DNA of 64,000 nt from contig JACPJE010000055.1 of NCBI GenBank assembly GCA_016187725.1, positions 1 to 64,000 on the forward strand, given 5' to 3'. Positions within the stretch are counted from its first letter, which is position 1. Each line of letters opens with the position of its first letter. Made by a program: the position numbers and the translations under genes. This DNA comes from Candidatus Latescibacterota bacterium (GTDB lineage Bacteria; Latescibacterota; UBA2968; UBA8231). This document shows, in pieces, positions 1-64,000 of this stretch. The notes below the pieces were generated by a model. The model was not told the DNA's origin. It made no database searches and saw only the letters and a program-made list of their open reading frames with translations.

Positions 1-164
1 TACGGCGGTGAGGTGATCACACAATCAATGATTTCATCAGGGATCTCATTTATTACTTTTATACAATCCCCTGTTAAGATTCCGTAATCATGCCCTTCAT
101 GAAGGACTTGCAGCAGCACCTTCTCATTATTCATTAGTGCCGCCTTCTTTTTTAGAGATTTCAT
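1..164 (-). CDS. DNA methyltransferase, N-terminal fragment (runs off left edge)
   Basis: Reverse-strand translation MKSLKKKAALMNNEKVLLQVLHEGHDYGILTGDCIKVINEIPDEIIDCVITSPPY; ends in catalytic motif IV TSPPY exactly at the window edge. Confidence 0.8.
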   Translation of the reverse strand, partial: MKSLKKKAALMNNEKVLLQVLHEGHDYGILTGDCIKVINEIPDEIIDCVITSPP

Positions 165-262
165 TTTACCCTTTCGACATAGGTACCTCGCGACTGGTCG
201 CGATTCCCAGTGGGGCATGGAGCCTCACCACCGCAACCCCACAACCCTGCCGCGAGACAGAT

Positions 263-517
263 TTATTCGCGCGGCACTGAGACAGTTAGTGTTTCACCTA
301 TCCTATAGACCGGGGCTAGTCCACGAATTTCATCGCCCACCTTACGCCGTTCAGTTTCATCGGACAGTAAGAGGTTAAGGTCGGACAAACTCATAATTAT
401 GGCTTGAGATGTGTTCCGACGTTTGATAACATACCGGGTGCTTTCTTGAACCACAGAATCCATGATTTGCCCGAAGTTATTCTGCGCTTCAGTAGAAGAA
501 ACTATCTTCGTCAACAT
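263..517 (-). CDS. Phd/YefM-family type II antitoxin-like protein
   Basis: MLTKIVSSTEAQNNFGQIMDSVVQESTRYVIKRRNTSQAIIMSLSDLNLLL; typical Phd/YefM N-terminal pattern; AAGGAG Shine-Dalgarno upstream of 517. Confidence 0.75.
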   Translation of the reverse strand: MLTKIVSSTEAQNNFGQIMDSVVQESTRYVIKRRNTSQAIIMSLSDLNLLLSDETERRKVGDEIRGLAPVYRIGETLTVSVPRE

Positions 518-541
518 GTCGTCTCCTTTTTTAGCCATATC

Positions 542-554
542 AGCTATTTTAGCT
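542..554. promoter_or_regulatory. Inverted repeat AGCTA-TTT-TAGCT, candidate operator of the antitoxin gene
   Basis: Perfect 5-bp arms, 25 nt upstream of the antitoxin start in an AT-rich divergent intergenic region. Confidence 0.35.
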
Positions 555-610
555 AAATAGAGGAACCATGGCAATAACAAAGAAATCTGCTGTGCTGGTC
601 CGGTGAACCC

Positions 611-1747
611 ATGAAGATCACCGGCGTCGATACCCTCACCTCCTGGGCCGGCCTGCGCAACTGGGTGCTGGTCAAGGTCCGCACCGACACCGAACTCTTC
701 GGCTGGGGCGAGGCCACCCTCGAAGGGTACGAGGACAGCGTGGTCGCCTGCGTGCAGCAGTTGGCCGGGCGGCTGGTGGGCCAGGACGCCCTGGCTGTGG
801 AGCACGTCTGGCAGCAGCTCTACCGCCACAGCTTCTGGCGCGGCGGGCCGGTGCACAACTCGGCCCTGGCCGCCCTGGACCAGGCCCTGTGGGACCTGCG
901 CGGCAAGGCCTGGGGCGTGCCGGTGTACCGCCTGCTGGGCGGGCCAGTGCGTCAGCAGGTGCGGCTCTACACCCACGTGGGCATCTACCAGCCCCAGCGC
1001 ATGGTCGAGGACGCCCAGCGCGACGTGGAAGACGGCTTCACCGCCATGAAGACCGGGGCCTGGGCCGGCGACACCCTGCTCGCCGAACCGGAGCGAATCG
1101 GGATCTTTGCCGAGCGCATCGGCCTCCTGCGGCAGAGCCTGGGGCCGGCAGTGGACATCATGGTCGATGACCACGGCCGGGGCCGGCCCTCCAGCGCCCT
1201 GCGCCTGATGCGGGCCCTCGAACCCTTCAAGCTGCTCTTCTTCGAGGAGGCGGTGCAGCCCGACGATTTGGAGGGCCTGGAGTTGCTGCGCGCCGCTGCC
1301 CCCCAGGTGGACCTGGCTGCCGGCGAGCGCCTCTTCTCCAAATGGGACTTCCGCCCGGTGCTCGAAAAACGCCTGGTCGACGTCATCCAGCCCGACCTGT
1401 GCCACGCCGGGGGGATCAGCGAGGTGAAGAAGATCGCCGCCCTGGCCGAGGCCTATTACGTGCTGGTGGCACCCCACAATCCACAGGGGCCGGTCTCCAC
1501 CGCGGCCTGCGCCCATCTGGCCCTGGCCATCCCCAACTTCCTGATCCTCGAATACGTGCGCCAAAAGCCTTTCCGCGACCAGGCCCTGCGCGAAGCCTGG
1601 GTGGTGGACAAGGGTTGCCTCCAGGTCCCCGACCGCCCCGGCCTGGGTGTGGACCTGGACGAAGAGGCCCTGCTGACCAGCCCCATGCACCGGCACAGCG
1701 GCCCAGTGGACTGCTACGCGGCTGATGGCAGTGTGCGCGATGTGTGA
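611..1747 (+). CDS. Mandelate racemase/muconate lactonizing enzyme family, galactonate dehydratase-like
   Basis: Enolase-superfamily N-terminal lid and barrel; ALDQALWDLRGKAWGVPVYRLLGG, MVDDHGR, H-N-P loop (APHNPQGPVS). Confidence 0.85.
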   Translation: MKITGVDTLTSWAGLRNWVLVKVRTDTELFGWGEATLEGYEDSVVACVQQLAGRLVGQDALAVEHVWQQLYRHSFWRGGPVHNSALAALDQALWDLRGKAWGVPVYRLLGGPVRQQVRLYTHVGIYQPQRMVEDAQRDVEDGFTAMKTGAWAGDTLLAEPERIGIFAERIGLLRQSLGPAVDIMVDDHGRGRPSSALRLMRALEPFKLLFFEEAVQPDDLEGLELLRAAAPQVDLAAGERLFSKWDFRPVLEKRLVDVIQPDLCHAGGISEVKKIAALAEAYYVLVAPHNPQGPVSTAACAHLALAIPNFLILEYVRQKPFRDQALREAWVVDKGCLQVPDRPGLGVDLDEEALLTSPMHRHSGPVDCYAADGSVRDV

Positions 1748-1769
1748 ACCATCGATGAAAGGACCCTCC

Positions 1770-2423
1770 ATGCTCAAGTGCTCCACCTCCCTGTGGTCCG
1801 CGGACCTGGGTGAGCTGGCCGCCGAGATCCGCCGCGTCGAGCCCTTTTCCGAGCGCTTCCACCTCGACGTGGCCGACGGCCACTACACCCCCAACCTGCT
1901 CTTCTTCCCGGATCTGGTAAAAACCCTGCGACCCCACACCCAGAAGCCCTTCGAGGTCCACCTGATGACCACCGACCCCCTGGCCTGGATAGCCCCCTTT
2001 GCCGAGGCCGGCGCCGATGTCTTCATCTTCTGCTTCGACGCGGTCCCCGATCCGGGCGCGGTGCTCAAGGCCATCAAGGCCAGCGGCAAAGAGGCCGGGG
2101 TTTCCCTGCTCCTCACCGAGGACCTCGACCTCTTGGAGCCGCACTGGCAAAATCTGGATGTGCTGACCATCGTGGGCACCGCCATGGGCATCAAGGGCGC
2201 CCCCATGGATGCGGGGGTACCCGACAAGATCCGCCGGGCCCGACGCCTCATCGACCAGCAGGGCCTCTCCACCCTGATCCAGGCCGACGGGGGCATCCGC
2301 CGCGAGACCGTGCCCCTCTTGGCCGCGGCCGGGGCCGACTACATCGTGCCCGGTTCGCTGATGTTCAAGGAAGAGCCGGCGGCCATGCGGCAGTGGCTGG
2401 CCACCCTGAGGAGGGACCCATGA
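1770..2423 (+). CDS. Ribulose-phosphate 3-epimerase-like protein
   Basis: LKCSTSLWSADLGELAAEI...FHLDVADGHYTPNLLF...VHLMTTDP...QADGGIRRETVPLLAAAGADYIVPGSLMF. Confidence 0.85.
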   Translation: MLKCSTSLWSADLGELAAEIRRVEPFSERFHLDVADGHYTPNLLFFPDLVKTLRPHTQKPFEVHLMTTDPLAWIAPFAEAGADVFIFCFDAVPDPGAVLKAIKASGKEAGVSLLLTEDLDLLEPHWQNLDVLTIVGTAMGIKGAPMDAGVPDKIRRARRLIDQQGLSTLIQADGGIRRETVPLLAAAGADYIVPGSLMFKEEPAAMRQWLATLRRDP

Positions 2424-3235
2424 GCATAGGAAAGGAACTGCGCCTGGGCCGCCTCTTCGCCCACCCCTCGGGCCGGCTGTGTTCGGTGGCTGCCGACCAC
2501 TTCATCGGCTACCAGGATGGCCTGCCCGCCGGATTGCGCGATCTGCCGCGCACCATCACCGCTATCGTCGAAGGACGCCCCGACGCCCTCACCCTGCACA
2601 AGGGCGCGGCCCTGCACTGCGGCGGCCTCCTGGCCGGCAAGGTGCCCCTCATCGTGCAGAGCGTCGCCGGCCGGCCCGACGACAGCGCCGACGAGCACCT
2701 GGCCCTGCCCCAGGATGCCCTGCGCCTGGGCGCCGATGCCTTTGCCATCGCCGCCTTTGTGCGCGGAGCCACGGAAGCGGCTCACCTGCGGCGGGTGGCC
2801 GACCTGGTGCGCCAGGCCGAGGAATGGGCCCTGCCGGTGATCCTGCACATCTACCCGCGCCGCTTTCTGCCCGATGGCAAGGTGGAAATCGTCCATACCC
2901 CCGAGGACATCGCCTGGACCCTGCGCTGCGGGGTGGAACTGGGCGTGGACGTGATCAAGACCCCCTATACTGGCGACCCGCAGAGCTTTGGCCAGCTCGT
3001 CGAGGAGTGCCCCGCCCCGGTAGTGGCTGCCGGCGGCCCCAAAGCCGCCACCCTGCACCAGGCCCTGGAGTTGGCCGCAGGGGTGGTGCAGAGCGGGGCT
3101 GCGGGCCTGACCGTGGGCCGCAACGTGTGGGGCCTTGCCGACATCGCCGCGGCGGTGCGCGCCTTCAAGGCCGTGGTTCACGAGGGGAAAAGCGCCGCTG
3201 GCGCGCTGCAGCAAGAAGGATTGACAGCCGAATGA
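2420..3235 (+). CDS. Class I aldolase of the DhnA/DeoC/LsrF type
   Basis: VIKTPYTGD lysine region, AAGGPKAAT, GLTVGRNVWG; ATGA overlap with the upstream gene. Confidence 0.75.
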   Translation: MSIGKELRLGRLFAHPSGRLCSVAADHFIGYQDGLPAGLRDLPRTITAIVEGRPDALTLHKGAALHCGGLLAGKVPLIVQSVAGRPDDSADEHLALPQDALRLGADAFAIAAFVRGATEAAHLRRVADLVRQAEEWALPVILHIYPRRFLPDGKVEIVHTPEDIAWTLRCGVELGVDVIKTPYTGDPQSFGQLVEECPAPVVAAGGPKAATLHQALELAAGVVQSGAAGLTVGRNVWGLADIAAAVRAFKAVVHEGKSAAGALQQEGLTAE

Positions 3236-4143
3236 AGATCGAGGTCCTGGGGCTGGGCGCGGTGGCAGTGGACGAGATCCTGCACGTGGACCACTACCCT
3301 CCGGCAGATGCCAAGGCCCAGGTGCGGCGCCGGGAGCGGCGCTGCGGCGGGCTGGCGGCCACTGCCCTGGTGGCCGCGGCACGCCTGGGTTGCCGTTGCG
3401 CGTACGCCGGGGTGCTGGGCATGGACGAGCCTTCCGCCTTTGCGGCCCGCTGCCTGGAGCAGGAGGGCATCGACCTGAGCCAGGCCCAGCGCCGGCCCGA
3501 AGCCCAGATCATCCGCTCGGCCATCATCGCCGACCTGGGGGCCGGCACCCGCAATATCTTCTTCGACCTCAACGGCGTGGTGGGCGCCGGCGATGGCTGG
3601 CCCCCCGAGGAACTTATCCACAACACCCGGGTACTGCTGGTGGATTTCATCGGCATGAAGGGCATGATCCGCGCCGCCCGCCTGGCCCGCAGGGCCGGGG
3701 TGCCGGTGGTGGGAGACCTGGAGGACGACAGCGCCCCCGGGTTCGCCGAACTGCTGGGCCTGGTGGACCACCTGGTGCTCTCGCACGAATTCGCCCTGCG
3801 CTATACCGGCCAAAGCGAGCCGGCCCGCGCTGCGCAAGCACTCTGGCAACCCGACCGCGCCCTGGTGGCCATCACCTGCGGGGCCGCCGGCTCCTGGGTC
3901 GTCACCGGCGGCCAGCCGGTCCACCACCCTGCCTTCACCGTCAAAACCGTGGACACCACCGGCTGCGGGGATGTCTTCCACGGCGCGTACGCCGCTGGCC
4001 TGGCCCAGGGCTTGGACCTGGACGCCTGCCTGCGGCTGGCCTCAGCCACCGCTGCCCTCAAGGCCAGCCGCCGGGGCGGCCAGGAGACCATCCCGAAGCG
4101 CGCCGAGGTGGAGCGCTTCATCAAAGAGAGGAATCCCGCGTGA
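3232..4143 (+). CDS. PfkB-family carbohydrate kinase
   Basis: Start MKIEVLGLGAVAVDEIL; C-terminal PfkB signature DTTGCGDVFHGAYAAGL. Confidence 0.88.
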   Translation: MKIEVLGLGAVAVDEILHVDHYPPADAKAQVRRRERRCGGLAATALVAAARLGCRCAYAGVLGMDEPSAFAARCLEQEGIDLSQAQRRPEAQIIRSAIIADLGAGTRNIFFDLNGVVGAGDGWPPEELIHNTRVLLVDFIGMKGMIRAARLARRAGVPVVGDLEDDSAPGFAELLGLVDHLVLSHEFALRYTGQSEPARAAQALWQPDRALVAITCGAAGSWVVTGGQPVHHPAFTVKTVDTTGCGDVFHGAYAAGLAQGLDLDACLRLASATAALKASRRGGQETIPKRAEVERFIKERNPA

Positions 4144-5135
4144 GCAAACTCAAGGTGGCCGTGGTGGGCACCGGCAACGTGGCCCAGAAGAACTATCTGC
4201 CCTTCCTGTCCCGCGACGCCGAGGTCTCCCTGGGTTACTACAGCCGCACCGCCGCCAAGGCCCAGACCTGCGCCGACCAGTTCGGCGGTCAGACCTTCGC
4301 CTCGGTGGCCGAACTGATGGACTGGGCCCCGGACACCGCCCTGGTCCTCACCCGCGAGACCCAGCGCCTGGAGGCGGCCCTCGCCCTGCTCGAACACACT
4401 CCCCGCCGAATCTTCTTTGAAAAGCCTCTGGTCGCCCGCCGCGGCCAGGAACAGGTGGACGAGCAGGACTTCGCCGACGGGCGGGATATCCTGCGCCGGG
4501 CCAAGGCCATCCATTGCGAGACGGCGATGGTCTTCAACTACCGCTTCTTCGACCACTCGCAGCTCGCCAGGCGGGTGGCCGCCGAACGGGATTTCGGCCA
4601 GGTCCTCGAAGTCACCGGCCTGGTGCACTACGCCTGCTGGAGCCATGCCATCGACCTGATCCACTTCTTCGCCGGCCCCATCGCCCAGATCAGCGCCCTG
4701 AGCAGTAAGTCCATACGCGAGGGCAAGAGCATGAAGGTCGAAGACGTGGCCGCTGCCTTCCGCACCAAAGGCGACGCTGCCGGCACCCTGATCGGCACCG
4801 CGGCCCTGGCCTGGGAATTCCCGCTCTTTGAATTATCTCTCAACTTTGAGCGCGGCCACATCCGCCTGCAGGACCTGGACGGCGATCTGGAGATCATGGA
4901 CGCACGTGGCGAAGTAGAACGCTACGGCATCCCCCGCCACCGCTCGCGCTGGGACCAGTACAACCAATCCTTCGAGAAATCCCTGGCCGCGTATCTCGAC
5001 TCCATCCGCACCAACCAGCCGCCTCCGGTACCCGGGCGCTTTGGCCTGCTCGAACTGCAGGTGGAGGCCGGCCTCAAGCGCTCCATCGCCCAACAACGGC
5101 CGGTAGTGCTGGACGCGGAATTCCCCCTGGACTGA
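4140..5135 (+). CDS. Gfo/Idh/MocA-family oxidoreductase
   Basis: GTG start overlapping the upstream stop; Rossmann KVAVVGTGNVAQKNYLPFL, FFEKPLV motif. Confidence 0.85.
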   Translation: MSKLKVAVVGTGNVAQKNYLPFLSRDAEVSLGYYSRTAAKAQTCADQFGGQTFASVAELMDWAPDTALVLTRETQRLEAALALLEHTPRRIFFEKPLVARRGQEQVDEQDFADGRDILRRAKAIHCETAMVFNYRFFDHSQLARRVAAERDFGQVLEVTGLVHYACWSHAIDLIHFFAGPIAQISALSSKSIREGKSMKVEDVAAAFRTKGDAAGTLIGTAALAWEFPLFELSLNFERGHIRLQDLDGDLEIMDARGEVERYGIPRHRSRWDQYNQSFEKSLAAYLDSIRTNQPPPVPGRFGLLELQVEAGLKRSIAQQRPVVLDAEFPLD

Positions 5136-5170
5136 TCAGAGCGACAACCGAGGGTCGGGAGTGCCTTGAA

Positions 5171-5348
5171 GGTATCTCCCGGGGGGCGGTCGGGCTGGGA
5201 AGTCCGCGTGGTAGCAGGGCCGGGTAGCGGAGCCAGAGCGAGCGAGGGTGAAGGACGCGCCTGGGGAGATACCGGAAGGGCATTCCCGGCCCGATGGCCT
5301 GGGGAAAACCCGGAATGGCATGCAACGCCACAACGTATGTGGCGTTGC
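5171..5348. repeat. Structured intergenic repeat, copy A
   Basis: Inverted arms GGTATCTCCC (5171-5180)/GGGAGATACC (5264-5273) plus hairpin GCAACGCCAC-AACGTAT-GTGGCGTTGC (5322-5348); related to copies B-E. Confidence 0.85.
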
Positions 5349-5393
5349 CCCCAAGGCGGCACAACTACCGCAACCAAAGAGGAGACATCGGGC

Positions 5394-6446
5394 ATGGCCC
5401 ACATCGTCAAAGCCGAATACCTCGAAGATCTGACCGCCGCGATCTTCCAGCACCACGGCACCCCACCCGCTGACGCCCGCACCGTGGCCCGCCTGCTGGT
5501 GGAGGCCGACCTGATGGGCCTGCACTCCCACGGCACCCTGCGGGTGCCCCAGTACGTGGGCGACATCCGCCAGGGCACCATCGTCCCCGGCGCCGAATTG
5601 CGCGTCGCCGAGCAGACCCCCACCGCCATGCTGGTAGACGCCCAGTGGAACTTCGGCCAGGTGGGGGCCACCCGCACCGCCGAGCTGGCCGTGGAGCGGG
5701 CCAGGACCCTGGGGCTGGCCTGCGCCAGCCTGCGCCGCTGCCGCCACGTGGGCCGGGTGGGCGCGTACACCGAACAGGCCGCCGCCAAAGGCTGTGTGGC
5801 CCTGGCTGCCTGCAGCACCGCCGGCGAGGGCCACTGGGTGGCTCCCTTCGGCGGGCGCGAGGGCCGGCTGGGCACCAACCCCCTGGCCTTTGCCGCGCCC
5901 ACCGGCAAGATCCCCATCTCCATGGACTTCGCCACCTCGGCCCTGCCCGAAGGCCGGGTGCGCTTCTACCGCGACACTGAGCAGCCCCTGCCCCCCGACT
6001 CGCTGGTGGACAAGGAAGGCAGACCTACCCTCGATCCCAACGACCTCTACGCCCCGGCGAGAAAAGCGCTGGGCGCCATCCTGCCCTTCGGCGGGCCCCA
6101 AGGGTACAAGGGTTTCGGCCTGGGGCTGATGGCCCAGATCCTCAGCGCCCTGCTGGGGGTGCCGGCCTGGATGGAGGAAGGGCTGGAGGCCAACGGCAAC
6201 AATGTATGGATCCTGGCCATCGACGTGGAGCGCTTCATGACCGCCGACCGCTTCCGCGCCGAGTTAGGAGGGCTGATCGACTATGTAAGATCCTCGGCGC
6301 CAGTGCAGGGGAGCAAAGGAATACTGATGCCGGGCCAGCGCGAATTCGAGCTAATGGAAGCGCGCCGTCGCGAGGGCATCCCCCTCGAAGAAGGGGTCTG
6401 GTCCCAGGTCCGGAAAACCGCCGAAGAGGCGGGGGTGAAGGTCTGA
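5394..6446 (+). CDS. Ldh2-family (malate/L-lactate/sulfolactate dehydrogenase-like) oxidoreductase
   Basis: LMGLHSHGTLRVPQYV, FGGREGRLGTNPLAFAAPT, FGGPQGYKGFGLGLMAQIL. Confidence 0.88.
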   Translation: MAHIVKAEYLEDLTAAIFQHHGTPPADARTVARLLVEADLMGLHSHGTLRVPQYVGDIRQGTIVPGAELRVAEQTPTAMLVDAQWNFGQVGATRTAELAVERARTLGLACASLRRCRHVGRVGAYTEQAAAKGCVALAACSTAGEGHWVAPFGGREGRLGTNPLAFAAPTGKIPISMDFATSALPEGRVRFYRDTEQPLPPDSLVDKEGRPTLDPNDLYAPARKALGAILPFGGPQGYKGFGLGLMAQILSALLGVPAWMEEGLEANGNNVWILAIDVERFMTADRFRAELGGLIDYVRSSAPVQGSKGILMPGQREFELMEARRREGIPLEEGVWSQVRKTAEEAGVKV

Positions 6447-6510
6447 TAGCAAACCAGCAGCCACACAGATCAGGACCAGCTCCGCACCGCGGCGGGGAGA
6501 TGACCCTGAA

Positions 6511-6736
6511 AGCCTTTCCCGGGGGGTGGCCGGGTAGGGAAGTCCGCGTGGTCGGGGGTCGGGTAGCGGAGCCAGAGCGCGCGAGGCGCAACGCCCCAAC
6601 GTATGGGGCGTTGCGGGGGTTGGGTCTTGGGGGAGGGCAGCGCTTTTTGCGCCGCACCCCATACGTTGGGGTGCGGCGGGACGCGCCTTGGGAAAGGCTG
6701 AAATGGCATGCAACGCCCCAACGTATGGGGCGTTGC
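6511..6736. repeat. Structured intergenic repeat, copy B
   Basis: Arms AGCCTTTCCC (6511-6520)/GGGAAAGGCT (6690-6699); hairpins at 6588-6614, 6651-6677 (opposite orientation) and 6710-6736. Confidence 0.88.
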
Positions 6737-6761
6737 CACCGACGCAACCCGCTGGTGCCCC

Positions 6762-8651
6762 CTACCACGGCAGCGCGTAGCTGGGATCGTTGGCGAAGCG
6801 CTCCATGCCCAGCTCCAAGGTCACCCCGGTGCCCGGGGCCAGGCGCACGCAGAAGTGTTTGGCGTTCACCTCCACCACCCGTTCCTCCAGCGCCGCCTCC
6901 ACCCGCTCGCGGTACTGGGTATCCGTCCAATGCGGGCTCAGATCCCCGACGCGGTCCCGGGTCCGGTACTTCACCTGCGTGAAGCGGTGCTCGCCAAAGG
7001 CCCCGCCCTGCACCACCACCTGCCGCTCCTGGCCGGCGCTCAGGTTGACCAGGTGTACCACCGCCCGCCGGTCCTCCAGCTTCTCCACCAAGGCCGCCAC
7101 CTCCGGGGGCAGGCCCGGGCGCCGGGCCTGGGCGTCAAAGTAGCGCAGCCGCACCATCAGCAGGCCACCGTTGTAGTTGAAGAGCGGCCCGCCCATGGTC
7201 AACTGCACCAATCCTTCCACCGTGATGGGGTTGCGCACCTGCAGGTACCAGTCGCCAAAGGTGGAAGGATCCTGGGTGTCGTCGCGCATGAAGGCCAGGC
7301 GTTGGTACACCTGGGCGTGGTTGTGGCGCAGGATCTCCGCCGGGTACTCGGGATATTCCCCCATCAGGTACGCCAGCCAGGGGGCCTCGTGCCCGCCGCT
7401 GTGTTTGGTGAAGAGCGGGATCACCCGCTGGTAGTCGCGGCTCTGGTGGTCGCGGGTGCGGCGGATGCGCTCCAGGTCCTCCTCGGCCATACTCAGGGTC
7501 CACAGGTGGGCCAGGTACCGGGCCGAGAGCGGGGCGTACCCCTCCCACCCGCGGTCGTTGTAGAAATGGGGCACCTGCAGGGTGCCATTCTCCATTCGCC
7601 CCTGCTCGATGAGCCGGTCGAGCTGACCGCGGTAGAAATCGAAATAGCTCCGGTCGCGCCACAGCAGGGCCGCGTTCTCCACCGCGCTCAACGGAGCCTC
7701 TCCCAGGGTGTGCCAGCCGTGGGGCCAGGTCCAGCCATAGTACCCCCCGTACCACTTGCCCTCCATACACTCGCCGATCCGACCGGACAGCCCCACGTTG
7801 TCGGGCAGCAGGCCGCCGTTCTGGCGGGCCCGCTCCATCCAGGCTTCCAGGTACTCGCACACCCAGACCCGGTGTTCCTCCCCGCCGCCGGCCAGGTACG
7901 CGTTGGCCACCAGGCTGGTGGCCGCCAGGTTCACTGCCGCGTCCCCGCGCGCCATGCGCGCCACCAGAGCCGCGCCCATTTTCAACTCATTGGCCGGGTC
8001 GCGCAGATCCTCGACCGTCTGGATGCCGGGGATGTCCAGGTAGGGCAGAGGCCAGGGCTTCCAACCGGAGTACGCGTAGCGGGTGTAATACTTGTCGAAA
8101 TTGCGCCAGGCCGGCCCCATGCTGCCGTTGTGCGGAGAACGGATGAGTCTCTTATCGGGGTCATAGTTGGGCGCCGCCGGGTCATGGCCCAGGAAGAAGC
8201 CGGCGTACCGGCGGGCCCGCTCGGCGTTGCGCTGGTGCTGCGGGTCAGCCAGGCAGAGCAGGTAGAAGAAGACGTACCCCTCGCCCTGGTGCATCCAGTC
8301 GTACCCCTGCTCGTACTCCTTGACCACCATGGGGTGGCCGTGGCCCGAGTCGTACCCGGCGAACTGCCGGGTGATGGCCTCCCACTCCCGGTGGGTGTGC
8401 TCCAGAAAACTGGCATCCCCTCCCAACAGGTAAAAGAGCGGCCAGTTGTGGAAACTCTCGTACGCGTCGTCCAGGCCGTCGATGCTGGAAAAATCCTCGG
8501 TGGTGGGCCACAGGATGGTCCCGTCCGGGCGCACGTACTTCTCCAGCAGTGGGGCAGCGGACTGGTTCATCAGGGCGATCAGGCTGCGCTCCAGCACCGC
8601 CCATTCGGGCGGGTGGATGAAGGGGGCGTTGGCTTCGATCTCGGTCATCAT
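6762..8651 (-). CDS. Uncharacterised large protein (629 aa), possibly an alpha/alpha-toroid carbohydrate-active protein
   Basis: Long ORF with good coding composition, many aromatic-rich helices (FHNWPLFYLLGGD, YGWTWPHGWHTLGEA); no decisive family motif recognised. Confidence 0.6.
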   Translation of the reverse strand: MMTEIEANAPFIHPPEWAVLERSLIALMNQSAAPLLEKYVRPDGTILWPTTEDFSSIDGLDDAYESFHNWPLFYLLGGDASFLEHTHREWEAITRQFAGYDSGHGHPMVVKEYEQGYDWMHQGEGYVFFYLLCLADPQHQRNAERARRYAGFFLGHDPAAPNYDPDKRLIRSPHNGSMGPAWRNFDKYYTRYAYSGWKPWPLPYLDIPGIQTVEDLRDPANELKMGAALVARMARGDAAVNLAATSLVANAYLAGGGEEHRVWVCEYLEAWMERARQNGGLLPDNVGLSGRIGECMEGKWYGGYYGWTWPHGWHTLGEAPLSAVENAALLWRDRSYFDFYRGQLDRLIEQGRMENGTLQVPHFYNDRGWEGYAPLSARYLAHLWTLSMAEEDLERIRRTRDHQSRDYQRVIPLFTKHSGGHEAPWLAYLMGEYPEYPAEILRHNHAQVYQRLAFMRDDTQDPSTFGDWYLQVRNPITVEGLVQLTMGGPLFNYNGGLLMVRLRYFDAQARRPGLPPEVAALVEKLEDRRAVVHLVNLSAGQERQVVVQGGAFGEHRFTQVKYRTRDRVGDLSPHWTDTQYRERVEAALEERVVEVNAKHFCVRLAPGTGVTLELGMERFANDPSYALPW

Positions 8652-8769
8652 GGTTTAATAATCTCCTTGGGAATACAAATATAGCGTATATTGGGGCTGT
8701 ATCGAGAGGTTGAGCAGTGGACGCAGGGCATCCTTCGCATTGAGGGATGACACCAAAAGGAGGTCTCCA

Positions 8770-8904
8770 GTGGGAGACACTGGCAAGAAGGACAAGGACA
8801 AGCGGCGCAAACAGCAGATCCTGAAAAAAGAGAAACAGCAAAAAGAAAAGCAGGACAGGCAATCGAGCAGCTCCATGTCCCCGCTGCTGAGGGGGAGGAA
8901 GTAA
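8770..8904 (+). CDS. Small Lys/Gln-rich protein (44 aa)
   Basis: GTG start preceded by AAAGGAGG; MGDTGKKDKDKRRKQQILKKEKQQKEKQDRQSSSSMSPLLRGRK. Confidence 0.5.
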   Translation: MGDTGKKDKDKRRKQQILKKEKQQKEKQDRQSSSSMSPLLRGRK

Positions 8905-8908
8905 GCGC

Positions 8909-9820
8909 CTATTGACGCGCAGTTGTCGAAAGCCGCAAGCGCGGAGGTGGCGCACATTCGATGACCACCTCGTGCCCAGTGCGGGGATGGCGGAAACGCA
9001 ACTCGGCAGCATGCAGGTAATAGCCGGGATCGCCGGGTACTGCTTGCGAATCTGGTGCGGGCAGCCCTCCCACTCCATAGAGCGGGTCGCCCACCAGCGG
9101 GTGTCCTGCCGCGGCCAGATGGATGCGGATCTGGTGCGGCCGGCCCGTCTCGATGCGCACATCGCAGAGGAAGGAATCTGCGCGGCCTTCGAGAACCCTC
9201 ACCTGGGATAAAGCGGGCTTGCCCCCCGGGCTGGCGGCATGGAGTTCGCCCAGCAGGGAGTGGGGCACTGGCCCGATGGGGGCGGCAATCTCCAGCTCAT
9301 CCCATTGGGGGAGTCCGCTGGCCAGGGCCCGGTAGCGTTTGCCGATTGCTTTTTTTGACCACTGCCGCATCAGGGCGATCCGGGCAGGGTGGTTGCGGGC
9401 GCAGAGCACCACACCCGAGGTCCACCGCCCCAAACGGTGTACCGGGGCCGCGTCAGGCGCATAGGCCTGCACCTGATACAGCAGCGTCCCTTGCAGAAAA
9501 TTGGCACCGGGAAGCGTCGGCAGTCCCGCTGGTTTGGCCACGGCGAGCAGGTCTTCGTCCTCGTAGAGCACCGCAAAAGACCTGGGAGCCTCCGGCTCAA
9601 CCCAGGGCGGGCGGTCCCAGACCAGCTCGCTCCCCCGGCGCAAGGCGCTTTCGGCATGTCCGGCCCGCTCGTCGAGGCGCACCAACCCGGCGGTGATCCG
9701 CGCCGTCCACTCTTCGGGGGAGGAATGGGGATAGCGCCGGCTGAGATAACCCAGCAAGGTCTGCCCCTCGGCGTCTGGACCGAGCCGCTCGCGGTACTTG
9801 CAGCCTTCGTTATACGTCAT
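8909..9820 (-). CDS. RluA-family pseudouridine synthase-like protein
   Basis: LYEDEDLLAVAKPAGLPTLPG, APVHRLGRWTSGVVL, ETGRPHQIRIHLAAAGHPLVGDPLYG. Confidence 0.88.
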   Translation of the reverse strand: MTYNEGCKYRERLGPDAEGQTLLGYLSRRYPHSSPEEWTARITAGLVRLDERAGHAESALRRGSELVWDRPPWVEPEAPRSFAVLYEDEDLLAVAKPAGLPTLPGANFLQGTLLYQVQAYAPDAAPVHRLGRWTSGVVLCARNHPARIALMRQWSKKAIGKRYRALASGLPQWDELEIAAPIGPVPHSLLGELHAASPGGKPALSQVRVLEGRADSFLCDVRIETGRPHQIRIHLAAAGHPLVGDPLYGVGGLPAPDSQAVPGDPGYYLHAAELRFRHPRTGHEVVIECAPPPRLRLSTTARQ

Positions 9821-9874
9821 GGCTCCATCTGCAGCCAGAACGCCGCCTCCTTGCCGAGGATCTAGGAGAGCATC

Positions 9875-10222
9875 TCAAAGTGGAAGAAACTGTACCCTGT
9901 CGATCAAGTCCTCTGGTTCTCCGGCCTTGGCGATCAGTTCCAGATCGCGGATACAGGTGCCGATAGAGATGCGCAGCGGATGGGCATAGATCAGGCCGGA
10001 AAAGGCGCGTTTCTGCTCTTGCCTGCTGGCCGCTTCGACCAGCAAGTCATCGTCCTGCGAGAAGAGCACGCGCCCCAAGGCGCCGGCCCGATCCAACAAC
10101 TCTGGATCCTCCATACGGCTTGCACCATTTTCAAAAGCAGTGACCACGTCTATCCCCCTCAAGCGCAGTCCAATCGTGATGGCGCGCGGCACATGGTGGT
10201 CCATGTACAGAGCAACAGCCAT
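9875..10222 (-). CDS. DUF5615-type PIN-like putative toxin
   Basis: LYMDHHVPRAITIGLRLRGIDVVTAFENG...LFSQDDDLL; short gene coupled to a DUF433-like partner. Confidence 0.75.
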   Translation of the reverse strand: MAVALYMDHHVPRAITIGLRLRGIDVVTAFENGASRMEDPELLDRAGALGRVLFSQDDDLLVEAASRQEQKRAFSGLIYAHPLRISIGTCIRDLELIAKAGEPEDLIDRVQFLPL

Positions 10223-10533
10223 CAGCGCAGCCCTTGAGACCTCAGACGAGCCGCAAGAGGCGAAGGCTGCGAGCCCTGCATTTGGTCCACGTACTTTAAC
10301 CGTTGCTCCAGATTCTGTTCCAGTTCTTCCTGGTGATCCCAGTAGTAGGCCAGAGCAGAGTGTATCTGCCCCAGGGACAAGTAGGGGTGTTGGAAGTGTA
10401 ATTCTTCTGGGCTCCAGCCATAGGCGAGCCTTTCGGCGACAAGTTCGATCACCTTCATGGTCGTCCCGGAAATGGTTGGGATACTGTTCTCATCGAGGAC
10501 GACGTGTTCATAACGGGTTTCGACGAAAGACAT
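10222..10533 (-). CDS. DUF433-type putative antitoxin
   Basis: ISGTTMKVIELVAERLAYGWSPEELHFQHPYLSLGQIHSALAYYWDHQEEL; TGATG stop/start overlap with the downstream gene. Confidence 0.78.
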   Translation of the reverse strand: MSFVETRYEHVVLDENSIPTISGTTMKVIELVAERLAYGWSPEELHFQHPYLSLGQIHSALAYYWDHQEELEQNLEQRLKYVDQMQGSQPSPLAARLRSQGLR

Positions 10534-10562
10534 GGCAACACCTCACATTTCGTGAAAGTCAC

Positions 10563-10883
10563 TTATTCATACACAATTGCGTATAAATCCTCCCGTTTCT
10601 TCTCAGAAAGCTCCTTAAACTCCATTAAATACACAAGAGTCGCCCTCAATTCAGAGGTTTCATTCCCACCTTTTCCTTCATACCAATTCATTTCGGACAA
10701 AAACCTTGGCGTCGCCCCTTGGAGGAATCGGGCATGCATGCTTTGGCGCCCATCGTGATCTTCCCGGAACACGCGAAGCAGGGATTCCTGGCGAAGCTGT
10801 GCCTGTTCCTCTTCTACTGCATCGTCCTCGTTGGGCTCGCTGAGAAGCGGACGAAGGTGGCTCTCGAGAAAGTCTGTCGCCAA
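10563..10883 (-). pseudogene. Probable out-of-frame 3' fragment of the upstream helicase gene
   Basis: Begins (no ATG) right where the 1012-aa ORF stops; contains IEELATDFLESHLRPLL and GRQSMHARFLQGATPR, which look like the C-terminal RecA-domain region of such helicases. Confidence 0.45.
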
Positions 10884-10888
10884 TTCCT

Positions 10889-13800
10889 CTATTCGATCAT
10901 GTATGGACTGCTCTGATGCCTAGGCTTCTTGGCACTTTCTCGAACCTGTCGACGGAGCCGCTGATAGCCCTTGTGACTGCCCTGCAACGCTTGCAGCATC
11001 CCGGTGAAATTCGTGTCTGCAAGCCGGCCAACCAATTCCCCCTTCTCCTGTAAATGGCCCATCTGTCTAGCAGCGATGCCCCGCAATTCAGGGTCCGTGT
11101 GTAATGTGTGAGCGACCGGTCGACCAGCATCGGCTGCACGGAGCGCATGACGAATATTGAGCACATCTCGGAGGAGGCCAAGCGGCCTCAAGTACACGCC
11201 GAAGACCAGAACCTTCTCGCGCTGGGATGTCCACTGCTCTATCTCTTTCACAGCAGCGATGATACGAGGGTGTTCGCTGTCGGGGTCGAATTTGACGTCC
11301 GGGAGTTGTTCGGCACCCTCGACGACCCTCTGGCGAGCACCGCGGAGGCGGCGATACCAATAGGCAACGCGTACAATCTTCCCCCGTGTGTGTTCATCGA
11401 CGACGCCGGGATTAGGAACACGGATCACCTCGTTAGTCTCCATGAGATCGACACTCACATGGCCTGCGGAGAGCTTGGTATAGGCATCCCGCACAGCACT
11501 AGGCCAGCCATCGGTGTCCGCTCGCGATAGGCCGCGAGCGCTTTGACTCATAGATTCGGCTGCAAACAACACCTCCAACCAAGCCGAGCCCGAACCCACG
11601 GCCTCTGACCAAGGGATGTTTATTTTCTCGACTCTTCTGTGAGGATGCGGACGTCCATCAGTGATTCCCGTACCGAGCCTGAACTTCTGGATAAGCGGAT
11701 CATCATCGCGCCGACGTCTCGTGACATACGAAGAGAGTGTGTGGGTGAAGTCATCTGCTGCGTCGCAAAGTTCCATGAGCCGAGCATCCTCGTCGGGCGC
11801 AACGCGCGCGCTTCTTGCAGCATCGTGCAGGCACTGAACCACTTCTTTGCTTCGTGCGGGATCAACTCCACAGCCCGCACGCTTGAGCAAATCGAGCCAC
11901 TGAGACAACTCCAACTCCATCGGCGTGGCAGTCAGACAGAGTCGCCGCCCATTCGCCGCCTTCCTCAAGATGGAATCGAGCAGTCGAGGGAGGACTTTTG
12001 TGGGCCCACCTTTAGAATCAGTACCATCTCCGGTTGCACTTTCCCGACTTTTGTGTGCCTCGTCAATTACGATGAGATCAAACTCACCCAACCACAATCC
12101 GAGCAACCCCTCCACCAGTTGCCGCCCGCTCTCCTCTTGGAGTGCCTGAATGAGCAATCTGTTGTTGCCACCCCTACGATAGACTGGTAGTAGAGCGTCA
12201 ATCTGTTTTCGCCACTGCTGACGGTCACGACCACTGAGGCACTCAGAGATCCTCCCCGCGATTTGCTGAATGATTTTGTTGGGATCATCCAGCAGTTTAC
12301 CAATCCTGGTGCGAGCGTCATTTCTGCGAGAGGCTGCCGACAGTTCAGCGCGTACATAAGACGGCAGTGCAACTCGCCATTCGGCAGGACTCCTGCCTTG
12401 GCGCACTTGGGGAGCACGGAAGCCATGCGAGAGGAGCACCCACTCTGGCTTGTCAGGAAGTGGCTCTAATTCAGCCCAGTCTTCTTTCTGCTGAGCCTGT
12501 TTCACAAAATCTGTTTCGGTAGCATCATCCCTAACGCGAAGCACGCTTGGGTCGTCACTACCTTCGAGTGGAATCCTGCCCAGCTCAAGAGCGACAGACT
12601 GCCACCCGTGACCCGCCCAGTTGATACTGACTGTAGCGTTCTTTGGAATGTCCGCGCGCCAGAATAAGCACAAAAACATAGCTGGCTGGGTCTCGATGGA
12701 TGCTGCCAAGATAGGGGGAGCTATGAGGAGGACTGGGGCCTCTGGTGCGTCACCAACTTGCCCCATGTGCCATTCGTCGGTGTCGATCTCCTCGGCCTCG
12801 GGGTTCCAGAACAAGCAGCGTTCAAGTTGCCCGGCATCGAACCGCTCTTCAACGGACATGACGATACCGCACTCGATATTTCCCGTCTTCATCGCCCCCG
12901 ACGTGAGCAAGCCCCGGCGGGAAAGATTGCCCGAACCAAGATACAACCAGCCTTTGCTGGCATAATCGTCGCGCAGGTACCCCACATAGATGAACTTTGC
13001 ATGCAGGCGACGGTGGAACCCCAACGCATCTGAGGGTTGAGCGATCATCCACCCATCCGTATCACCCTTCACTGCCCAGGAAGCAACTGCGCCGGCCTCG
13101 CTCGGTTCGACAAGCACAACTCGTTGCACCTTTGCCGTGAAAACATCGAGTTCTTCTAGTTTGGTGAGTATGGAAGGTTTCCCCGCCCTTTCAGCCGGTG
13201 CTTCATAGAAACCAGATCCGCAGAGAAGCAGGTTTCTCGGCGAATGGATGGATTTCCGTAGCCTCTGACGGATCTGCTCGTACAAGGGTTGCCCTAGGGA
13301 ATGGATGAAACGTGGCCTTCTATTGGAGGGTGCCACACTCTTTGCAGCCTCGCGCAGGGCGTCCAACCGAGCCATAAGCCGGCGTTGTTTGATTGGGAGA
13401 GTCTTCTCGTCGTCGTAAAACCGTTGGTCGATCAGTTGGGCGATGAAGGCACCGGCCGCGGCGACATCAGCGCGATCCTCCGCCGGTGCTGCGGCATCCA
13501 GCGGGACATCAACGGTCCAGACGAGTTCAAGTTGTTTCCTGGCAGAGGTATACGTGTAGTTCGCAGTAAGTACCGCAAGCCGCAAGTGCGCCGGTCCAGC
13601 TGTGCGGTTCGTGGCAAAAGAGAGAAGAGCAAGTTTTGCGTGTAGCAATGAGCCCGGGTCCGAGGCACGAGGTTGCAGTTCATGGAGGCCCGGCACACGT
13701 CCTGGTGGGAGCACGTTCTGTCTTGATCTGGACGCATGACCGTCGAGCATCAGGTACGCCACAACCGTACCAAGTTCTGAGCGCTGCCGGGGACGCAAAC

Positions 13801-13927
13801 CAGTGAAGCGCTGCATGGCAGCTTCTAGGAAATCCTCTGTACCGGTCATTGCTACGAGGGCTGCGCTCTGGCCAACCATTCCCTCGGGGGGATCAAAGAT
13901 CTCGAGAAGCGTTTCAGCACCGTTCAC
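10889..13927 (-). CDS. Tdp1/PLD-like phosphodiesterase domain fused to SF2 (DEAH) helicase-like domain; possibly degenerate
   Basis: Two HxK...N motifs (LLHAKLALLSF...LTANYT; RLHAKFIYVGY...LGSGNLSRRGL...NIECGIV), then FDLIVIDEAHKSRES and RRLCLTATPMELELSQW, EKVLVFGVYLRPLGLL; GTG start overlaps the upstream stop by 4 nt. Confidence 0.75.
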   Translation of the reverse strand: MNGAETLLEIFDPPEGMVGQSAALVAMTGTEDFLEAAMQRFTGLRPRQRSELGTVVAYLMLDGHASRSRQNVLPPGRVPGLHELQPRASDPGSLLHAKLALLSFATNRTAGPAHLRLAVLTANYTYTSARKQLELVWTVDVPLDAAAPAEDRADVAAAGAFIAQLIDQRFYDDEKTLPIKQRRLMARLDALREAAKSVAPSNRRPRFIHSLGQPLYEQIRQRLRKSIHSPRNLLLCGSGFYEAPAERAGKPSILTKLEELDVFTAKVQRVVLVEPSEAGAVASWAVKGDTDGWMIAQPSDALGFHRRLHAKFIYVGYLRDDYASKGWLYLGSGNLSRRGLLTSGAMKTGNIECGIVMSVEERFDAGQLERCLFWNPEAEEIDTDEWHMGQVGDAPEAPVLLIAPPILAASIETQPAMFLCLFWRADIPKNATVSINWAGHGWQSVALELGRIPLEGSDDPSVLRVRDDATETDFVKQAQQKEDWAELEPLPDKPEWVLLSHGFRAPQVRQGRSPAEWRVALPSYVRAELSAASRRNDARTRIGKLLDDPNKIIQQIAGRISECLSGRDRQQWRKQIDALLPVYRRGGNNRLLIQALQEESGRQLVEGLLGLWLGEFDLIVIDEAHKSRESATGDGTDSKGGPTKVLPRLLDSILRKAANGRRLCLTATPMELELSQWLDLLKRAGCGVDPARSKEVVQCLHDAARSARVAPDEDARLMELCDAADDFTHTLSSYVTRRRRDDDPLIQKFRLGTGITDGRPHPHRRVEKINIPWSEAVGSGSAWLEVLFAAESMSQSARGLSRADTDGWPSAVRDAYTKLSAGHVSVDLMETNEVIRVPNPGVVDEHTRGKIVRVAYWYRRLRGARQRVVEGAEQLPDVKFDPDSEHPRIIAAVKEIEQWTSQREKVLVFGVYLRPLGLLRDVLNIRHALRAADAGRPVAHTLHTDPELRGIAARQMGHLQEKGELVGRLADTNFTGMLQALQGSHKGYQRLRRQVRESAKKPRHQSSPYMIE

Positions 13928-15201
13928 TTCCCACCTCGCTGGGCGACATCACGGAGAAGCGTGTGGAAGTTGGCGATGCGGAACGTCCGGCCCGTATAAT
14001 CAGGCTCAATGGTCGTCACCCCTTCTTCAAATTCTTCTAGTGATTCAGAAGCATCCACCACCCGGAAAAGCGCGCCGCGAATGACGGAACCATCCGCAAG
14101 CGCCAGCAGCTCACCGACTCGCCCAACCAACAAGCTAATAGCCTCGGCGTCGTTGTGGGCTGCGGTGAGTGCGTCGCCAAATGCTTCGCTCGTGCTCTCA
14201 TGGATCTTGGCTGCACCCGCCTTCGACCTGAAGCTTTCCGCCGCAACCCTAAGCCGGCCCAGCGCCTTCCGCAACGATGCGCAGCGCGTGAGTTGGGTGA
14301 TGAGAGCTCCGCCGCGTTCGGGTTCCACTGCCTGAGTAAGCGCTATAGTCGCATCGCGCGCACGGTCGAGTATAGCCCCGAATGCACGCGCAGCAACAAT
14401 TTCATCAGCTTGTTGGCCGTGTCCTTCTGATTTCAGATTTGGCACTACGAATTTCTCAATATCCGGAAATTCAGCAGAATTAAGTACATGGGCGAGTTTT
14501 TTACGTTTTTCACATGCCTCAGAGGATGTACCAAGAAGCCGTGAGCGAACAAGATCCTTTTCTTCAGGAGTGGAATACGTGGGCGAAAGTGCTTTGAGCA
14601 ACGAATCGGGCTGCCGATGAGGATCTTGCCCACCTTGGAGCCAATCTGTGAGCCAACGCCGCAAACTACCCCCTCCCCTGCCGACCCGCTGCTCGAGAAA
14701 CGCATCGGCAAGAGCTCGGCCAACTGGCTCAAGCTCCAGAAGGTCAAATCTGGTTCCGGCCGCGAAACCAAGACCTCCAGCGCTACGAAGGGCTCGGGTC
14801 GCCGCCTGCCGATGCGTGTTCCGGACATAATGAGGTTGAGATAACTGGCTGAAATTCCAGACAGCCTCGGTTTTGTCACGGCGGAACGCTCGGCTCCCGA
14901 GGATTCGGTCCGAAGGGCTTTCCGGGTGGGCAAAGAACTCGAGCTTGCAGGCAAGTGACTCGATGCCGTGGCAAATGGCGGTAGACTTCGGAGAGTTGGC
15001 GCCTTGCCTCCTCAACTCCTCGTGCAAAGCGAGCGCAGCCAAAGGCCACGACAACTGTCTCACGAACCAGATCCTCCCTATCTCGGGGACAACCAATTCG
15101 CGAAAGAACAAATCTGCTGCTCTCAGACCGAAGTCGAGCGAGAGCCGAGAGGAATCGAGCTTACTGGGCGCTGGGGAAAACCAGTACGACGTAGTGCTCA
15201 T
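13924..15201 (-). CDS. Uncharacterised protein (425 aa), coupled partner of the Tdp1-helicase gene
   Basis: ATG start at 15201; stop overlaps GTG start of the downstream gene (GTGA); no recognised catalytic motif. Confidence 0.65.
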   Translation of the reverse strand: MSTTSYWFSPAPSKLDSSRLSLDFGLRAADLFFRELVVPEIGRIWFVRQLSWPLAALALHEELRRQGANSPKSTAICHGIESLACKLEFFAHPESPSDRILGSRAFRRDKTEAVWNFSQLSQPHYVRNTHRQAATRALRSAGGLGFAAGTRFDLLELEPVGRALADAFLEQRVGRGGGSLRRWLTDWLQGGQDPHRQPDSLLKALSPTYSTPEEKDLVRSRLLGTSSEACEKRKKLAHVLNSAEFPDIEKFVVPNLKSEGHGQQADEIVAARAFGAILDRARDATIALTQAVEPERGGALITQLTRCASLRKALGRLRVAAESFRSKAGAAKIHESTSEAFGDALTAAHNDAEAISLLVGRVGELLALADGSVIRGALFRVVDASESLEEFEEGVTTIEPDYTGRTFRIANFHTLLRDVAQRGGK

Positions 15202-15268
15202 AGTTTAGCGCTCTGCGCATCCCGCGCGAAAAGGTTCATCAGACAGGAGAAACTCATCTGTATTGAAG

Positions 15269-17026
15269 CTACTTTGACGCCTCACCCCCAGCCCCCATCA
15301 CCGCCCCGGTCGAGGTCGGGCCCACGCTCTGGCTGTAGAAACGCAGCAGCGGTCCGTACTCCCGCTGTGGCCCTCTGAACTTCCCGCTCTGCCGTCGCGC
15401 CGCGAAAAATCCCTCGTCCGCCGGCACACCCCCCATCAACAGATTTAGCCGCCGCTCGTGGAGATCGATGTCGATCTCGTCGCCCTCGGCCACCAGCCCG
15501 ATGGGTCCGCCCCGGGCTGCCTCGGGGTCCACGTGGCCGATGCAGGGCCCGCGCGTAGCGCCCGAGTAGCGCCCGTCCGTGACAAAGCTGACCGAGTTGC
15601 CCAGCCCCATGCCGTGGGCTGTGGCCGCCAGCAGCGACAGCTCCCGCATCCCCGGACCGCCCGCCGGCCCCTCGTAATTGACCACCACCACGTCCCCTGG
15701 TTTGATACGGCCGGCCTCCAGCGCGTCCCGGGCCTCTTCCTCGCAGGGGAAAACCCTGGCCGGCCCCCGGTGTCGCCACATGGCGCTCTCCACCGCACTG
15801 ACCTTGGCCAGGGCCCGGCCCAGGTTGCCGCGCAGCACCCGCATCCCCCCCTCGGGATGAAGGGGTTTGGCGAAAGGCGCGATGATCTGGGGATTGAGAT
15901 TCTGCGCCTCGTCCATCAACTGCCCGGCGCTCTTGCCGCTGATGGTGAGCGCCTCCCGCTGCACCAGCCCACCCGTTCCTAACTCCTTCATCACCGCCCA
16001 GATCCCCCCGGCCAGGCCCAGGTCGGTGGGGAAGTACACCGAGGCCGGGCGGAAGCGCCCCAGCAGGGGAGTGGTGCGGGAAAGCTGGTCGAAATCCTCC
16101 ACCGACAAATCGATGCCCAACTGCGCGGCGATGGCCGGCAGGTGTAATGCCGCGTTGGTGGAACCGCCCACCGCCAGCACCGCGCGCACCGCGTGCTCAA
16201 AAGCCGCGCGGCCCAGCAGCACCGAGGGCAGGGCAGTCCGATCCCCGCGCAGCCAGTAGTCGGCGCAGCGGCGCACGGCCAATTGACCAGCCTCCCATCC
16301 GATACGCGACAGCTCAGGGCTCAGTTCGCCCTTTTTGCCCGGAGCCATGGCCAGGACCGTGCCGTTGCCCGGCAGGGAGAGTCCCAGCACCTCGCAGACC
16401 AGGGCCATGGTGGTGGCGGTGCCCATCATGTTGCAGCCCCCCGGCGTGGCGCAGGTGTGCTCGACGATCTCCTCGTACTCGGCGTCGGCCAGTTTGCCGG
16501 CCAGGTGCATGCCGTGGGCCTCCTTGATGTCGCTGGTGCCCAGGGCCGCGCGGCCGGGGATCTTGTCAGTGGTATAGGTGCCCATCAGCCCGCCGGTGAC
16601 AAAGACCGCCGGCACATCGACCCGGGCCACCGCCATCAGCATGGCCGGGGTGATCTTGTCGCAGGAGGAGATGCAGACCAGGGCGTCGAACTGGTGCATC
16701 TGCACCTTGGCCTCCACGGCCCCAGCCCCCAGGTCGCGGCTGAGCAGGGACCAGTGCATGCCCTCGCCCTGGGCGATGCCGTCGCAGCCGGCGGGGATAT
16801 TGGTGATGTACCCCTCGGCACCGGCCTCGTACACCGCTTCCTTGACGATGCGGGCCAGTTGGTGGAGGTGCACGTGGCCGGCGGTGGAGTCGTCGGCCGA
16901 GGAGACGATGCCGATCTTGGGCCGGTTCAGTACGTCGAGGGGCTGCGAGCCAGTGCCGATGTACAGGGCCCGGGCGTAGTCACTCTGGCGGGCGGTGCGA
17001 AAGGAACCAGTTTGGCGCGGGGGCAT
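15269..17026 (-). CDS. IlvD/Edd-family dehydratase (dihydroxy-acid dehydratase-like)
   Basis: [78 protein letters not shown] upstream of ATG 17026. Confidence 0.92.
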
Positions 17027-17063
17027 GGGCCTTTCCTCGGGTTGTGGAACATCCACGGTCAAA

Positions 17064-18125
17064 CTAGCCAATGGAGCCTACAGGAACAACCTCATGCTCT
17101 GCTTCGAACTTCCCGGGAACAACCTCCTCCAGGCATTTAGGCGCATAGATCACCAGGTCGATTTCCTGTGAGGTAACCACCGGAAAGGCATAGGTAGAAC
17201 TATGGTGCTTTATCCCTTTTCCAGCTTCGCGCCTCGATTCGATGAATGCCCGATGCGCGGCGAGGCGGGCTGAGGCCCGCTGCCGGCCCACGGCTACTGC
17301 CTCCTTCACCACATCCCGTGCCGCTCTTCCCAATCCTTCATCTAATTCGATGCCGACGCTGTTCCGGCCACTGGCCAAAGCGGCGGCCATCGTGGTCCCA
17401 GTGCCCAGGAAGGGGTCGAGCACCACATCCCCATAAACCGAGTGCATACAGATGAGCCGGTACGCCAATTCGAAGGGGTAGGCAGCGCTGCGCTCCCGGC
17501 TGGAACGATCTGCAAGTTCCTGCCCGGTGCCCTTCAGATCCATCCACAGGTCGGAGAACCAGAGGTTCCGTTCCTCCCAGAAGAAGGCACTCTCTCTTCG
17601 GATGCGCTGTTCTTCCGGGGTCCTGAACGCCCGCCGGCCTCCTTTGCGGAAGATCAGGATGTATTCGTGCTCGTAGGTGACGTACGCACCTGCCGGCAGC
17701 ATCCCCGAGCCCATGAACTTGTTCGGGGCATTGGTGGGCTTGCGCCAGAGAATGTCGGGCAATTGCACAAACCCGATGGCGCTCATAGCCTGGATAATGC
17801 GGGCGTGATTGGAGTACATCTGGAAGTTCCCTGCGACCGTGCGCACCGCGTCGCCGATATTGATACAGGCGATGCCGCCGGGCCGCAGTACGCGAAAACA
17901 CTCGCGCCATATCTTGTCCAATTCCAGATGTATCAATTCAAAAGCACCAGCGCCATCATTATCGGCTAGAGCACCCTCAACTCGGGGATTCATCAGGGCA
18001 AAGGCGCCGTCCCACATCTCGATCATGGGGTAGGGCGGGGAGGTGACAACCAGATCCACTGACCTGTCCGCGAGCTGGTCCAGGTTCCGGGCATCTGCGA
18101 AGAACACCTGATGACAGGTCTTCAT
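17064..18125 (-). CDS. Site-specific DNA methyltransferase, class beta (motif IV before motif I)
   Basis: [19 protein letters not shown] (motif IV), later [30 protein letters not shown] (motif I region). Confidence 0.9.
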
Positions 18126-18301
18126 GGATAGCTGCTCTGGCAGGCTCCGAGGAGCATCGACCTTTTCAAAAAGCGGAATCTTCACCCTCGCGAAAACCCG
18201 GCTCGCAATTTGGCCCCTTTGGGGGTCACCGTCAATGCCATCGCCCCCGGTCAGATCGGCGCGCACCCGAAAACCTGCTCGCCGAAGTAGCTATAAAGAA
18301 A

Positions 18302-18328
18302 GGCCTGCCCTGCGCCGCAGGACAGGCC
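18302..18328 (-). terminator. Rho-independent terminator of the octaheme cytochrome gene
   Basis: GGCCTGCCCTGCG/CGCAGGACAGGCC hairpin with T-rich tail (TTTCTTTAT) on the minus strand, just after the stop at 18349. Confidence 0.6.
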
Positions 18329-18348
18329 CTGTGCGAGGGGACCCCAGG

Positions 18349-19764
18349 CTACTTGGCGAAGATCACCTTGCGCACCTGTGCGGCCTGGCCCGCCTGCATC
18401 CGGACCAGGTACGCCCCGGTGGCCACGGGCCGGCCCTGGGCATCGGCGCCGTCCCACCAGACCTGGTACTCACCCGCTCCCTGGACCGCGTCCACCAGGG
18501 TATTCACCCGCTGGCCGCTCAGGTCGAAGATCTCCAGGCGGACCGCCCCGGTCCCGGCGAGCCGGTAGGGGATGGCGGTGGAACCGTTGAAGGGGTTGGG
18601 GTAGTTCTGCTGCAGGGCGGAAACTGTCGGCAGGGCCGCAGCCTCAGCCTCCACGGCCGTAGGCTCCTCCGCGAACCCCAGCTTTTCCATCTGGGCCCGG
18701 GTCAGGGGGGTGGCGAAGAACATCTGCGAGCCGTCCCAGGTGTCCTTGCCGAGGGAGGACCAGTTGTTGTTGTCCTGGCCGGCAGGGGTGGAGGGATCGC
18801 CGTTGAAGGTGATGAATTCCATCCTGAAGGTCCGCTGGTAGTCCTCGGGCATGGGCACGATCCCGTGGAGCCAGCCCAGGCTGCCGTCCTCGTTCAACCA
18901 GGCAAAGCGGATCTGGCCAGTCTCGTTGTACTCGCTGATCGCCGCGTTCTGGCCCCCAAAGTTGACGTGGCAGTCGGCGCAGACCCGCCCCTCGCTGGTG
19001 ATGGTGTGCGGGGTATAGGGGCCAAAGGCCACAAACCCTTTGCCCTCGTAGCTGAGGGACTGGAAGGAAGCCGGGTGCACCTTGTTGTCCTTAATCCGGT
19101 TGACCAGGAGCACGAAGTCGTGGATGGGTTGCTTGGCCCGCTTGACGTGGGCCTCCACCTGGCTCTCGAAGTGGCAGTTGTAGCAACTCACCACGCTCTT
19201 GCCGTGGCAGGCGGTGCAGTGGAGCTTGCCACCGTGGGGATTGTAGTCGGCGTGTTCCGCCGGCAGGCTGGAGGGGGCATGGCAGTTTTCGCAGTCGACC
19301 TTCATCGCCCCTGGCTCCAGCATCGAGCTGTACTGGGTGCCGTCCCCGTGCAGGTCCTGGGTGTTATGGCAGTCCCAGCACTGCATCCCTGCGCTGCGGT
19401 GCACGTCGGTGTATCCCAGCTTGGTGGCCTCGGTGGCCTGGCGGGAGTGGCAGCCGTAGCACTGCGACTCCTGGACATTGGCGAAGTCGGCAGAGGCGTG
19501 GCAGTCGCTGCAACTGGCCTGGTAGGGCTCGCTGTACGCCGCGCCGTTGGCATCCGTGGGTCCGTGGCAACTGGTGCAGCCCAGTTCTCCGATGCCAACC
19601 CCGGTCAGGGCCTCGAAACCGCCCTTGGCCTGGCCGTACCAGTAGTTCTTTCCGGGCCGGGTGGCGTGCAGGCTGGTGGCGAAGTTGCCGGGCTGGGCCA
19701 CCACTGCGGTGCAGGCCGCACCGACCAGCAGCAGGGAGAGCAATAAGCGGTTTCTTGTTTTCAT
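18349..19764 (-). CDS. Secreted octaheme c-type cytochrome with C-terminal sorting/FlgD-like domain
   Basis: Signal peptide MKTRNRLLLSLLLVGAACTAVVAQ; eight CxxCH (CTSCH, CSDCH, CYGCH, CWDCH, CENCH, CTACH, CYNCH, CADCH); C-terminal LQQNYPNPFNGSTAIPYRL...VRLEIFDLSGQRV...GAYLVRMQAG. Confidence 0.88.
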   Translation of the reverse strand: MKTRNRLLLSLLLVGAACTAVVAQPGNFATSLHATRPGKNYWYGQAKGGFEALTGVGIGELGCTSCHGPTDANGAAYSEPYQASCSDCHASADFANVQESQCYGCHSRQATEATKLGYTDVHRSAGMQCWDCHNTQDLHGDGTQYSSMLEPGAMKVDCENCHAPSSLPAEHADYNPHGGKLHCTACHGKSVVSCYNCHFESQVEAHVKRAKQPIHDFVLLVNRIKDNKVHPASFQSLSYEGKGFVAFGPYTPHTITSEGRVCADCHVNFGGQNAAISEYNETGQIRFAWLNEDGSLGWLHGIVPMPEDYQRTFRMEFITFNGDPSTPAGQDNNNWSSLGKDTWDGSQMFFATPLTRAQMEKLGFAEEPTAVEAEAAALPTVSALQQNYPNPFNGSTAIPYRLAGTGAVRLEIFDLSGQRVNTLVDAVQGAGEYQVWWDGADAQGRPVATGAYLVRMQAGQAAQVRKVIFAK

Positions 19765-19810
19765 ATAGTGCTCCTCGCTAAGGGGTTGTGGATCGCCTCG
19801 CACCTGTGCT

Positions 19811-19826
19811 TGCAAGCAGTGTGCCA
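19811..19826 (-). promoter_or_regulatory. Sigma-54 (RpoN) promoter, -24/-12 element
   Basis: Minus strand TGGCAC-ACTGC-TTGCA, exact match to the TGGCAC-N5-TTGC(A/T) consensus, about 47 nt upstream of the cytochrome ATG. Confidence 0.85.
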
Positions 19827-19885
19827 GGCTCCGCCGCCGGGCCCTGGCTCGCGGTCCATCTCCTTGCCGGCGAAGCAGAAACAAA

Positions 19886-19902
19886 AATCGCGCGGCGCGA
19901 TT
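19886..19902. promoter_or_regulatory. Palindrome AATCGCGC-G-GCGCGATT, candidate enhancer-binding site
   Basis: Perfect 8-bp arms, about 60-75 bp upstream of the sigma-54 -24 element, with a further GCGCGA half-site at 19911. Confidence 0.5.
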
Positions 19903-19974
19903 TCCGCGCAGCGCGACCGGGTGTTGGGTGTTCAAATTTTTTACACCGGACCAGGACGGCGTCCAGATTTTTGA

Positions 19975-21330
19975 CTAGATCAAGCCATACTCTCTGAGCC
20001 GGGTCTGCAGGGTCTGGCGGGAGATGCCCAGGATCCTGGCCGCCTCGGTGCGGTTGCCCCCCGTCTTCTCCAGGGTCTTGAGGATCAGTTCCCTCTCCAC
20101 CTCCCCGAGGGAATGCCCTGCCTGGACCCCGCTCTCCCCTCGCTGGGAGGGCGCCGGCCAGCAGTTCTGCACTGGCCGCGGCAGGCAGTCCACGTCCAGG
20201 TACTCTGCCGGGCACAGGATCACCGCCCGCTCGACGGCGTGCTCCAGTTCCCGCACGTTTCCCGGCCAGTCGTAATGGACCAGCAGGCTCATGGCGCGCG
20301 GCGCGAACCCTCGCAGAGGCCGCTGGTGCTTCTCGGCGTACAGGCGCAGGAAGTGGTCGGCCAACAGGGGGACGTCCTCCCGCCGCTCTTGCAGGGAGGG
20401 CAACTGCAGCGGGACCACGGAAAGGCGGAAATAGAGATCCTCCCGGAAATTCCCCCGCCGCACTGCCTCGTCCAAATCCTGGTTGGTGGCGGCGATGATC
20501 CGCACATCCACCGGGATGGAGCGCTCGCCCCCCAGCCGCTCGATCTGCCGTTCCTGGAGCACCAGCAGGAGCTTGGCCTGGAGCGCCGCGGGCATGTCGC
20601 AGATCTCGTCCAGGAAGAGGGTGCCCTGGCCCGCCTGCTCGAACTTGCCCAGGTGCCGCTGGACCGCCCCGGTGAAGGCGCCCCGCTCGTGGCCGAACAA
20701 CTCGCTCTCCAGCAGGCCGGCGGGGATGGCCGCGCAGTTGACCGTGACCAAGGGGTGTTCCCGGCGCGGGCTGGCATGGTGGAGGGCCTGGGCCACCAGG
20801 CCCTTGCCGGTGCCGCTGGCGCCGGTGATCAGCACCGTGGCGTCGGTGGGCGCCACCAGCGCCATGGTCTCAAACAGCGCGCGCATGGGTTTGCTCTGCC
20901 CGATGAGGCGGCCAAAACCGCCCTGTTCTCCCAGCCGCTCCCGCAGGGCCTGGTTCTCGGCCTTCAGGTGGAAGTGCTCCAGGGTCCGGGAGATGGACAG
21001 CAGCAACTCGTCGGTGTCCAGGGGTTTGGTCAGGTAGTCGTAGGCCCCGATCTTGAGGGTCTGCACCGCGGTGTCCACCGCGGCGTAGGCGGTCATGATC
21101 AGCACCGGCAGGGAGGGGTTGATAGATTTGATCCGCCGCAGGGCCTCCACCCCGTCAAGGCGGGGCATCCTCAGGTCCAGCAACACCAGGTCAAAGGCCT
21201 GGGCCTCGACCTGGCGGACCGCCTCCTCGCCGTCCCCTGCCTCGGCGGTGGTGTACCCCTCGGCAGCCAGGGTGGCGCGGAGCATGGCCCGGTGGGAGGC
21301 ATCGTCGTCGGCGATCAGGATCTTTGACAT
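19975..21330 (-). CDS. Sigma-54-dependent response regulator (NtrC/ZraR type)
   Basis: REC domain (DDD, LLDLRMPRLDG, TKPLD), AAA+ GASGTGKG, GAFTGA loop, C-terminal Fis-type HTH. Confidence 0.93.
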   Translation of the reverse strand: MSKILIADDDASHRAMLRATLAAEGYTTAEAGDGEEAVRQVEAQAFDLVLLDLRMPRLDGVEALRRIKSINPSLPVLIMTAYAAVDTAVQTLKIGAYDYLTKPLDTDELLLSISRTLEHFHLKAENQALRERLGEQGGFGRLIGQSKPMRALFETMALVAPTDATVLITGASGTGKGLVAQALHHASPRREHPLVTVNCAAIPAGLLESELFGHERGAFTGAVQRHLGKFEQAGQGTLFLDEICDMPAALQAKLLLVLQERQIERLGGERSIPVDVRIIAATNQDLDEAVRRGNFREDLYFRLSVVPLQLPSLQERREDVPLLADHFLRLYAEKHQRPLRGFAPRAMSLLVHYDWPGNVRELEHAVERAVILCPAEYLDVDCLPRPVQNCWPAPSQRGESGVQAGHSLGEVERELILKTLEKTGGNRTEAARILGISRQTLQTRLREYGLI

Positions 21331-21331
21331 C

Positions 21332-22579
21332 TCAGGCTTCGAGCGGCAGTTCGACGCGGAAGGTGGTCCCTGCTCCCGGACGGCTCTCCAGGCGGATCTG
21401 GCCGCGGTGGCCCTGGACAATGCTGTGGACAATGGCCAGCCCCAGGCCGGTCCCTCCCTGCTTGGTGGTGAAGAAAGGGTCGAAGACCCGCATCCGGTCC
21501 TGGTCCCCGATGCCACTGCCGGTGTCGGCAACGCTCAGCTCGACCTGCTCCCCGATGCGGCGCATGCCCAGTGCCAGCTCCCCTCCTTTGTCCATGGCCT
21601 CCACTCCGTTGCGGATCAGGTTGACCAGCACCTGGACCAGCATGTCCCGGTCCACCGGAACCCTGGGCAGGCCAGCCTCCAGGTCGCGGTGCAGGGCGAT
21701 GGCTTTCTCCTGGATCTCGGGCTGACACAGCAGGAGCGCGTGCTCCACCACCTCGGCCAGGTCCACCGGGGCGCGCTGCGGCAGCGCCGGTTGCGCAAAG
21801 CTCAGCAGGTCGGTGATCACCCGGTTGAGGCGGTCCACCTCCCGCACCAGCAGCTCGGCGTACTCCCCGTCCTCGGTGGAGCCGCGGTACTTGCGCTGGA
21901 AAAAGCGGGCAAAACCCCTGATCGAACTGAGGGGATTGCGCAGCTCGTGGGCCACGCCGGCCACCATCCTCCCCATGCTGGCCAACCGCTCCGAGCGCTG
22001 GAGCTGATCCTCCAGGTCGCGCAGTTCCCGCAGGTCGCGCAGCACGATCACCGCGCCCAGCGCCTCGCCCTCGCCGTCGCGCAATTGGGAGGCGCTGACG
22101 CTGACCTCCACCTTCTTGCCGCTGAGGGAAACGCAACTCATCTCCTTCTCCAGGAGCCGCTCCCCCCGCTCGATGGTCGGCTCCAGACGGCAGTCCCCCT
22201 GGGCCACCAGTTCGTAGTAATAACGCCCCCCTGCCTGCGCCGCGCTTACCCCCAGCAGGTCGCAGGCCACCCCGTTGATGGAGATCAGCCGGCCCTGACG
22301 GTCCACGGAGATGACGCCGTTGGAGATGCTCTCCACCACGTGCTGGGCATAACTCTGAGCCTGCCCGAGCGCCTGATTGGCAGCGCGCAACTGGCGGGAG
22401 GCCAAGAGCAGGTAAAGCGCCGTTCCCCCCAGCAGCAGGATCACCGCGCTGGTGCCCACCACCATCGCCTGTTCGCGCTGGTGATGGGTATAGGCATAAT
22501 AGCCCTGCAAGACCATCAGCAGCGCGACCGCGGCGATGATCCACAGGGCAAGGGCTGCGCCTCTGTTTGAGCCTGGCAT
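21332..22579 (-). CDS. Membrane PAS sensor histidine kinase (partner of the downstream response regulator)
   Basis: TM segments, PAS domain, H-box VAGVAHELRNPLSSIRGFARF, N box NLIRNGVEAM, DTGSGI, TGLGLAIVHSIVQGHRG. Confidence 0.92.
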   Translation of the reverse strand: MPGSNRGAALALWIIAAVALLMVLQGYYAYTHHQREQAMVVGTSAVILLLGGTALYLLLASRQLRAANQALGQAQSYAQHVVESISNGVISVDRQGRLISINGVACDLLGVSAAQAGGRYYYELVAQGDCRLEPTIERGERLLEKEMSCVSLSGKKVEVSVSASQLRDGEGEALGAVIVLRDLRELRDLEDQLQRSERLASMGRMVAGVAHELRNPLSSIRGFARFFQRKYRGSTEDGEYAELLVREVDRLNRVITDLLSFAQPALPQRAPVDLAEVVEHALLLCQPEIQEKAIALHRDLEAGLPRVPVDRDMLVQVLVNLIRNGVEAMDKGGELALGMRRIGEQVELSVADTGSGIGDQDRMRVFDPFFTTKQGGTGLGLAIVHSIVQGHRGQIRLESRPGAGTTFRVELPLEA

Positions 22580-22728
22580 CACTGGGTTTGTGGATGAACT
22601 GGGGTGATGCAAGTAAGTTACTCAGCCGCGCTGGGGCGGGCAATTGCGTGCCTTGCCTCACTTGAAATCCCCGCGCTGATCCTCTATTCTAAGAAAACCC
22701 CCTTTCGGCCTCCAGGAGCGCGCCGGCT

Positions 22729-25680
22729 TTGACCCACCCTCTCACTCCCGAACCGCCCGAGCCCCTGGCCGAGTACCTGGACTATCTCAAGAGCCGGGTC
22801 ATCGGCGACGCCATCGTCCACCACCAGCTCATCCCGCCCCGGCCCGAGCGCCTGGCCGAGGACCAGGGGCAGTTGCCCCCGCGGGTACAGCAGGTGGTGC
22901 GAGCCGCCGGCATCGAGCAGCTCTATTCCCACCAGGCCGAGAGCATCAACCAGATCCTGGCCGGCCGCCACGTGGTGGTCTGCACCCCCACGGCCAGCGG
23001 CAAGACCCTGATCTACAACGCCGCGGTGCTGGCCTCGCTGCTGGAGGACCCCAATGGCCACGCCCTGTACCTCTTTCCGCTCAAGGCCCTGGAGCAGGAC
23101 CAGCTCGACGAGGCCCTGACCCTCATCGACAAACTGGGCGGCCAGTTGCGGGCCGCCGTGTACGACGGCGACACCCCCGACTACCAGCGCAAGAAGATCA
23201 AGGCCGCCCCGCCTCAGCTCTTGATCTCCACCCCGGACATGCTGCACGCCGGCATCCTCGCCTTCCACGAGCAGTGGGCTGCCTTCTTCGCCAAGCTGCG
23301 CTACGTCGTCATCGACGAGCTGCACACCTACAGCGGCATCTTCGGCACCCACGTGCTGCACCTCTTCCGCCGGCTCAACCGGCTCTGCGCCTTCTACGGC
23401 AGCACACCCGTGTACATCACCTGCTCGGCCACCATCGGCAATCCCGAGGAGTTGGCCCGCAACCTGCTCAACCGGCCTTTCCAGGTCATCGCCGAAAGCG
23501 GGGCCCCGGCCGCGGCCCGCCATTTCCTGCTGCTCAACCCCATCGAGAGCCCCAACACCCTGGCTGCCCGCCTGCTGCAACTGAGCGTGGCCCGCGAATT
23601 CCGCACCATCGTCTTCACCCGCGCCCGGCTGATCACCGAATTGATCTACCGCTGGGTCACCCAGAGCCGCCGCGACCTGCGGCAGCTCATCAGCTCCTAC
23701 CGCTCCGGGTACCTGCCCGAGGAGCGCCGCCAGATCGAGGCCGCCCTCTTCAGCGGCGATCTGCTGGGGGTGGTCTCCACCTCGGCCCTGGAGCTGGGCA
23801 TCGACATCGGCGGCCTGGACGTGTGTATCTTGGTGGGTTATCCGGGTTCGGTGGTCAACACCTGGCAGCGGGCCGGGCGGGTGGGCCGCTCGGGTCGCCA
23901 GTCTCTGGTGCTGCTCCTGGCCAGCCAGGACGCCCTGGTCCAGTTCTTCATGAAACACCCGGCCCAATTCTTTGGCCGCGCCCTCGAAGAGGCGGTGGTG
24001 GACCCGGGCAACAAGTACATCCTCAAGGCCCACCTGGCCTGCGCTGCCCAGGAACTGCCCTTGATGGCCGAGGAGCCCGAGTACCAAATGCCCAACTGGC
24101 GCGAGGCCGTGGACGAACTCGTGGCGGAGGGCGGCCTCCTGCAGAGCGCCGAGGGGGGTTCCTGGCACGCCGGCCGCAAGCAGCCCCAGCGCCTGGTGAA
24201 CCTGCGCAGCATCGGCGAGTCGTGGACCCTGTACGAAAAGGAGAGCCGCGCCCTCATCGGCACCATCAGCGGCGGCCAACTCTATTCCGAGTGTTATCCG
24301 GGGGCCATCTACCTGCACCGGGGCAAGCAATTCCTCATCACCAGCCACGATCCCCAGCGCCGGCACATCTGCGCCGAGGAGGTGGAGGCCGCGTACTACA
24401 CCCGGCCCAAGACCGAGAAGGAGACCGAGGTGCTGGCTGAATTGCGCTCCCGGCCCCTGGCCAACTGCCTGGCCAAGCTGGGCCGGCTCAAGGTGAGTTC
24501 CCAGGTGGTGGGTTTCGAGAAGGTGCGGGTGGGCGACCAGGTGGTGCTCTCCCAGCACCCATTGGAGGCGCCGGTGGAACACTTCGAGACCATCGGTTTC
24601 TGGCTGGAGCTGGAGACCCCCTTCAAGAAGGAGTTGCGGCGGCGCGGCTTCCACCACATGGGCTCCATGCACGCGGTGGAGCACGCCATGAAATCCCTCT
24701 TCCCGCTGCTGGCGCTGAGCAACCGCACGGACGTGGGCGGCATCTGCTACCCGCTCCACCCGCAGTTGCGCAAGGGGGCCATCTTCGTGTACGACTACCA
24801 CCCCGGCGGCATCGGCCTGGCCGAAAAGGGCTACGCCCTGCTGGACCGGCTGCTGGAAATGACCCTCGAACTGATTGAAGGATGTGACTGCGAAGGGGGC
24901 TGTCCCTCCTGCATCCACTTTCCCACCTGCGGGGCGGGCAATGTGCCCCTGGACAAGGCCGGGGCCATCTATCTCCTGCACCTGCTCACCGGCCGCCAGC
25001 AACTGCCCATAGGCAGCGGGCCCGACTCGCCGGTGGAGGAAGAACCGCCCATCTTCGCCGGCTGGGAGGAGGAGGAAGCGCCGCCCGCTGAGCCCGAGAA
25101 ACCCCGTGGCCCCCACGTGGTGGTCTTCGACCTGGAGACCATGCGCAGCGCCGCCGAGGTGGGCGGCTGGGACAAGGCCCAGCTGATGGGCATGTCCGTG
25201 GGCGTGGTGTGGGACAGCTGGTTGGGGGAATGCCAGAGCTATTTCGCCGACCAGGCCGAGGCCCTGGTCGAGCATCTGCGCCGGGCCGAACTGGTGGTGG
25301 GCTTCAACATCGCCGGCTTCGACTACCGGGTGCTGGCCGGGTACAGCCCCTTCGATTTCAGCCAGCTCAACACCCTCGATATCCTGCAGGAGGTCTACGG
25401 CCGGCTCAAACACCGGGTCAGCCTCGACGCCCTGATCCGCGCCACCCTCAACCGCGCCAAGACCGCCGACGGGCTGCAGGCCCTCCAGTGGTACAAGGAG
25501 AGCCGGCTCGACCTGATCGAGGAGTACTGCCGCAAGGACGTGGAAGCCACCCGCGACCTCTTCCAGTATGGGCTGGACCAGGGTTACCTGCTCTTCGACC
25601 GCAAGGACCAGGCCCGCCTGCGCGTACCGACCGAATGGAACCTCGAAGAACTCGCGGCGCGGAAAAAGAAGGCCCCGTAA
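22729..25680 (+). CDS. MrfA/YprA-type SF2 helicase with zinc-binding DUF1998-like region, fused to MrfB/YprB-type DEDDy exonuclease
   Basis: TPTASGKTLIY, VVIDELHTY, CSATIGNP, QRAGRVGRSGR, CDCEGGCPSCIHFPTC; C-terminal VVFDLET, VVGFNIAGFDYRVL, YCRKDVEATRDL. Confidence 0.88.
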   Translation: MTHPLTPEPPEPLAEYLDYLKSRVIGDAIVHHQLIPPRPERLAEDQGQLPPRVQQVVRAAGIEQLYSHQAESINQILAGRHVVVCTPTASGKTLIYNAAVLASLLEDPNGHALYLFPLKALEQDQLDEALTLIDKLGGQLRAAVYDGDTPDYQRKKIKAAPPQLLISTPDMLHAGILAFHEQWAAFFAKLRYVVIDELHTYSGIFGTHVLHLFRRLNRLCAFYGSTPVYITCSATIGNPEELARNLLNRPFQVIAESGAPAAARHFLLLNPIESPNTLAARLLQLSVAREFRTIVFTRARLITELIYRWVTQSRRDLRQLISSYRSGYLPEERRQIEAALFSGDLLGVVSTSALELGIDIGGLDVCILVGYPGSVVNTWQRAGRVGRSGRQSLVLLLASQDALVQFFMKHPAQFFGRALEEAVVDPGNKYILKAHLACAAQELPLMAEEPEYQMPNWREAVDELVAEGGLLQSAEGGSWHAGRKQPQRLVNLRSIGESWTLYEKESRALIGTISGGQLYSECYPGAIYLHRGKQFLITSHDPQRRHICAEEVEAAYYTRPKTEKETEVLAELRSRPLANCLAKLGRLKVSSQVVGFEKVRVGDQVVLSQHPLEAPVEHFETIGFWLELETPFKKELRRRGFHHMGSMHAVEHAMKSLFPLLALSNRTDVGGICYPLHPQLRKGAIFVYDYHPGGIGLAEKGYALLDRLLEMTLELIEGCDCEGGCPSCIHFPTCGAGNVPLDKAGAIYLLHLLTGRQQLPIGSGPDSPVEEEPPIFAGWEEEEAPPAEPEKPRGPHVVVFDLETMRSAAEVGGWDKAQLMGMSVGVVWDSWLGECQSYFADQAEALVEHLRRAELVVGFNIAGFDYRVLAGYSPFDFSQLNTLDILQEVYGRLKHRVSLDALIRATLNRAKTADGLQALQWYKESRLDLIEEYCRKDVEATRDLFQYGLDQGYLLFDRKDQARLRVPTEWNLEELAARKKKAP

Positions 25681-25692
25681 ACAGACAGCGGC

Positions 25693-25790
25693 GGGGCCAG
25701 CGAGCGGTAGCGAGCGAGGGAGAAGGACGCGCCTTGAGAAAGGCTGGAGTGGGTCGCTCCCCGACGCCCCCGGCGCCCACTGCCCTCAGG
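25693..25790. repeat. Structured intergenic repeat, truncated copy C (right arm only)
   Basis: GGACGCGCCTTGAGAAAGGCTGGAGTGGGTCGCTCCCCGACGC matches the right end of copies B/D. Confidence 0.65.
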
Positions 25791-26247
25791 AGTTGAAATT
25801 CTCCAGCAGCTCCACCGCCACCGCCAGCTCGTGTTCGCTGCTCAGGTAGGTGTAGCGCCCGCCCGTATAATCCCCCTGCTGCACCACCGGAATCCCCCTG
25901 GCCGCCAGTTCGCTGGTCACTTGGTCCGTGCCCTTGACCCGCAGCGCCAGGTGGTGCACCCCCTCGCCCTTCTGCTCCAGAAAATCCCTCCAGGTGCTCG
26001 GACCGCCGATGGGCTCGATCAGCTCCAGGCTCAATTGTTCCCCCATCTTGAAGAAGGCCAGCTTGGCGCGCGCCTCGGTGGGGGCGCCCTGGTATCGGGT
26101 GTGGGCCTCGGACTGGGGCGCGGTGGTGATGATGGCCGGCACCTCCACCCCGAAGAGGGCGGCGTATTTCTTCGCCGAAGCCTCGATATCGCGCACCACC
26201 AGCCCCACCTGGCAGATGACATTGGAACCGAAATAGTTTTTGCCCAT
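25786..26247 (-). CDS. VOC-family (glyoxalase/methylmalonyl-CoA epimerase-like) protein
   Basis: QVGLVVRDIEASAKKYAALFGVEV, LELIEPIGG, GVHHLALRV. Confidence 0.85.
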   Translation of the reverse strand: MGKNYFGSNVICQVGLVVRDIEASAKKYAALFGVEVPAIITTAPQSEAHTRYQGAPTEARAKLAFFKMGEQLSLELIEPIGGPSTWRDFLEQKGEGVHHLALRVKGTDQVTSELAARGIPVVQQGDYTGGRYTYLSSEHELAVAVELLENFNS

Positions 26248-26315
26248 GGCCTCTTCCTCTGTCTTGAGTGTATGCCCTATATTTACCAGCTAATAATAGG
26301 CGAAAGGAAGGTCCG

Positions 26316-27284
26316 ATGAAAGTCAGAGCAGCGCGATTGGTGGCCCCGAGGAAATGGCAGCTCGTCGAAGAGGAGAAACCGCAACCCAGACCCGGCAACA
26401 TGCTGGTGCGCATCCAGCAGGTGGCCATCTGCGGCAGCGACAAGCCCTCCTTCTGCGGTTTCCACGATTCCTATCCCCTGCCCACCGGTAGCACCGGGCA
26501 CGAGGGCCTGGGGGGGGTGGAGGCCTGTCCTTCGGGGACCTACAAAGAAGGGGAGCGGGTGTTGCTCTCCGGCTTCGACCGGGGCCTCTTCCAGGAATAC
26601 GTGCTGGCCGAGGACCACGGCGTGGTGCGCCTGCCCCAGGACTTCGCCCCCGAGGTGGTGCTGATGAGCCAGTTGCTGGGCACGGTCATCCACAGCTTCT
26701 ACAAGCTGGGCAACCTGATCAACCAGCGGGTGGTGGTGATCGGCCAGGGTGCCGTGGGCCTGCTCTTCGACGCGGTGCTGCGCAACCTGGGCGCCCGCCA
26801 GATCATCGGGGTGGACCTGTTGGATTACCGGCTGGAACTGGGCCGCAAGCTGGGCGCCACCCACACCATCAATCCCCAGAAGCAGCCCCTGGCCGAAACC
26901 GTGGCGCAAATCACCGAGGGAGAGCTGGCCGACCTGGTGGTGGAGGCTGTAGGGGAGGAGGAAACCCTCAACCAGATCCACCTACTGGCGCGGCGCAACG
27001 CCTCGGTGATCTGCTTCGGGGTGCCGGACAAGGCCGGCCACGAGGGGCAGGTCTCCCTGGGCTTCATGGACATGTTCCGCAAGGAGCTGCGCCTGATCAC
27101 TTCGGTGGGCCCGGAGCCGTGGAAGGATTACACCATCGCCCGGGACTGGATCGTGCAGGGCCGGCTGGACCTGAGCCCCGTCGTCAGCCACGTGCGCCCC
27201 TTCGAGACCATCCAGGAATCCTTCGAGATGGCCTTCGACTACCCGGAGCGGGACAAGGTGGTAAAGATCGTGCTGGCGTTCTGA
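26316..27284 (+). CDS. Medium-chain zinc-type alcohol dehydrogenase
   Basis: AICGSDKPSF, GHEGLG, VVIGQGAVGLLFDAVLRNLGARQIIGVD. Confidence 0.87.
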   Translation: MKVRAARLVAPRKWQLVEEEKPQPRPGNMLVRIQQVAICGSDKPSFCGFHDSYPLPTGSTGHEGLGGVEACPSGTYKEGERVLLSGFDRGLFQEYVLAEDHGVVRLPQDFAPEVVLMSQLLGTVIHSFYKLGNLINQRVVVIGQGAVGLLFDAVLRNLGARQIIGVDLLDYRLELGRKLGATHTINPQKQPLAETVAQITEGELADLVVEAVGEEETLNQIHLLARRNASVICFGVPDKAGHEGQVSLGFMDMFRKELRLITSVGPEPWKDYTIARDWIVQGRLDLSPVVSHVRPFETIQESFEMAFDYPERDKVVKIVLAF

Positions 27285-27312
27285 ATACGAGCGGCGGGGA
27301 GATGACCCTGTA

Positions 27313-27502
27313 GGTTTTTCTCGGGGAGTGGTTGGGTAGGGAAGACCGCGTGGCGGGTGGGTCGGGTAGCAGAGCGGCAGCGAGCGAGGCGCAACGCCCC
27401 AACGTATGGGGCGTTGCGGGGGAAGGGTCTTGGGGGAGGGCAGCGCTTTTTGCGCCGCACCCCATACGTTGGGGTGCGGCGGGACGCGCCTTGAGAAAAA
27501 CC
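27313..27502. repeat. Structured intergenic repeat, copy D
   Basis: Arms GGTTTTTCTC (27313-27322)/GAGAAAAACC (27493-27502); hairpins at 27391-27417 and 27454-27480. Confidence 0.88.
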
Positions 27503-27531
27503 GAAATGGGTCGCTCCCCGACGCGCACCGC

Positions 27532-28623
27532 TCACGTCTCGTACTCGTCCACCAGCAGCCCGCGTTTTTCCCGTTTCTTGCCCCCATTCTTGCGCGTGGC
27601 CCGCTCGGCCAGACGGGCCTTCTGCTCCTGTCGGCGCGACAGCTTCTCCAGTTCGCGTTTCAGCTTGTGGTAGCTCTCCAGCCGGCCCGCCTCCAGCCTT
27701 CCCCGCTCCACCGCACCGCGCACCGCGCAGCCCGGCTCCCGCTGGTGCCGGCAATCGCCAAAGCGGCAGCGGGCCGCCAGCTCCTCCACGTCCACAAACC
27801 CCTCGCTCAGGTCTTCCTCGTCCGCCCATAGCTGCAGCTCGCGCATGCCCGGCGTATCCACGATCAGGCCGCCCTGGTCCAGCAGCACCAACTCGCGGTG
27901 GGAGGTGGTGTGCCGGCCCCGGCCGTCGTCCTCCCGCACTGCAGTGACCTTCAGCCGCTGCTCCCCCAGCAGGCTGTTGGTCAGCGTGGACTTGCCCACC
28001 CCCGAGGACCCCACCACCGCCACGGTCCGGCCCGCGCTCAGATAGGGAGAGAGCGCTTCGAGCCCCTGCCGTGCCAGGGCGCTGATCGCGTGCACCGGAA
28101 CCCCGAAGGCAATGCCCTCCACCTGGGCCACCCGCTCCTCCACCTCCGGGCACTGGTCGGCCTTGTTGAGCACGATGACCGGATCGGCCCCGCTGTCCCA
28201 GGCCAGGGTGAGGTAGCGCTCCAGCCGGCGCAGGTTGAAATCCCCGTCCAGGCCGTTGACCAGGAAGAGGGTATCGATATTGGCGGCGATGATCTGCTCA
28301 TCTATTTCACCCCCACTGCGGCGTTCGCGCCCACCTGCAGCCTTTCGGGCAACCCGGCTCTTGCGCGGCAGCAGGGCGTGGATAGTGGCCTTGTCCTCCT
28401 CGCGGGGCCTCACCCCCACCCAGTCCCCCACCGCGGGAAACTCGGCCGGCGAACGGGCCGTGTGCCGCCACTTGCCCGGCACCTCGGCCGTCAATTCACC
28501 ACTGGTGCTGTACACCAGGTACAGATCGCGGTGCTGGCAGGCCACCCGGGCCGGCAGCAGGCCCGCATGAGCTTCAAAGTGCTGCGCAAAAAAGGGGTCC
28601 CACCCCAGGTTGTTCAGATCCAT
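27532..28623 (-). CDS. rsgA: Ribosome small-subunit-dependent GTPase RsgA
   Basis: Circularly permuted GTPase: NKAD before GSSGVGKSTLTNSL, DTPGMREL, then C-x-H-x-C zinc region CRFGDCRHQREPGC. Confidence 0.93.
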   Translation of the reverse strand: MDLNNLGWDPFFAQHFEAHAGLLPARVACQHRDLYLVYSTSGELTAEVPGKWRHTARSPAEFPAVGDWVGVRPREEDKATIHALLPRKSRVARKAAGGRERRSGGEIDEQIIAANIDTLFLVNGLDGDFNLRRLERYLTLAWDSGADPVIVLNKADQCPEVEERVAQVEGIAFGVPVHAISALARQGLEALSPYLSAGRTVAVVGSSGVGKSTLTNSLLGEQRLKVTAVREDDGRGRHTTSHRELVLLDQGGLIVDTPGMRELQLWADEEDLSEGFVDVEELAARCRFGDCRHQREPGCAVRGAVERGRLEAGRLESYHKLKRELEKLSRRQEQKARLAERATRKNGGKKREKRGLLVDEYET

Positions 28624-28725
28624 TTCCGTTCGGGGGAATAGAGTACGAGGCGACGCGCAACCACGCGCCCCATTATACCCCAGAACGGATGCACTGGCGT
28701 GAAGCGACGGAGAGAAGGCCCTGAA

Positions 28726-28828
28726 GGTTTTTCTCGGGGAGTGGCCGGGGAGGGAAGGACGCGGGATGGGCGGAGGGGAGAGCGGAGCGCAGCGAGCAGG
28801 GTGGGAAGTCCGCGCCTGGAGAAAAACC
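28726..28828. repeat. Structured intergenic repeat, copy E (short form)
   Basis: Arms GGTTTTTCTC (28726-28735)/GAGAAAAACC (28819-28828); shares flanks with copies A/D. Confidence 0.8.
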
Positions 28829-28863
28829 GGAGCGGGCCTCTCCCCGGCGCGTTCTCGCAGCCT

Positions 28864-29173
28864 CTACCCCTTTCCCTCCCAGTCTACCACGTACCTGCAC
28901 AACTCCCTGCCCCGCGGCGACATCTTCTCGTACAGCGCCCTCGGCAGTGGCGTGCCCAGCTCCGGCCGGCGGAACCAGGGCGCGTAATAACCCGCGCTGG
29001 TCATGATGCGGTGCTCGTCAGAGTTGTTCGGCGACCACCCGCCGCGCCCCCTGCCGGGCGAACTCCAACTGCTGCTGGGTGAGGGCCTCCTTGAGAGCCA
29101 CAAACCCGTGCTGGTGAAAAAGGGCTGCCGCCCGCTCGGGCTGGGCCGGATCTACCAGTTCCAGGTTGAGCAT
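28864..29173 (-). pseudogene. Phytanoyl-CoA dioxygenase-like gene remnant (large internal deletion plus frameshift)
   Basis: MLNLELVDPAQPERAAALFHQHGFVALKEALTQQQLEFARQGARRVVAEQL* followed in another frame by SDEHRIMTSAGYYAPWFRRPELGTPLPRALYEKMSPRGRELCRYVVDWEGKG. Confidence 0.6.
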
Positions 29174-29186
29174 CTCTCTCCTCTGA

Positions 29187-31172
29187 TCAATCGACCACGA
29201 TGGCCACGTGGATATGGACCTGATCGAGCTGCACGGCGAGCAGGCCGGCCTTCCAACTCCACTTCAGTTTTCCTTTTTCAAAGGCCAGCTGCACCTTCTT
29301 GGGCCGCTTTTCCATCTCGACCTCCACCCGGACCAGTCCCACCAGCGGAATCTGGTCCACGCTGCCGTCGTTGGGCCGGTTGGGAATGCCCGAGGCCCGG
29401 TTGATCAGGTGGACCAGCAGGCGCCTGCCCTTGCGGCGCAGCACCGCGTCCACACACAGGGGCCCCTCCACCCGGATGGGCAGCTCACCCACCAGCTCTT
29501 CCATCACCTCGGCAGCAAAGGCTCTTGCCAGCGGATAGCGGTTCTTGTCAAAAAACCTGAACAGCCCAAAGGGAATATACGCCACCGCGCCCTCGCCCAC
29601 CTGGTGGAGGGTGGCCGCCGGATGGGGGAGCAGACGCTCGTCGAGCAAAGCGCTCAACCCCAGGCGCCCCAGGCCGCGGGCCTTGCCCGGCTTGAGCAAC
29701 TGCCACTCCTCGCTGTACACCGGCAGCGAGCCGTCGGCCACCGGCAGATGGCAGGTCTGCTTTTCCTGATGCACCCCGGCCTTCACCCCCAGGAAGCCGG
29801 CGCCGAAACGCTCCAGACCAGCCGCCCCACTCAGCAGCAGTTTGCCGCCTCTCTGCACATAGGCCTTCAACCTTTCGACCATCTCCGCCGACATGCGATC
29901 CTGCTCGGGGGCCACCACCACCGGGAACTCCTCCAGGCGCTGGGCCAGGGCCCACTCGTCGAGGATGTCCACGTTGTAGTGGACCTCCAGCAGGCTGTAC
30001 ACCGCCCCCTGCACGGGCGAGTGGTCTATCCCCCACATCAGATTCCGGCCTGGCCGGCTGCGGGCATGGTGCTCCGAATGCAGCACCGCCACCTGCGGCA
30101 CGGTCTGGGTGGCCTGGCACAGGGCGCGGCGTTGGCGGACAAACTGCCCCACCTGCCGCAGGCGCTGGCAGCGCCAGGGCGCCAGCTGGCCGTTGCGCAG
30201 GCCGGCGGGGTGTTCGTAGACCTGCACCGATCCGCCCAGGGCCACCACCACTGCCGCCTCCTGCTGGACCATCTGCACTGGCTTGAAGGTCCAGGGCGAC
30301 TCCACCTGCCCCATGCCCTGGGCCGCGTAGAAGCTCCAGATCATGATGTCCCAGGGTTTGCCCCGGGTGGAGATGAAACGCGACTCGCAGCGGCAGCCGT
30401 CCAGGCCAAAGACCCAGGTGTTGTCCCCGCTGATCCAGTCGGTGGGCACCTTCGGCTCGCCCGGATGGCGGAAGGTCTGCAGCCAGTTGGAGCAGAGCAG
30501 GGCTGTGGGCCGCTGGGCGTGGATGGTCTCGCAGTAGCGGGTGACGTGCGCCTCGAAGCTCTGCAGGCTGAACTCGAACCAGGCCGGCCAATCCGCCTCC
30601 CCCGGCTCTTTGGGCGGCTGGGCGATGCCGGTGGCCTGGGTGAAGGCCGCCCGGCAGCGCTCGCAATAGCAGGGCTCCACGGCCCAGATCTCGCCGTCCA
30701 CCCAGAAGCCGTCGATCCGGTAGCGGTCGATCAGTTCGATCAACTGGGGCAACATCAGCTGCTCCAGATAGGGCCCGCGCGGACACATCCGCCCTGGCAC
30801 GGGTTTGCCCTCGGCGTCCACCCTGCACCACTCGGGGTGTTTTTCTCCGGCCGCGTCGTCCCAGATCCCCGAGTAGTGGCAGTGGAGGGGCAGGTCCAGC
30901 TGCGCAGTGGCCTGGCGCCAGCCCTTGAGTGCGTCCCGCTTCACCCCCGGACTGACTGTGGCCCCGGGCACCTGGCTGTACCAGCTGGTGTGGCCAGGGT
31001 GCCCCTTGCAATCGGTCTGCACAAAATCGGGGTTGAGCAGTTTGAGCAGCGGCACCAACTCCTTGGGCGTGGCGCGCGCGCCCAGCTCAGTGTCCGTAGC
31101 ATTGGCGTGCAGGTCGTAGTGCAGGCCAAAATAGCGCTGCGGCCCGTGCCAGCGGCCAGTGTAGGTGGTCAT
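29187..31172 (-). CDS. Glycoside hydrolase-like protein (fucosidase/GHL-type TIM barrel plus amidotransferase-like and C-terminal domains)
   Basis: FGLHYDLHANATDTELG, HCHYSGIWDD, YRIDGFWVDGEIW, CERCRAAF; later beta-galactosidase-trimerisation-like LEEFPVVVAPEQDRMSAEMVERLKAYVQRGGKLLLSG. Confidence 0.65.
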   Translation of the reverse strand: MTTYTGRWHGPQRYFGLHYDLHANATDTELGARATPKELVPLLKLLNPDFVQTDCKGHPGHTSWYSQVPGATVSPGVKRDALKGWRQATAQLDLPLHCHYSGIWDDAAGEKHPEWCRVDAEGKPVPGRMCPRGPYLEQLMLPQLIELIDRYRIDGFWVDGEIWAVEPCYCERCRAAFTQATGIAQPPKEPGEADWPAWFEFSLQSFEAHVTRYCETIHAQRPTALLCSNWLQTFRHPGEPKVPTDWISGDNTWVFGLDGCRCESRFISTRGKPWDIMIWSFYAAQGMGQVESPWTFKPVQMVQQEAAVVVALGGSVQVYEHPAGLRNGQLAPWRCQRLRQVGQFVRQRRALCQATQTVPQVAVLHSEHHARSRPGRNLMWGIDHSPVQGAVYSLLEVHYNVDILDEWALAQRLEEFPVVVAPEQDRMSAEMVERLKAYVQRGGKLLLSGAAGLERFGAGFLGVKAGVHQEKQTCHLPVADGSLPVYSEEWQLLKPGKARGLGRLGLSALLDERLLPHPAATLHQVGEGAVAYIPFGLFRFFDKNRYPLARAFAAEVMEELVGELPIRVEGPLCVDAVLRRKGRRLLVHLINRASGIPNRPNDGSVDQIPLVGLVRVEVEMEKRPKKVQLAFEKGKLKWSWKAGLLAVQLDQVHIHVAIVVD

Positions 31173-31198
31173 GGTGATTTCCTCCTGAAAGGGGGTGA

Positions 31199-32329
31199 CT
31201 AGAGCCAACCGGTCAACTGGGCCAGCAGCCGGCTGTAGGCCACGTAGTTGGGCCAGGAGATATCGGGCGGCACCCCGTGGTCGCAGCCGGGGATATAGCC
31301 CCCCTGGCACAGCAGGGGCGGGACCACCCGCCTCACCTCGGCCTCCATCGTTGCCCCGCCCTGGGCCAGGGCGCGCTTGTCCAGGCCGCCCATGAAAGCC
31401 ATCTGCCGGCCCCAGCGCTCCCTGAAGGCCACCAGGTCGTTGCCGGCGGCCACCTCGACAGGCACCGTGCAGTGGACTCCGTATCCGATCCACAGCGGGA
31501 TCAGTTCGCCGATGAAGCCGTCGGAGTCCACGCAGACCAGCGGGCAGCCTCCCGCCTTGAGCTGGGGCACCCAGCGCTGGTACGAGGGCCCGAGGAAATG
31601 GCGGGTCATGGCCGGCGAGATCATGCTGTGCATCTTGTAGGCCATGTCCTCGGAGATCATGGTGTAGTCCGGGGCAAAGTGCTCCAGGACCCGCGCCAGG
31701 GTGCGGGCGATGAAGTCGGTCCAGAAGCCGGCCAGTTCCTCCACGAAGGCCGGGTCCTCGGCCATCAGCAGGCAGAGGTTCTCGAAACCCAGCCACTCGC
31801 GCAGCTGCCAGAAGGGGCCGTTGAAGTGCAGGCCAGCCACGTAATCCCGCCCCTGCAGCCGGGCGCCGCGCTCGGCCAGGTCGGTGGGGAAACGCTGCGG
31901 GTCGTCGGGCGCGTAGCGCCACTTCATGTTCTCCTCCCAGTCCTGGCGGCTGGAGACCGGGAATTTGTGCCACTTGCGGGTGACAAAGTCCTTGGCCGCG
32001 CGTATGTAGGTATAGTCGAACTGGTCGGAGATCTCGGTGATGGCCCCCATCCAGTCCCGCACCACGTAGTGGCCCTCGCGGTGCTCCAGGACCTCTTCCT
32101 CGAACTGGGGGATCATGCGGAAGGAGACCCCCAGGCCCACCGCCGGCTGGGTGGGTTCGGGCTCAACGCCCAGGGTTTCGAGCAGCACCTGGTGGTAGTT
32201 GGCTCCCTCGGGCAGGCCCTGGCAACGCCAGGCCGCCAGGGTGGACTCGCGGGGCCCTCCGGGCTGGAGGGGAATCTTGTCGGGCTGGCCGAAGAGCAGA
32301 GTCTGGCAATAGCGCTCTCTGGGGGTCAT
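31199..32329 (-). CDS. Uroporphyrinogen decarboxylase (URO-D) family protein
   Basis: MTPRERYCQTLLFGQPDKIP, ISEDMAYKMHSMISPAMTRHFLGPSYQRW, FMGGLDKR, GGYIPGCDHGVPPDISWPNY. Confidence 0.85.
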   Translation of the reverse strand: MTPRERYCQTLLFGQPDKIPLQPGGPRESTLAAWRCQGLPEGANYHQVLLETLGVEPEPTQPAVGLGVSFRMIPQFEEEVLEHREGHYVVRDWMGAITEISDQFDYTYIRAAKDFVTRKWHKFPVSSRQDWEENMKWRYAPDDPQRFPTDLAERGARLQGRDYVAGLHFNGPFWQLREWLGFENLCLLMAEDPAFVEELAGFWTDFIARTLARVLEHFAPDYTMISEDMAYKMHSMISPAMTRHFLGPSYQRWVPQLKAGGCPLVCVDSDGFIGELIPLWIGYGVHCTVPVEVAAGNDLVAFRERWGRQMAFMGGLDKRALAQGGATMEAEVRRVVPPLLCQGGYIPGCDHGVPPDISWPNYVAYSRLLAQLTGWL

Positions 32330-32472
32330 GGCCGCACCTCCTCCTAGCTAATACACTAAAGTGGTGGGTACCCTGTCAAAACAGGTTGGCCGGACCCCAC
32401 TGTTTGTTTAGTTTTCACCACAGACAAAACTTATCCTCCTTCCCCCCCGCCTTACCCACAGCAGGAACCCCC

Positions 32473-33711
32473 ATGGCCACGGTCCAAGTCAACGAAGAGT
32501 TGTTGGCCTCCAGCGAGTACTTCGCCGATCCGCAGCACCTGCGGGAAGCCGCGGCCTTCTTCAAATTCGACCAGCGGCGGGTGGTGCTGGGTCCCGGCGC
32601 GCTGGACACCCTGGCCGAGGAGTGCCGGCGCCTGGGGGCCGCACAGATCCTGCTGCTGAGGGACCCGGGGGTGGCCCCGCTGGAAGGGGCCGTGCGCCAG
32701 GCCCTGGCAAAAGGGGGACTCGCCCTGACCGGGGTCTACGACCAGGTGGAGAGCAACCCCTCGGTGGCCAGCGTGGACCGCTGCGCCGCCTTCCTCAGAA
32801 AGGCCCGCGCCGACGCCCTCATCGCCCTGGGCGGGGGCAGCACCATCGACACGGCCAAGGCCGCTGCCTGTGTGGCCGAGGTGGGCGGCTCCATCGCCGA
32901 CTACGTGGGCTTCGACCTCATCCCCCATCCGGCCCGCCTGCCCCTGATCGCCCTGCCCACCACCGCCGGCACCGGCAGCGAGGCCAGCCGGGTCTCGGTG
33001 GTGGCCGACGCCACCGGCAAGAAGGCGGTGTACAGCGATTATCTCACCCCGCGCGTGGCCCTGGTGGACCCGCAGTTGAGCGGGGGCATGCCCCCGGGCC
33101 TGACCGCCATCACCGGCCTGGACGCCATCGGCCACGCCCTGGAGTGCACCGCCTCCAGAAAGAGCAACCCCCTGGGGGACGCGGTGGCCCGCGAGTCGCT
33201 GCGGGCCGGCTGTCCCCACCTGGTGCGCGCCATCGGGCAGCCCGACCTCGAGGCTCGCTTTCAGATGGCCCGCTGCAGCCTGCTGGCCGGCCTGCTGCTC
33301 AGCCCCATCAACACCGGGGCGGCGCACGCCCTGGGGTACGGAATAGAGAAACTCTCGCACGAACGCGGCCGGCCCGTGCCCCACGGAGCGGCCGTGGCCC
33401 TGATGCTGCCCGGGGTGATGCGCCACAACCTGAGCGCCGCCGGGGAGAAGTACTACTATGCCGCAGGCGTGGCCGGGCTGGAACTGGGCGGCTGCAGCCG
33501 CGAGGAGGGCGCCCGGCTGGCCGCCGCCTGGATCGACAAGCTGCGGCGCCGCCATACCCCTTTCGGCTCGCTGCGGGAGGCCGGGCTGGGGCGGGAGGAT
33601 ATCCCGGCGCTGGCCGAGATTGCCCTGACCATTCGCCGCCTGCTCGATCCCAACCCAGTGGAGGTGACCCGGGAGGACGCGTTCCGGCTCTACGAGGAGG
33701 TGTTGCAGTGA
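32473..33711 (+). CDS. Iron-containing alcohol dehydrogenase
   Basis: GGGSTIDTAKAAA, PTTAGTGSEASRVSV, GLDAIGHALECTAS, NTGAAHALGYGIE. Confidence 0.92.
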   Translation: MATVQVNEELLASSEYFADPQHLREAAAFFKFDQRRVVLGPGALDTLAEECRRLGAAQILLLRDPGVAPLEGAVRQALAKGGLALTGVYDQVESNPSVASVDRCAAFLRKARADALIALGGGSTIDTAKAAACVAEVGGSIADYVGFDLIPHPARLPLIALPTTAGTGSEASRVSVVADATGKKAVYSDYLTPRVALVDPQLSGGMPPGLTAITGLDAIGHALECTASRKSNPLGDAVARESLRAGCPHLVRAIGQPDLEARFQMARCSLLAGLLLSPINTGAAHALGYGIEKLSHERGRPVPHGAAVALMLPGVMRHNLSAAGEKYYYAAGVAGLELGGCSREEGARLAAAWIDKLRRRHTPFGSLREAGLGREDIPALAEIALTIRRLLDPNPVEVTREDAFRLYEEVLQ

Positions 33712-33721
33712 GAGGAAACAG

Positions 33722-35029
33722 ATGACCGAGACGGCAAAACGCAAACGCAAGAAACGCGGCCTCAAGCTCAAGCTGGCCATCGCCATCCTGGTGCTGGCCG
33801 GCGCCGGCGCCGGGGTCTACTTCAAATTCTTCCGCACTCCACCCGTCGAAAAGTTCGCCACCACCCGCGTGGCCAAAGGCAGCGTGGTGGACAAGCTGGC
33901 CGAGACCGGCACCATCCAGCTGGTGCGCACCGTGGAGGTGAAATCCACGGTGGCCGGCGAGGTGCGCAAGCTGCTGGTGGAAGCCGGGGACGAGGTGGTG
34001 GAAGGCCAGCTCCTGGCCCTCATCGAACCCGACCCCACCCAATCCCTGCAGCTCTACCAGAAGCGCTCGGCCGTGGACCAGGCGCGCATCCGCCTCAAGG
34101 AACAGGAGCAGGTCGTGGCCCGCCTCCATTCCCTTTTCGAGCGCAAGATGCTCTCTGCCGAGGAATACGAACGGGCGGGCAACACCTTGATCCAGACCCG
34201 CAACCAGCTGCGCCTGGCCGAACTGGAGGTGGAGGTGCTAGAGGCCAAGGCCAACCTCACCCCCGAGCAGAAGCACTCCGACCTCAGGGCCGATGAACTC
34301 AAGATCGTCGCCCCCATCGACGGGGTGGTGATCAGGCGGGGCGTGGAGATCGGCGAGGTGGTGGCCTCAGGGATCTCCTCCTTCACCGGCGGCACCGCCA
34401 TGTTCGAGATCGGCGACCCCAGCCAGATGATCGTCAAGAGCGAGATCAGCGAGGTGGACGTGGGCCGACTGCAGGTGAGCCAGCCAGTGGAGATCGTGGC
34501 CGACGCCTTCCCCGACACCACCTACCACGGCCGGGTGCGCTGGGTGGCCCCGGTGGGCGAGAAGAAACAGGGCAGCACCCTGATCACCTTCGAGACCGAG
34601 ATCGAACTGCTCGACCACGAGCCCCGCCTGCGCCAGGGCATGTCCTGCGACGTGGACATCGTCTTCGCCCGGCACGACAGCATCGCCTATCTGCCCGCCG
34701 AGGCGGTGCTGGAGGTCTTTCCTGAGGACCAGGAGAAAACGCAGGAAAAGGTCAAGGGCCAGAAAGGCCGCCTGATCGCCTACCTGACCCCGCCCGCACC
34801 CGCACCGGCCGACAGCGCCGCCAGCGGCGCCCACCCGACCCCGGCCGACAGCTTGGCCCTCGACCAGTTCACCGAGGTGGAGCTGCAGCTGGGCATAGAG
34901 ACCTCGACCCGGGCCGAGGTGATCAGCGGCCTGCAGGTGGACGACCGGGTGGCGGCCAATGCCCAGCAGATCCGCGACAAGAAAAATGGCAAGGCCGCCC
35001 CGCCCGTGCCGGCTCCGGAACAAGACTGA
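33722..35029 (+). CDS. MacA/HlyD-type periplasmic adaptor subunit
   Basis: N-terminal TM, VEVKSTVAGEVRKLLVEAGDEVVEGQLLALIEPD, lipoyl/barrel domains; upstream of ABC permeases. Confidence 0.88.
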   Translation: MTETAKRKRKKRGLKLKLAIAILVLAGAGAGVYFKFFRTPPVEKFATTRVAKGSVVDKLAETGTIQLVRTVEVKSTVAGEVRKLLVEAGDEVVEGQLLALIEPDPTQSLQLYQKRSAVDQARIRLKEQEQVVARLHSLFERKMLSAEEYERAGNTLIQTRNQLRLAELEVEVLEAKANLTPEQKHSDLRADELKIVAPIDGVVIRRGVEIGEVVASGISSFTGGTAMFEIGDPSQMIVKSEISEVDVGRLQVSQPVEIVADAFPDTTYHGRVRWVAPVGEKKQGSTLITFETEIELLDHEPRLRQGMSCDVDIVFARHDSIAYLPAEAVLEVFPEDQEKTQEKVKGQKGRLIAYLTPPAPAPADSAASGAHPTPADSLALDQFTEVELQLGIETSTRAEVISGLQVDDRVAANAQQIRDKKNGKAAPPVPAPEQD

Positions 35030-35032
35030 ACC

Positions 35033-36262
35033 GTGGTCTTCTACGAGCCCATCGCCGTGGGGCTGGCGCAGCTGCGCGCCAACAAACTGCGCTCCCTGCT
35101 CACCCTGCTGGGCATCGTCATCGGGGTAGCCTCGGTGATCGGCATCGTCTCCCTGGGCGAGGGGCTGCGGGTGACGGTGATGGGGGATTTCGCCCAGCGC
35201 GGGGGGGCCACCACCGTGCTGGTCAACCCGCCCGAGGAATGGGTGCGCAAGGAGGGCCGCTGGGTGCAGCGGCCCTGGAGAGAGCACCTCAGTTCCGACG
35301 ACCTGGCCGCCTTCCGCGACGAAACCGACCAGATCCGCGCCGCCCTCCCCGGGGTGTGGGGCCTGGCCGAGGCGCGCCACGGCAAATCCACCACCAGCGT
35401 CCGCTACACCGGCACCTCATCCGAATTCACCGAAGGCTTCGACTGGCCGGTGGACCTGGGCCGGAACCTCAGCGAGGACGACGTGCGCTACGCCCGCCGG
35501 GTGTGCGTGATCGGCCGCCAGATCCTCAGGGATTTATTCCAAAACCAGCCCGCCGTCGGCGAGGAGATCGAACTCAACGGCGACCGCTACGAGGTGGTCG
35601 GGGTGCTGGAGCCGCGCATCCGCTTCGGTCAGGAGCAGGGCAGCGAGATCCTCATCCCCGTCACCACCGCCCAAATGCGCATCACCGGCAACCGCTACCT
35701 GCAGGGCATCACCCTCTTCGCCGCTGAGCTGGAGACCGTCAACGCGCTGGCCGACGCGGTGCGCCGGGTGCTGCGTGGCCGCCACGAGCACGGGGAGGAA
35801 TTCAGGGTGCGCACCAGCGAGAAGCAGATGGAGGAGGCCGACAACGTCATCCGCATCATGAAGATGGTGGCCGGGGGCATCGCCGGCATCTCGCTCTTGG
35901 TGGGCGGCATCGGCATCATGAACATCATGCTGGTCTCGGTGGCCGAGCGCACCCGGGAGATCGGCATCCGCAAGGCCCTGGGCGCCAAGCCGCGCCACAT
36001 CCTCTTCCAGTTCGTGGTCGAAGCCCTGGTGCTCAGCCTGGCCGGGGGGGCCATCGGCATCTTCGCCGGCATGGGCTTCGGCCTGGGCATCGCCGCCGTT
36101 ATCCAGAAATTCTCCCCCGGCTCGCCCTTTACCAGCGTGGTCTCGCTGGGCTCCATCCTGGGAGCCACCAGCACGGCCATGGTGGTGGGCCTCTTCTTCG
36201 GCATCTATCCGGCCTGGCGCGCCGCGCGCCTGGATCCGGTGGAAGCGCTGCGCTACGAGTGA
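35033..36262 (+). CDS. MacB-type ABC transporter permease (FtsX domain), copy 1
   Basis: LRANKLRSLLTLLGIVIGVASVIGIVSLGEG; GGIGIMNIMLVSVAERTREIGIRKALGAKPRHI; PAWRAARLDPVEALRYE. Confidence 0.92.
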   Translation: MVFYEPIAVGLAQLRANKLRSLLTLLGIVIGVASVIGIVSLGEGLRVTVMGDFAQRGGATTVLVNPPEEWVRKEGRWVQRPWREHLSSDDLAAFRDETDQIRAALPGVWGLAEARHGKSTTSVRYTGTSSEFTEGFDWPVDLGRNLSEDDVRYARRVCVIGRQILRDLFQNQPAVGEEIELNGDRYEVVGVLEPRIRFGQEQGSEILIPVTTAQMRITGNRYLQGITLFAAELETVNALADAVRRVLRGRHEHGEEFRVRTSEKQMEEADNVIRIMKMVAGGIAGISLLVGGIGIMNIMLVSVAERTREIGIRKALGAKPRHILFQFVVEALVLSLAGGAIGIFAGMGFGLGIAAVIQKFSPGSPFTSVVSLGSILGATSTAMVVGLFFGIYPAWRAARLDPVEALRYE

Positions 36263-37485
36263 GCCTCACCGACCTGCTGCTCATCGGCTGGAACCAGCTG
36301 CGCGCCCACGCGCTGCGCTCCCTGCTCACCCTGCTGGGGATGTTGATCGGGGTGGGCGCGGTGGTGGGCATCGTCTCGATCAGCGAGGGCATGAGACGTT
36401 TTGTCATCGGCGAGTTCGGCAAGATCGGCGGCGACAACCTGATCATGGTCCGGCCCATGATGTGGGTGGAGCGCCACGGCCGCTGGATCCAGAACACCCA
36501 CTACGAACCTCTGACCCTGGACGACATGGAGCGGATCAGCGCCCTCTCCAACCGCTTTGCCGCGGTGCTGCCGGTGCTGGCCGGTGGGGCGGAATTGCGC
36601 CACCAGAAGGCCACCTACAGCGCCCAGATCGAGGCCACCCTGCCCAGCTACACCAGCGCCTTCCAGTGGGATGTGGAGCGGGGGCGCTTCCTGGACGAGC
36701 GCGACCTGCAGCGCTGGCGCTCAGTGTGCGTGCTGGGCACCGAGGCCGCCGAGAAGCTCTTCGGCGCTGACTCGCCCCTGGGGCAGGAGGTGAAGATGAA
36801 CGGCCAGCGCTTCACCGTCATCGGCACCATGGAGGAGAAGAAGCTCTTCGAGGACGACTGGGGCAACCGGGTGCTGGTGCCCCTGAGCACGGCCCAGTTG
36901 CGCCTCTTCGGCCGCCGGGAACTCCAGGGGCTGTTCGTGCTCACCGAGAAACCCGAGGACGTCCCCGCCTCCGTGACTGCCATCGAAGGCGCCCTCAAGC
37001 GCTTCCACGGCCCCAAGGCCGAATACCGCATCGACACCGGCAAGGGCTTCCTGCAGCAGGTGGAGCAGATCATCCTGGTCATGAAGCTGGCCACCGGGGG
37101 CATCGCCGGCATCTCGCTCTTGGTGGGCGGCATCGGCATCATGAACATCATGCTGGTCTCGGTGACCGAGCGCACCCGCGAGATCGGCATCCGCAAGGCC
37201 CTGGGCGCCAAGCCGCGCCACCTGGCCTTCCAGTTCGTCGCCGAAGCCGTGGTGCTCAGCCTCACCGGCGGTATCCTGGGGGTGCTGGGCGGGGTGGGCC
37301 TGGGCCGGGCCATCTCGGCGGTGATCGAGCACTACGCCGAGGTGCCCTATTTCCCCAGCGTGGTATCCATGGGAGCCGTGGGACTTTCGCTGGGGGTCTC
37401 CATCGCCATCGGACTTTTCTTCGGCATCTATCCGGCCCTGCGCGCCGCGCGCCTAGACCCGGTGGAGGCCCTCAGGTACGAATAG
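36259..37485 (+). CDS. MacB-type ABC transporter permease (FtsX domain), copy 2
   Basis: Paralogue of the upstream gene with the same signatures; GTG start overlapping the upstream stop. Confidence 0.92.
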   Translation: MSLTDLLLIGWNQLRAHALRSLLTLLGMLIGVGAVVGIVSISEGMRRFVIGEFGKIGGDNLIMVRPMMWVERHGRWIQNTHYEPLTLDDMERISALSNRFAAVLPVLAGGAELRHQKATYSAQIEATLPSYTSAFQWDVERGRFLDERDLQRWRSVCVLGTEAAEKLFGADSPLGQEVKMNGQRFTVIGTMEEKKLFEDDWGNRVLVPLSTAQLRLFGRRELQGLFVLTEKPEDVPASVTAIEGALKRFHGPKAEYRIDTGKGFLQQVEQIILVMKLATGGIAGISLLVGGIGIMNIMLVSVTERTREIGIRKALGAKPRHLAFQFVAEAVVLSLTGGILGVLGGVGLGRAISAVIEHYAEVPYFPSVVSMGAVGLSLGVSIAIGLFFGIYPALRAARLDPVEALRYE

Positions 37486-37491
37486 GCCGCG

Positions 37492-38172
37492 ATGATCGAA
37501 CTCTGCCGCATCGAAAAGCTCTATCTCATGGGGGAAGAGGAGGTGCACGCCCTCCACGGGGTGGACCTGGGCATCGCCCGCAACGAGTACGTGGCCATCA
37601 TGGGTCCCTCGGGATCTGGCAAGTCCACCCTGATGAACATCATCGGCTGCCTCGACACCCCCACCGCGGGGCAGTATCTGCTCAATGGGGCCGACGTCTC
37701 GGACATGGACGCCAACGAGCTGGCCGAGGTGCGCAACCAGCAGATCGGTTTTGTCTTCCAGACCTTTAATCTATTACCCCGGGCCACGGCGTTGAGCAAC
37801 GTGGAACTGCCCCTGATCTACGCCGGCCTGAGCCGCCGGGTCCGCCGCCAGCGGGCCGAGGAGACCATGGCCCGGGTGGGCCTGAGCGACCGCATGAGGC
37901 ACCGGCCCGCCGAACTCTCGGGCGGGCAGCGCCAGCGGGTGGCCATCGCCCGCGCCCTGATCAACAACCCCGCCATCCTGCTGGCCGACGAGCCCACCGG
38001 CAACCTGGACAGCCGCACCGGCGAGGAGATCATGGCCCTCTTCGCCGCCCTGCACCGGGAGGGCAACACCGTGATCCTGGTGACCCACGAGGCCGACATC
38101 GCCGCCCACGCCCACCGGGTGGTGCGCATCCTCGACGGCAAGATCGCCTCCGACGAGCGGCGAACTGGCTAA
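37492..38172 (+). CDS. LolD/MacB-type ABC transporter ATPase
   Basis: [51 protein letters not shown]. Confidence 0.95.
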
Positions 38173-38190
38173 AAGAGGGGTCCCTAAAGC

Positions 38191-38233
38191 TGTTGAGAAA
38201 GCAGTACAGGCACTTGTTGAGGAAGCGGTACAG
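38191..38233. repeat. Imperfect 19-nt direct repeat, 24-nt period
   Basis: TGTTGAGAAAGCAGTACAG / TGTTGAGGAAGCGGTACAG (2 mismatches). Confidence 0.5.
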
Positions 38234-38305
38234 AAGCAGGTTCCTCCCCGCCGCCCCCTACCAGGCCGATCAACCAGCAACCTAAAGCCCGGCCTGGTTC
38301 ATCAA

Positions 38306-38340
38306 GCAAAAAGGCCCGGCCACCTTTCGGCGGCCAGGCC
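38306..38340 (-). terminator. Rho-independent terminator of the molybdoenzyme operon
   Basis: Minus strand GGCCTGGCCGCC-GAAA-GGTGGCCGGGCC followed by TTTTTGC. Confidence 0.7.
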
Positions 38341-38362
38341 CTGATTTGATCTCTGCTGCTTT

Positions 38363-38626
38363 CTACCCTCCCGCGATGGCCGGCAGGAAGGTCACTTCGC
38401 TCTCTGGCCCCACCCGGGCGCGCAGGCCCTCGGTGGTGATCTCGCTGTCCACGGCCACGGCGATCTCCGGGCGGACCCGCCCTTCCTCGCACAGCCGCTC
38501 CCTGATCCCCGGAAAGGCGGCCTCCAGGCTGGCTATCACCTCGCGCACCGTGGCCCCCTCCACCTGCACCTGGCTCTGCCCCCCGGTGAAGCGCTGGAAC
38601 TGGGTGGGAATCCACACCAGGGGCAT
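38363..38626 (-). CDS. MoaD/ThiS-family sulfur carrier protein
   Basis: Ubiquitin-like fold pattern, VEGATVREVIASLEAAFPGIRERL, C-terminal VTFLPAIAGG. Confidence 0.8.
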   Translation of the reverse strand: MPLVWIPTQFQRFTGGQSQVQVEGATVREVIASLEAAFPGIRERLCEEGRVRPEIAVAVDSEITTEGLRARVGPESEVTFLPAIAGG

Positions 38627-38629
38627 GGC

Positions 38630-40900
38630 TCAGCCGGCGGCCTGGGCCTGCAGGGCAGCCACCACGCGGTCGGGCCTCATGGGCAGCTCGGTGAGGCGCA
38701 CCCCGGTGGCCCCGTAGATGGCGTTGGCGATGGCCGCCATGGGCGGCACGATGGGCGCCTCGCCCACTCCGCGCACCCCGAAGGGATGGCCGGGGTTGGG
38801 CACTTCCACGATCACCGTGTCGATCATGGGCAGGTCCAGGGCCGTGGGGATGCGGTAGTCGAGGTAGCTGGAATTGGCCATCTCGCCGCGCTCGGTGTAG
38901 AAGTACTCCTCGTTGAGGGCCCAGCCGATGCCCTGCACCGAGCCGCCCTGCATTTGGCCTTCCACGTAGGCTGGATGGATGGCCTTGCCCGCGTCCTGGG
39001 CCACGGTGAAGCGCAGCACCTGGACTTTGCCGGTCTCGGGGTCCACCTCCACGTCGACGATATTGGCGGCAAAGGCACCGCCCACGCCGGTATTGGGTTT
39101 GACGGTGGCGCTGCCCACCACCGGACCACCGGTCTGGTCGAGCTTGGCGGCCAGTTCCTTGAAATTCAGGCGCTTGCTGCTGTCGCTCTTGTGGAAGAAA
39201 ACCCCTTCGCTGAATTCGACCTGGTCCGCGGGCACCTCCCACAGCTTGGCGGCGCGCACGATCATCTGGGCCTTGACGTCCTGGGCCGCCTCGTACGCGG
39301 CCCAGCCCGTGGCATAGGTCACCCGGCTGCCGCCGGTCACGTCGGTGTACCCGACCGAATTGGTGTCCACCACCGAAGGGTTGATGTCCTCGGCGGCCAG
39401 GCCCAGCACCTCGGCGAACTGCATGGCGATGGAGGTGCGGGTGCCGCCGATGTCGGTGGAGCCCTCGACCAGGTTCACGGTGCCGTCCTCGTTGACGCTG
39501 GCGCTGACGCTAGATTTGAAGCCGATGTTGAACCAATAGCCGATGGCCACCCCGCGGCCCTGGTTGGGCTCAAGGGGGATCCGGTAATTGGGATGGTTCT
39601 TGATGGCCTCCAAGGTCTCGACGCAGCCGATGCGCGGGAACACCACCCCGTCCACCCGGCGGGTGCCCTCCCTGGCCGCGTTCTTCAGGCGGAAGTCGAG
39701 CGGGTCCATGCCCAGCTTTTCGGCGAGTTCGTCCATGACGATCTCGACGGCAAAGGCCGCCTGGGGCGCACAGGGCGCCCGGTACGGCGCGCTCTTGGGC
39801 TTGTTGACCACCACGTCGTACACGTCCACCTGGGCGTTGGGGATATAGTAGCAGGCGAACACGCACATGGCCCCCGCCCCGATCTCGGCTCCCGGGAAAC
39901 CGCCGGCCTCAAAGGCCATGTACGCCTCGGCGGCCACCAGCCGGCCGCCCTGGTCCACTCCCATCTTGACCCTGATATACGAGCCGGGGGTGGGGCCAGT
40001 GCTCTGGAACACGTCTGGGCGGGTCATGATCAGCTTTACCGGATGGCCGGTCTTGCGCGAGAGCAGCGCTGCCACCGGCTCCAGGTACACGGGGATCTTG
40101 CCGCCGAAGCCGCCCCCGATCTCCTGGGGCACCACCTTGATCTTGGACACCGGATGGTCCAGGACCGCGGCGACCTGGTCCCGGGCCGTGAAAGCGCCCT
40201 GGGTGCTGGTCCAGATGGTGAGCTGGCCGTCCTGGCTCCACGTGGCCGTGGCATTGTGGGGCTCGATGTAGCCCTGGTGTACGGTGGCGGTACTGAACTC
40301 GCGCTCCACCACCACCGCAGCGCTGGCAAAACCCGCGGCCAGGTCGCCCAAGGTGTGGCGCAGGTGGCTGGCGATATTGCTCTTGCGGCCGGTGTCTTCG
40401 CCCAACTCCTTGGTGGTCACGGTCTCGTGCAGCAGGGGCGCCCCTTCCCGCATGGCCTGGCGCACCTCGACCACCGGGCTGAGCACCTCGTAGTCGACCT
40501 GGATCAGGGCCAGGGCCTCTTCGGCAATGTGGAGATCGACGGCGGCCACCCCGGCCACGGCCTGGCCCTTGTACACCACCTTGTCGGAGGCCAGGATATT
40601 GTCGCGCAGGTATTTGAGGCTGACCACCCCCTCGCCCAGGTCCATGCGCTTGTCCGCAGTGGAGGGAAAATCCCCGGCCGTGGTCACGGCGCGCACTCCC
40701 GGCAGGGCCACAGCCTTGGAGACGTCGATGCTGCGGATCCGGGCATGGGCATGGGGGCTGCGCAGCACCTGGCCGTAGAGCATGCCGGGCAGGCGCACGT
40801 CGCCCCCGTACACCGCCCGGCCCAGGACCTTGTCGGTCCCGTCGTGGCGGATGGGGCGGGTGCCGATGACCTTGTAATTGGCGCCCTCAGTGGTCGACAT
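38630..40900 (-). CDS. Xanthine dehydrogenase-family molybdopterin-binding (large) subunit
   Basis: KVLGRAVYGGDVRLPGMLYGQVLRSPHAHARIRSID, QEIGGGFGGKIPVYLEP, GVRGVGEAPIVPPMAAIANAIYGATGVRLTELPMRPDRV. Confidence 0.93.
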   Translation of the reverse strand: MSTTEGANYKVIGTRPIRHDGTDKVLGRAVYGGDVRLPGMLYGQVLRSPHAHARIRSIDVSKAVALPGVRAVTTAGDFPSTADKRMDLGEGVVSLKYLRDNILASDKVVYKGQAVAGVAAVDLHIAEEALALIQVDYEVLSPVVEVRQAMREGAPLLHETVTTKELGEDTGRKSNIASHLRHTLGDLAAGFASAAVVVEREFSTATVHQGYIEPHNATATWSQDGQLTIWTSTQGAFTARDQVAAVLDHPVSKIKVVPQEIGGGFGGKIPVYLEPVAALLSRKTGHPVKLIMTRPDVFQSTGPTPGSYIRVKMGVDQGGRLVAAEAYMAFEAGGFPGAEIGAGAMCVFACYYIPNAQVDVYDVVVNKPKSAPYRAPCAPQAAFAVEIVMDELAEKLGMDPLDFRLKNAAREGTRRVDGVVFPRIGCVETLEAIKNHPNYRIPLEPNQGRGVAIGYWFNIGFKSSVSASVNEDGTVNLVEGSTDIGGTRTSIAMQFAEVLGLAAEDINPSVVDTNSVGYTDVTGGSRVTYATGWAAYEAAQDVKAQMIVRAAKLWEVPADQVEFSEGVFFHKSDSSKRLNFKELAAKLDQTGGPVVGSATVKPNTGVGGAFAANIVDVEVDPETGKVQVLRFTVAQDAGKAIHPAYVEGQMQGGSVQGIGWALNEEYFYTERGEMANSSYLDYRIPTALDLPMIDTVIVEVPNPGHPFGVRGVGEAPIVPPMAAIANAIYGATGVRLTELPMRPDRVVAALQAQAAG

Positions 40901-40918
40901 AGGCTCCTCCTCGCGGGT

Positions 40919-41398
40919 TCAGGCGCCGGCGCGCATGGTCTGGGCCGCGTCGAGCACGGCGCGGACGATCTTGTCGTACCCGGTGCAGCGGCACAGGTTG
41001 CCGGCCAGCCAGTGGCGCACCTGGTGCTCGGTGGGATCGGGATTCTGGTCCAACAGGGCTTTGGCCGCCACCAGGAAACCGGGGGTGCAGATGCCGCACT
41101 GCAGGCTGGCGTGCTCCAGGAACTTGCGCTGCAGGGGATGCAGCCCGGCCGGGCTGGCCAGCCCCTCGACGGTGACGATCTCCCTGCCCTGGGCCTCGAC
41201 GGCCAGCACCAGACAGGAGTTGGCCAGGGCCCCGTCCATGATCACGCTGCAGGCCCCGCAGTTGCCGTCGTTGCAGCCCTCCTTGGTGCCGGTGAAGCCG
41301 AGGGTCTCGCGCAGCACCTCCAGCAGGCTCTGGCGCGGCTCGCAGAGGAACTCGACCTCTTCGCCGTTGATCTTGGTCTGTACTTGTACCTTGGTCAT
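40919..41398 (-). CDS. Xanthine dehydrogenase-family (2Fe-2S) small subunit
   Basis: TGTKEGCNDGNCGACSVIMDG, LQCGICTPGFLVAAKALLDQNP, LAGNLCRCTGYDKIVRAV. Confidence 0.95.
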   Translation of the reverse strand: MTKVQVQTKINGEEVEFLCEPRQSLLEVLRETLGFTGTKEGCNDGNCGACSVIMDGALANSCLVLAVEAQGREIVTVEGLASPAGLHPLQRKFLEHASLQCGICTPGFLVAAKALLDQNPDPTEHQVRHWLAGNLCRCTGYDKIVRAVLDAAQTMRAGA

Positions 41399-41432
41399 TT
41401 ATACTTGCTCCATTTGTTGGCGTGGTCCGCAG

Positions 41433-41460
41433 GTAGGGGCGAATCATGATTCGCCCCTAC
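41433..41460. repeat. 28-nt perfect palindrome (REP-like) inside the molybdoenzyme operon
   Basis: GTAGGGGCGAATCA/TGATTCGCCCCTAC, no mismatches and no loop. Confidence 0.85.
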
Positions 41461-41464
41461 GCAA

Positions 41465-42379
41465 TCAATGTATGTGCCCATTTTCCTGTACCGCGTTGGC
41501 CACAAACTCACCGCGCGCCCGCTTCACCGCCCCCTGCAGGGCCCGCCGGGTGAGCACCCCCACCAGGTGGAGGCGGAACTCGGCGGTGCCGCGCATGTCG
41601 GTGATGGGCCGGGCAATGGCCTTGGCGGCCTCGGCGGCCTCGGCGATGGCCTCGGCGCTCACCGGCTGGCCCGCCAGCATTTCGCTGGCCTGCCTGGCGA
41701 AGAGCGGAGTGGGCGCCACTGCGGCCAGGGCGATGCGCGCCGCCTTGAACTCCTTGCCGCGCTTGGCCAGCTCCACGCACGCGCCGGTGCCGACCACGGC
41801 GATGTCCATCTCGTTGCGGGGGATGAAGCGCAGGTAGTGGGCCCCGGTGTGCTTGTCCGGGGTGGGCAGGCGCAGGGCCACCAGCAGTTCGCCGGGGCGC
41901 AGCACATTCTGCCCCGGTGCGGTGCAGAAGTCCTCCACCGCCACCTCGCGCGGGCCCTGGGGGCCGGCGATCTCGGCCACGGCCCCGTAGGCGATGAGGG
42001 CGGGGATGGTATCGCCGCTGGGCGAGGAATTGCACAAATTGCCGCCCAAAGAGGCCCGGCCCTGGATCTGGATGCCGCCGATGATGATGGCCGCGTCGAC
42101 CAGGCCTGGATAGCGGGCCACCACCTCGGCGTCGCGGTAGATCTGGTGGCAGGGCACGGCCGCGCCGATGCGCAGCCCCTTGCGGGCGGTGTAGGTGATC
42201 TGGTTGAGGTCGGGGATCTGCTTGACGTCGACGACGCGCTCTGGCTGCCGGCGTCGGTTGCGCATCTGCACGATCAGGTCGGTGCCGCCGGCCAGCACCC
42301 GGGCCTCTTCGCCCTTCTCGGCCAGCAGGCGCACGGCCTCGCGCAGGGTCCGGGGAGCTAGGTATTCAAAGTTTTTCAA
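41465..42379 (-). CDS. Xanthine dehydrogenase-family FAD-binding (medium) subunit
   Basis: LKNFEYLAPRTLREAVRLLAEKGEEARVLAGGTDLIVQMRNR, ASLGGNLCNSSPSGDTIPALIAYGA; TTG start with SD. Confidence 0.92.
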   Translation of the reverse strand: MKNFEYLAPRTLREAVRLLAEKGEEARVLAGGTDLIVQMRNRRRQPERVVDVKQIPDLNQITYTARKGLRIGAAVPCHQIYRDAEVVARYPGLVDAAIIIGGIQIQGRASLGGNLCNSSPSGDTIPALIAYGAVAEIAGPQGPREVAVEDFCTAPGQNVLRPGELLVALRLPTPDKHTGAHYLRFIPRNEMDIAVVGTGACVELAKRGKEFKAARIALAAVAPTPLFARQASEMLAGQPVSAEAIAEAAEAAKAIARPITDMRGTAEFRLHLVGVLTRRALQGAVKRARGEFVANAVQENGHIH

Positions 42380-42551
42380 GGGTCTTCCCTCTCTGAGACG
42401 TGGTGAGCAGGTCCGCCGCCGCTGGGAGGCGGGCTTTTTAACTAATAGGGGGTGCGGTGCGCGGATAAGATAGAACAGCGCCCGGAGGCCTGTCAAGCAG
42501 GGGGCAGGGGGGCGAAAACGGGGGCGACCACCAGCGGCCACCCCCGGTTCT

Positions 42552-45500
42552 TCAGTGCACCTCGGCGGTCGCCGCAGCGGACCCGGTCTGGACCTCTTGC
42601 CCCTGCCCGGCCCATTCCAGCGCCCGGTCCAGCATCCTCAGCAGCACCGGCTGGCCCACCAGTGAGATGAACATGGCGAAGAGCACCCCGAAACCCAGGC
42701 TCACCGCCATGGGAATGAGGAACTGGGCCTGCACGCTTTTTTCCAGGATCATGGAGAGCACCCCCAGGAAGGTGGTGGCCGAGGTCAGCAGGATGGGGCG
42801 GAAACGCTGCTGGCAGGACTCCACCAGGGCCCGCTCGATCCCCATCCCCTCCCGCCGCAGGTCGTTGTACATGCTGATCTGCACGATGGCGTTGTTGACC
42901 ACCACCCCGGCCAGGGCCACCACCCCGAACATGCTCAGCATGGTCAGATCCATGCCCATCAGCACGTGGCCCCACACTGCGCCGACGATGCCGAAGGGAA
43001 TGGCGGCCATGACTACCAGGGGCTGGGTGTAGGAGTGGAAAGGGATGGCGATCAGCACGTAGATGGCCAGCAAAGCGAAGAAAAACCCGTAGCCCAGGCT
43101 GGCCAGCGACTCCTGGCGCTCGCGCTGCTCGCCCTCGTAACTGAAACGCACCCCTGGGTAGTCCTGGGTCAACACCGGCAGCACCCGCTGGGCCAGGTCG
43201 GCGTTGACCTCGTCGGCGTTGGCGGCCTTGTCGTCCACGTCGGCGATGACGCTGACCACCCGCTGGCCGTCGGTGCGCTGGATGGCCGAGTACCCGCGCC
43301 CCAGGCTCACCGCGGCCACCTCGGAGAAGGGCGCCTCGGCGCCTGAGGGCGTGCGGATGCGCATGCGCTCGACATCGGCCAGGGAGCGCCGCTCGTCCTC
43401 GGGGTAGCGCACCATCACCCGCACGTCGTCCTCGCCGCGCTGGAAACGCAGGGCCTGCTCGCCGTAGAAACCCTGGCGCACCTGGCGGGCCAGATCGGCC
43501 ATGGTCAGGCCCAGGGCCCGGGCCTGGGGTTTGAGGGAGAGCTTCATCTCCAACTTGCCCTCCTGGAAGTTGTCCTTGATGTCCTTGACCCCGGGGTAGC
43601 TGGCCAGCTCGGCCTTGAGCCGCTCCACCCCCTGCAAGAGCAGCGCGAAGTCCTCCGAGGCGACCTGGACCTCGATGGGATTGGCCACCATGATCAGGGT
43701 GGAATTGAAGTTCACCGACTCGGGGCCGGGCAGTTCGCCGGCCTGTCGCCGGATGCGCTCGGCGAATTCGGGGCTGGGGATATGGCGCTCTTCGGAGGGC
43801 AGCAGCTCGACGGTGATCTCAGCCAGATTGGCCTGGCTGCCCGCCCGTCCCTGCCCGGTGAAACTGGTGGAGCGGGCCACCGGCTGGTCGCCGACAAAGC
43901 TGAAGACGTTGCGGTACACCGAGGGCTGGCCGGGACGCTGCTGGTCGTACTCGTCGCGCACCTGCATGGCCGCCCGCTCCAGCCGGCGGGTCACGGCCTC
44001 GGTCTGCTCCACCGTGACGCCCTGGGGCATGGTCACCGAGACGGTGATCCAGTCCGAGTCCACCTTGGGCATGAACACGAACTTGATGTGGCCCCCGGCG
44101 ATCCAGCCCAGGGTGACCAGCATCAGCGCCGCGCCCACCGCCAGGGTGGTGAGCGGGTTGCCCAGGGCGGATCGCAGGGCCCGGGTGTAGTGGGTGTCGA
44201 TGAAGGTCCGCAGGTGGTCGTCGGCCCATTTTTGGACTGCGTCGTGCCAGCGCAACGGGGCGCGGAACAGGCCCCCGAAGGCGCGGCTGAAAAGCCCGGG
44301 CCGGCCTGAGGGCGAAAGGTGGGCCGGCAGGATGAACAGGGCCTCCAGCAGCGAGACCATCAGCACTGAGATGACGATGATGGGGATCACCGCCATGAAC
44401 TTGCCCATCAGCCCCTCGACAAAGAGCAGGGGCACGAAGGCCGCCACCGTGGTCAGCACTGAGAACACCACCGGCATGCCCACCTCGGCGGCCCCGTCGA
44501 TGGCCGCCTGCACCAGCGGCTTGCCCCGCTCCCGGTGGGTGAAGATGTTTTCGCCCACGACGATAGCGTCGTCCACCACGATGCCCAGGGTGAGGATGAA
44601 GGCGAAGAGGGTCATCATGTTGATCGACACGTCGAAGAACTGCATGGCGATGAAGCTGCCCAAAAAGGCCGTGGGGATGCCCAGCATCACGAAGAAGGCC
44701 AGCTTCAGGTCCATGAACAGGGTGAGAAAGGCGAAGACCAGGAAGAGCCCCAGCAGGCCGTTGTTGATCAGCAACTGCAGGCGGCCCCGCAGCAGGCGGG
44801 CGTCGTCCCGGGCAAAATCCAGGTGCACCCCGGCGGGCAGGCGGGGCCTTTCCTGGGCGATGTACTCCTTGACCTGGTCCGAGATCTCCAGGGCGCTCTC
44901 GCCGCCGGTGCGGAAGACCTGGATCACCGCCGCTGGCTGGCCGTTGAAGCGCGAGATCAGGTCCGTGTCCTCGAAAGCGTCGCGGATCTGCGCGATCTGC
45001 CCCAGCTTGAGGCTGGTGCCGTCGGGGCGGGCCACCACCTCCACGTCTTCGTACTCGCGGCCGCTGTAGCGCATGCCCTTGGTGCGCACCAGGATCTCGC
45101 CGCCCTCGGTCTTGACGCTGCCCCCCGGCAGGTCGAGGCTGGTGCGCTGGACCGCGGCGGCCACTTGGGCCAGGGTGAGGCCGTGGCGCCGCAGGGTCTC
45201 CTCCGAGACCTCGATGGCGATCTCGTCGGCGCGCACCCCGCGCAGGTCCACCTGGGAGATGCCGCCCCCGGTGCGCAGGTCGTCGCGGATGCGCTCGGCC
45301 ACCGCCTTCAGGGTCTTCTCGGACACCTCGCCGTAGACCACCATATCGATGACCCGGTTGCGGCGGATGACCTCCTTGACGATGGGCCGCTCGGTCTCGG
45401 CCGGGAAGGTGTCGATGCGGTTGACCTCGTTCTGGATGTCGTCCAGCAGGCGGTTGGCGTCCACCCCGCGCTCCAGCTCCACCGTCACCACCCCCATGCC

Positions 45501-45761
45501 CTCGGCGGCCACCGAACGCACCCGGCGGACCCCCTCCATGCCCGTCAGCCGGTCCTCGACGCGTTTGCACACCCCTTCCTCCACCTCCTCGGGGCTGGCC
45601 CCCAGGTAGGCCACCTGGATCTGGATCTGGTCCAGCGAGAACTCGGGGAAGGTCTCCTTCTTCACCTGCAGCAGGCTGGCCACCCCCCCCAGCAGCACAA
45701 AGATCAGCAGCATGTTGGCGGCCACGTGGTTGCGGGCCATCCAGGCCATGGCCTTGTTCAT
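42552..45761 (-). CDS. RND-family efflux transporter permease
   Basis: VKKETFPEFSLDQIQIQVAYLGASPEEVEEGVCKRVEDRL, LGIVVDDAIVVGENIFTHRERG, repeated 12-TM RND layout. Confidence 0.93.
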   Translation of the reverse strand: MNKAMAWMARNHVAANMLLIFVLLGGVASLLQVKKETFPEFSLDQIQIQVAYLGASPEEVEEGVCKRVEDRLTGMEGVRRVRSVAAEGMGVVTVELERGVDANRLLDDIQNEVNRIDTFPAETERPIVKEVIRRNRVIDMVVYGEVSEKTLKAVAERIRDDLRTGGGISQVDLRGVRADEIAIEVSEETLRRHGLTLAQVAAAVQRTSLDLPGGSVKTEGGEILVRTKGMRYSGREYEDVEVVARPDGTSLKLGQIAQIRDAFEDTDLISRFNGQPAAVIQVFRTGGESALEISDQVKEYIAQERPRLPAGVHLDFARDDARLLRGRLQLLINNGLLGLFLVFAFLTLFMDLKLAFFVMLGIPTAFLGSFIAMQFFDVSINMMTLFAFILTLGIVVDDAIVVGENIFTHRERGKPLVQAAIDGAAEVGMPVVFSVLTTVAAFVPLLFVEGLMGKFMAVIPIIVISVLMVSLLEALFILPAHLSPSGRPGLFSRAFGGLFRAPLRWHDAVQKWADDHLRTFIDTHYTRALRSALGNPLTTLAVGAALMLVTLGWIAGGHIKFVFMPKVDSDWITVSVTMPQGVTVEQTEAVTRRLERAAMQVRDEYDQQRPGQPSVYRNVFSFVGDQPVARSTSFTGQGRAGSQANLAEITVELLPSEERHIPSPEFAERIRRQAGELPGPESVNFNSTLIMVANPIEVQVASEDFALLLQGVERLKAELASYPGVKDIKDNFQEGKLEMKLSLKPQARALGLTMADLARQVRQGFYGEQALRFQRGEDDVRVMVRYPEDERRSLADVERMRIRTPSGAEAPFSEVAAVSLGRGYSAIQRTDGQRVVSVIADVDDKAANADEVNADLAQRVLPVLTQDYPGVRFSYEGEQRERQESLASLGYGFFFALLAIYVLIAIPFHSYTQPLVVMAAIPFGIVGAVWGHVLMGMDLTMLSMFGVVALAGVVVNNAIVQISMYNDLRREGMGIERALVESCQQRFRPILLTSATTFLGVLSMILEKSVQAQFLIPMAVSLGFGVLFAMFISLVGQPVLLRMLDRALEWAGQGQEVQTGSAAATAEVH

Positions 45762-46975
45762 AGCCGCACCTCCTCGGCCAGCCGCACCTTCATCCCGTCG
45801 CTCACCCCGCTCAACGCGGTGAGGATGATCCGCTCGCCCTCGCCCAGGTCGACCCGCACCAGCACCTCCTCCTTCAGCGGCCGCACCACCTGCACCGGCC
45901 GCACCTGCAGGGTGCCTTCCGGGGTGGCCACCCACACGGTCTGGTCCTGGCGCAGCGCGGCCCGCGGCAGGGTCCGCACGCCATCCAATTGGCGGCCGGC
46001 GATGGCCACGTTGACAAAGGCGCCCACCAGCAAGGGCGCCTCAGCCTGGCCTTGGGGGTCCTCGATCTCGACGACCACCGACACCATGCGGCTCTGCGGG
46101 TCCACTTCCCCTTCGGCGCGCACCACCCGGCCCTGCCACTGGTGCTGCCGGCCGGCATGCCAGCCGCTCACCAGGGCCCCGGCTTTCTCCCCTGCCCTGC
46201 CGGCGGCGCCTGTCTCGCCCTGACGCCAGACCGCGTTGGGGTCGGCCGCCTGGCTTCCCAGGCCGGGCACGGCGAACCAACCCAGGTCTTCGTCGGGCAG
46301 GGGCACGGCAATCTCGACCCTTTCGGTGCTGTAGAGTTGGGCCAGGGGCTGGCCGGGGCTGACGAACTGCCCGGCCTCGACCCGGCTCTGCCTCACCCGC
46401 CCGGCAAAGGGCGCCTGGAGGCGGGTGCGCTTGAGCCGCAGCTGCGCCTCCCCGACCCGGGCCTGGGCGGCCTTGAGGTCGGCCTCGGCGGCCGCCAGTT
46501 GCGGCACGTACAGGGCCAGGGGGCTGCCGGCCTGCCCCGGGTGGAGCAGTTCCCATTCCTGGCGCGCCACCGCCGCCTGCTCGCGGGTCTGCTCCAGGCG
46601 CAAATCGGCCTGGGCCACCTGGGCCTGGGCCTGGGCCACCGCCAGCTCGTAGTCCTCTGCCTCGATGTGCAGCAACTCCTCGCCCCGGGAAAAATAGCCA
46701 CCCCCCTCCAGTTTGGGGGATTTCCACACCACCACCCCGGAGACCTGAGAGACAAGGTCGATCTGGGCGCTGGGCCGCACCGTGCCCTGCCCCTCGATCA
46801 GCACCTGCACCCGGCCGGCGGGAAAGTCGGCGCCCTGGACCAACGGTCCCAGGTACGCCTGCTCGATCCGCTGCGGGGGCGTGGCGCTGGTTTTCAGCAG
46901 CGCAAAGGCCGCTGCCCCGACCAGCAGGATGCCGGCGGGCAGGAGGCGCGATACCCATTTTTTCCGTGCGTTCAT
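45758..46975 (-). CDS. RND efflux periplasmic adaptor subunit
   Basis: N-terminal TM, VRPSAQIDLVSQVSGVVVWKSPKLEGGGYFSRGEELLHIEAEDYELAVAQAQAQVAQADL. Confidence 0.9.
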   Translation of the reverse strand: MNARKKWVSRLLPAGILLVGAAAFALLKTSATPPQRIEQAYLGPLVQGADFPAGRVQVLIEGQGTVRPSAQIDLVSQVSGVVVWKSPKLEGGGYFSRGEELLHIEAEDYELAVAQAQAQVAQADLRLEQTREQAAVARQEWELLHPGQAGSPLALYVPQLAAAEADLKAAQARVGEAQLRLKRTRLQAPFAGRVRQSRVEAGQFVSPGQPLAQLYSTERVEIAVPLPDEDLGWFAVPGLGSQAADPNAVWRQGETGAAGRAGEKAGALVSGWHAGRQHQWQGRVVRAEGEVDPQSRMVSVVVEIEDPQGQAEAPLLVGAFVNVAIAGRQLDGVRTLPRAALRQDQTVWVATPEGTLQVRPVQVVRPLKEEVLVRVDLGEGERIILTALSGVSDGMKVRLAEEVRL

Positions 46976-46979
46976 GGAT

Positions 46980-48398
46980 CTACTCCGGGCGAGGGGAATC
47001 ATCAGTGTCCGGTTCCGGGGCAAAACCGCCGCCCAGGGCCAGGTGCAGGTCGACGCGGGCCTCCAGCTGCTGGCGGCGGGTGGCCAGCCAGCGGCTCTCG
47101 GACTCGAAGGCGCTGTTCTGGGCCGTCAGCAGGGTGATCATGTCGCTCAGGCCGCGCTGGTACCGCTCCTCGGCCAGCCGGCGGGCGGCCAGGGCCTCGT
47201 CGGCCGCGGTGCGCAGGGCCTGTTCCTGGGTCTGCAGGAAGGTTTCGGCGTCCAGCGCCGACTCGACCTCGGCAAAGGCCTGCAGCAGAACCTGAGCATA
47301 GGCGGCCACCGCCCCTTCCCTGCCGGCCCTGGCCAGATCGACCCCGGCCCGCAGCCGGCCGCCCTGGAAGAGGGGCTGGGACAGATTGCCCACCAGGTTC
47401 CACACCGCAAAATCCCCGTCCAGCAGATCGCCCAGTTCGCCGCTGGAACGCCCGCCCGAGGCCGTCAGGCTCAGGCGCGGGTACAGCGCGGCCCGGGCCG
47501 CGGCCAGCCGGGCGTCAGCCGCGGCCAGCCGGCGCTCGGCAGCGACCAGGTCGGGGCGGCGGCCCACCAGTTCGGCCGGCAATCCAGCGGGGACCGGCGG
47601 GGGCAGGGGCGGCAGCTCCGCGCTGGTCTGGAGCAAGGCCCCCGGATACCGCCCGGCCAGCACCTCCACCTGGCGCAGGGCCGCCCGCTGCAGTCGCTGG
47701 CGCTGGGCCAGGCTGGCCTCGGCTCCAGCCAGGCTGGACAGGGCCAGGCGCAGGTCCAGCGAAGGGCGCAGGCCGCGCTCGTACTGGTCCCTGACCTGCC
47801 GGCTGGAAAGGCTGAAATTATCCACTGTGGCCTGGGCCAGCTCTATCTGGCGCCGGCCCTCGACCGCGGCGAAGAAGGCCCGCAGGGTCTGGGCGGCCAG
47901 GGAGAGATGGGCCCCGCGCAGTTCGGCCCTGGCCACCTGGACATCGGCCCGCGCCGCGGCGGTTCCGGCCCGCAGCCGGCCCCACAGGTCCACCTCCCAG
48001 CCCAGATTCAGGGAAGCCCCGTAGGTGGTGCTGGTGCTGGTGAGCACCCGGTCCCCAGCACCCGGGATGGGCAGGCCGATGAAGTTGCGGCGCGCCCGGG
48101 CCCCACTCAGGTCCACCCCCGCCTGGGGCCACAGGGGAGCCCCGGCGATGCGCGCCTGGGCCAAGGCGGCGTCGAGCCGGGCGGCGGCGGCCTGGAGGTT
48201 GTAGTTGTGTCCCAGGGCCTGGAGCACCAGGCCGGTGGCCAGCGAATCTCCCAGGCCGGACCACCACAGGCTGTCCACCGCCCCGACGGCAGCAGTAAGG
48301 GTCCAGGCCGAGGGTACCTCCAGATCAGGTGGACTCACCCTGGGGGCCGCAGCGCAGCCGGCCAGCACCAGGGCCAGCAACCCGCAACGAAGGTTCAT
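46980..48398 (-). CDS. NodT/TolC-family outer-membrane efflux lipoprotein
   Basis: Lipobox LALVLAGCAAAP; WWSGLGDSLATGLVLQALGHNYNLQAAAARLDAALAQARIAGAPLWPQAGVDLSGARAR. Confidence 0.92.
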   Translation of the reverse strand: MNLRCGLLALVLAGCAAAPRVSPPDLEVPSAWTLTAAVGAVDSLWWSGLGDSLATGLVLQALGHNYNLQAAAARLDAALAQARIAGAPLWPQAGVDLSGARARRNFIGLPIPGAGDRVLTSTSTTYGASLNLGWEVDLWGRLRAGTAAARADVQVARAELRGAHLSLAAQTLRAFFAAVEGRRQIELAQATVDNFSLSSRQVRDQYERGLRPSLDLRLALSSLAGAEASLAQRQRLQRAALRQVEVLAGRYPGALLQTSAELPPLPPPVPAGLPAELVGRRPDLVAAERRLAAADARLAAARAALYPRLSLTASGGRSSGELGDLLDGDFAVWNLVGNLSQPLFQGGRLRAGVDLARAGREGAVAAYAQVLLQAFAEVESALDAETFLQTQEQALRTAADEALAARRLAEERYQRGLSDMITLLTAQNSAFESESRWLATRRQQLEARVDLHLALGGGFAPEPDTDDSPRPE

Positions 48399-48764
48399 AG
48401 GCTCCCCTTTTGCGGCGGCTCTTCCGGTGCCTGCCTCTCTCCAGGACACCATCCCCACCAGTGCTCACCCTCTGCCCTGAAGACTTCGCGCTCCTGGGGG
48501 CTCATCCCCGCCAGCTTTTCCTCAAAACGCCGCCGCCAGTGCTCGTGCCTCCACTCCCTCCCGCACCTGCCCCCCCAGCCGCGCAGCAAGAGGTGAGAGA
48601 GCACCAAGAGGCCCACGGCCTGCCAGAAACTGAGCACGGGCCCCCTGAACAGCTCTGGAATGAGCGCGTTCCACAGGGTCATCACCACCAGGCCCAACAC
48701 CAGGGCCGCGGCCGCGGCAAAAGCGAGCACCTTGAGGATCTTGTAAAGCCACCACGGCTTCATA
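48395..48764 (-). CDS. Small membrane protein, uncharacterised
   Basis: Two hydrophobic segments (VLAFAAAAALVLGLVVMTLW; LSFWQAVGLLVLSHLLL); between the ECF sigma and OMF genes. Confidence 0.65.
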
Positions 48765-48776
48765 GCGCAGCACTCC

Positions 48777-49340
48777 CTATAGATGTTGAATTTCCTCCCG
48801 CCACTCCCGGAGCCTGTCGCGCAGGTAGAGCACGGCGTAGCGCTTGCGCGACAGCAGGGTGTTGATCGATTCGCCGGTCTGGTCGGCCAGTTCCTTAAAG
48901 CTCCTGCCCTCCAGTTCGTGTTGCACAAAGACCTCCCGCTGCTTTTCCGGGAGTTCGTCGAGCGCCGCGGCCAGTTCCTCCCACACCAGTGAGCGGGTGT
49001 ACACCTGGTCTGGGCCTGGGCTGGGGTCGAAGAGCGCCTCCTCCAGGGCCAGGCCCGCCGCCTCGCCCTCGCCGGCAGGCCACGACTCGGGCCGGCGCTT
49101 GCGGTACCAGTCGATAATCTTGTTCCGCGCCACCGCGAAGAGCCAGGCGGTCAACTGCTCGACCGGCTCGGTCACGCTGTAGCTGGCGACCAACTGGTAG
49201 AAGACGTCTTGGATGATGTCTTCGGCGTCTTCCCGGGTCCGCACGCGCCGGCGGATGAAGTCGAGCAGGCGCTGGCGCTCTGCCCTGAGGGTCTGCTCCA
49301 CCGCATCGGGCCGGCTGGGGAGGGGGGTGGCCAGAAGCAC
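48777..49340 (-). CDS. ECF-type RNA polymerase sigma factor
   Basis: EDAEDIIQDVFYQLV, LTAWLFAVARNKIIDWYRKR (region 2), LPEKQREVFVQHELEGRSFKELADQTGESINTLLSRKRYAVLYLR (region 4). Confidence 0.92.
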   Translation of the reverse strand: MLLATPLPSRPDAVEQTLRAERQRLLDFIRRRVRTREDAEDIIQDVFYQLVASYSVTEPVEQLTAWLFAVARNKIIDWYRKRRPESWPAGEGEAAGLALEEALFDPSPGPDQVYTRSLVWEELAAALDELPEKQREVFVQHELEGRSFKELADQTGESINTLLSRKRYAVLYLRDRLREWREEIQHL

Positions 49341-49426
49341 AAAACCGCTCTTGTTTGAGGTCGCCCTGGCGCTGCTTTAGCTGCTTTAATGGATAAGACG
49401 AAGGAGGAAGAAAAATATTGTAGCCC

Positions 49427-49463
49427 GGGGCCGGCGCCCGCAAGACCCGCGGGTGCCGGCCCC
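49427..49463 (-). terminator. Rho-independent terminator downstream of the second RND permease
   Basis: GGGGCCGGCGCCCGC...GCGGGTGCCGGCCCC hairpin followed on the minus strand by a T-rich tail (ATATTTTTC). Confidence 0.65.
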
Positions 49464-49470
49464 TCTGAGG

Positions 49471-52400
49471 TTATTTTGCCAATCCCACTTTTTCGCCGGT
49501 GAACACCACTTCTGCTTTTGCCCTGCTCTCTTCCTCTTTCTCCTCGCTCACCGACTCGACCTGGGTGAAACGCGCCAGCAGCGCGTAGACCACCGGGACA
49601 ACCACCAAGGTCAGAAAGGTAGAGAAAAACAGACCTCCCACAACGGACAGGCCCAAAGGACGCCGCGCCTCGGCGCCCGCTCCCAGGCCGATGGCGATGG
49701 GCAGCACGCCGAAAATGGTCGCGAAGGAGGTCATCAGGATGGGCCGGAGGCGGATGATCGAGGCCTGGACCACGGCTTCGGCCACCGCGTGCCCGCGAGC
49801 GCGCAGTTGGTTGGCGAACTCGACGATCAGAATGGCGTTCTTGGAGACCAGGCCGATGAGCATGATCAACCCGATCTGGGAGTAGATGTTCAGGCTCTGG
49901 CCGAAAACGAACAGGATCACCAGGGCCCCGCAGATGGCCAGGGGCACGGAGAGCAGGATGGTGAAGGGGTGGACGAAACTCTCGAACTGTGCCGCCAGCA
50001 CCAGGTAGATGAAGACCACCGCGAGCAGGAACATGAAATAGAGACTGGTGCTCGAAGACCTGTATTCCAGGGACTGTCCGCCAAAATCGCGTTTGACGCT
50101 GGAGGACAGCTTTTCCTGCGCAATGCGGTCGAGATCGTCGAGGGCCTGCCCCAGCGTCACCCCGGGAGCGAGATTGGCCGTGATCGAAGCCGAGCGCACC
50201 CGGTTGTAGTGGTTCAATTCTTTGGGCGCCACGGTCTCTTCCACCTTCACCACGTTGGCCAGCTGCACCAGCCCTCCGGTGCCGCGTATATAGAGGTCGC
50301 GGATCGCATCGGGCGTGGCCCGGGCCTGCGCCCGCATCTGCAGGATGACATCGTATTGTTTGGTGCCGCGCTTGAAATTGGTGACCGCGCGGCCACCTAA
50401 AAAGGTCTCCAGGGCCGAACCGATGTCCGTGACCGAGACCCCCAGGCCCGCGGCGCGTTCGCGGTCGATGTCCACGTCGAGCTGCGGCTTGTTCAATCTC
50501 AGATTGGTGTCCATGTTGATCAGGTACCCCAACTGCGAGGCTTCTCCCATCATGATGCCCAGGGCTTGGTTCAACTCTTCGTAGCTCTCCCCTTGGAGGA
50601 TGTACTCTACCGGACTGGAAGTGAAATTCCCCCCTAAACTGGGTGGATTGACGACAAAAGCCAGTACCCCTGGAATCGAAATCAGCTGCGGGAAGAGTTC
50701 CTGGACGATCTGCTGCTGGGACTTCTCCCGCTGGTCGCGCGGCTTCAGCGCCAGGAACATGAACCCATTGGTCACTTGTCCTGGTCCGCCAAATCCCAGC
50801 CCCGTGGCCGTGAAGAGCCCGCGGCGCTCGGGGAGGGCGAGCAGCCGATTTTCTATCTCCCGCATGTACCTGTCGGTATAACCCAGCGTGGCTCCTTCCG
50901 GGGCGATCACGATGCCAAAGCCGATGCCGCGGTCTTCGGTGGGCACCAGCTCGCTGGGCAGAAGTCTAAAAAGATACACACCCAGCACGACGGCGGCCAT
51001 GCCACCGGCGATCACCAGCGCCCGATGGCGCAGAGCCCCCCTCAGGATGCGTTCGTAGAACCGGTTCAGGAACTCGAAGAAGGCGTCGAACGAGCGCGAC
51101 ACCCAGCCGGTGCCCGTGCCGTGCAGCGGCTTGAGCATCTGCGAGGAGAGCATGGGGGTCAGGGTCAGGGCCACGAAGCCCGAGATCAGCACCGCCACCG
51201 CGACGGAAACCCCGAACTCATTGAAGAGCCGCCCGACGGACCCCGTCAGGAAAGCCAGGGGCACGAATACCGCGACGAGGGCGAGGGTGGTGGCGACCAC
51301 GGCGAAGCCGATCTCCTTGCTGCCGTCCAGGGCCGCCTGCCGGCGGTCTTTGCCCATCTCCATGTGCCGGTAGACGTTCTCGAGCACCACGATCGCATCG
51401 TCCACCACCAAGCCGATGGCCAGCACCAGCGCCAGCAGGGTGAGGATGTTGATGGTGAAACCGGCGAAGTAGGCCACCGAAAGGGCGCCGATGATCGAGA
51501 TGGGTATGGCCAGCGAAGGAATGAGGGTGGCGCGAAAACTCTTCAGGAAGGCCAGCACCACCAGCACCACCAGGCACATGGCGATGATCAGGGTCTGCCG
51601 GACCTCGGCGATGGATTCGTCGATGAAGGTGGAAGAGTCATAAGCGACTTCCAGTTTCATGCCTTCGGGGAGCAACCTGGTCAACTCCCCCAGTTCGGCG
51701 CGAAGGGCCGAGGCGACCTCGACGGTGCTCGCCTTGGACTGCTTGACGATGCCCAGGCCCACGGCCTGCTCGCCGTTGTAGCGAACTGCGGTGCGTTCGT
51801 TCTCGGCGCCCACCACCACCTCGGCGACATCCCGCAACCGCACCACGTCGTCTTCTTTCTGGAGGACGATGATCGCCCCGAATTCCTCCGGCCTGGAGAG
51901 TTCGCCCCGGGTGCGGACGGCGAATTCCCTGCCCTCCCCCTCCACTCTGCCGCCGGGGATTTCGACGTTTTCCCTCCTGATGGCCGCTTCGATGTCCGGC
52001 GCGGTCAACCCGTGAGCGGCCATGTGCAAAGGGTCGAGCCAGACCCGCATGGCGTAGCGGCGCTCGCCGCCGATGATCACCGAGCCGACGCCGGGCAGGC
52101 GCTGGATCCTTTCTTTTAACACGCGGTCGGCCACCTCGGTCAGTTCCAGGCCCGTGTGGCCTTCGCTGAAGAGCGCCAGCCAGACAATGGCCTGGGCATT
52201 GACGTCGACCTTGGAGACGATGGGGTCGTCCACCTCCCGGGGCAGACGGCCGCGCACCCGGGAAACCCGGTCGCGCACGTCGTTGGCGGCTTCGTCCACG
52301 TCGCGGTTCAGCTCGAACTCGATGGTGATGGCCGAGCCCTGTTCGCGGCTCGAGGAGGTCATGGTCTTCACCCCCTCCAGGGTGGCAAACTGCTCTTCGA

Positions 52401-52599
52401 GCACGTCGGTGATCTCGGTCTCCACCACGCTGGGACTGGCGCCCCGGTAAAAGGTGACCACGGAGATGATCGGCGGATCGATGTCGGGATATTCGCGGAC
52501 CGGCAGGCGCGTAAAGGAAATGATTCCAAACAGCAGGATGGTCAAACTCATCACCGTGGCGAACACCGGGCGCTGTATGGAAACATGGCTGAGCTTCAT
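49471..52599 (-). CDS. RND-family (HAE1/AcrB-like) efflux permease
   Basis: MKLSHVSIQRPVFATVMSLTILLFGIISFTRLPVREYPDIDPPIISV, AIGLVVDDAIVVLENVYRHMEMG, full 12-TM layout. Confidence 0.95.
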   Translation of the reverse strand: MKLSHVSIQRPVFATVMSLTILLFGIISFTRLPVREYPDIDPPIISVVTFYRGASPSVVETEITDVLEEQFATLEGVKTMTSSSREQGSAITIEFELNRDVDEAANDVRDRVSRVRGRLPREVDDPIVSKVDVNAQAIVWLALFSEGHTGLELTEVADRVLKERIQRLPGVGSVIIGGERRYAMRVWLDPLHMAAHGLTAPDIEAAIRRENVEIPGGRVEGEGREFAVRTRGELSRPEEFGAIIVLQKEDDVVRLRDVAEVVVGAENERTAVRYNGEQAVGLGIVKQSKASTVEVASALRAELGELTRLLPEGMKLEVAYDSSTFIDESIAEVRQTLIIAMCLVVLVVLAFLKSFRATLIPSLAIPISIIGALSVAYFAGFTINILTLLALVLAIGLVVDDAIVVLENVYRHMEMGKDRRQAALDGSKEIGFAVVATTLALVAVFVPLAFLTGSVGRLFNEFGVSVAVAVLISGFVALTLTPMLSSQMLKPLHGTGTGWVSRSFDAFFEFLNRFYERILRGALRHRALVIAGGMAAVVLGVYLFRLLPSELVPTEDRGIGFGIVIAPEGATLGYTDRYMREIENRLLALPERRGLFTATGLGFGGPGQVTNGFMFLALKPRDQREKSQQQIVQELFPQLISIPGVLAFVVNPPSLGGNFTSSPVEYILQGESYEELNQALGIMMGEASQLGYLINMDTNLRLNKPQLDVDIDRERAAGLGVSVTDIGSALETFLGGRAVTNFKRGTKQYDVILQMRAQARATPDAIRDLYIRGTGGLVQLANVVKVEETVAPKELNHYNRVRSASITANLAPGVTLGQALDDLDRIAQEKLSSSVKRDFGGQSLEYRSSSTSLYFMFLLAVVFIYLVLAAQFESFVHPFTILLSVPLAICGALVILFVFGQSLNIYSQIGLIMLIGLVSKNAILIVEFANQLRARGHAVAEAVVQASIIRLRPILMTSFATIFGVLPIAIGLGAGAEARRPLGLSVVGGLFFSTFLTLVVVPVVYALLARFTQVESVSEEKEEESRAKAEVVFTGEKVGLAK

Positions 52600-52637
52600 G
52601 TAGCTTCTCCTCGTTCAGGTATTGGGCAAAACAGGTG

Positions 52638-53535
52638 TCACTCAGCCGCGCCTTGAGCGGTGATGGGCAGGACCCTGGCGCCCTCAAAGAGCTTCTGATG
52701 GCCCGCCCGCACCACCGGCAATCCCGGCGCCAATCCCTGCGTGATCTCCACCACGTCGGCCAGCCGCATGCCCAGCGCAACGGCGACGCGCGCGACGGTG
52801 GAATCGGACTTGAGGGCAAAGACAAAGGACTGATTGCCGCTGGCAAACACCGCTTCGTTGGGAATGGTTATGGCGTCGGGCCGCTCACTCAGGACCACGG
52901 AGACGGTGGCCGACATTCCGGGAAGGAACCTGCGCTCGGGATTGGCCACCCTGGCCACGACCCGGGCGCTCCGGGTGGCAGCATCGAGGACCGGCTCCAC
53001 CGCGATGATCTCCCCGGTCGCCTGGTGATCGGGGTAGGCCGCCGTGGTGATGGTGATCTGCGCGCCGCGGTTAAGGAGGGAGAGAAAGCGCTCGGGGGCC
53101 GAAAACTTCACCCGGATCTCGTCGATGTCCACCAATTCGCCAATCGCCTGCCCGCTGCGCAGGAAGCTGCCGACGCTCACCTTGCGCGCGCCGATGAGCC
53201 CGGGGAAGGGGGCCGAGGGCCGCGCTTTGGCGGCGCGCGCTTTGGCCAGGGCGAGATTCGCCTCGAAGGCGGATGACCGCCGCGTCGATCTCTGACACGA
53301 CCGTGATCGCTGCCGCCGCCTCGATGGTGCCCACCGCTTCAAACCGATCCGCAATCGTCCGCACCTGCGCCAGCGCCACCTCCACCGGCATCGGCGGCAT
53401 GGAAAACCCTGCACCGGCTGCCCCCTGCTCAGAACAGCCATAGCCCGCCAGGGTCAGGGAAATGGCGATTGCGGAGAAAACCGCCCGGCCCCCTGCCCTC
53501 TCAGTCCCCAACGAGCATTTCCTTTCTTTGGTCAT
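52638..53535 (-). pseudogene. RND periplasmic adaptor gene with internal deletion/frameshift near 53,265
   Basis: N-terminal half in frame of ORF 53071-53535 (lipoprotein signal...VVSEIDAAVIRL); C-terminal half in frame of ORF 52638-53441 (FEANLALAKARAAKARPSAPFPGLIGARKVSVGSFL...). Confidence 0.75.
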
Positions 53536-53547
53536 AGGATTCCTCTC

Positions 53548-55098
53548 TCAATGCGTTAGCTGCTTCAGGGTGGCTGCAGCCTTGGCCGTGCGGACCAATG
53601 CTTCGGAATAACGCCGCTGCGCCACTGCGAGGTCGGCACCGAGATGCACCAATTCAAAGGCCGTCGAGCGACCGTTGTGGAATTCGACCATGCCGATACG
53701 TATCTGCTCCTGGGCGGCCTCCACCCCTTCTCTGGCCGCTTCGAGGCGGCTTTTCCCGTGAGCCAATTCCCGCCAGGTGGCGCGTACCTGTTCCTCGATC
53801 AGGTGCGACCTTTCGATGTGCACCTGCCTGGCGCTGAGGACTTCCGCCTCCAGACGCTCCGTCTCGCCCAAAGCGCTGCGAAAACCGATGGGAATGCTGA
53901 GTTCCACTCCCACACTCCAGCTGGGGAATTCGCCCTTGGCGGTCTGGGTCAGCGCTTCGCCGAAATCACCGCCGCGCCCCGTGCGCAGCGTGTCGCTGCC
54001 AAAGACGACCTCGCGGGCGGTGCCGGAGAGCCCCCCGCCTCCCAGCGCGCCGACCAGGTCGGCGCGGGGCCGCGCCTCCCATCTGGCCGCCTCCGCCAGC
54101 CCTTGCGCCGCTTCCAGATCCCGGTGCGCTGCCTGCAGATCGAGGTTATTCTTTTGCGCCCTTTCGATCAGCGCCTCCACTGGGTCCACAGGAAAGTCGC
54201 TGGGTGGATCGTCCACCGGAATGAAGCGGGGCATGCCGGCTTCGGGCCGCACGCCGATCAGCGAAGCGAGCTGGTCGGACTGGCGGTCGAGCTGTTCCTC
54301 GCGGTCGATGAGGAGCAGTTCCTGTTCCGCCAGAAAGGTCCGCGCATTGGCGGCCTGATTGGGGCCGATGAGCCCTGCCTGGGTCCGCAGCTTTGTTTCC
54401 TCCAGGAAGGCCGCGGCGCGGTCGCGCAAGAACCGCTGCACCGCATAATCGCGTCCAGCGGCATAGAGATCCCAGTACCGGCCTTCGACCTCGGCGTTCA
54501 GGGCCAGCACCTGCTGGTCGTAGCGGGCTTTCTCGGCTGCCAGCGCTCGCTCCGCGTGGGTGAGCCCCTTGCGGGCGGATCTGGAAAATCCGCTCAGCAG
54601 CGGCTGGCGGATGCTGAAGCTGCCAGAGGTATTGTACTCTGGGTCCAGGGAAGCGAACTGGGAGTTGGTGTTCAACCGGACACTGTTCAGCGCCAGTTCC
54701 AGCTCGGTGCCGACCGGCAGACCCAGGCGCAACCCGGTCCGGGAGGTGGTCTGCTGGGTGGCCAGCACCGACGCGCCGGCGAAGAACGAGGCCGTGGGCT
54801 GTTCTCGGTCCTGATAGTCCAGGCTGAAGAAGAATTCAGGGTCAAAGACCCCCCTCTCCCGGCGCACCGCGCCGCCTGTTGCCAGATAAGCGGCCTCTGC
54901 TTTGCGGATAGAAGTAGCGTTTTTCAAGGCGTGCTGCACTGCCTCGTCTAACCGAAGAGGAGTGCCCTTGAGTTCCTCGAGCACCGCCAGGAGGGTGCTG
55001 TCGGGATGGGCAGGTGTCTGCCCGAAAGCTGCCTGTGCTGCACAGCAAAGCGCGATGAGCGCCAATGAGGGGATCGGGCTTCTCGAGGCGATGTCCAT
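53548..55098 (-). CDS. TolC-family outer-membrane protein
   Basis: Signal peptide; LTHAERALAAEKARYDQQVLALNAEVEGRYWDLYAA; RYSEALVRTAKAAATLKQLTH. Confidence 0.88.
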   Translation of the reverse strand: MDIASRSPIPSLALIALCCAAQAAFGQTPAHPDSTLLAVLEELKGTPLRLDEAVQHALKNATSIRKAEAAYLATGGAVRRERGVFDPEFFFSLDYQDREQPTASFFAGASVLATQQTTSRTGLRLGLPVGTELELALNSVRLNTNSQFASLDPEYNTSGSFSIRQPLLSGFSRSARKGLTHAERALAAEKARYDQQVLALNAEVEGRYWDLYAAGRDYAVQRFLRDRAAAFLEETKLRTQAGLIGPNQAANARTFLAEQELLLIDREEQLDRQSDQLASLIGVRPEAGMPRFIPVDDPPSDFPVDPVEALIERAQKNNLDLQAAHRDLEAAQGLAEAARWEARPRADLVGALGGGGLSGTAREVVFGSDTLRTGRGGDFGEALTQTAKGEFPSWSVGVELSIPIGFRSALGETERLEAEVLSARQVHIERSHLIEEQVRATWRELAHGKSRLEAAREGVEAAQEQIRIGMVEFHNGRSTAFELVHLGADLAVAQRRYSEALVRTAKAAATLKQLTH

Positions 55099-55224
55099 AG
55101 GCGTTCAAACTCAGGGTGAAAGATGGCTTTTTCATTACAGCAGTTCCAATATACTATACATATGTTCAGCTATCAAGGGAAAAATCCCCCTCCAGTGTAT
55201 GACAGTGCGGAATTCCTATCAACG

Positions 55225-55262
55225 GCCATGCTCACCTGCCCTAGCGGCACGGTGAGCATGGC
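55225..55262. promoter_or_regulatory. Long near-perfect hairpin between yceI-like and tolC-like genes (terminator/attenuator candidate)
   Basis: GCCATGCTCACC-TGCC-CTAGC-GGCA-C-GGTGAGCATGGC: 16-bp stem with one bulge, 5-nt loop. Confidence 0.55.
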
Positions 55263-55303
55263 GGCGGGATCTCCTCCTTTGAGTGGTGTCTGCAATTCCT
55301 GGT

Positions 55304-55903
55304 TTACTCAGCAGTCACCTTTTCATTCAGGATCCCCTCGATCTCCAGCAGGATCTGGACTTCCTCTCCTAGGATCAGATCGCCGGTTTCCACAGCCAGG
55401 CCAAAGTCCTTGCGGTTGAGGGTGGTAGAAGCAGTAAAAGCCGCCCGCGCATTGCCCCAGGGATCCTCGGCTAACACCCCTCCCAGTTCAGCCTCTAATA
55501 CCACCGGCCGGGTGACCCCGTGCATCGTCAGGTCGCCGTGCACCTGGAAGGTGTTGCCATCGATGGCGGTGATCTCCTTGCTGGCAAAGGTGAGCTGCGG
55601 AAACTTTTCCACATCGAGAAAATCCGGCGACCGCAGGTGCGCATCGCGCTTTTCAACGCCAGTGCTGATGCTGGTCGCCTCGATGGTGGTGGAGGCTCTG
55701 GAACCTTTGATGTTTTGCGGGTCGAATGCGAATGCTCCTGAAAGCTTCTCAAAACTGCCGGTCACTGTGCTGATGCCCAGATGCTTGATCTTGAAGACAA
55801 CCTGGCTGTGCGCCGGGTCTAGGGTATACTCGGCTGCCCAGGAAAGATTTGTGGAAAGGAACAGGGCGGCGGCGATCAGATACGTGCGCTTGAGGTGATT
55901 CAT
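55304..55903 (-). CDS. YceI-family periplasmic protein
   Basis: Signal peptide; YTLDPAHSQVVFKIKHLGISTVTGSFEKLSGAFAFD, KFPQLTFASKEI, LTMHGVTRPVVLEAEL. Confidence 0.95.
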   Translation of the reverse strand: MNHLKRTYLIAAALFLSTNLSWAAEYTLDPAHSQVVFKIKHLGISTVTGSFEKLSGAFAFDPQNIKGSRASTTIEATSISTGVEKRDAHLRSPDFLDVEKFPQLTFASKEITAIDGNTFQVHGDLTMHGVTRPVVLEAELGGVLAEDPWGNARAAFTASTTLNRKDFGLAVETGDLILGEEVQILLEIEGILNEKVTAE

Positions 55904-55964
55904 AGTGATTCCTCCTTAATAGGTTTGTGGTTTCGTCTGTCTTTTCAGTTGGCCAGAGCCGCGT

Positions 55965-56114
55965 CTAAAGAGTGGTCGTGTTCGGCAGACTGGCAGACAG
56001 AAAGGCGGCGCAGACCAGGCCGACGACAGCCACGTTAGCTAGGGCGAATTCCTTGAGGAACTGACCGGGGGTGGTTCTCTTGTTCTCTTGGTAGGTGATG
56101 GTGATCTGTGCCAT
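55965..56114 (-). CDS. 49-aa single-TM small protein
   Basis: MAQITITYQENKRTTPGQFLKEFALANVAVVGLVCAAFLSASLPNTTTL; strong SD AAGGAGGAG upstream. Confidence 0.55.
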   Translation of the reverse strand: MAQITITYQENKRTTPGQFLKEFALANVAVVGLVCAAFLSASLPNTTTL

Positions 56115-56250
56115 AATGACTCCTCCTTGTTTTGAGTTCCGATCGGCGGCGAAGTTTTCATCCGTCAAGGCGATTGGTGCACCACTCATCCTCTTCTCTC
56201 CTTTGGTTGGGGTAGACATGGTCATCCTCCTCTATTAGGTTCAAGTATGT

Positions 56251-56267
56251 ATCATTCATCGAATGAT
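56251..56267. promoter_or_regulatory. Inverted repeat ATCATTC-ATC-GAATGAT, candidate MarR operator
   Basis: Perfect 7-bp arms in the intergenic region between the MarR gene and the downstream small-protein/yceI/efflux genes. Confidence 0.45.
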
Positions 56268-56301
56268 TATTCATGACTTAACATTATAAGGAAAAAAATT
56301 T

Positions 56302-56739
56302 TCACTCCGTGGTGTTGAATCTGCCCAAAAACTTATTCAAGAGTTCCAATTCTCCTCCTTCAAAAGATTTGAGCAATCCCTGCTCTGCTGCTGCCAGTGT
56401 CCGGCTGCCGATCTCATAGCGGCGCCGACCTTCGGCGGTAAGCGCGGCCAGCACGCTGCGGCGGTCTTCCGGGGCGTCCACACGCTGGACCAGGCTGTCT
56501 GCTTCAAGGCGGTCGATCAGTTGCGTGATATTCGATTTACAGCACGAGAGCCGCTCGGAAAGACGGGTGAGCAACAGCGGCTCACCTGCTTTCATCAACT
56601 GCTCGAGAACCGCGAACTTGGCCAGTGAGAGCCCGGTATCGGCCAGAGCAGCCTCTAGGCGCGCCTCTACGCGCGCTGCGGTATGTGCCAGATTTGCCCA
56701 TACAGGGATATTCACTTCATGTCTGTGATTTTCGTTCAT
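56302..56739 (-). CDS. MarR-family transcriptional regulator
   Basis: LAKFAVLEQLMKAGEPLLLTRLSERLSCCKSNITQLIDRLEADSLVQRVDAPEDRRSVLAALTAEGRRR. Confidence 0.92.
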   Translation of the reverse strand: MNENHRHEVNIPVWANLAHTAARVEARLEAALADTGLSLAKFAVLEQLMKAGEPLLLTRLSERLSCCKSNITQLIDRLEADSLVQRVDAPEDRRSVLAALTAEGRRRYEIGSRTLAAAEQGLLKSFEGGELELLNKFLGRFNTTE

Positions 56740-56746
56740 ACATGAA
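56735..56746. promoter_or_regulatory. Inverted repeat TTCAT-AC-ATGAA overlapping the MarR gene start, candidate autoregulatory site
   Basis: Perfect 5-bp arms spanning the ATG. Confidence 0.35.
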
Positions 56747-56791
56747 ATATAATCCACTGAACGAGTATTGTCAAGAGGCAATGGCAAATCG

Positions 56792-57661
56792 CTATCCCTG
56801 CGATGCAAACTTGTCGTACAGCTCCTCGACCTTCTCTGGGGAAGGCGCCGCGTCCAGGACCGCAAAACCGTAGCGCAGAACCAGCTGCTCTCCCCGCCTC
56901 ACCTCCAGATCGCCCTCCATCAGCAGGCCGGCGCCCAACAGGTTCCGCCGGATGAACCAAGGGGTGGGATGGCGGGGATTGCCCGGATGGTCCATCATCA
57001 CCACCGCGCCCCCGGCCGCTCCCTCGGCGCTCACCCAGCGGGCCTTCTGGCTCATGATGTTTTCGTGGCCCTCCAAGCCCTCGCTGCTCTGGTGGTGCGC
57101 ATCGGCAAAGGGAGGCCCCATGCGCAGTTCGAGGCCGCTGTACCGGGCTGCCCGCGAAGCTCCCATCACCAGCCGCTCCACTGCCGGCCGGATGCGGGTC
57201 TCGATGGTCCACAGGTACCCCGGCTCCTCCAGCTTGCGGAAGGTATAGGAGCGCAGCTCCTCGGCCATAACCCCATCCCGGGCGTCGAGCCACTCCAGCT
57301 CTTCCTGGATGAAGACCTCCCCGCCCTCCACCTGCTCCTCGACAAAGTCCACGTGGCGCTGCACTCCGTGGCTGCCCTCCACCAGCTCGTACTTGCCCTT
57401 GTCGGGCAGGTACCAGGGACCGCCCCAAAGGTTGGCGTCGTTGGCGTGGACCCAGCCGAAGTACAGCCCGGTGTGCCAGGGATGGTCGGCGGGCCGGTAT
57501 TCGGTCACCAGCCCGCCCGAGGGGGTGTAGATGGGGGCAAAGCAGGGCTTGGGGGATTCGCTGCGCGGCAATTCCTCCCGGGCCCGGTACAGAGTCACCA
57601 GCCTTTCCCCGTCGTGGATCTCAAAGCCCAGGCAATTCTCGCGCAGCCCCAGATCGATCAT
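56792..57661 (-). CDS. PmoA-like/DUF6807 family protein
   Basis: SGGLVTEYRPADHPWHTGLYFGWVHANDANLWGGPWYL; VVMMDHPGNPRHPTPWFIR. Confidence 0.75.
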   Translation of the reverse strand: MIDLGLRENCLGFEIHDGERLVTLYRAREELPRSESPKPCFAPIYTPSGGLVTEYRPADHPWHTGLYFGWVHANDANLWGGPWYLPDKGKYELVEGSHGVQRHVDFVEEQVEGGEVFIQEELEWLDARDGVMAEELRSYTFRKLEEPGYLWTIETRIRPAVERLVMGASRAARYSGLELRMGPPFADAHHQSSEGLEGHENIMSQKARWVSAEGAAGGAVVMMDHPGNPRHPTPWFIRRNLLGAGLLMEGDLEVRRGEQLVLRYGFAVLDAAPSPEKVEELYDKFASQG

Positions 57662-57664
57662 GGG

Positions 57665-58594
57665 TCACCTGCTCTTCGCAAACCACTCGATGGTGCGTTT
57701 CAGGCCCTCTTCGGCACTCACCCGCGGTTCCCAGCCCAGTTCGCGGCGCGCCCGGCTGATGTCGGGCAGGCGCTGCTTGGGATCGTCGGCGGGCAGCGGC
57801 CTGAAGGCGATGCTGCTTTTGCTGCCGGTGAGCGCGATGATCTTCTCGGCCAGTTGCTTCATGGTCAGCTCCACCGGGTTGCCCAGATTGACCGGCACAT
57901 TGAGCGCAGACTGCATCAGCCGGTGGATCCCATCGACCAGATCGCCCACGTACCCGATGCTGCGGGTCTGGCTGCCGTCTCCGTACACCGTCAGTTCTTC
58001 GCCGGCCAGGGCCTGGCTGATGAAGTTGGGGATGGCCCGCCCGTCGTCGAGCCGCATCCGCTCGCCGTAGGTGTTGAAGATGCGCACGATGCGGGTGTCG
58101 ATGCCGTGCAGCCGGTGATAGGCCATGGTCATGGACTCAGCGAAGCGTTTGGCCTCGTCGTACACCCCGCGGATGCCGATGGGGTTGACGTTGCCCCAGT
58201 AGTCTTCGTGCTGCGGGTGGATCTGGGGATCCCCGTACACCTCGGAGGTGGAGGCCAGCAGGTACTTGGCCCCCTTGACCCTGGCCAGGCCCAAAGTCTT
58301 GTGGGTGCCCAGGGCGCCCACCTTGAGGATGCGGATGCCCAGCCGCTCGAAGTCGGGGGGGCTGGCCGGACTGGCGAAGTGGAGGATGAAATCCAGGGGC
58401 CCGTCCACGTGGATGTAGTTGGTCACATCGTAATGGACAAAGCTGAACTTGGGGTGGCCGAAATGCCGGGCCACGTTGTCGGCCCGCCCGGTGAGCAGAT
58501 TGTCCATGCAGATCACTTCGCAGTTTTTTTCCAGGAAGAAATCGCACAGATGCGATCCGATGAACCCGGCCCCTCCCGTGATGAGTATGCGCAT
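57665..58594 (-). CDS. UDP-glucuronate decarboxylase-like NAD-dependent epimerase/dehydratase
   Basis: [85 protein letters not shown]. Confidence 0.92.
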
Positions 58595-58604
58595 AGCCTC
58601 TCCT

Positions 58605-59717
58605 CTACCTCCGCCGTATTCCCTGTCGCAGCACCGCCACCAGCCGCCCGGCAGCCTGGCCGTCCCACAGTTCGGGGACAGGGTAGGCTCTTTGCCCCTC
58701 CTGATCGAGGACCTTGAAGGCGGCCTCGACAATGCGGTCGGGATCGCAGCCCACCAGGGTATTGCTGCCCTGCGCGATGGTCACCGGCCGCTCGGTGCTC
58801 TCGCGCAGCGTCAGGCAGGGCACCTGCAGGACCGTGGTCTCCTCCTGGATACCGCCCGAGTCGGTGAGCACCAGGCGCGCCTCCCCCTGCAGGCGCAACA
58901 TATCGAGGTACCCGGCCGGCTCGCCCAGGCGCAGCCCGGGGGTGTGCTCCAGGCGGGGCCCCAGGCCAAAGCGCTCAGCGTTCTTGCGGGTGCGTGGGTG
59001 GACCAGGAAGATCAGCGGCAGGCGCTGGCCGATGCGGGCCAAGGCATCGAGGATGCCGGCGAGGGTCCGCTCGTCGTCCACGTTGGACTGGCGGTGCAGG
59101 GTGACCAGGGCGTACCTGCCCGGCTCCAGGCCCAAATCCTCGAGGATCGGCGATGCGGCAGCCCGCTCCCGCAGGCGCAGCAGGGTGTCGATCATCAGGT
59201 TGCCCACCTGAAAGATGCAGGATTCCGGCACCTTCTCGGCCCGCAGATTGGCGTCCGCATCCGCCGAATAGGTGAAGAGCAAATCGGCAAGCGCGTCGAT
59301 GGCCAGGCGGTTGAGTTCCTCGGGCAGGCGCCGGTCGAAGCTGCGCAGGCCGGCCTCCACGTGGGCCACGGGCAAATCCCGCTGGGCCGCGGCCAGGGTG
59401 CAGGCCAGGGTCGAGGTCACGTCCCCCACCACCAGCACCAGGTCGGGCCGCTCCCGGACCAGCACCGGAGCGAATTTGAGCAGGATATCGGCGGTCTGAG
59501 CGGTCGCCCCCTCGCCCTGGGCCCCCAGGTAGCAGTCGGGGGCGGGCATTTCCAGTTCTTCGAAGAAGATGTCGGACATCCGGTAGTCGTAGTGCTGGCC
59601 GGTGTGCACCAGCAGCGGGGCGAAGTCCTCCGGAAAGCGGCGCAATTCGGCCAGGATGGGGGCCACCTTCATGAAGTTGGGCCGCGTGCCGGCCACCACG
59701 ACTACCTTCGATGACAT
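58605..59717 (-). CDS. wecB: UDP-N-acetylglucosamine 2-epimerase (non-hydrolysing)
   Basis: [77 protein letters not shown]. Confidence 0.93.
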
Positions 59718-60064
59718 AGAGAGTCAATATAGAAGCCGGCTCTCGCCGGGGCAAATAGAGCGCAGATAATTTTCTCTGCGCGGCCCGGCGGGATATAAGC
59801 GGTTGAAAATCAATGGCGGACAGCAGCTGAAACCAGTTGCAATCAGAGTGGCACACCCTCTCTTATATGACAATTTTTCAACGAATTATACCCCATTCCC
59901 CCCCGCGCTTTTCAGCGTTTGACATCCTGATGAAAAACACCTAAGTTAGTCCTGCAATCTCCCCCCTCACATCGGCTCGCTGGCACTGGCCCCTCGCAAA
60001 GGCCGCGCTGGGGGCTTTGTTGTCCTCTACCGCTTTTCCGCCTAGATGAGCAGAGCGCACACCC

Positions 60065-63000
60065 ATGGCCACGGCTGATTTTATCCACCTCCACGGTCAC
60101 AGCGAGTTCAGCCTCCTCGACGGGGGCTGCCGCATCGACGAGATGGCTCAAGTGGCTGCCGAACAGGGCATGGCTGCCCTGGCCGTCACTGACCACGGCA
60201 ATCTCTTCGGGGCCATCGCCCACTACCAGGCCTGCGAGGAGGCCGGCATCAAGCCCATCATCGGCTGCGAGGTGTACGTGGCCATCGAGGGCCGGCACCT
60301 GCGCAAACCCGCCCGCGGAATCAACAGCGGCTCCAACCACCTGGTGCTGCTGGCCAAGAACGCCACCGGGTACAAAAATCTGATCAAATTAGTCTCCAAG
60401 GGCTACCTCGAAGGCTACTACTACAATCCCCGAGTCGACAAGGAACTGCTGCGCCAGCACGCCGAAGGGCTGATCTGCATGTCGGCCTGCGTCAGCGGCG
60501 AGGTGGCCCACCTCATCCAACGGGAGAGTCTGGCCGAGGCCGAGAAGGCGGCCAGGGAATTCATGGGCATCTTCGGGGAGGACTTCTACCTGGAGATCCA
60601 GCGCCACGGCATCGACATCGAGCCCAAGGTCAACGCCGGATTGCTCAAGCTGCACCAGAAGCTGGGCCTGCCTCTGGTGGCCACCAACGACTTCCACTTC
60701 CTGCGCGCCGACGACCACGCCGCCCACGACGCCCTCATCTGCATCCAGACCGGCAAGCTCATCGCCGAGAAGAACCGGCTGTGCTATTTGGACGGCCTGT
60801 ACATGAAATCTCCCGAGGAGATGCGCCAGCTCTTTGCGGACCTGCCCCAGGCCCTGGAATCCACCCTGGCCATCGCCGAAAAGTGCGATCTGCAGCTGGA
60901 ATTCGGCAAGACCCAGTTGCCCGTCTTCCCTCTGCCTCCCGGGTACGCCGACGCCGACCACTATCTCAAATACCTGGCCGACGAAGGGTTGCAGCAGCGC
61001 TATCCCAAGGTGGACGAAGCCCTGCAGCAGCGCCTCGACTTTGAACTGGGCGTCATCGCCAAGATGGGCTATGCCGGGTACTTCCTCATCGTCCAGGACT
61101 ACGTGCAGTTCGCCAAGCACAACGGCATCTCCGTGGGGCCGGGCCGCGGCTCGGCCGCCGGCAGCCTGGTGGCCTACACCCTGGGCATCACCGACACCGA
61201 CCCCATCAGGCACGGCCTGCTCTTCGAGCGCTTTCTCAACCCCGAGCGCATCAGCATGCCCGATATCGATATCGACTTTGCCGACACCGGGCGCGACCGG
61301 GTCATCCGCTACGTGCTCGACAAGTACGGCGAAAGCAACGTCTGCCAGGTGATCACCTTTGGGACCATGGGGGCCAAGGCGGTGATCCGCGACGTGGGCC
61401 GCGTCCTGGGGATGCCCCTGCCCGAGGTGGACCGCATCGCCAAGCTGGTGCCCGGCGAGCTGAAGATAACCCTGGACAAGGCCATCGATCAGGTGCCCGA
61501 ACTCAAGCAGATGAGCGAGGCCAGGGACGAGAAGGGCCAGCTCATCGCCTACGCCCGCAAGCTGGAGGGCCTCTCCCGCCACGCCTCGGTGCACGCCGCC
61601 GCGGTGATCATCGCCCCCGCGGACCTGACCGATTACGTGCCTCTGTACAAGGCCCCCAAGGACGGCAAGGTCACCACCCAGTTCGACGGTCCCACCTGCG
61701 AAGCCCTGGGCCTGCTCAAGATGGACTTTCTGGGCCTGAAAGAACTGTCGCTGATGGACGAGGCCATGGCGCTGATCCGCCTGCGCGAATCCGGGTTTGA
61801 CCTGGACAAAATTCCCTGGGACGACCGGGCCACCTTCGAGCTGTTCAGCCGGGGCGAGACCATCGGGGTCTTCCAGTTCGAGAGCGCCGGGATGCGCGAG
61901 TACCTGGCCCAGCTCAAGCCGGACAATATCGAGGACCTCATCGCCATGAATGCCCTCTACCGGCCCGGGCCGATGGAGAAGATCCCCACCTTCATCGCGC
62001 GCAAGCACGGCCGCGAGGAGGTCAGCTACGACCATCCGACCCTCGAACCCACCCTCAGGGAGACCTACGGGGTAATCACCTATCAGGAGCAGGTGCAGCG
62101 CATCGCCCGCGACATGGCTGGGTTCACGCTGGGACAAGCCGACGGCATTCGCAAGGCCATGGGCAAGAAGCTGGCCGAGATGATGGAGAAATACCGGAAG
62201 GACTTCCTCAGCGGGACGGTAAAGAACGGCGTCGAACTCGAGATCGCCAAAAAAGTCTGGGCCGATATCGAGGTGTTTTCAGGCTACGGTTTCAACAAGT
62301 CGCACTCGGCCTGTTATTCGGAGATCGCCTACAAGAACGCCTACCTCAAGGCCAACTACCCCAGGGAGTACATGGCCGCCAGCCTGACCACTGAGATGGG
62401 CAACCTCGACCGGGTCTCGGTGCTCTTGGACGAGTGCCGGCGCATGGAACTGCCGGTGCTGCCCCCCCACGTCAATGAGAGCGCCCTCAACTTCGCCCCC
62501 ACCCCCCAGGGCATCCGCTTCGGCCTGGCGGCCATCAAGAACGTGGGGGCCGGCGCCGCCCAGAACATCGTGGAGACCCGCATTGCTGGCGGCGCCTTTG
62601 CCGACCTCTTCGCCTTTTGCCGGCGCCTGGACCTGCGCGCCGTCAACCGCCGCGTCGTCGAGGCCCTGATCAGCGCCGGCGCCCTCGAAGGCATAGGCGG
62701 CCACCGCGCCCAGTTGCTGGCCGGGCTGGACCTGGCTCTCAAGAGCGCCCAGAAGGCCCAGGAGGAGCAGCAGCGCGGCCAGATCAGTCTCTTCTCGCTG
62801 GGCGGGGGCGACGACCGCCCGGCCCCGGTGGTGGAGCAGCCGGCCCTGCCCCAGGCCGAGGAATGGACCCCCATCCAGTTGCTGGCCCAGGAGCGCGAAT
62901 TGCTGGGCTTCTACCTGTCCAGCCACCCCCTCACCCGCTACACCCGCGACCTGAACAACCTCGCCCAGCCCCTGGCCGAACTGGACCAGCAGCAGGAGGG

Positions 63001-63553
63001 CGCCCAGGTGCGGGTGGGCGGCCTGGTCAGCCGCATCAGCACCTTCACCGACCGCCGCGGCCAGCCCTTTGCCTTTGTCACCCTCGAAGACCTCTCGGGC
63101 AAGGGAGACGTGGCCTTCTTTGCCGAGGCCTACAGCGCCCACCGCGCCCTGCTGATCCAGGACCAGGTGATCATGGTGGAGGGGCGGGTCTCCCAGCGCA
63201 ACGGCCGGCTCAGCGTCCAGGCCGAAAGCGCCCTGCCCATGGAGCAGGCCCGCGAAAAGCTGACCCGCTCGCTCAACCTGGCCCTGCCCTACGAGGAGGT
63301 GCGCCCGGACCTGCTGGTCGAACTGCGCCACATCTGCGAGCGCTTCCTGGGGCCCTGCGAACTGCGCCTCCACCTGAAAAACGGCGGCACCAAGGACGCG
63401 GTGGTGCGCTCGCGCAGCATCAAGGTCAATCCCTGCGACGAGTTGATCCAGGCCGTGGAAGCCCTCATCGGCCCGCGCTGCGCCTGGCTGACCCTGGCCC
63501 TGCCCAGCCCCCCAGCCCCGCGCGAGGAACGGCGCTACCCGGCGCATCCCTGA
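60065..63553 (+). CDS. dnaE: DNA polymerase III alpha subunit
   Basis: PHP domain FIHLHGHSEFSLLDG, PGRGSAAGSLVAYTLGITDTDPI, PDIDIDFADTGRDRVIRYV, YQEQVQRIARDMAGFTLGQADGIRKAMGKK, C-terminal OB domain. Confidence 0.96.
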   Translation: MATADFIHLHGHSEFSLLDGGCRIDEMAQVAAEQGMAALAVTDHGNLFGAIAHYQACEEAGIKPIIGCEVYVAIEGRHLRKPARGINSGSNHLVLLAKNATGYKNLIKLVSKGYLEGYYYNPRVDKELLRQHAEGLICMSACVSGEVAHLIQRESLAEAEKAAREFMGIFGEDFYLEIQRHGIDIEPKVNAGLLKLHQKLGLPLVATNDFHFLRADDHAAHDALICIQTGKLIAEKNRLCYLDGLYMKSPEEMRQLFADLPQALESTLAIAEKCDLQLEFGKTQLPVFPLPPGYADADHYLKYLADEGLQQRYPKVDEALQQRLDFELGVIAKMGYAGYFLIVQDYVQFAKHNGISVGPGRGSAAGSLVAYTLGITDTDPIRHGLLFERFLNPERISMPDIDIDFADTGRDRVIRYVLDKYGESNVCQVITFGTMGAKAVIRDVGRVLGMPLPEVDRIAKLVPGELKITLDKAIDQVPELKQMSEARDEKGQLIAYARKLEGLSRHASVHAAAVIIAPADLTDYVPLYKAPKDGKVTTQFDGPTCEALGLLKMDFLGLKELSLMDEAMALIRLRESGFDLDKIPWDDRATFELFSRGETIGVFQFESAGMREYLAQLKPDNIEDLIAMNALYRPGPMEKIPTFIARKHGREEVSYDHPTLEPTLRETYGVITYQEQVQRIARDMAGFTLGQADGIRKAMGKKLAEMMEKYRKDFLSGTVKNGVELEIAKKVWADIEVFSGYGFNKSHSACYSEIAYKNAYLKANYPREYMAASLTTEMGNLDRVSVLLDECRRMELPVLPPHVNESALNFAPTPQGIRFGLAAIKNVGAGAAQNIVETRIAGGAFADLFAFCRRLDLRAVNRRVVEALISAGALEGIGGHRAQLLAGLDLALKSAQKAQEEQQRGQISLFSLGGGDDRPAPVVEQPALPQAEEWTPIQLLAQERELLGFYLSSHPLTRYTRDLNNLAQPLAELDQQQEGAQVRVGGLVSRISTFTDRRGQPFAFVTLEDLSGKGDVAFFAEAYSAHRALLIQDQVIMVEGRVSQRNGRLSVQAESALPMEQAREKLTRSLNLALPYEEVRPDLLVELRHICERFLGPCELRLHLKNGGTKDAVVRSRSIKVNPCDELIQAVEALIGPRCAWLTLALPSPPAPREERRYPAHP

Positions 63554-63619
63554 AACGTTGACAGACCCCCGGCCCCGACTATATTCACCAGCACGTCTTC
63601 CCACACCCCCAGAGGTTCC

Positions 63620-64000
63620 ATGCACCTGTCCACCTCCCTGTTCCTGGCCCTGCTGGCCGCCGGCTGTGCCTCGCGCGACAATGCGGCGCCAAAGACCCGC
63701 AGCGACGCCCCCATCCCCCTGGCCGCCGGCTTCAAGGTGGAGGACTACCGGGGCAAGGTCCTGCTCCTCAACTTCTGGACCACCTGGTGCCCCCCCTGCC
63801 GGGGGGAACTGCCCGATCTGGTCCGCCTCCACCGCGACTTCGATGCCGGGCGGGTGGCGGTGGTGGGCATCTCCATCGACGACCGCGGCACCCCCGAAGA
63901 GATCCAGGCCAAGCTGCGCCAGGCCCTGGCCACCTACCAGATCGACTACCCGGTGTTTTTCGACAGCAAGATGGAACTCTACCAGGCCTTCGGCAGCTTC
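63620..64000 (+). CDS. TlpA-like thioredoxin-fold lipoprotein (runs off right edge)
   Basis: MHLSTSLFLALLAAGCASRD lipobox; VEDYRGKVLLLNFWTTWCPPCRGELPDLVRL. Confidence 0.85.
   Translation, partial: MHLSTSLFLALLAAGCASRDNAAPKTRSDAPIPLAAGFKVEDYRGKVLLLNFWTTWCPPCRGELPDLVRLHRDFDAGRVAVVGISIDDRGTPEEIQAKLRQALATYQIDYPVFFDSKMELYQAFGSF

Follow-up and report, generated by a model that had tools for sequence, protein, structure and literature searches.

The repeats found in a stretch of 64,000 nucleotides of Latescibacterota DNA (hereafter the window, part of a 5.56-Mb MAG of 292 contigs) are rather likely to represent a genus-specific, non-autonomous mobile palindromic element that is functionally REPIN/ERIC/Correia-like. 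A mobile element is favored over a host regulatory RNA by turnover-prone, polymorphic sites, a near-random orientation to genes and the restriction to a single genus. The initial annotation had offered three explanations, namely a structured RNA, a REP/MITE-like element and a bidirectional terminator. As the occupied sites are polymorphic between species, the REP/MITE-like mobile element fits best. This strongly covarying family of an uncultivated phylum has apparently not been described before. In agreement with the earlier remark that no named family was recognized, Rfam (15) returned no match in the window at the gathering score, and a relaxed threshold yielded chance-level matches only.

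Copies in the window and architecture of the repeat unit

Copies were assembled by pairing left and right ends in a sample of 120 stretches from five genomes (2.1 Mb in total), which resulted in 162 copies. The four pairs of complementary 10-mers reported for the window were all present at their positions (Table 1). Their pairing is not due to chance, since the 162 copies share an identical layout and the double-sided changes in the 78 aligned copies were reached in 0 of 500 shuffles. Some details had to be revised. The 10-mers do not form the outer stem but a helix (P2) inside an outer helix P1, and copy C, which was thought to retain the right end alone, carries an internal deletion and has also kept part of the left end.

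Table 1. Repeat copies and guest hairpins in the 64-kb window.
Feature	Position	Strand	10-mer arms (P2)	Description
Copy A	5152-5292	+	5171-5180/5264-5273	short form; covariance model match 5151-5292, 121.3 bits; arms read directly
Solitary guest hairpin beside copy A	5322-5348	+		GCAACGCCACA-ACGTA-TGTGGCGTTGC
Copy B	6489-6745	+	6511-6520/6690-6699	long form with central hairpin cassette; covariance model match to left part
Guest cassette in copy B	6587-6678	+		two perfect hairpins arranged in inverted order (loops ACGTA and TACGT), as in a REPIN
Third hairpin in copy B	6710-6736			interrupts the right outer arm
Copy C	25689-25767	+		internal deletion; retains 9 nt of the left end, the inner hairpin and the whole right end; HMM match of right end 25726-25766
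Copy D	27291-27524	+	27313-27322/27493-27502	long form (central cassette); flanked by convergent genes; covariance model match 27290-27524, 128.4 bits
Guest cassette in copy D	27390-27481	+		layout as in copy B
Copy E	28704-28850	+	28726-28735/28819-28828	short form; covariance model match 28703-28850, 128.7 bits

The core unit of approximately 148 nt consists of the nested helices P1 (outer, 18 nt), P2 and P3 on one strand. Most copies start with GCGGCGGGGAGATGACCC and end with GGGTCGCTCCCCGACGC, the two arms of P1, which are followed by the 10-mers of P2 and by the short GUCC/GGAC helix P3. The innermost motif GCGGAGC-N3-5-GCGAGCG is highly invariant. The unit terminates in GCGG...ACGC, and 5′-TA-3′ ends are not present. 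The outer stem of copy A belongs to another sequence type that is still paired (GGGTCGGGAGTGCC/GGGCATTCCCGGCCC, with GGTATCTCCC/GGGAGATACC as P2). Copy E represents a subtype in which the P3 letters are swapped, with GGAC/GUCC (GTCC in DNA) instead of GUCC/GGAC. A further subtype, CCTTTACTGGGG ... GGCAGACTCGGGA-TCGGGAAAGG, was observed at L200:3464-3589 and L168:7598-7723; P1 and P2 are common to it and the interior is different. Conserved G-runs (GGGGAGTGG-NN-GGG-NN-GGG) are located between P2 and P3 in alignment columns 39–58 and, judged by their sequence, could form a G-quadruplex.

The spacing between left and right ends of the 162 copies clusters at 43–44 nt, corresponding to the core of approximately 148 nt, and at two larger values, about 94 nt and about 130 nt. 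The greater length of copies B and D is due to a central cassette of two extra hairpins. Such a guest cassette, composed of two perfect hairpins in inverted order, occupies the center of many copies. It resembles a REPIN in being an inverted hairpin pair, here nested inside a larger hairpin. Scanning the 2.1 Mb for hairpins of at least 9 bp revealed the loops ACGTA/TACGT in 78 of 140 hairpins with 5-nt loops, and ATAG/CTAT in 26 of 81 with 4-nt loops. The guest hairpins comprise 23 arm-and-loop types, whose loops are invariant and whose many different arm sequences are perfectly paired. They mostly reside in or beside the larger element, and some stand alone.

The family is confined to one genus

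As proposed initially, the copies in the window are members of one dispersed family, with about 50–115 recognized copies in each sampled species. A covariance model derived from 78 short copies detected at least 113, 96, 48 (G002), 113 and 104 (G004) copies in the five species sampled from one Latescibacterota genus (MAG completeness 84–97%), with up to 150 candidates scored per genome. The same model found no copy in 15 relatives from the family or class, a DNA search found none in 55 further relatives, and the viral contigs searched for the repeat gave no match. The right-end motif occurs in MAGs carrying the names Candidatus Latescibacterota or Handelsmanbacteria, sampled from Lake Baikal and other waters, and in a record set titled Gemmatimonas phototrophica. 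The latter (L031, L035 and other CAMAVQ01 loci) is probably a mislabelled record of a MAG from the genus of the Latescibacterota MAGs. A Rhizobiaceae MAG and a Pseudomonas genome accounted for two stray exact matches, which the covariance model rejected as family members.

Placement at gene ends and turnover of sites

According to a purpose-made gene caller, 159 of 162 copies are intergenic. Among 156 copies, 54 lie between convergent, 81 between tandem and 21 between divergent genes. Convergent gaps are thus enriched for copies (54/156 copies versus 128/918 gaps >30 bp). Within the window, the location between convergent genes that had been noted for several copies holds for B, C and D, whereas A and E are flanked by tandem genes. 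The median distance from stop codon to copy is 13 nt, and 66 of 80 copies in tandem gaps are closer to the upstream stop. Orientation in tandem gaps is weakly biased and near random (47 sense versus 34 antisense). Most simply, the placement after stop codons is what selection leaves. Insertion directly after a stop codon is probably tolerated, which would account for the enrichment at convergent junctions.

Comparison of orthologous junctions in the fetched stretches revealed about 20 empty sites and 18 co-occupied site pairs, 15 in the same and 3 in opposite orientation. Of the window sites, B has no element in G001 and G002, where the two stop codons overlap (TGATCA), and a reversed one in G003. 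At site D, G003 lacks an element (again TGATCA), G001 has a reversed one and G002 a remnant in reverse orientation. The occupant of site C is reversed in G003 and belongs to another subtype in G001, and site E is filled in G001 with unchanged orientation. An element seems to have been lost from at least two of the empty sites, because the same sites are filled in fetched outgroup species. Some junctions were re-occupied more often than predicted from copy number. Flanking direct repeats of 2–5 nt, indicative of target-site duplication, were not enriched; extended inverted flanks gave no general signal, with longer paired flanks in a few copies. Since target duplication is missing and inserts are flanked by 6–40 nt of additional non-element DNA, a clean insertion event was not observed. 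Where copy A lies in the window (5136-5393; L249, L253), G001 and G002 carry an additional gene of approximately 1 kb, which reads like a zinc-dependent dehydrogenase, and G003 has a 31-bp gap.

The proximity to stop codons, the over-representation in convergent gaps and the bias towards the upstream stop in tandem gaps might reflect host selection for a cis-acting RNA at gene 3′ ends, either a terminator (factor-dependent or bidirectional) or a hairpin that stabilizes mRNA or is processed by RNase III. The very stable fold, with a z-score of −6.6 for the copy D RNA, would suit such a function, and REPs show a similar placement by gene 3′ ends (PMC3733652). The orientation to genes, however, is near random, even though good folding is confined to the plus strand. 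Moreover, orthologous junctions are often empty or reverse-occupied, and TTTT occurs within 20 nt of the plus-strand end in 3 of 162 copies. We therefore regard a host-selected cis-acting RNA as unlikely. Of the options named initially, a structured RNA acting in cis loses support from the near-random orientation and from occupants of the same junction that face opposite ways, and an intrinsic bidirectional terminator is left unsupported by the scarcity of T-runs.

Compensatory changes preserve a strand-specific fold

In the alignment of 78 copies, 24 of 30 pairs have changed on both sides, which exceeds shuffled controls (0/500) and substantiates the compensatory covariation first noticed in the window. 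Standard pairing is found in 96.7% of the cells across the 30 pairs (0/500 shuffles), and cells with changes on both sides number 137 compared to 23 in shuffles (0/500). When the partners were slid by 1–3 columns, pairing fell to 34–58%. Parsimony on a tree calculated from non-stem columns only required 130 double changes, compared to 25–35 with shuffled 3′ letters, so the covariation signal is not due to a few founders.

In pairs that are predominantly of the Watson-Crick type, G-U outnumbers A-C (134 versus 59 cells, which are not independent of each other), and 16 pairs lean towards G-U while 4 lean towards A-C. One-step changes between the closest copy pairs produced 12 G-U, 2 A-C and 5 other mismatches; on the tree, the ratio of G-U to A-C was 53:24. 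In addition, folding of the plus strand is favored over that of its complement in 78/78 copies, by a mean of 17.6 kcal/mol. Both the G-U excess and the advantage of the plus strand demonstrate that the fold of one strand matters, and they argue against a strand-blind process. Together with the covariation, they support the initial proposal that a folded form is preserved, and specify it as a folded single strand.

Alternatively, the covariation could largely originate from DNA processes that replace both arms, such as template switching or recombination and conversion between copies, and not from selection on the fold. Within P2, one-sided intermediates are rarer than double changes (for example, columns 36–127: CG 65, UA 11, UG 1, CA 1), and copies sharing a junction often resemble each other no more than they resemble random family members. 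Template switching has been described for RNA hairpins (PMC8794818). Such processes should not favor G-U over A-C, however, and isolated pairs, for example 27–136, covary too. As the main source of the covariation they are quite unlikely, because they leave the G-U excess unexplained. Given the surplus of double changes in P2, part of the covariation probably stems from template switching or from recombination between copies.

Search for the mover

Genes for the RAYT/Y1 transposase, whose presence in the genome had been suggested as a check, were found in G000, G001 and G003, and no PF01797 match was obtained in the incomplete MAGs of G002 and G004. RAYT/IS200 was rejected as the mover, since Y1 is missing from the latter two species despite their numerous copies. 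Another candidate, reverse transcriptase, is present in G000 only of the five species. An autonomous long version with both ends around a gene was not found in the 2.1 Mb, nor was a cognate transposase or cleavage site of the IS200/IS605 type. In comparison with IS200/IS605, a strand-specific fold was seen and target duplication was not. Only one element lies near a Y1 gene, and it was interrupted by an inserted IS200: at L262:1355-2007 (G003), an IS200-type copy (Y1 ORF 1381-1989, minus strand) is located inside the left arm. Related IS200 copies elsewhere in G003 are 92–94% identical. At L091:1039-3263 (G000), a Y1-transposase-like protein of 255 aa adjoins a DNA methylase-like gene, with no family element nearby.

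We consider it very unlikely that the repeats are self-spreading RNA genes with transcription of their own, that is, hundreds of fold-selected plus-strand RNAs that re-insert via an RNA or single-strand copy and target convergent junctions in either orientation. Also very unlikely is a structured RNA that is transcribed on its own and either acts in trans or is reverse-transcribed and re-inserted in a SINE-like manner: although a fold specific to one strand, the missing orientation bias relative to genes and the highly invariant inner motif would fit, four of the five species are devoid of reverse transcriptase, there is no promoter evidence and hundreds of copies are atypical of a regulatory RNA.

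Relation to known repeat families

REPs are intergenic, within 20 bp of gene 3′ ends, and occur in convergent gaps; for REPIN spacers, compensatory changes have been reported and the hairpin has been considered as single-stranded DNA or RNA (PMC3116915, PMC3733652). The present family resembles REPINs and the GTAG/CGTC REP families in consisting of high-copy intergenic palindromes near 3′ ends and in convergent gaps that undergo compensatory changes. Unlike REPs (20–40 nt), it has a core of approximately 148 nt and a strand-specific fold. No RAYT gene stands beside the copies, in contrast to REPs and REPINs, and two carrier species are without Y1 transposase. While the GTAG or CGTC tag of REPs stands at one end by a 5–13 bp stem, the GTAG present in 58 of 78 copies is internal, 5′ of a weak inner hairpin. 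The inverted-pair layout of REPINs is found in the guest cassette only and not in the main unit.

ERIC elements have long forms with an internal insertion. Long forms of this kind are also known for Correia elements (PMC2229807). With ERIC and Correia/NEMIS MITEs (PMC2229807) the family shares a length of 100–200 bp, an imperfect palindrome, an intergenic location, filled and empty sites, the coexistence of short forms with long ones bearing an internal insertion, and the lack of a recognizable mover. It differs from them by the absence of TA ends and target-site duplication, by being GC-rich and by terminal arms that vary between copies, and no sequence similarity to them was noted. Terminal inverted repeats, by which bacterial MITEs are recognized, are present, as the P1 arms are paired in 95.8% of the cells (78 copies), whereas target duplication and TA termini are missing. 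The family is therefore set apart from REPs by transposase and size, and from ERIC/Correia-type MITEs by target duplication and TA ends. The stem-loop sequence families described in 40 bacterial genomes (PMC2267715) are likewise repeated, structured and intergenic and were found genome by genome; they come from other phyla, none from Latescibacterota.

Model and implications

The strand specificity of the fold suggests that the life cycle of the mobile element includes a folded single strand. The element may spread, or be recognized, in the form of a single plus strand that is folded. This strand would most likely be single-stranded DNA, as for REPs and IS200/IS605, which we prefer over RNA; an RNA intermediate could take its place. 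Only copies whose arms still pair would propagate, which would give rise to compensatory changes and to the tolerance of G-U (G-T) pairs.

The family illustrates that small hairpin elements nest in one another and re-occupy gene junctions both ways without a recognizable transposase. Five related species with many copies, subtypes and polymorphic sites offer a system in which the origin of compensatory changes in repeats can be tested. There, selection on a folded strand, a copying step and recombination could be told apart as origins.
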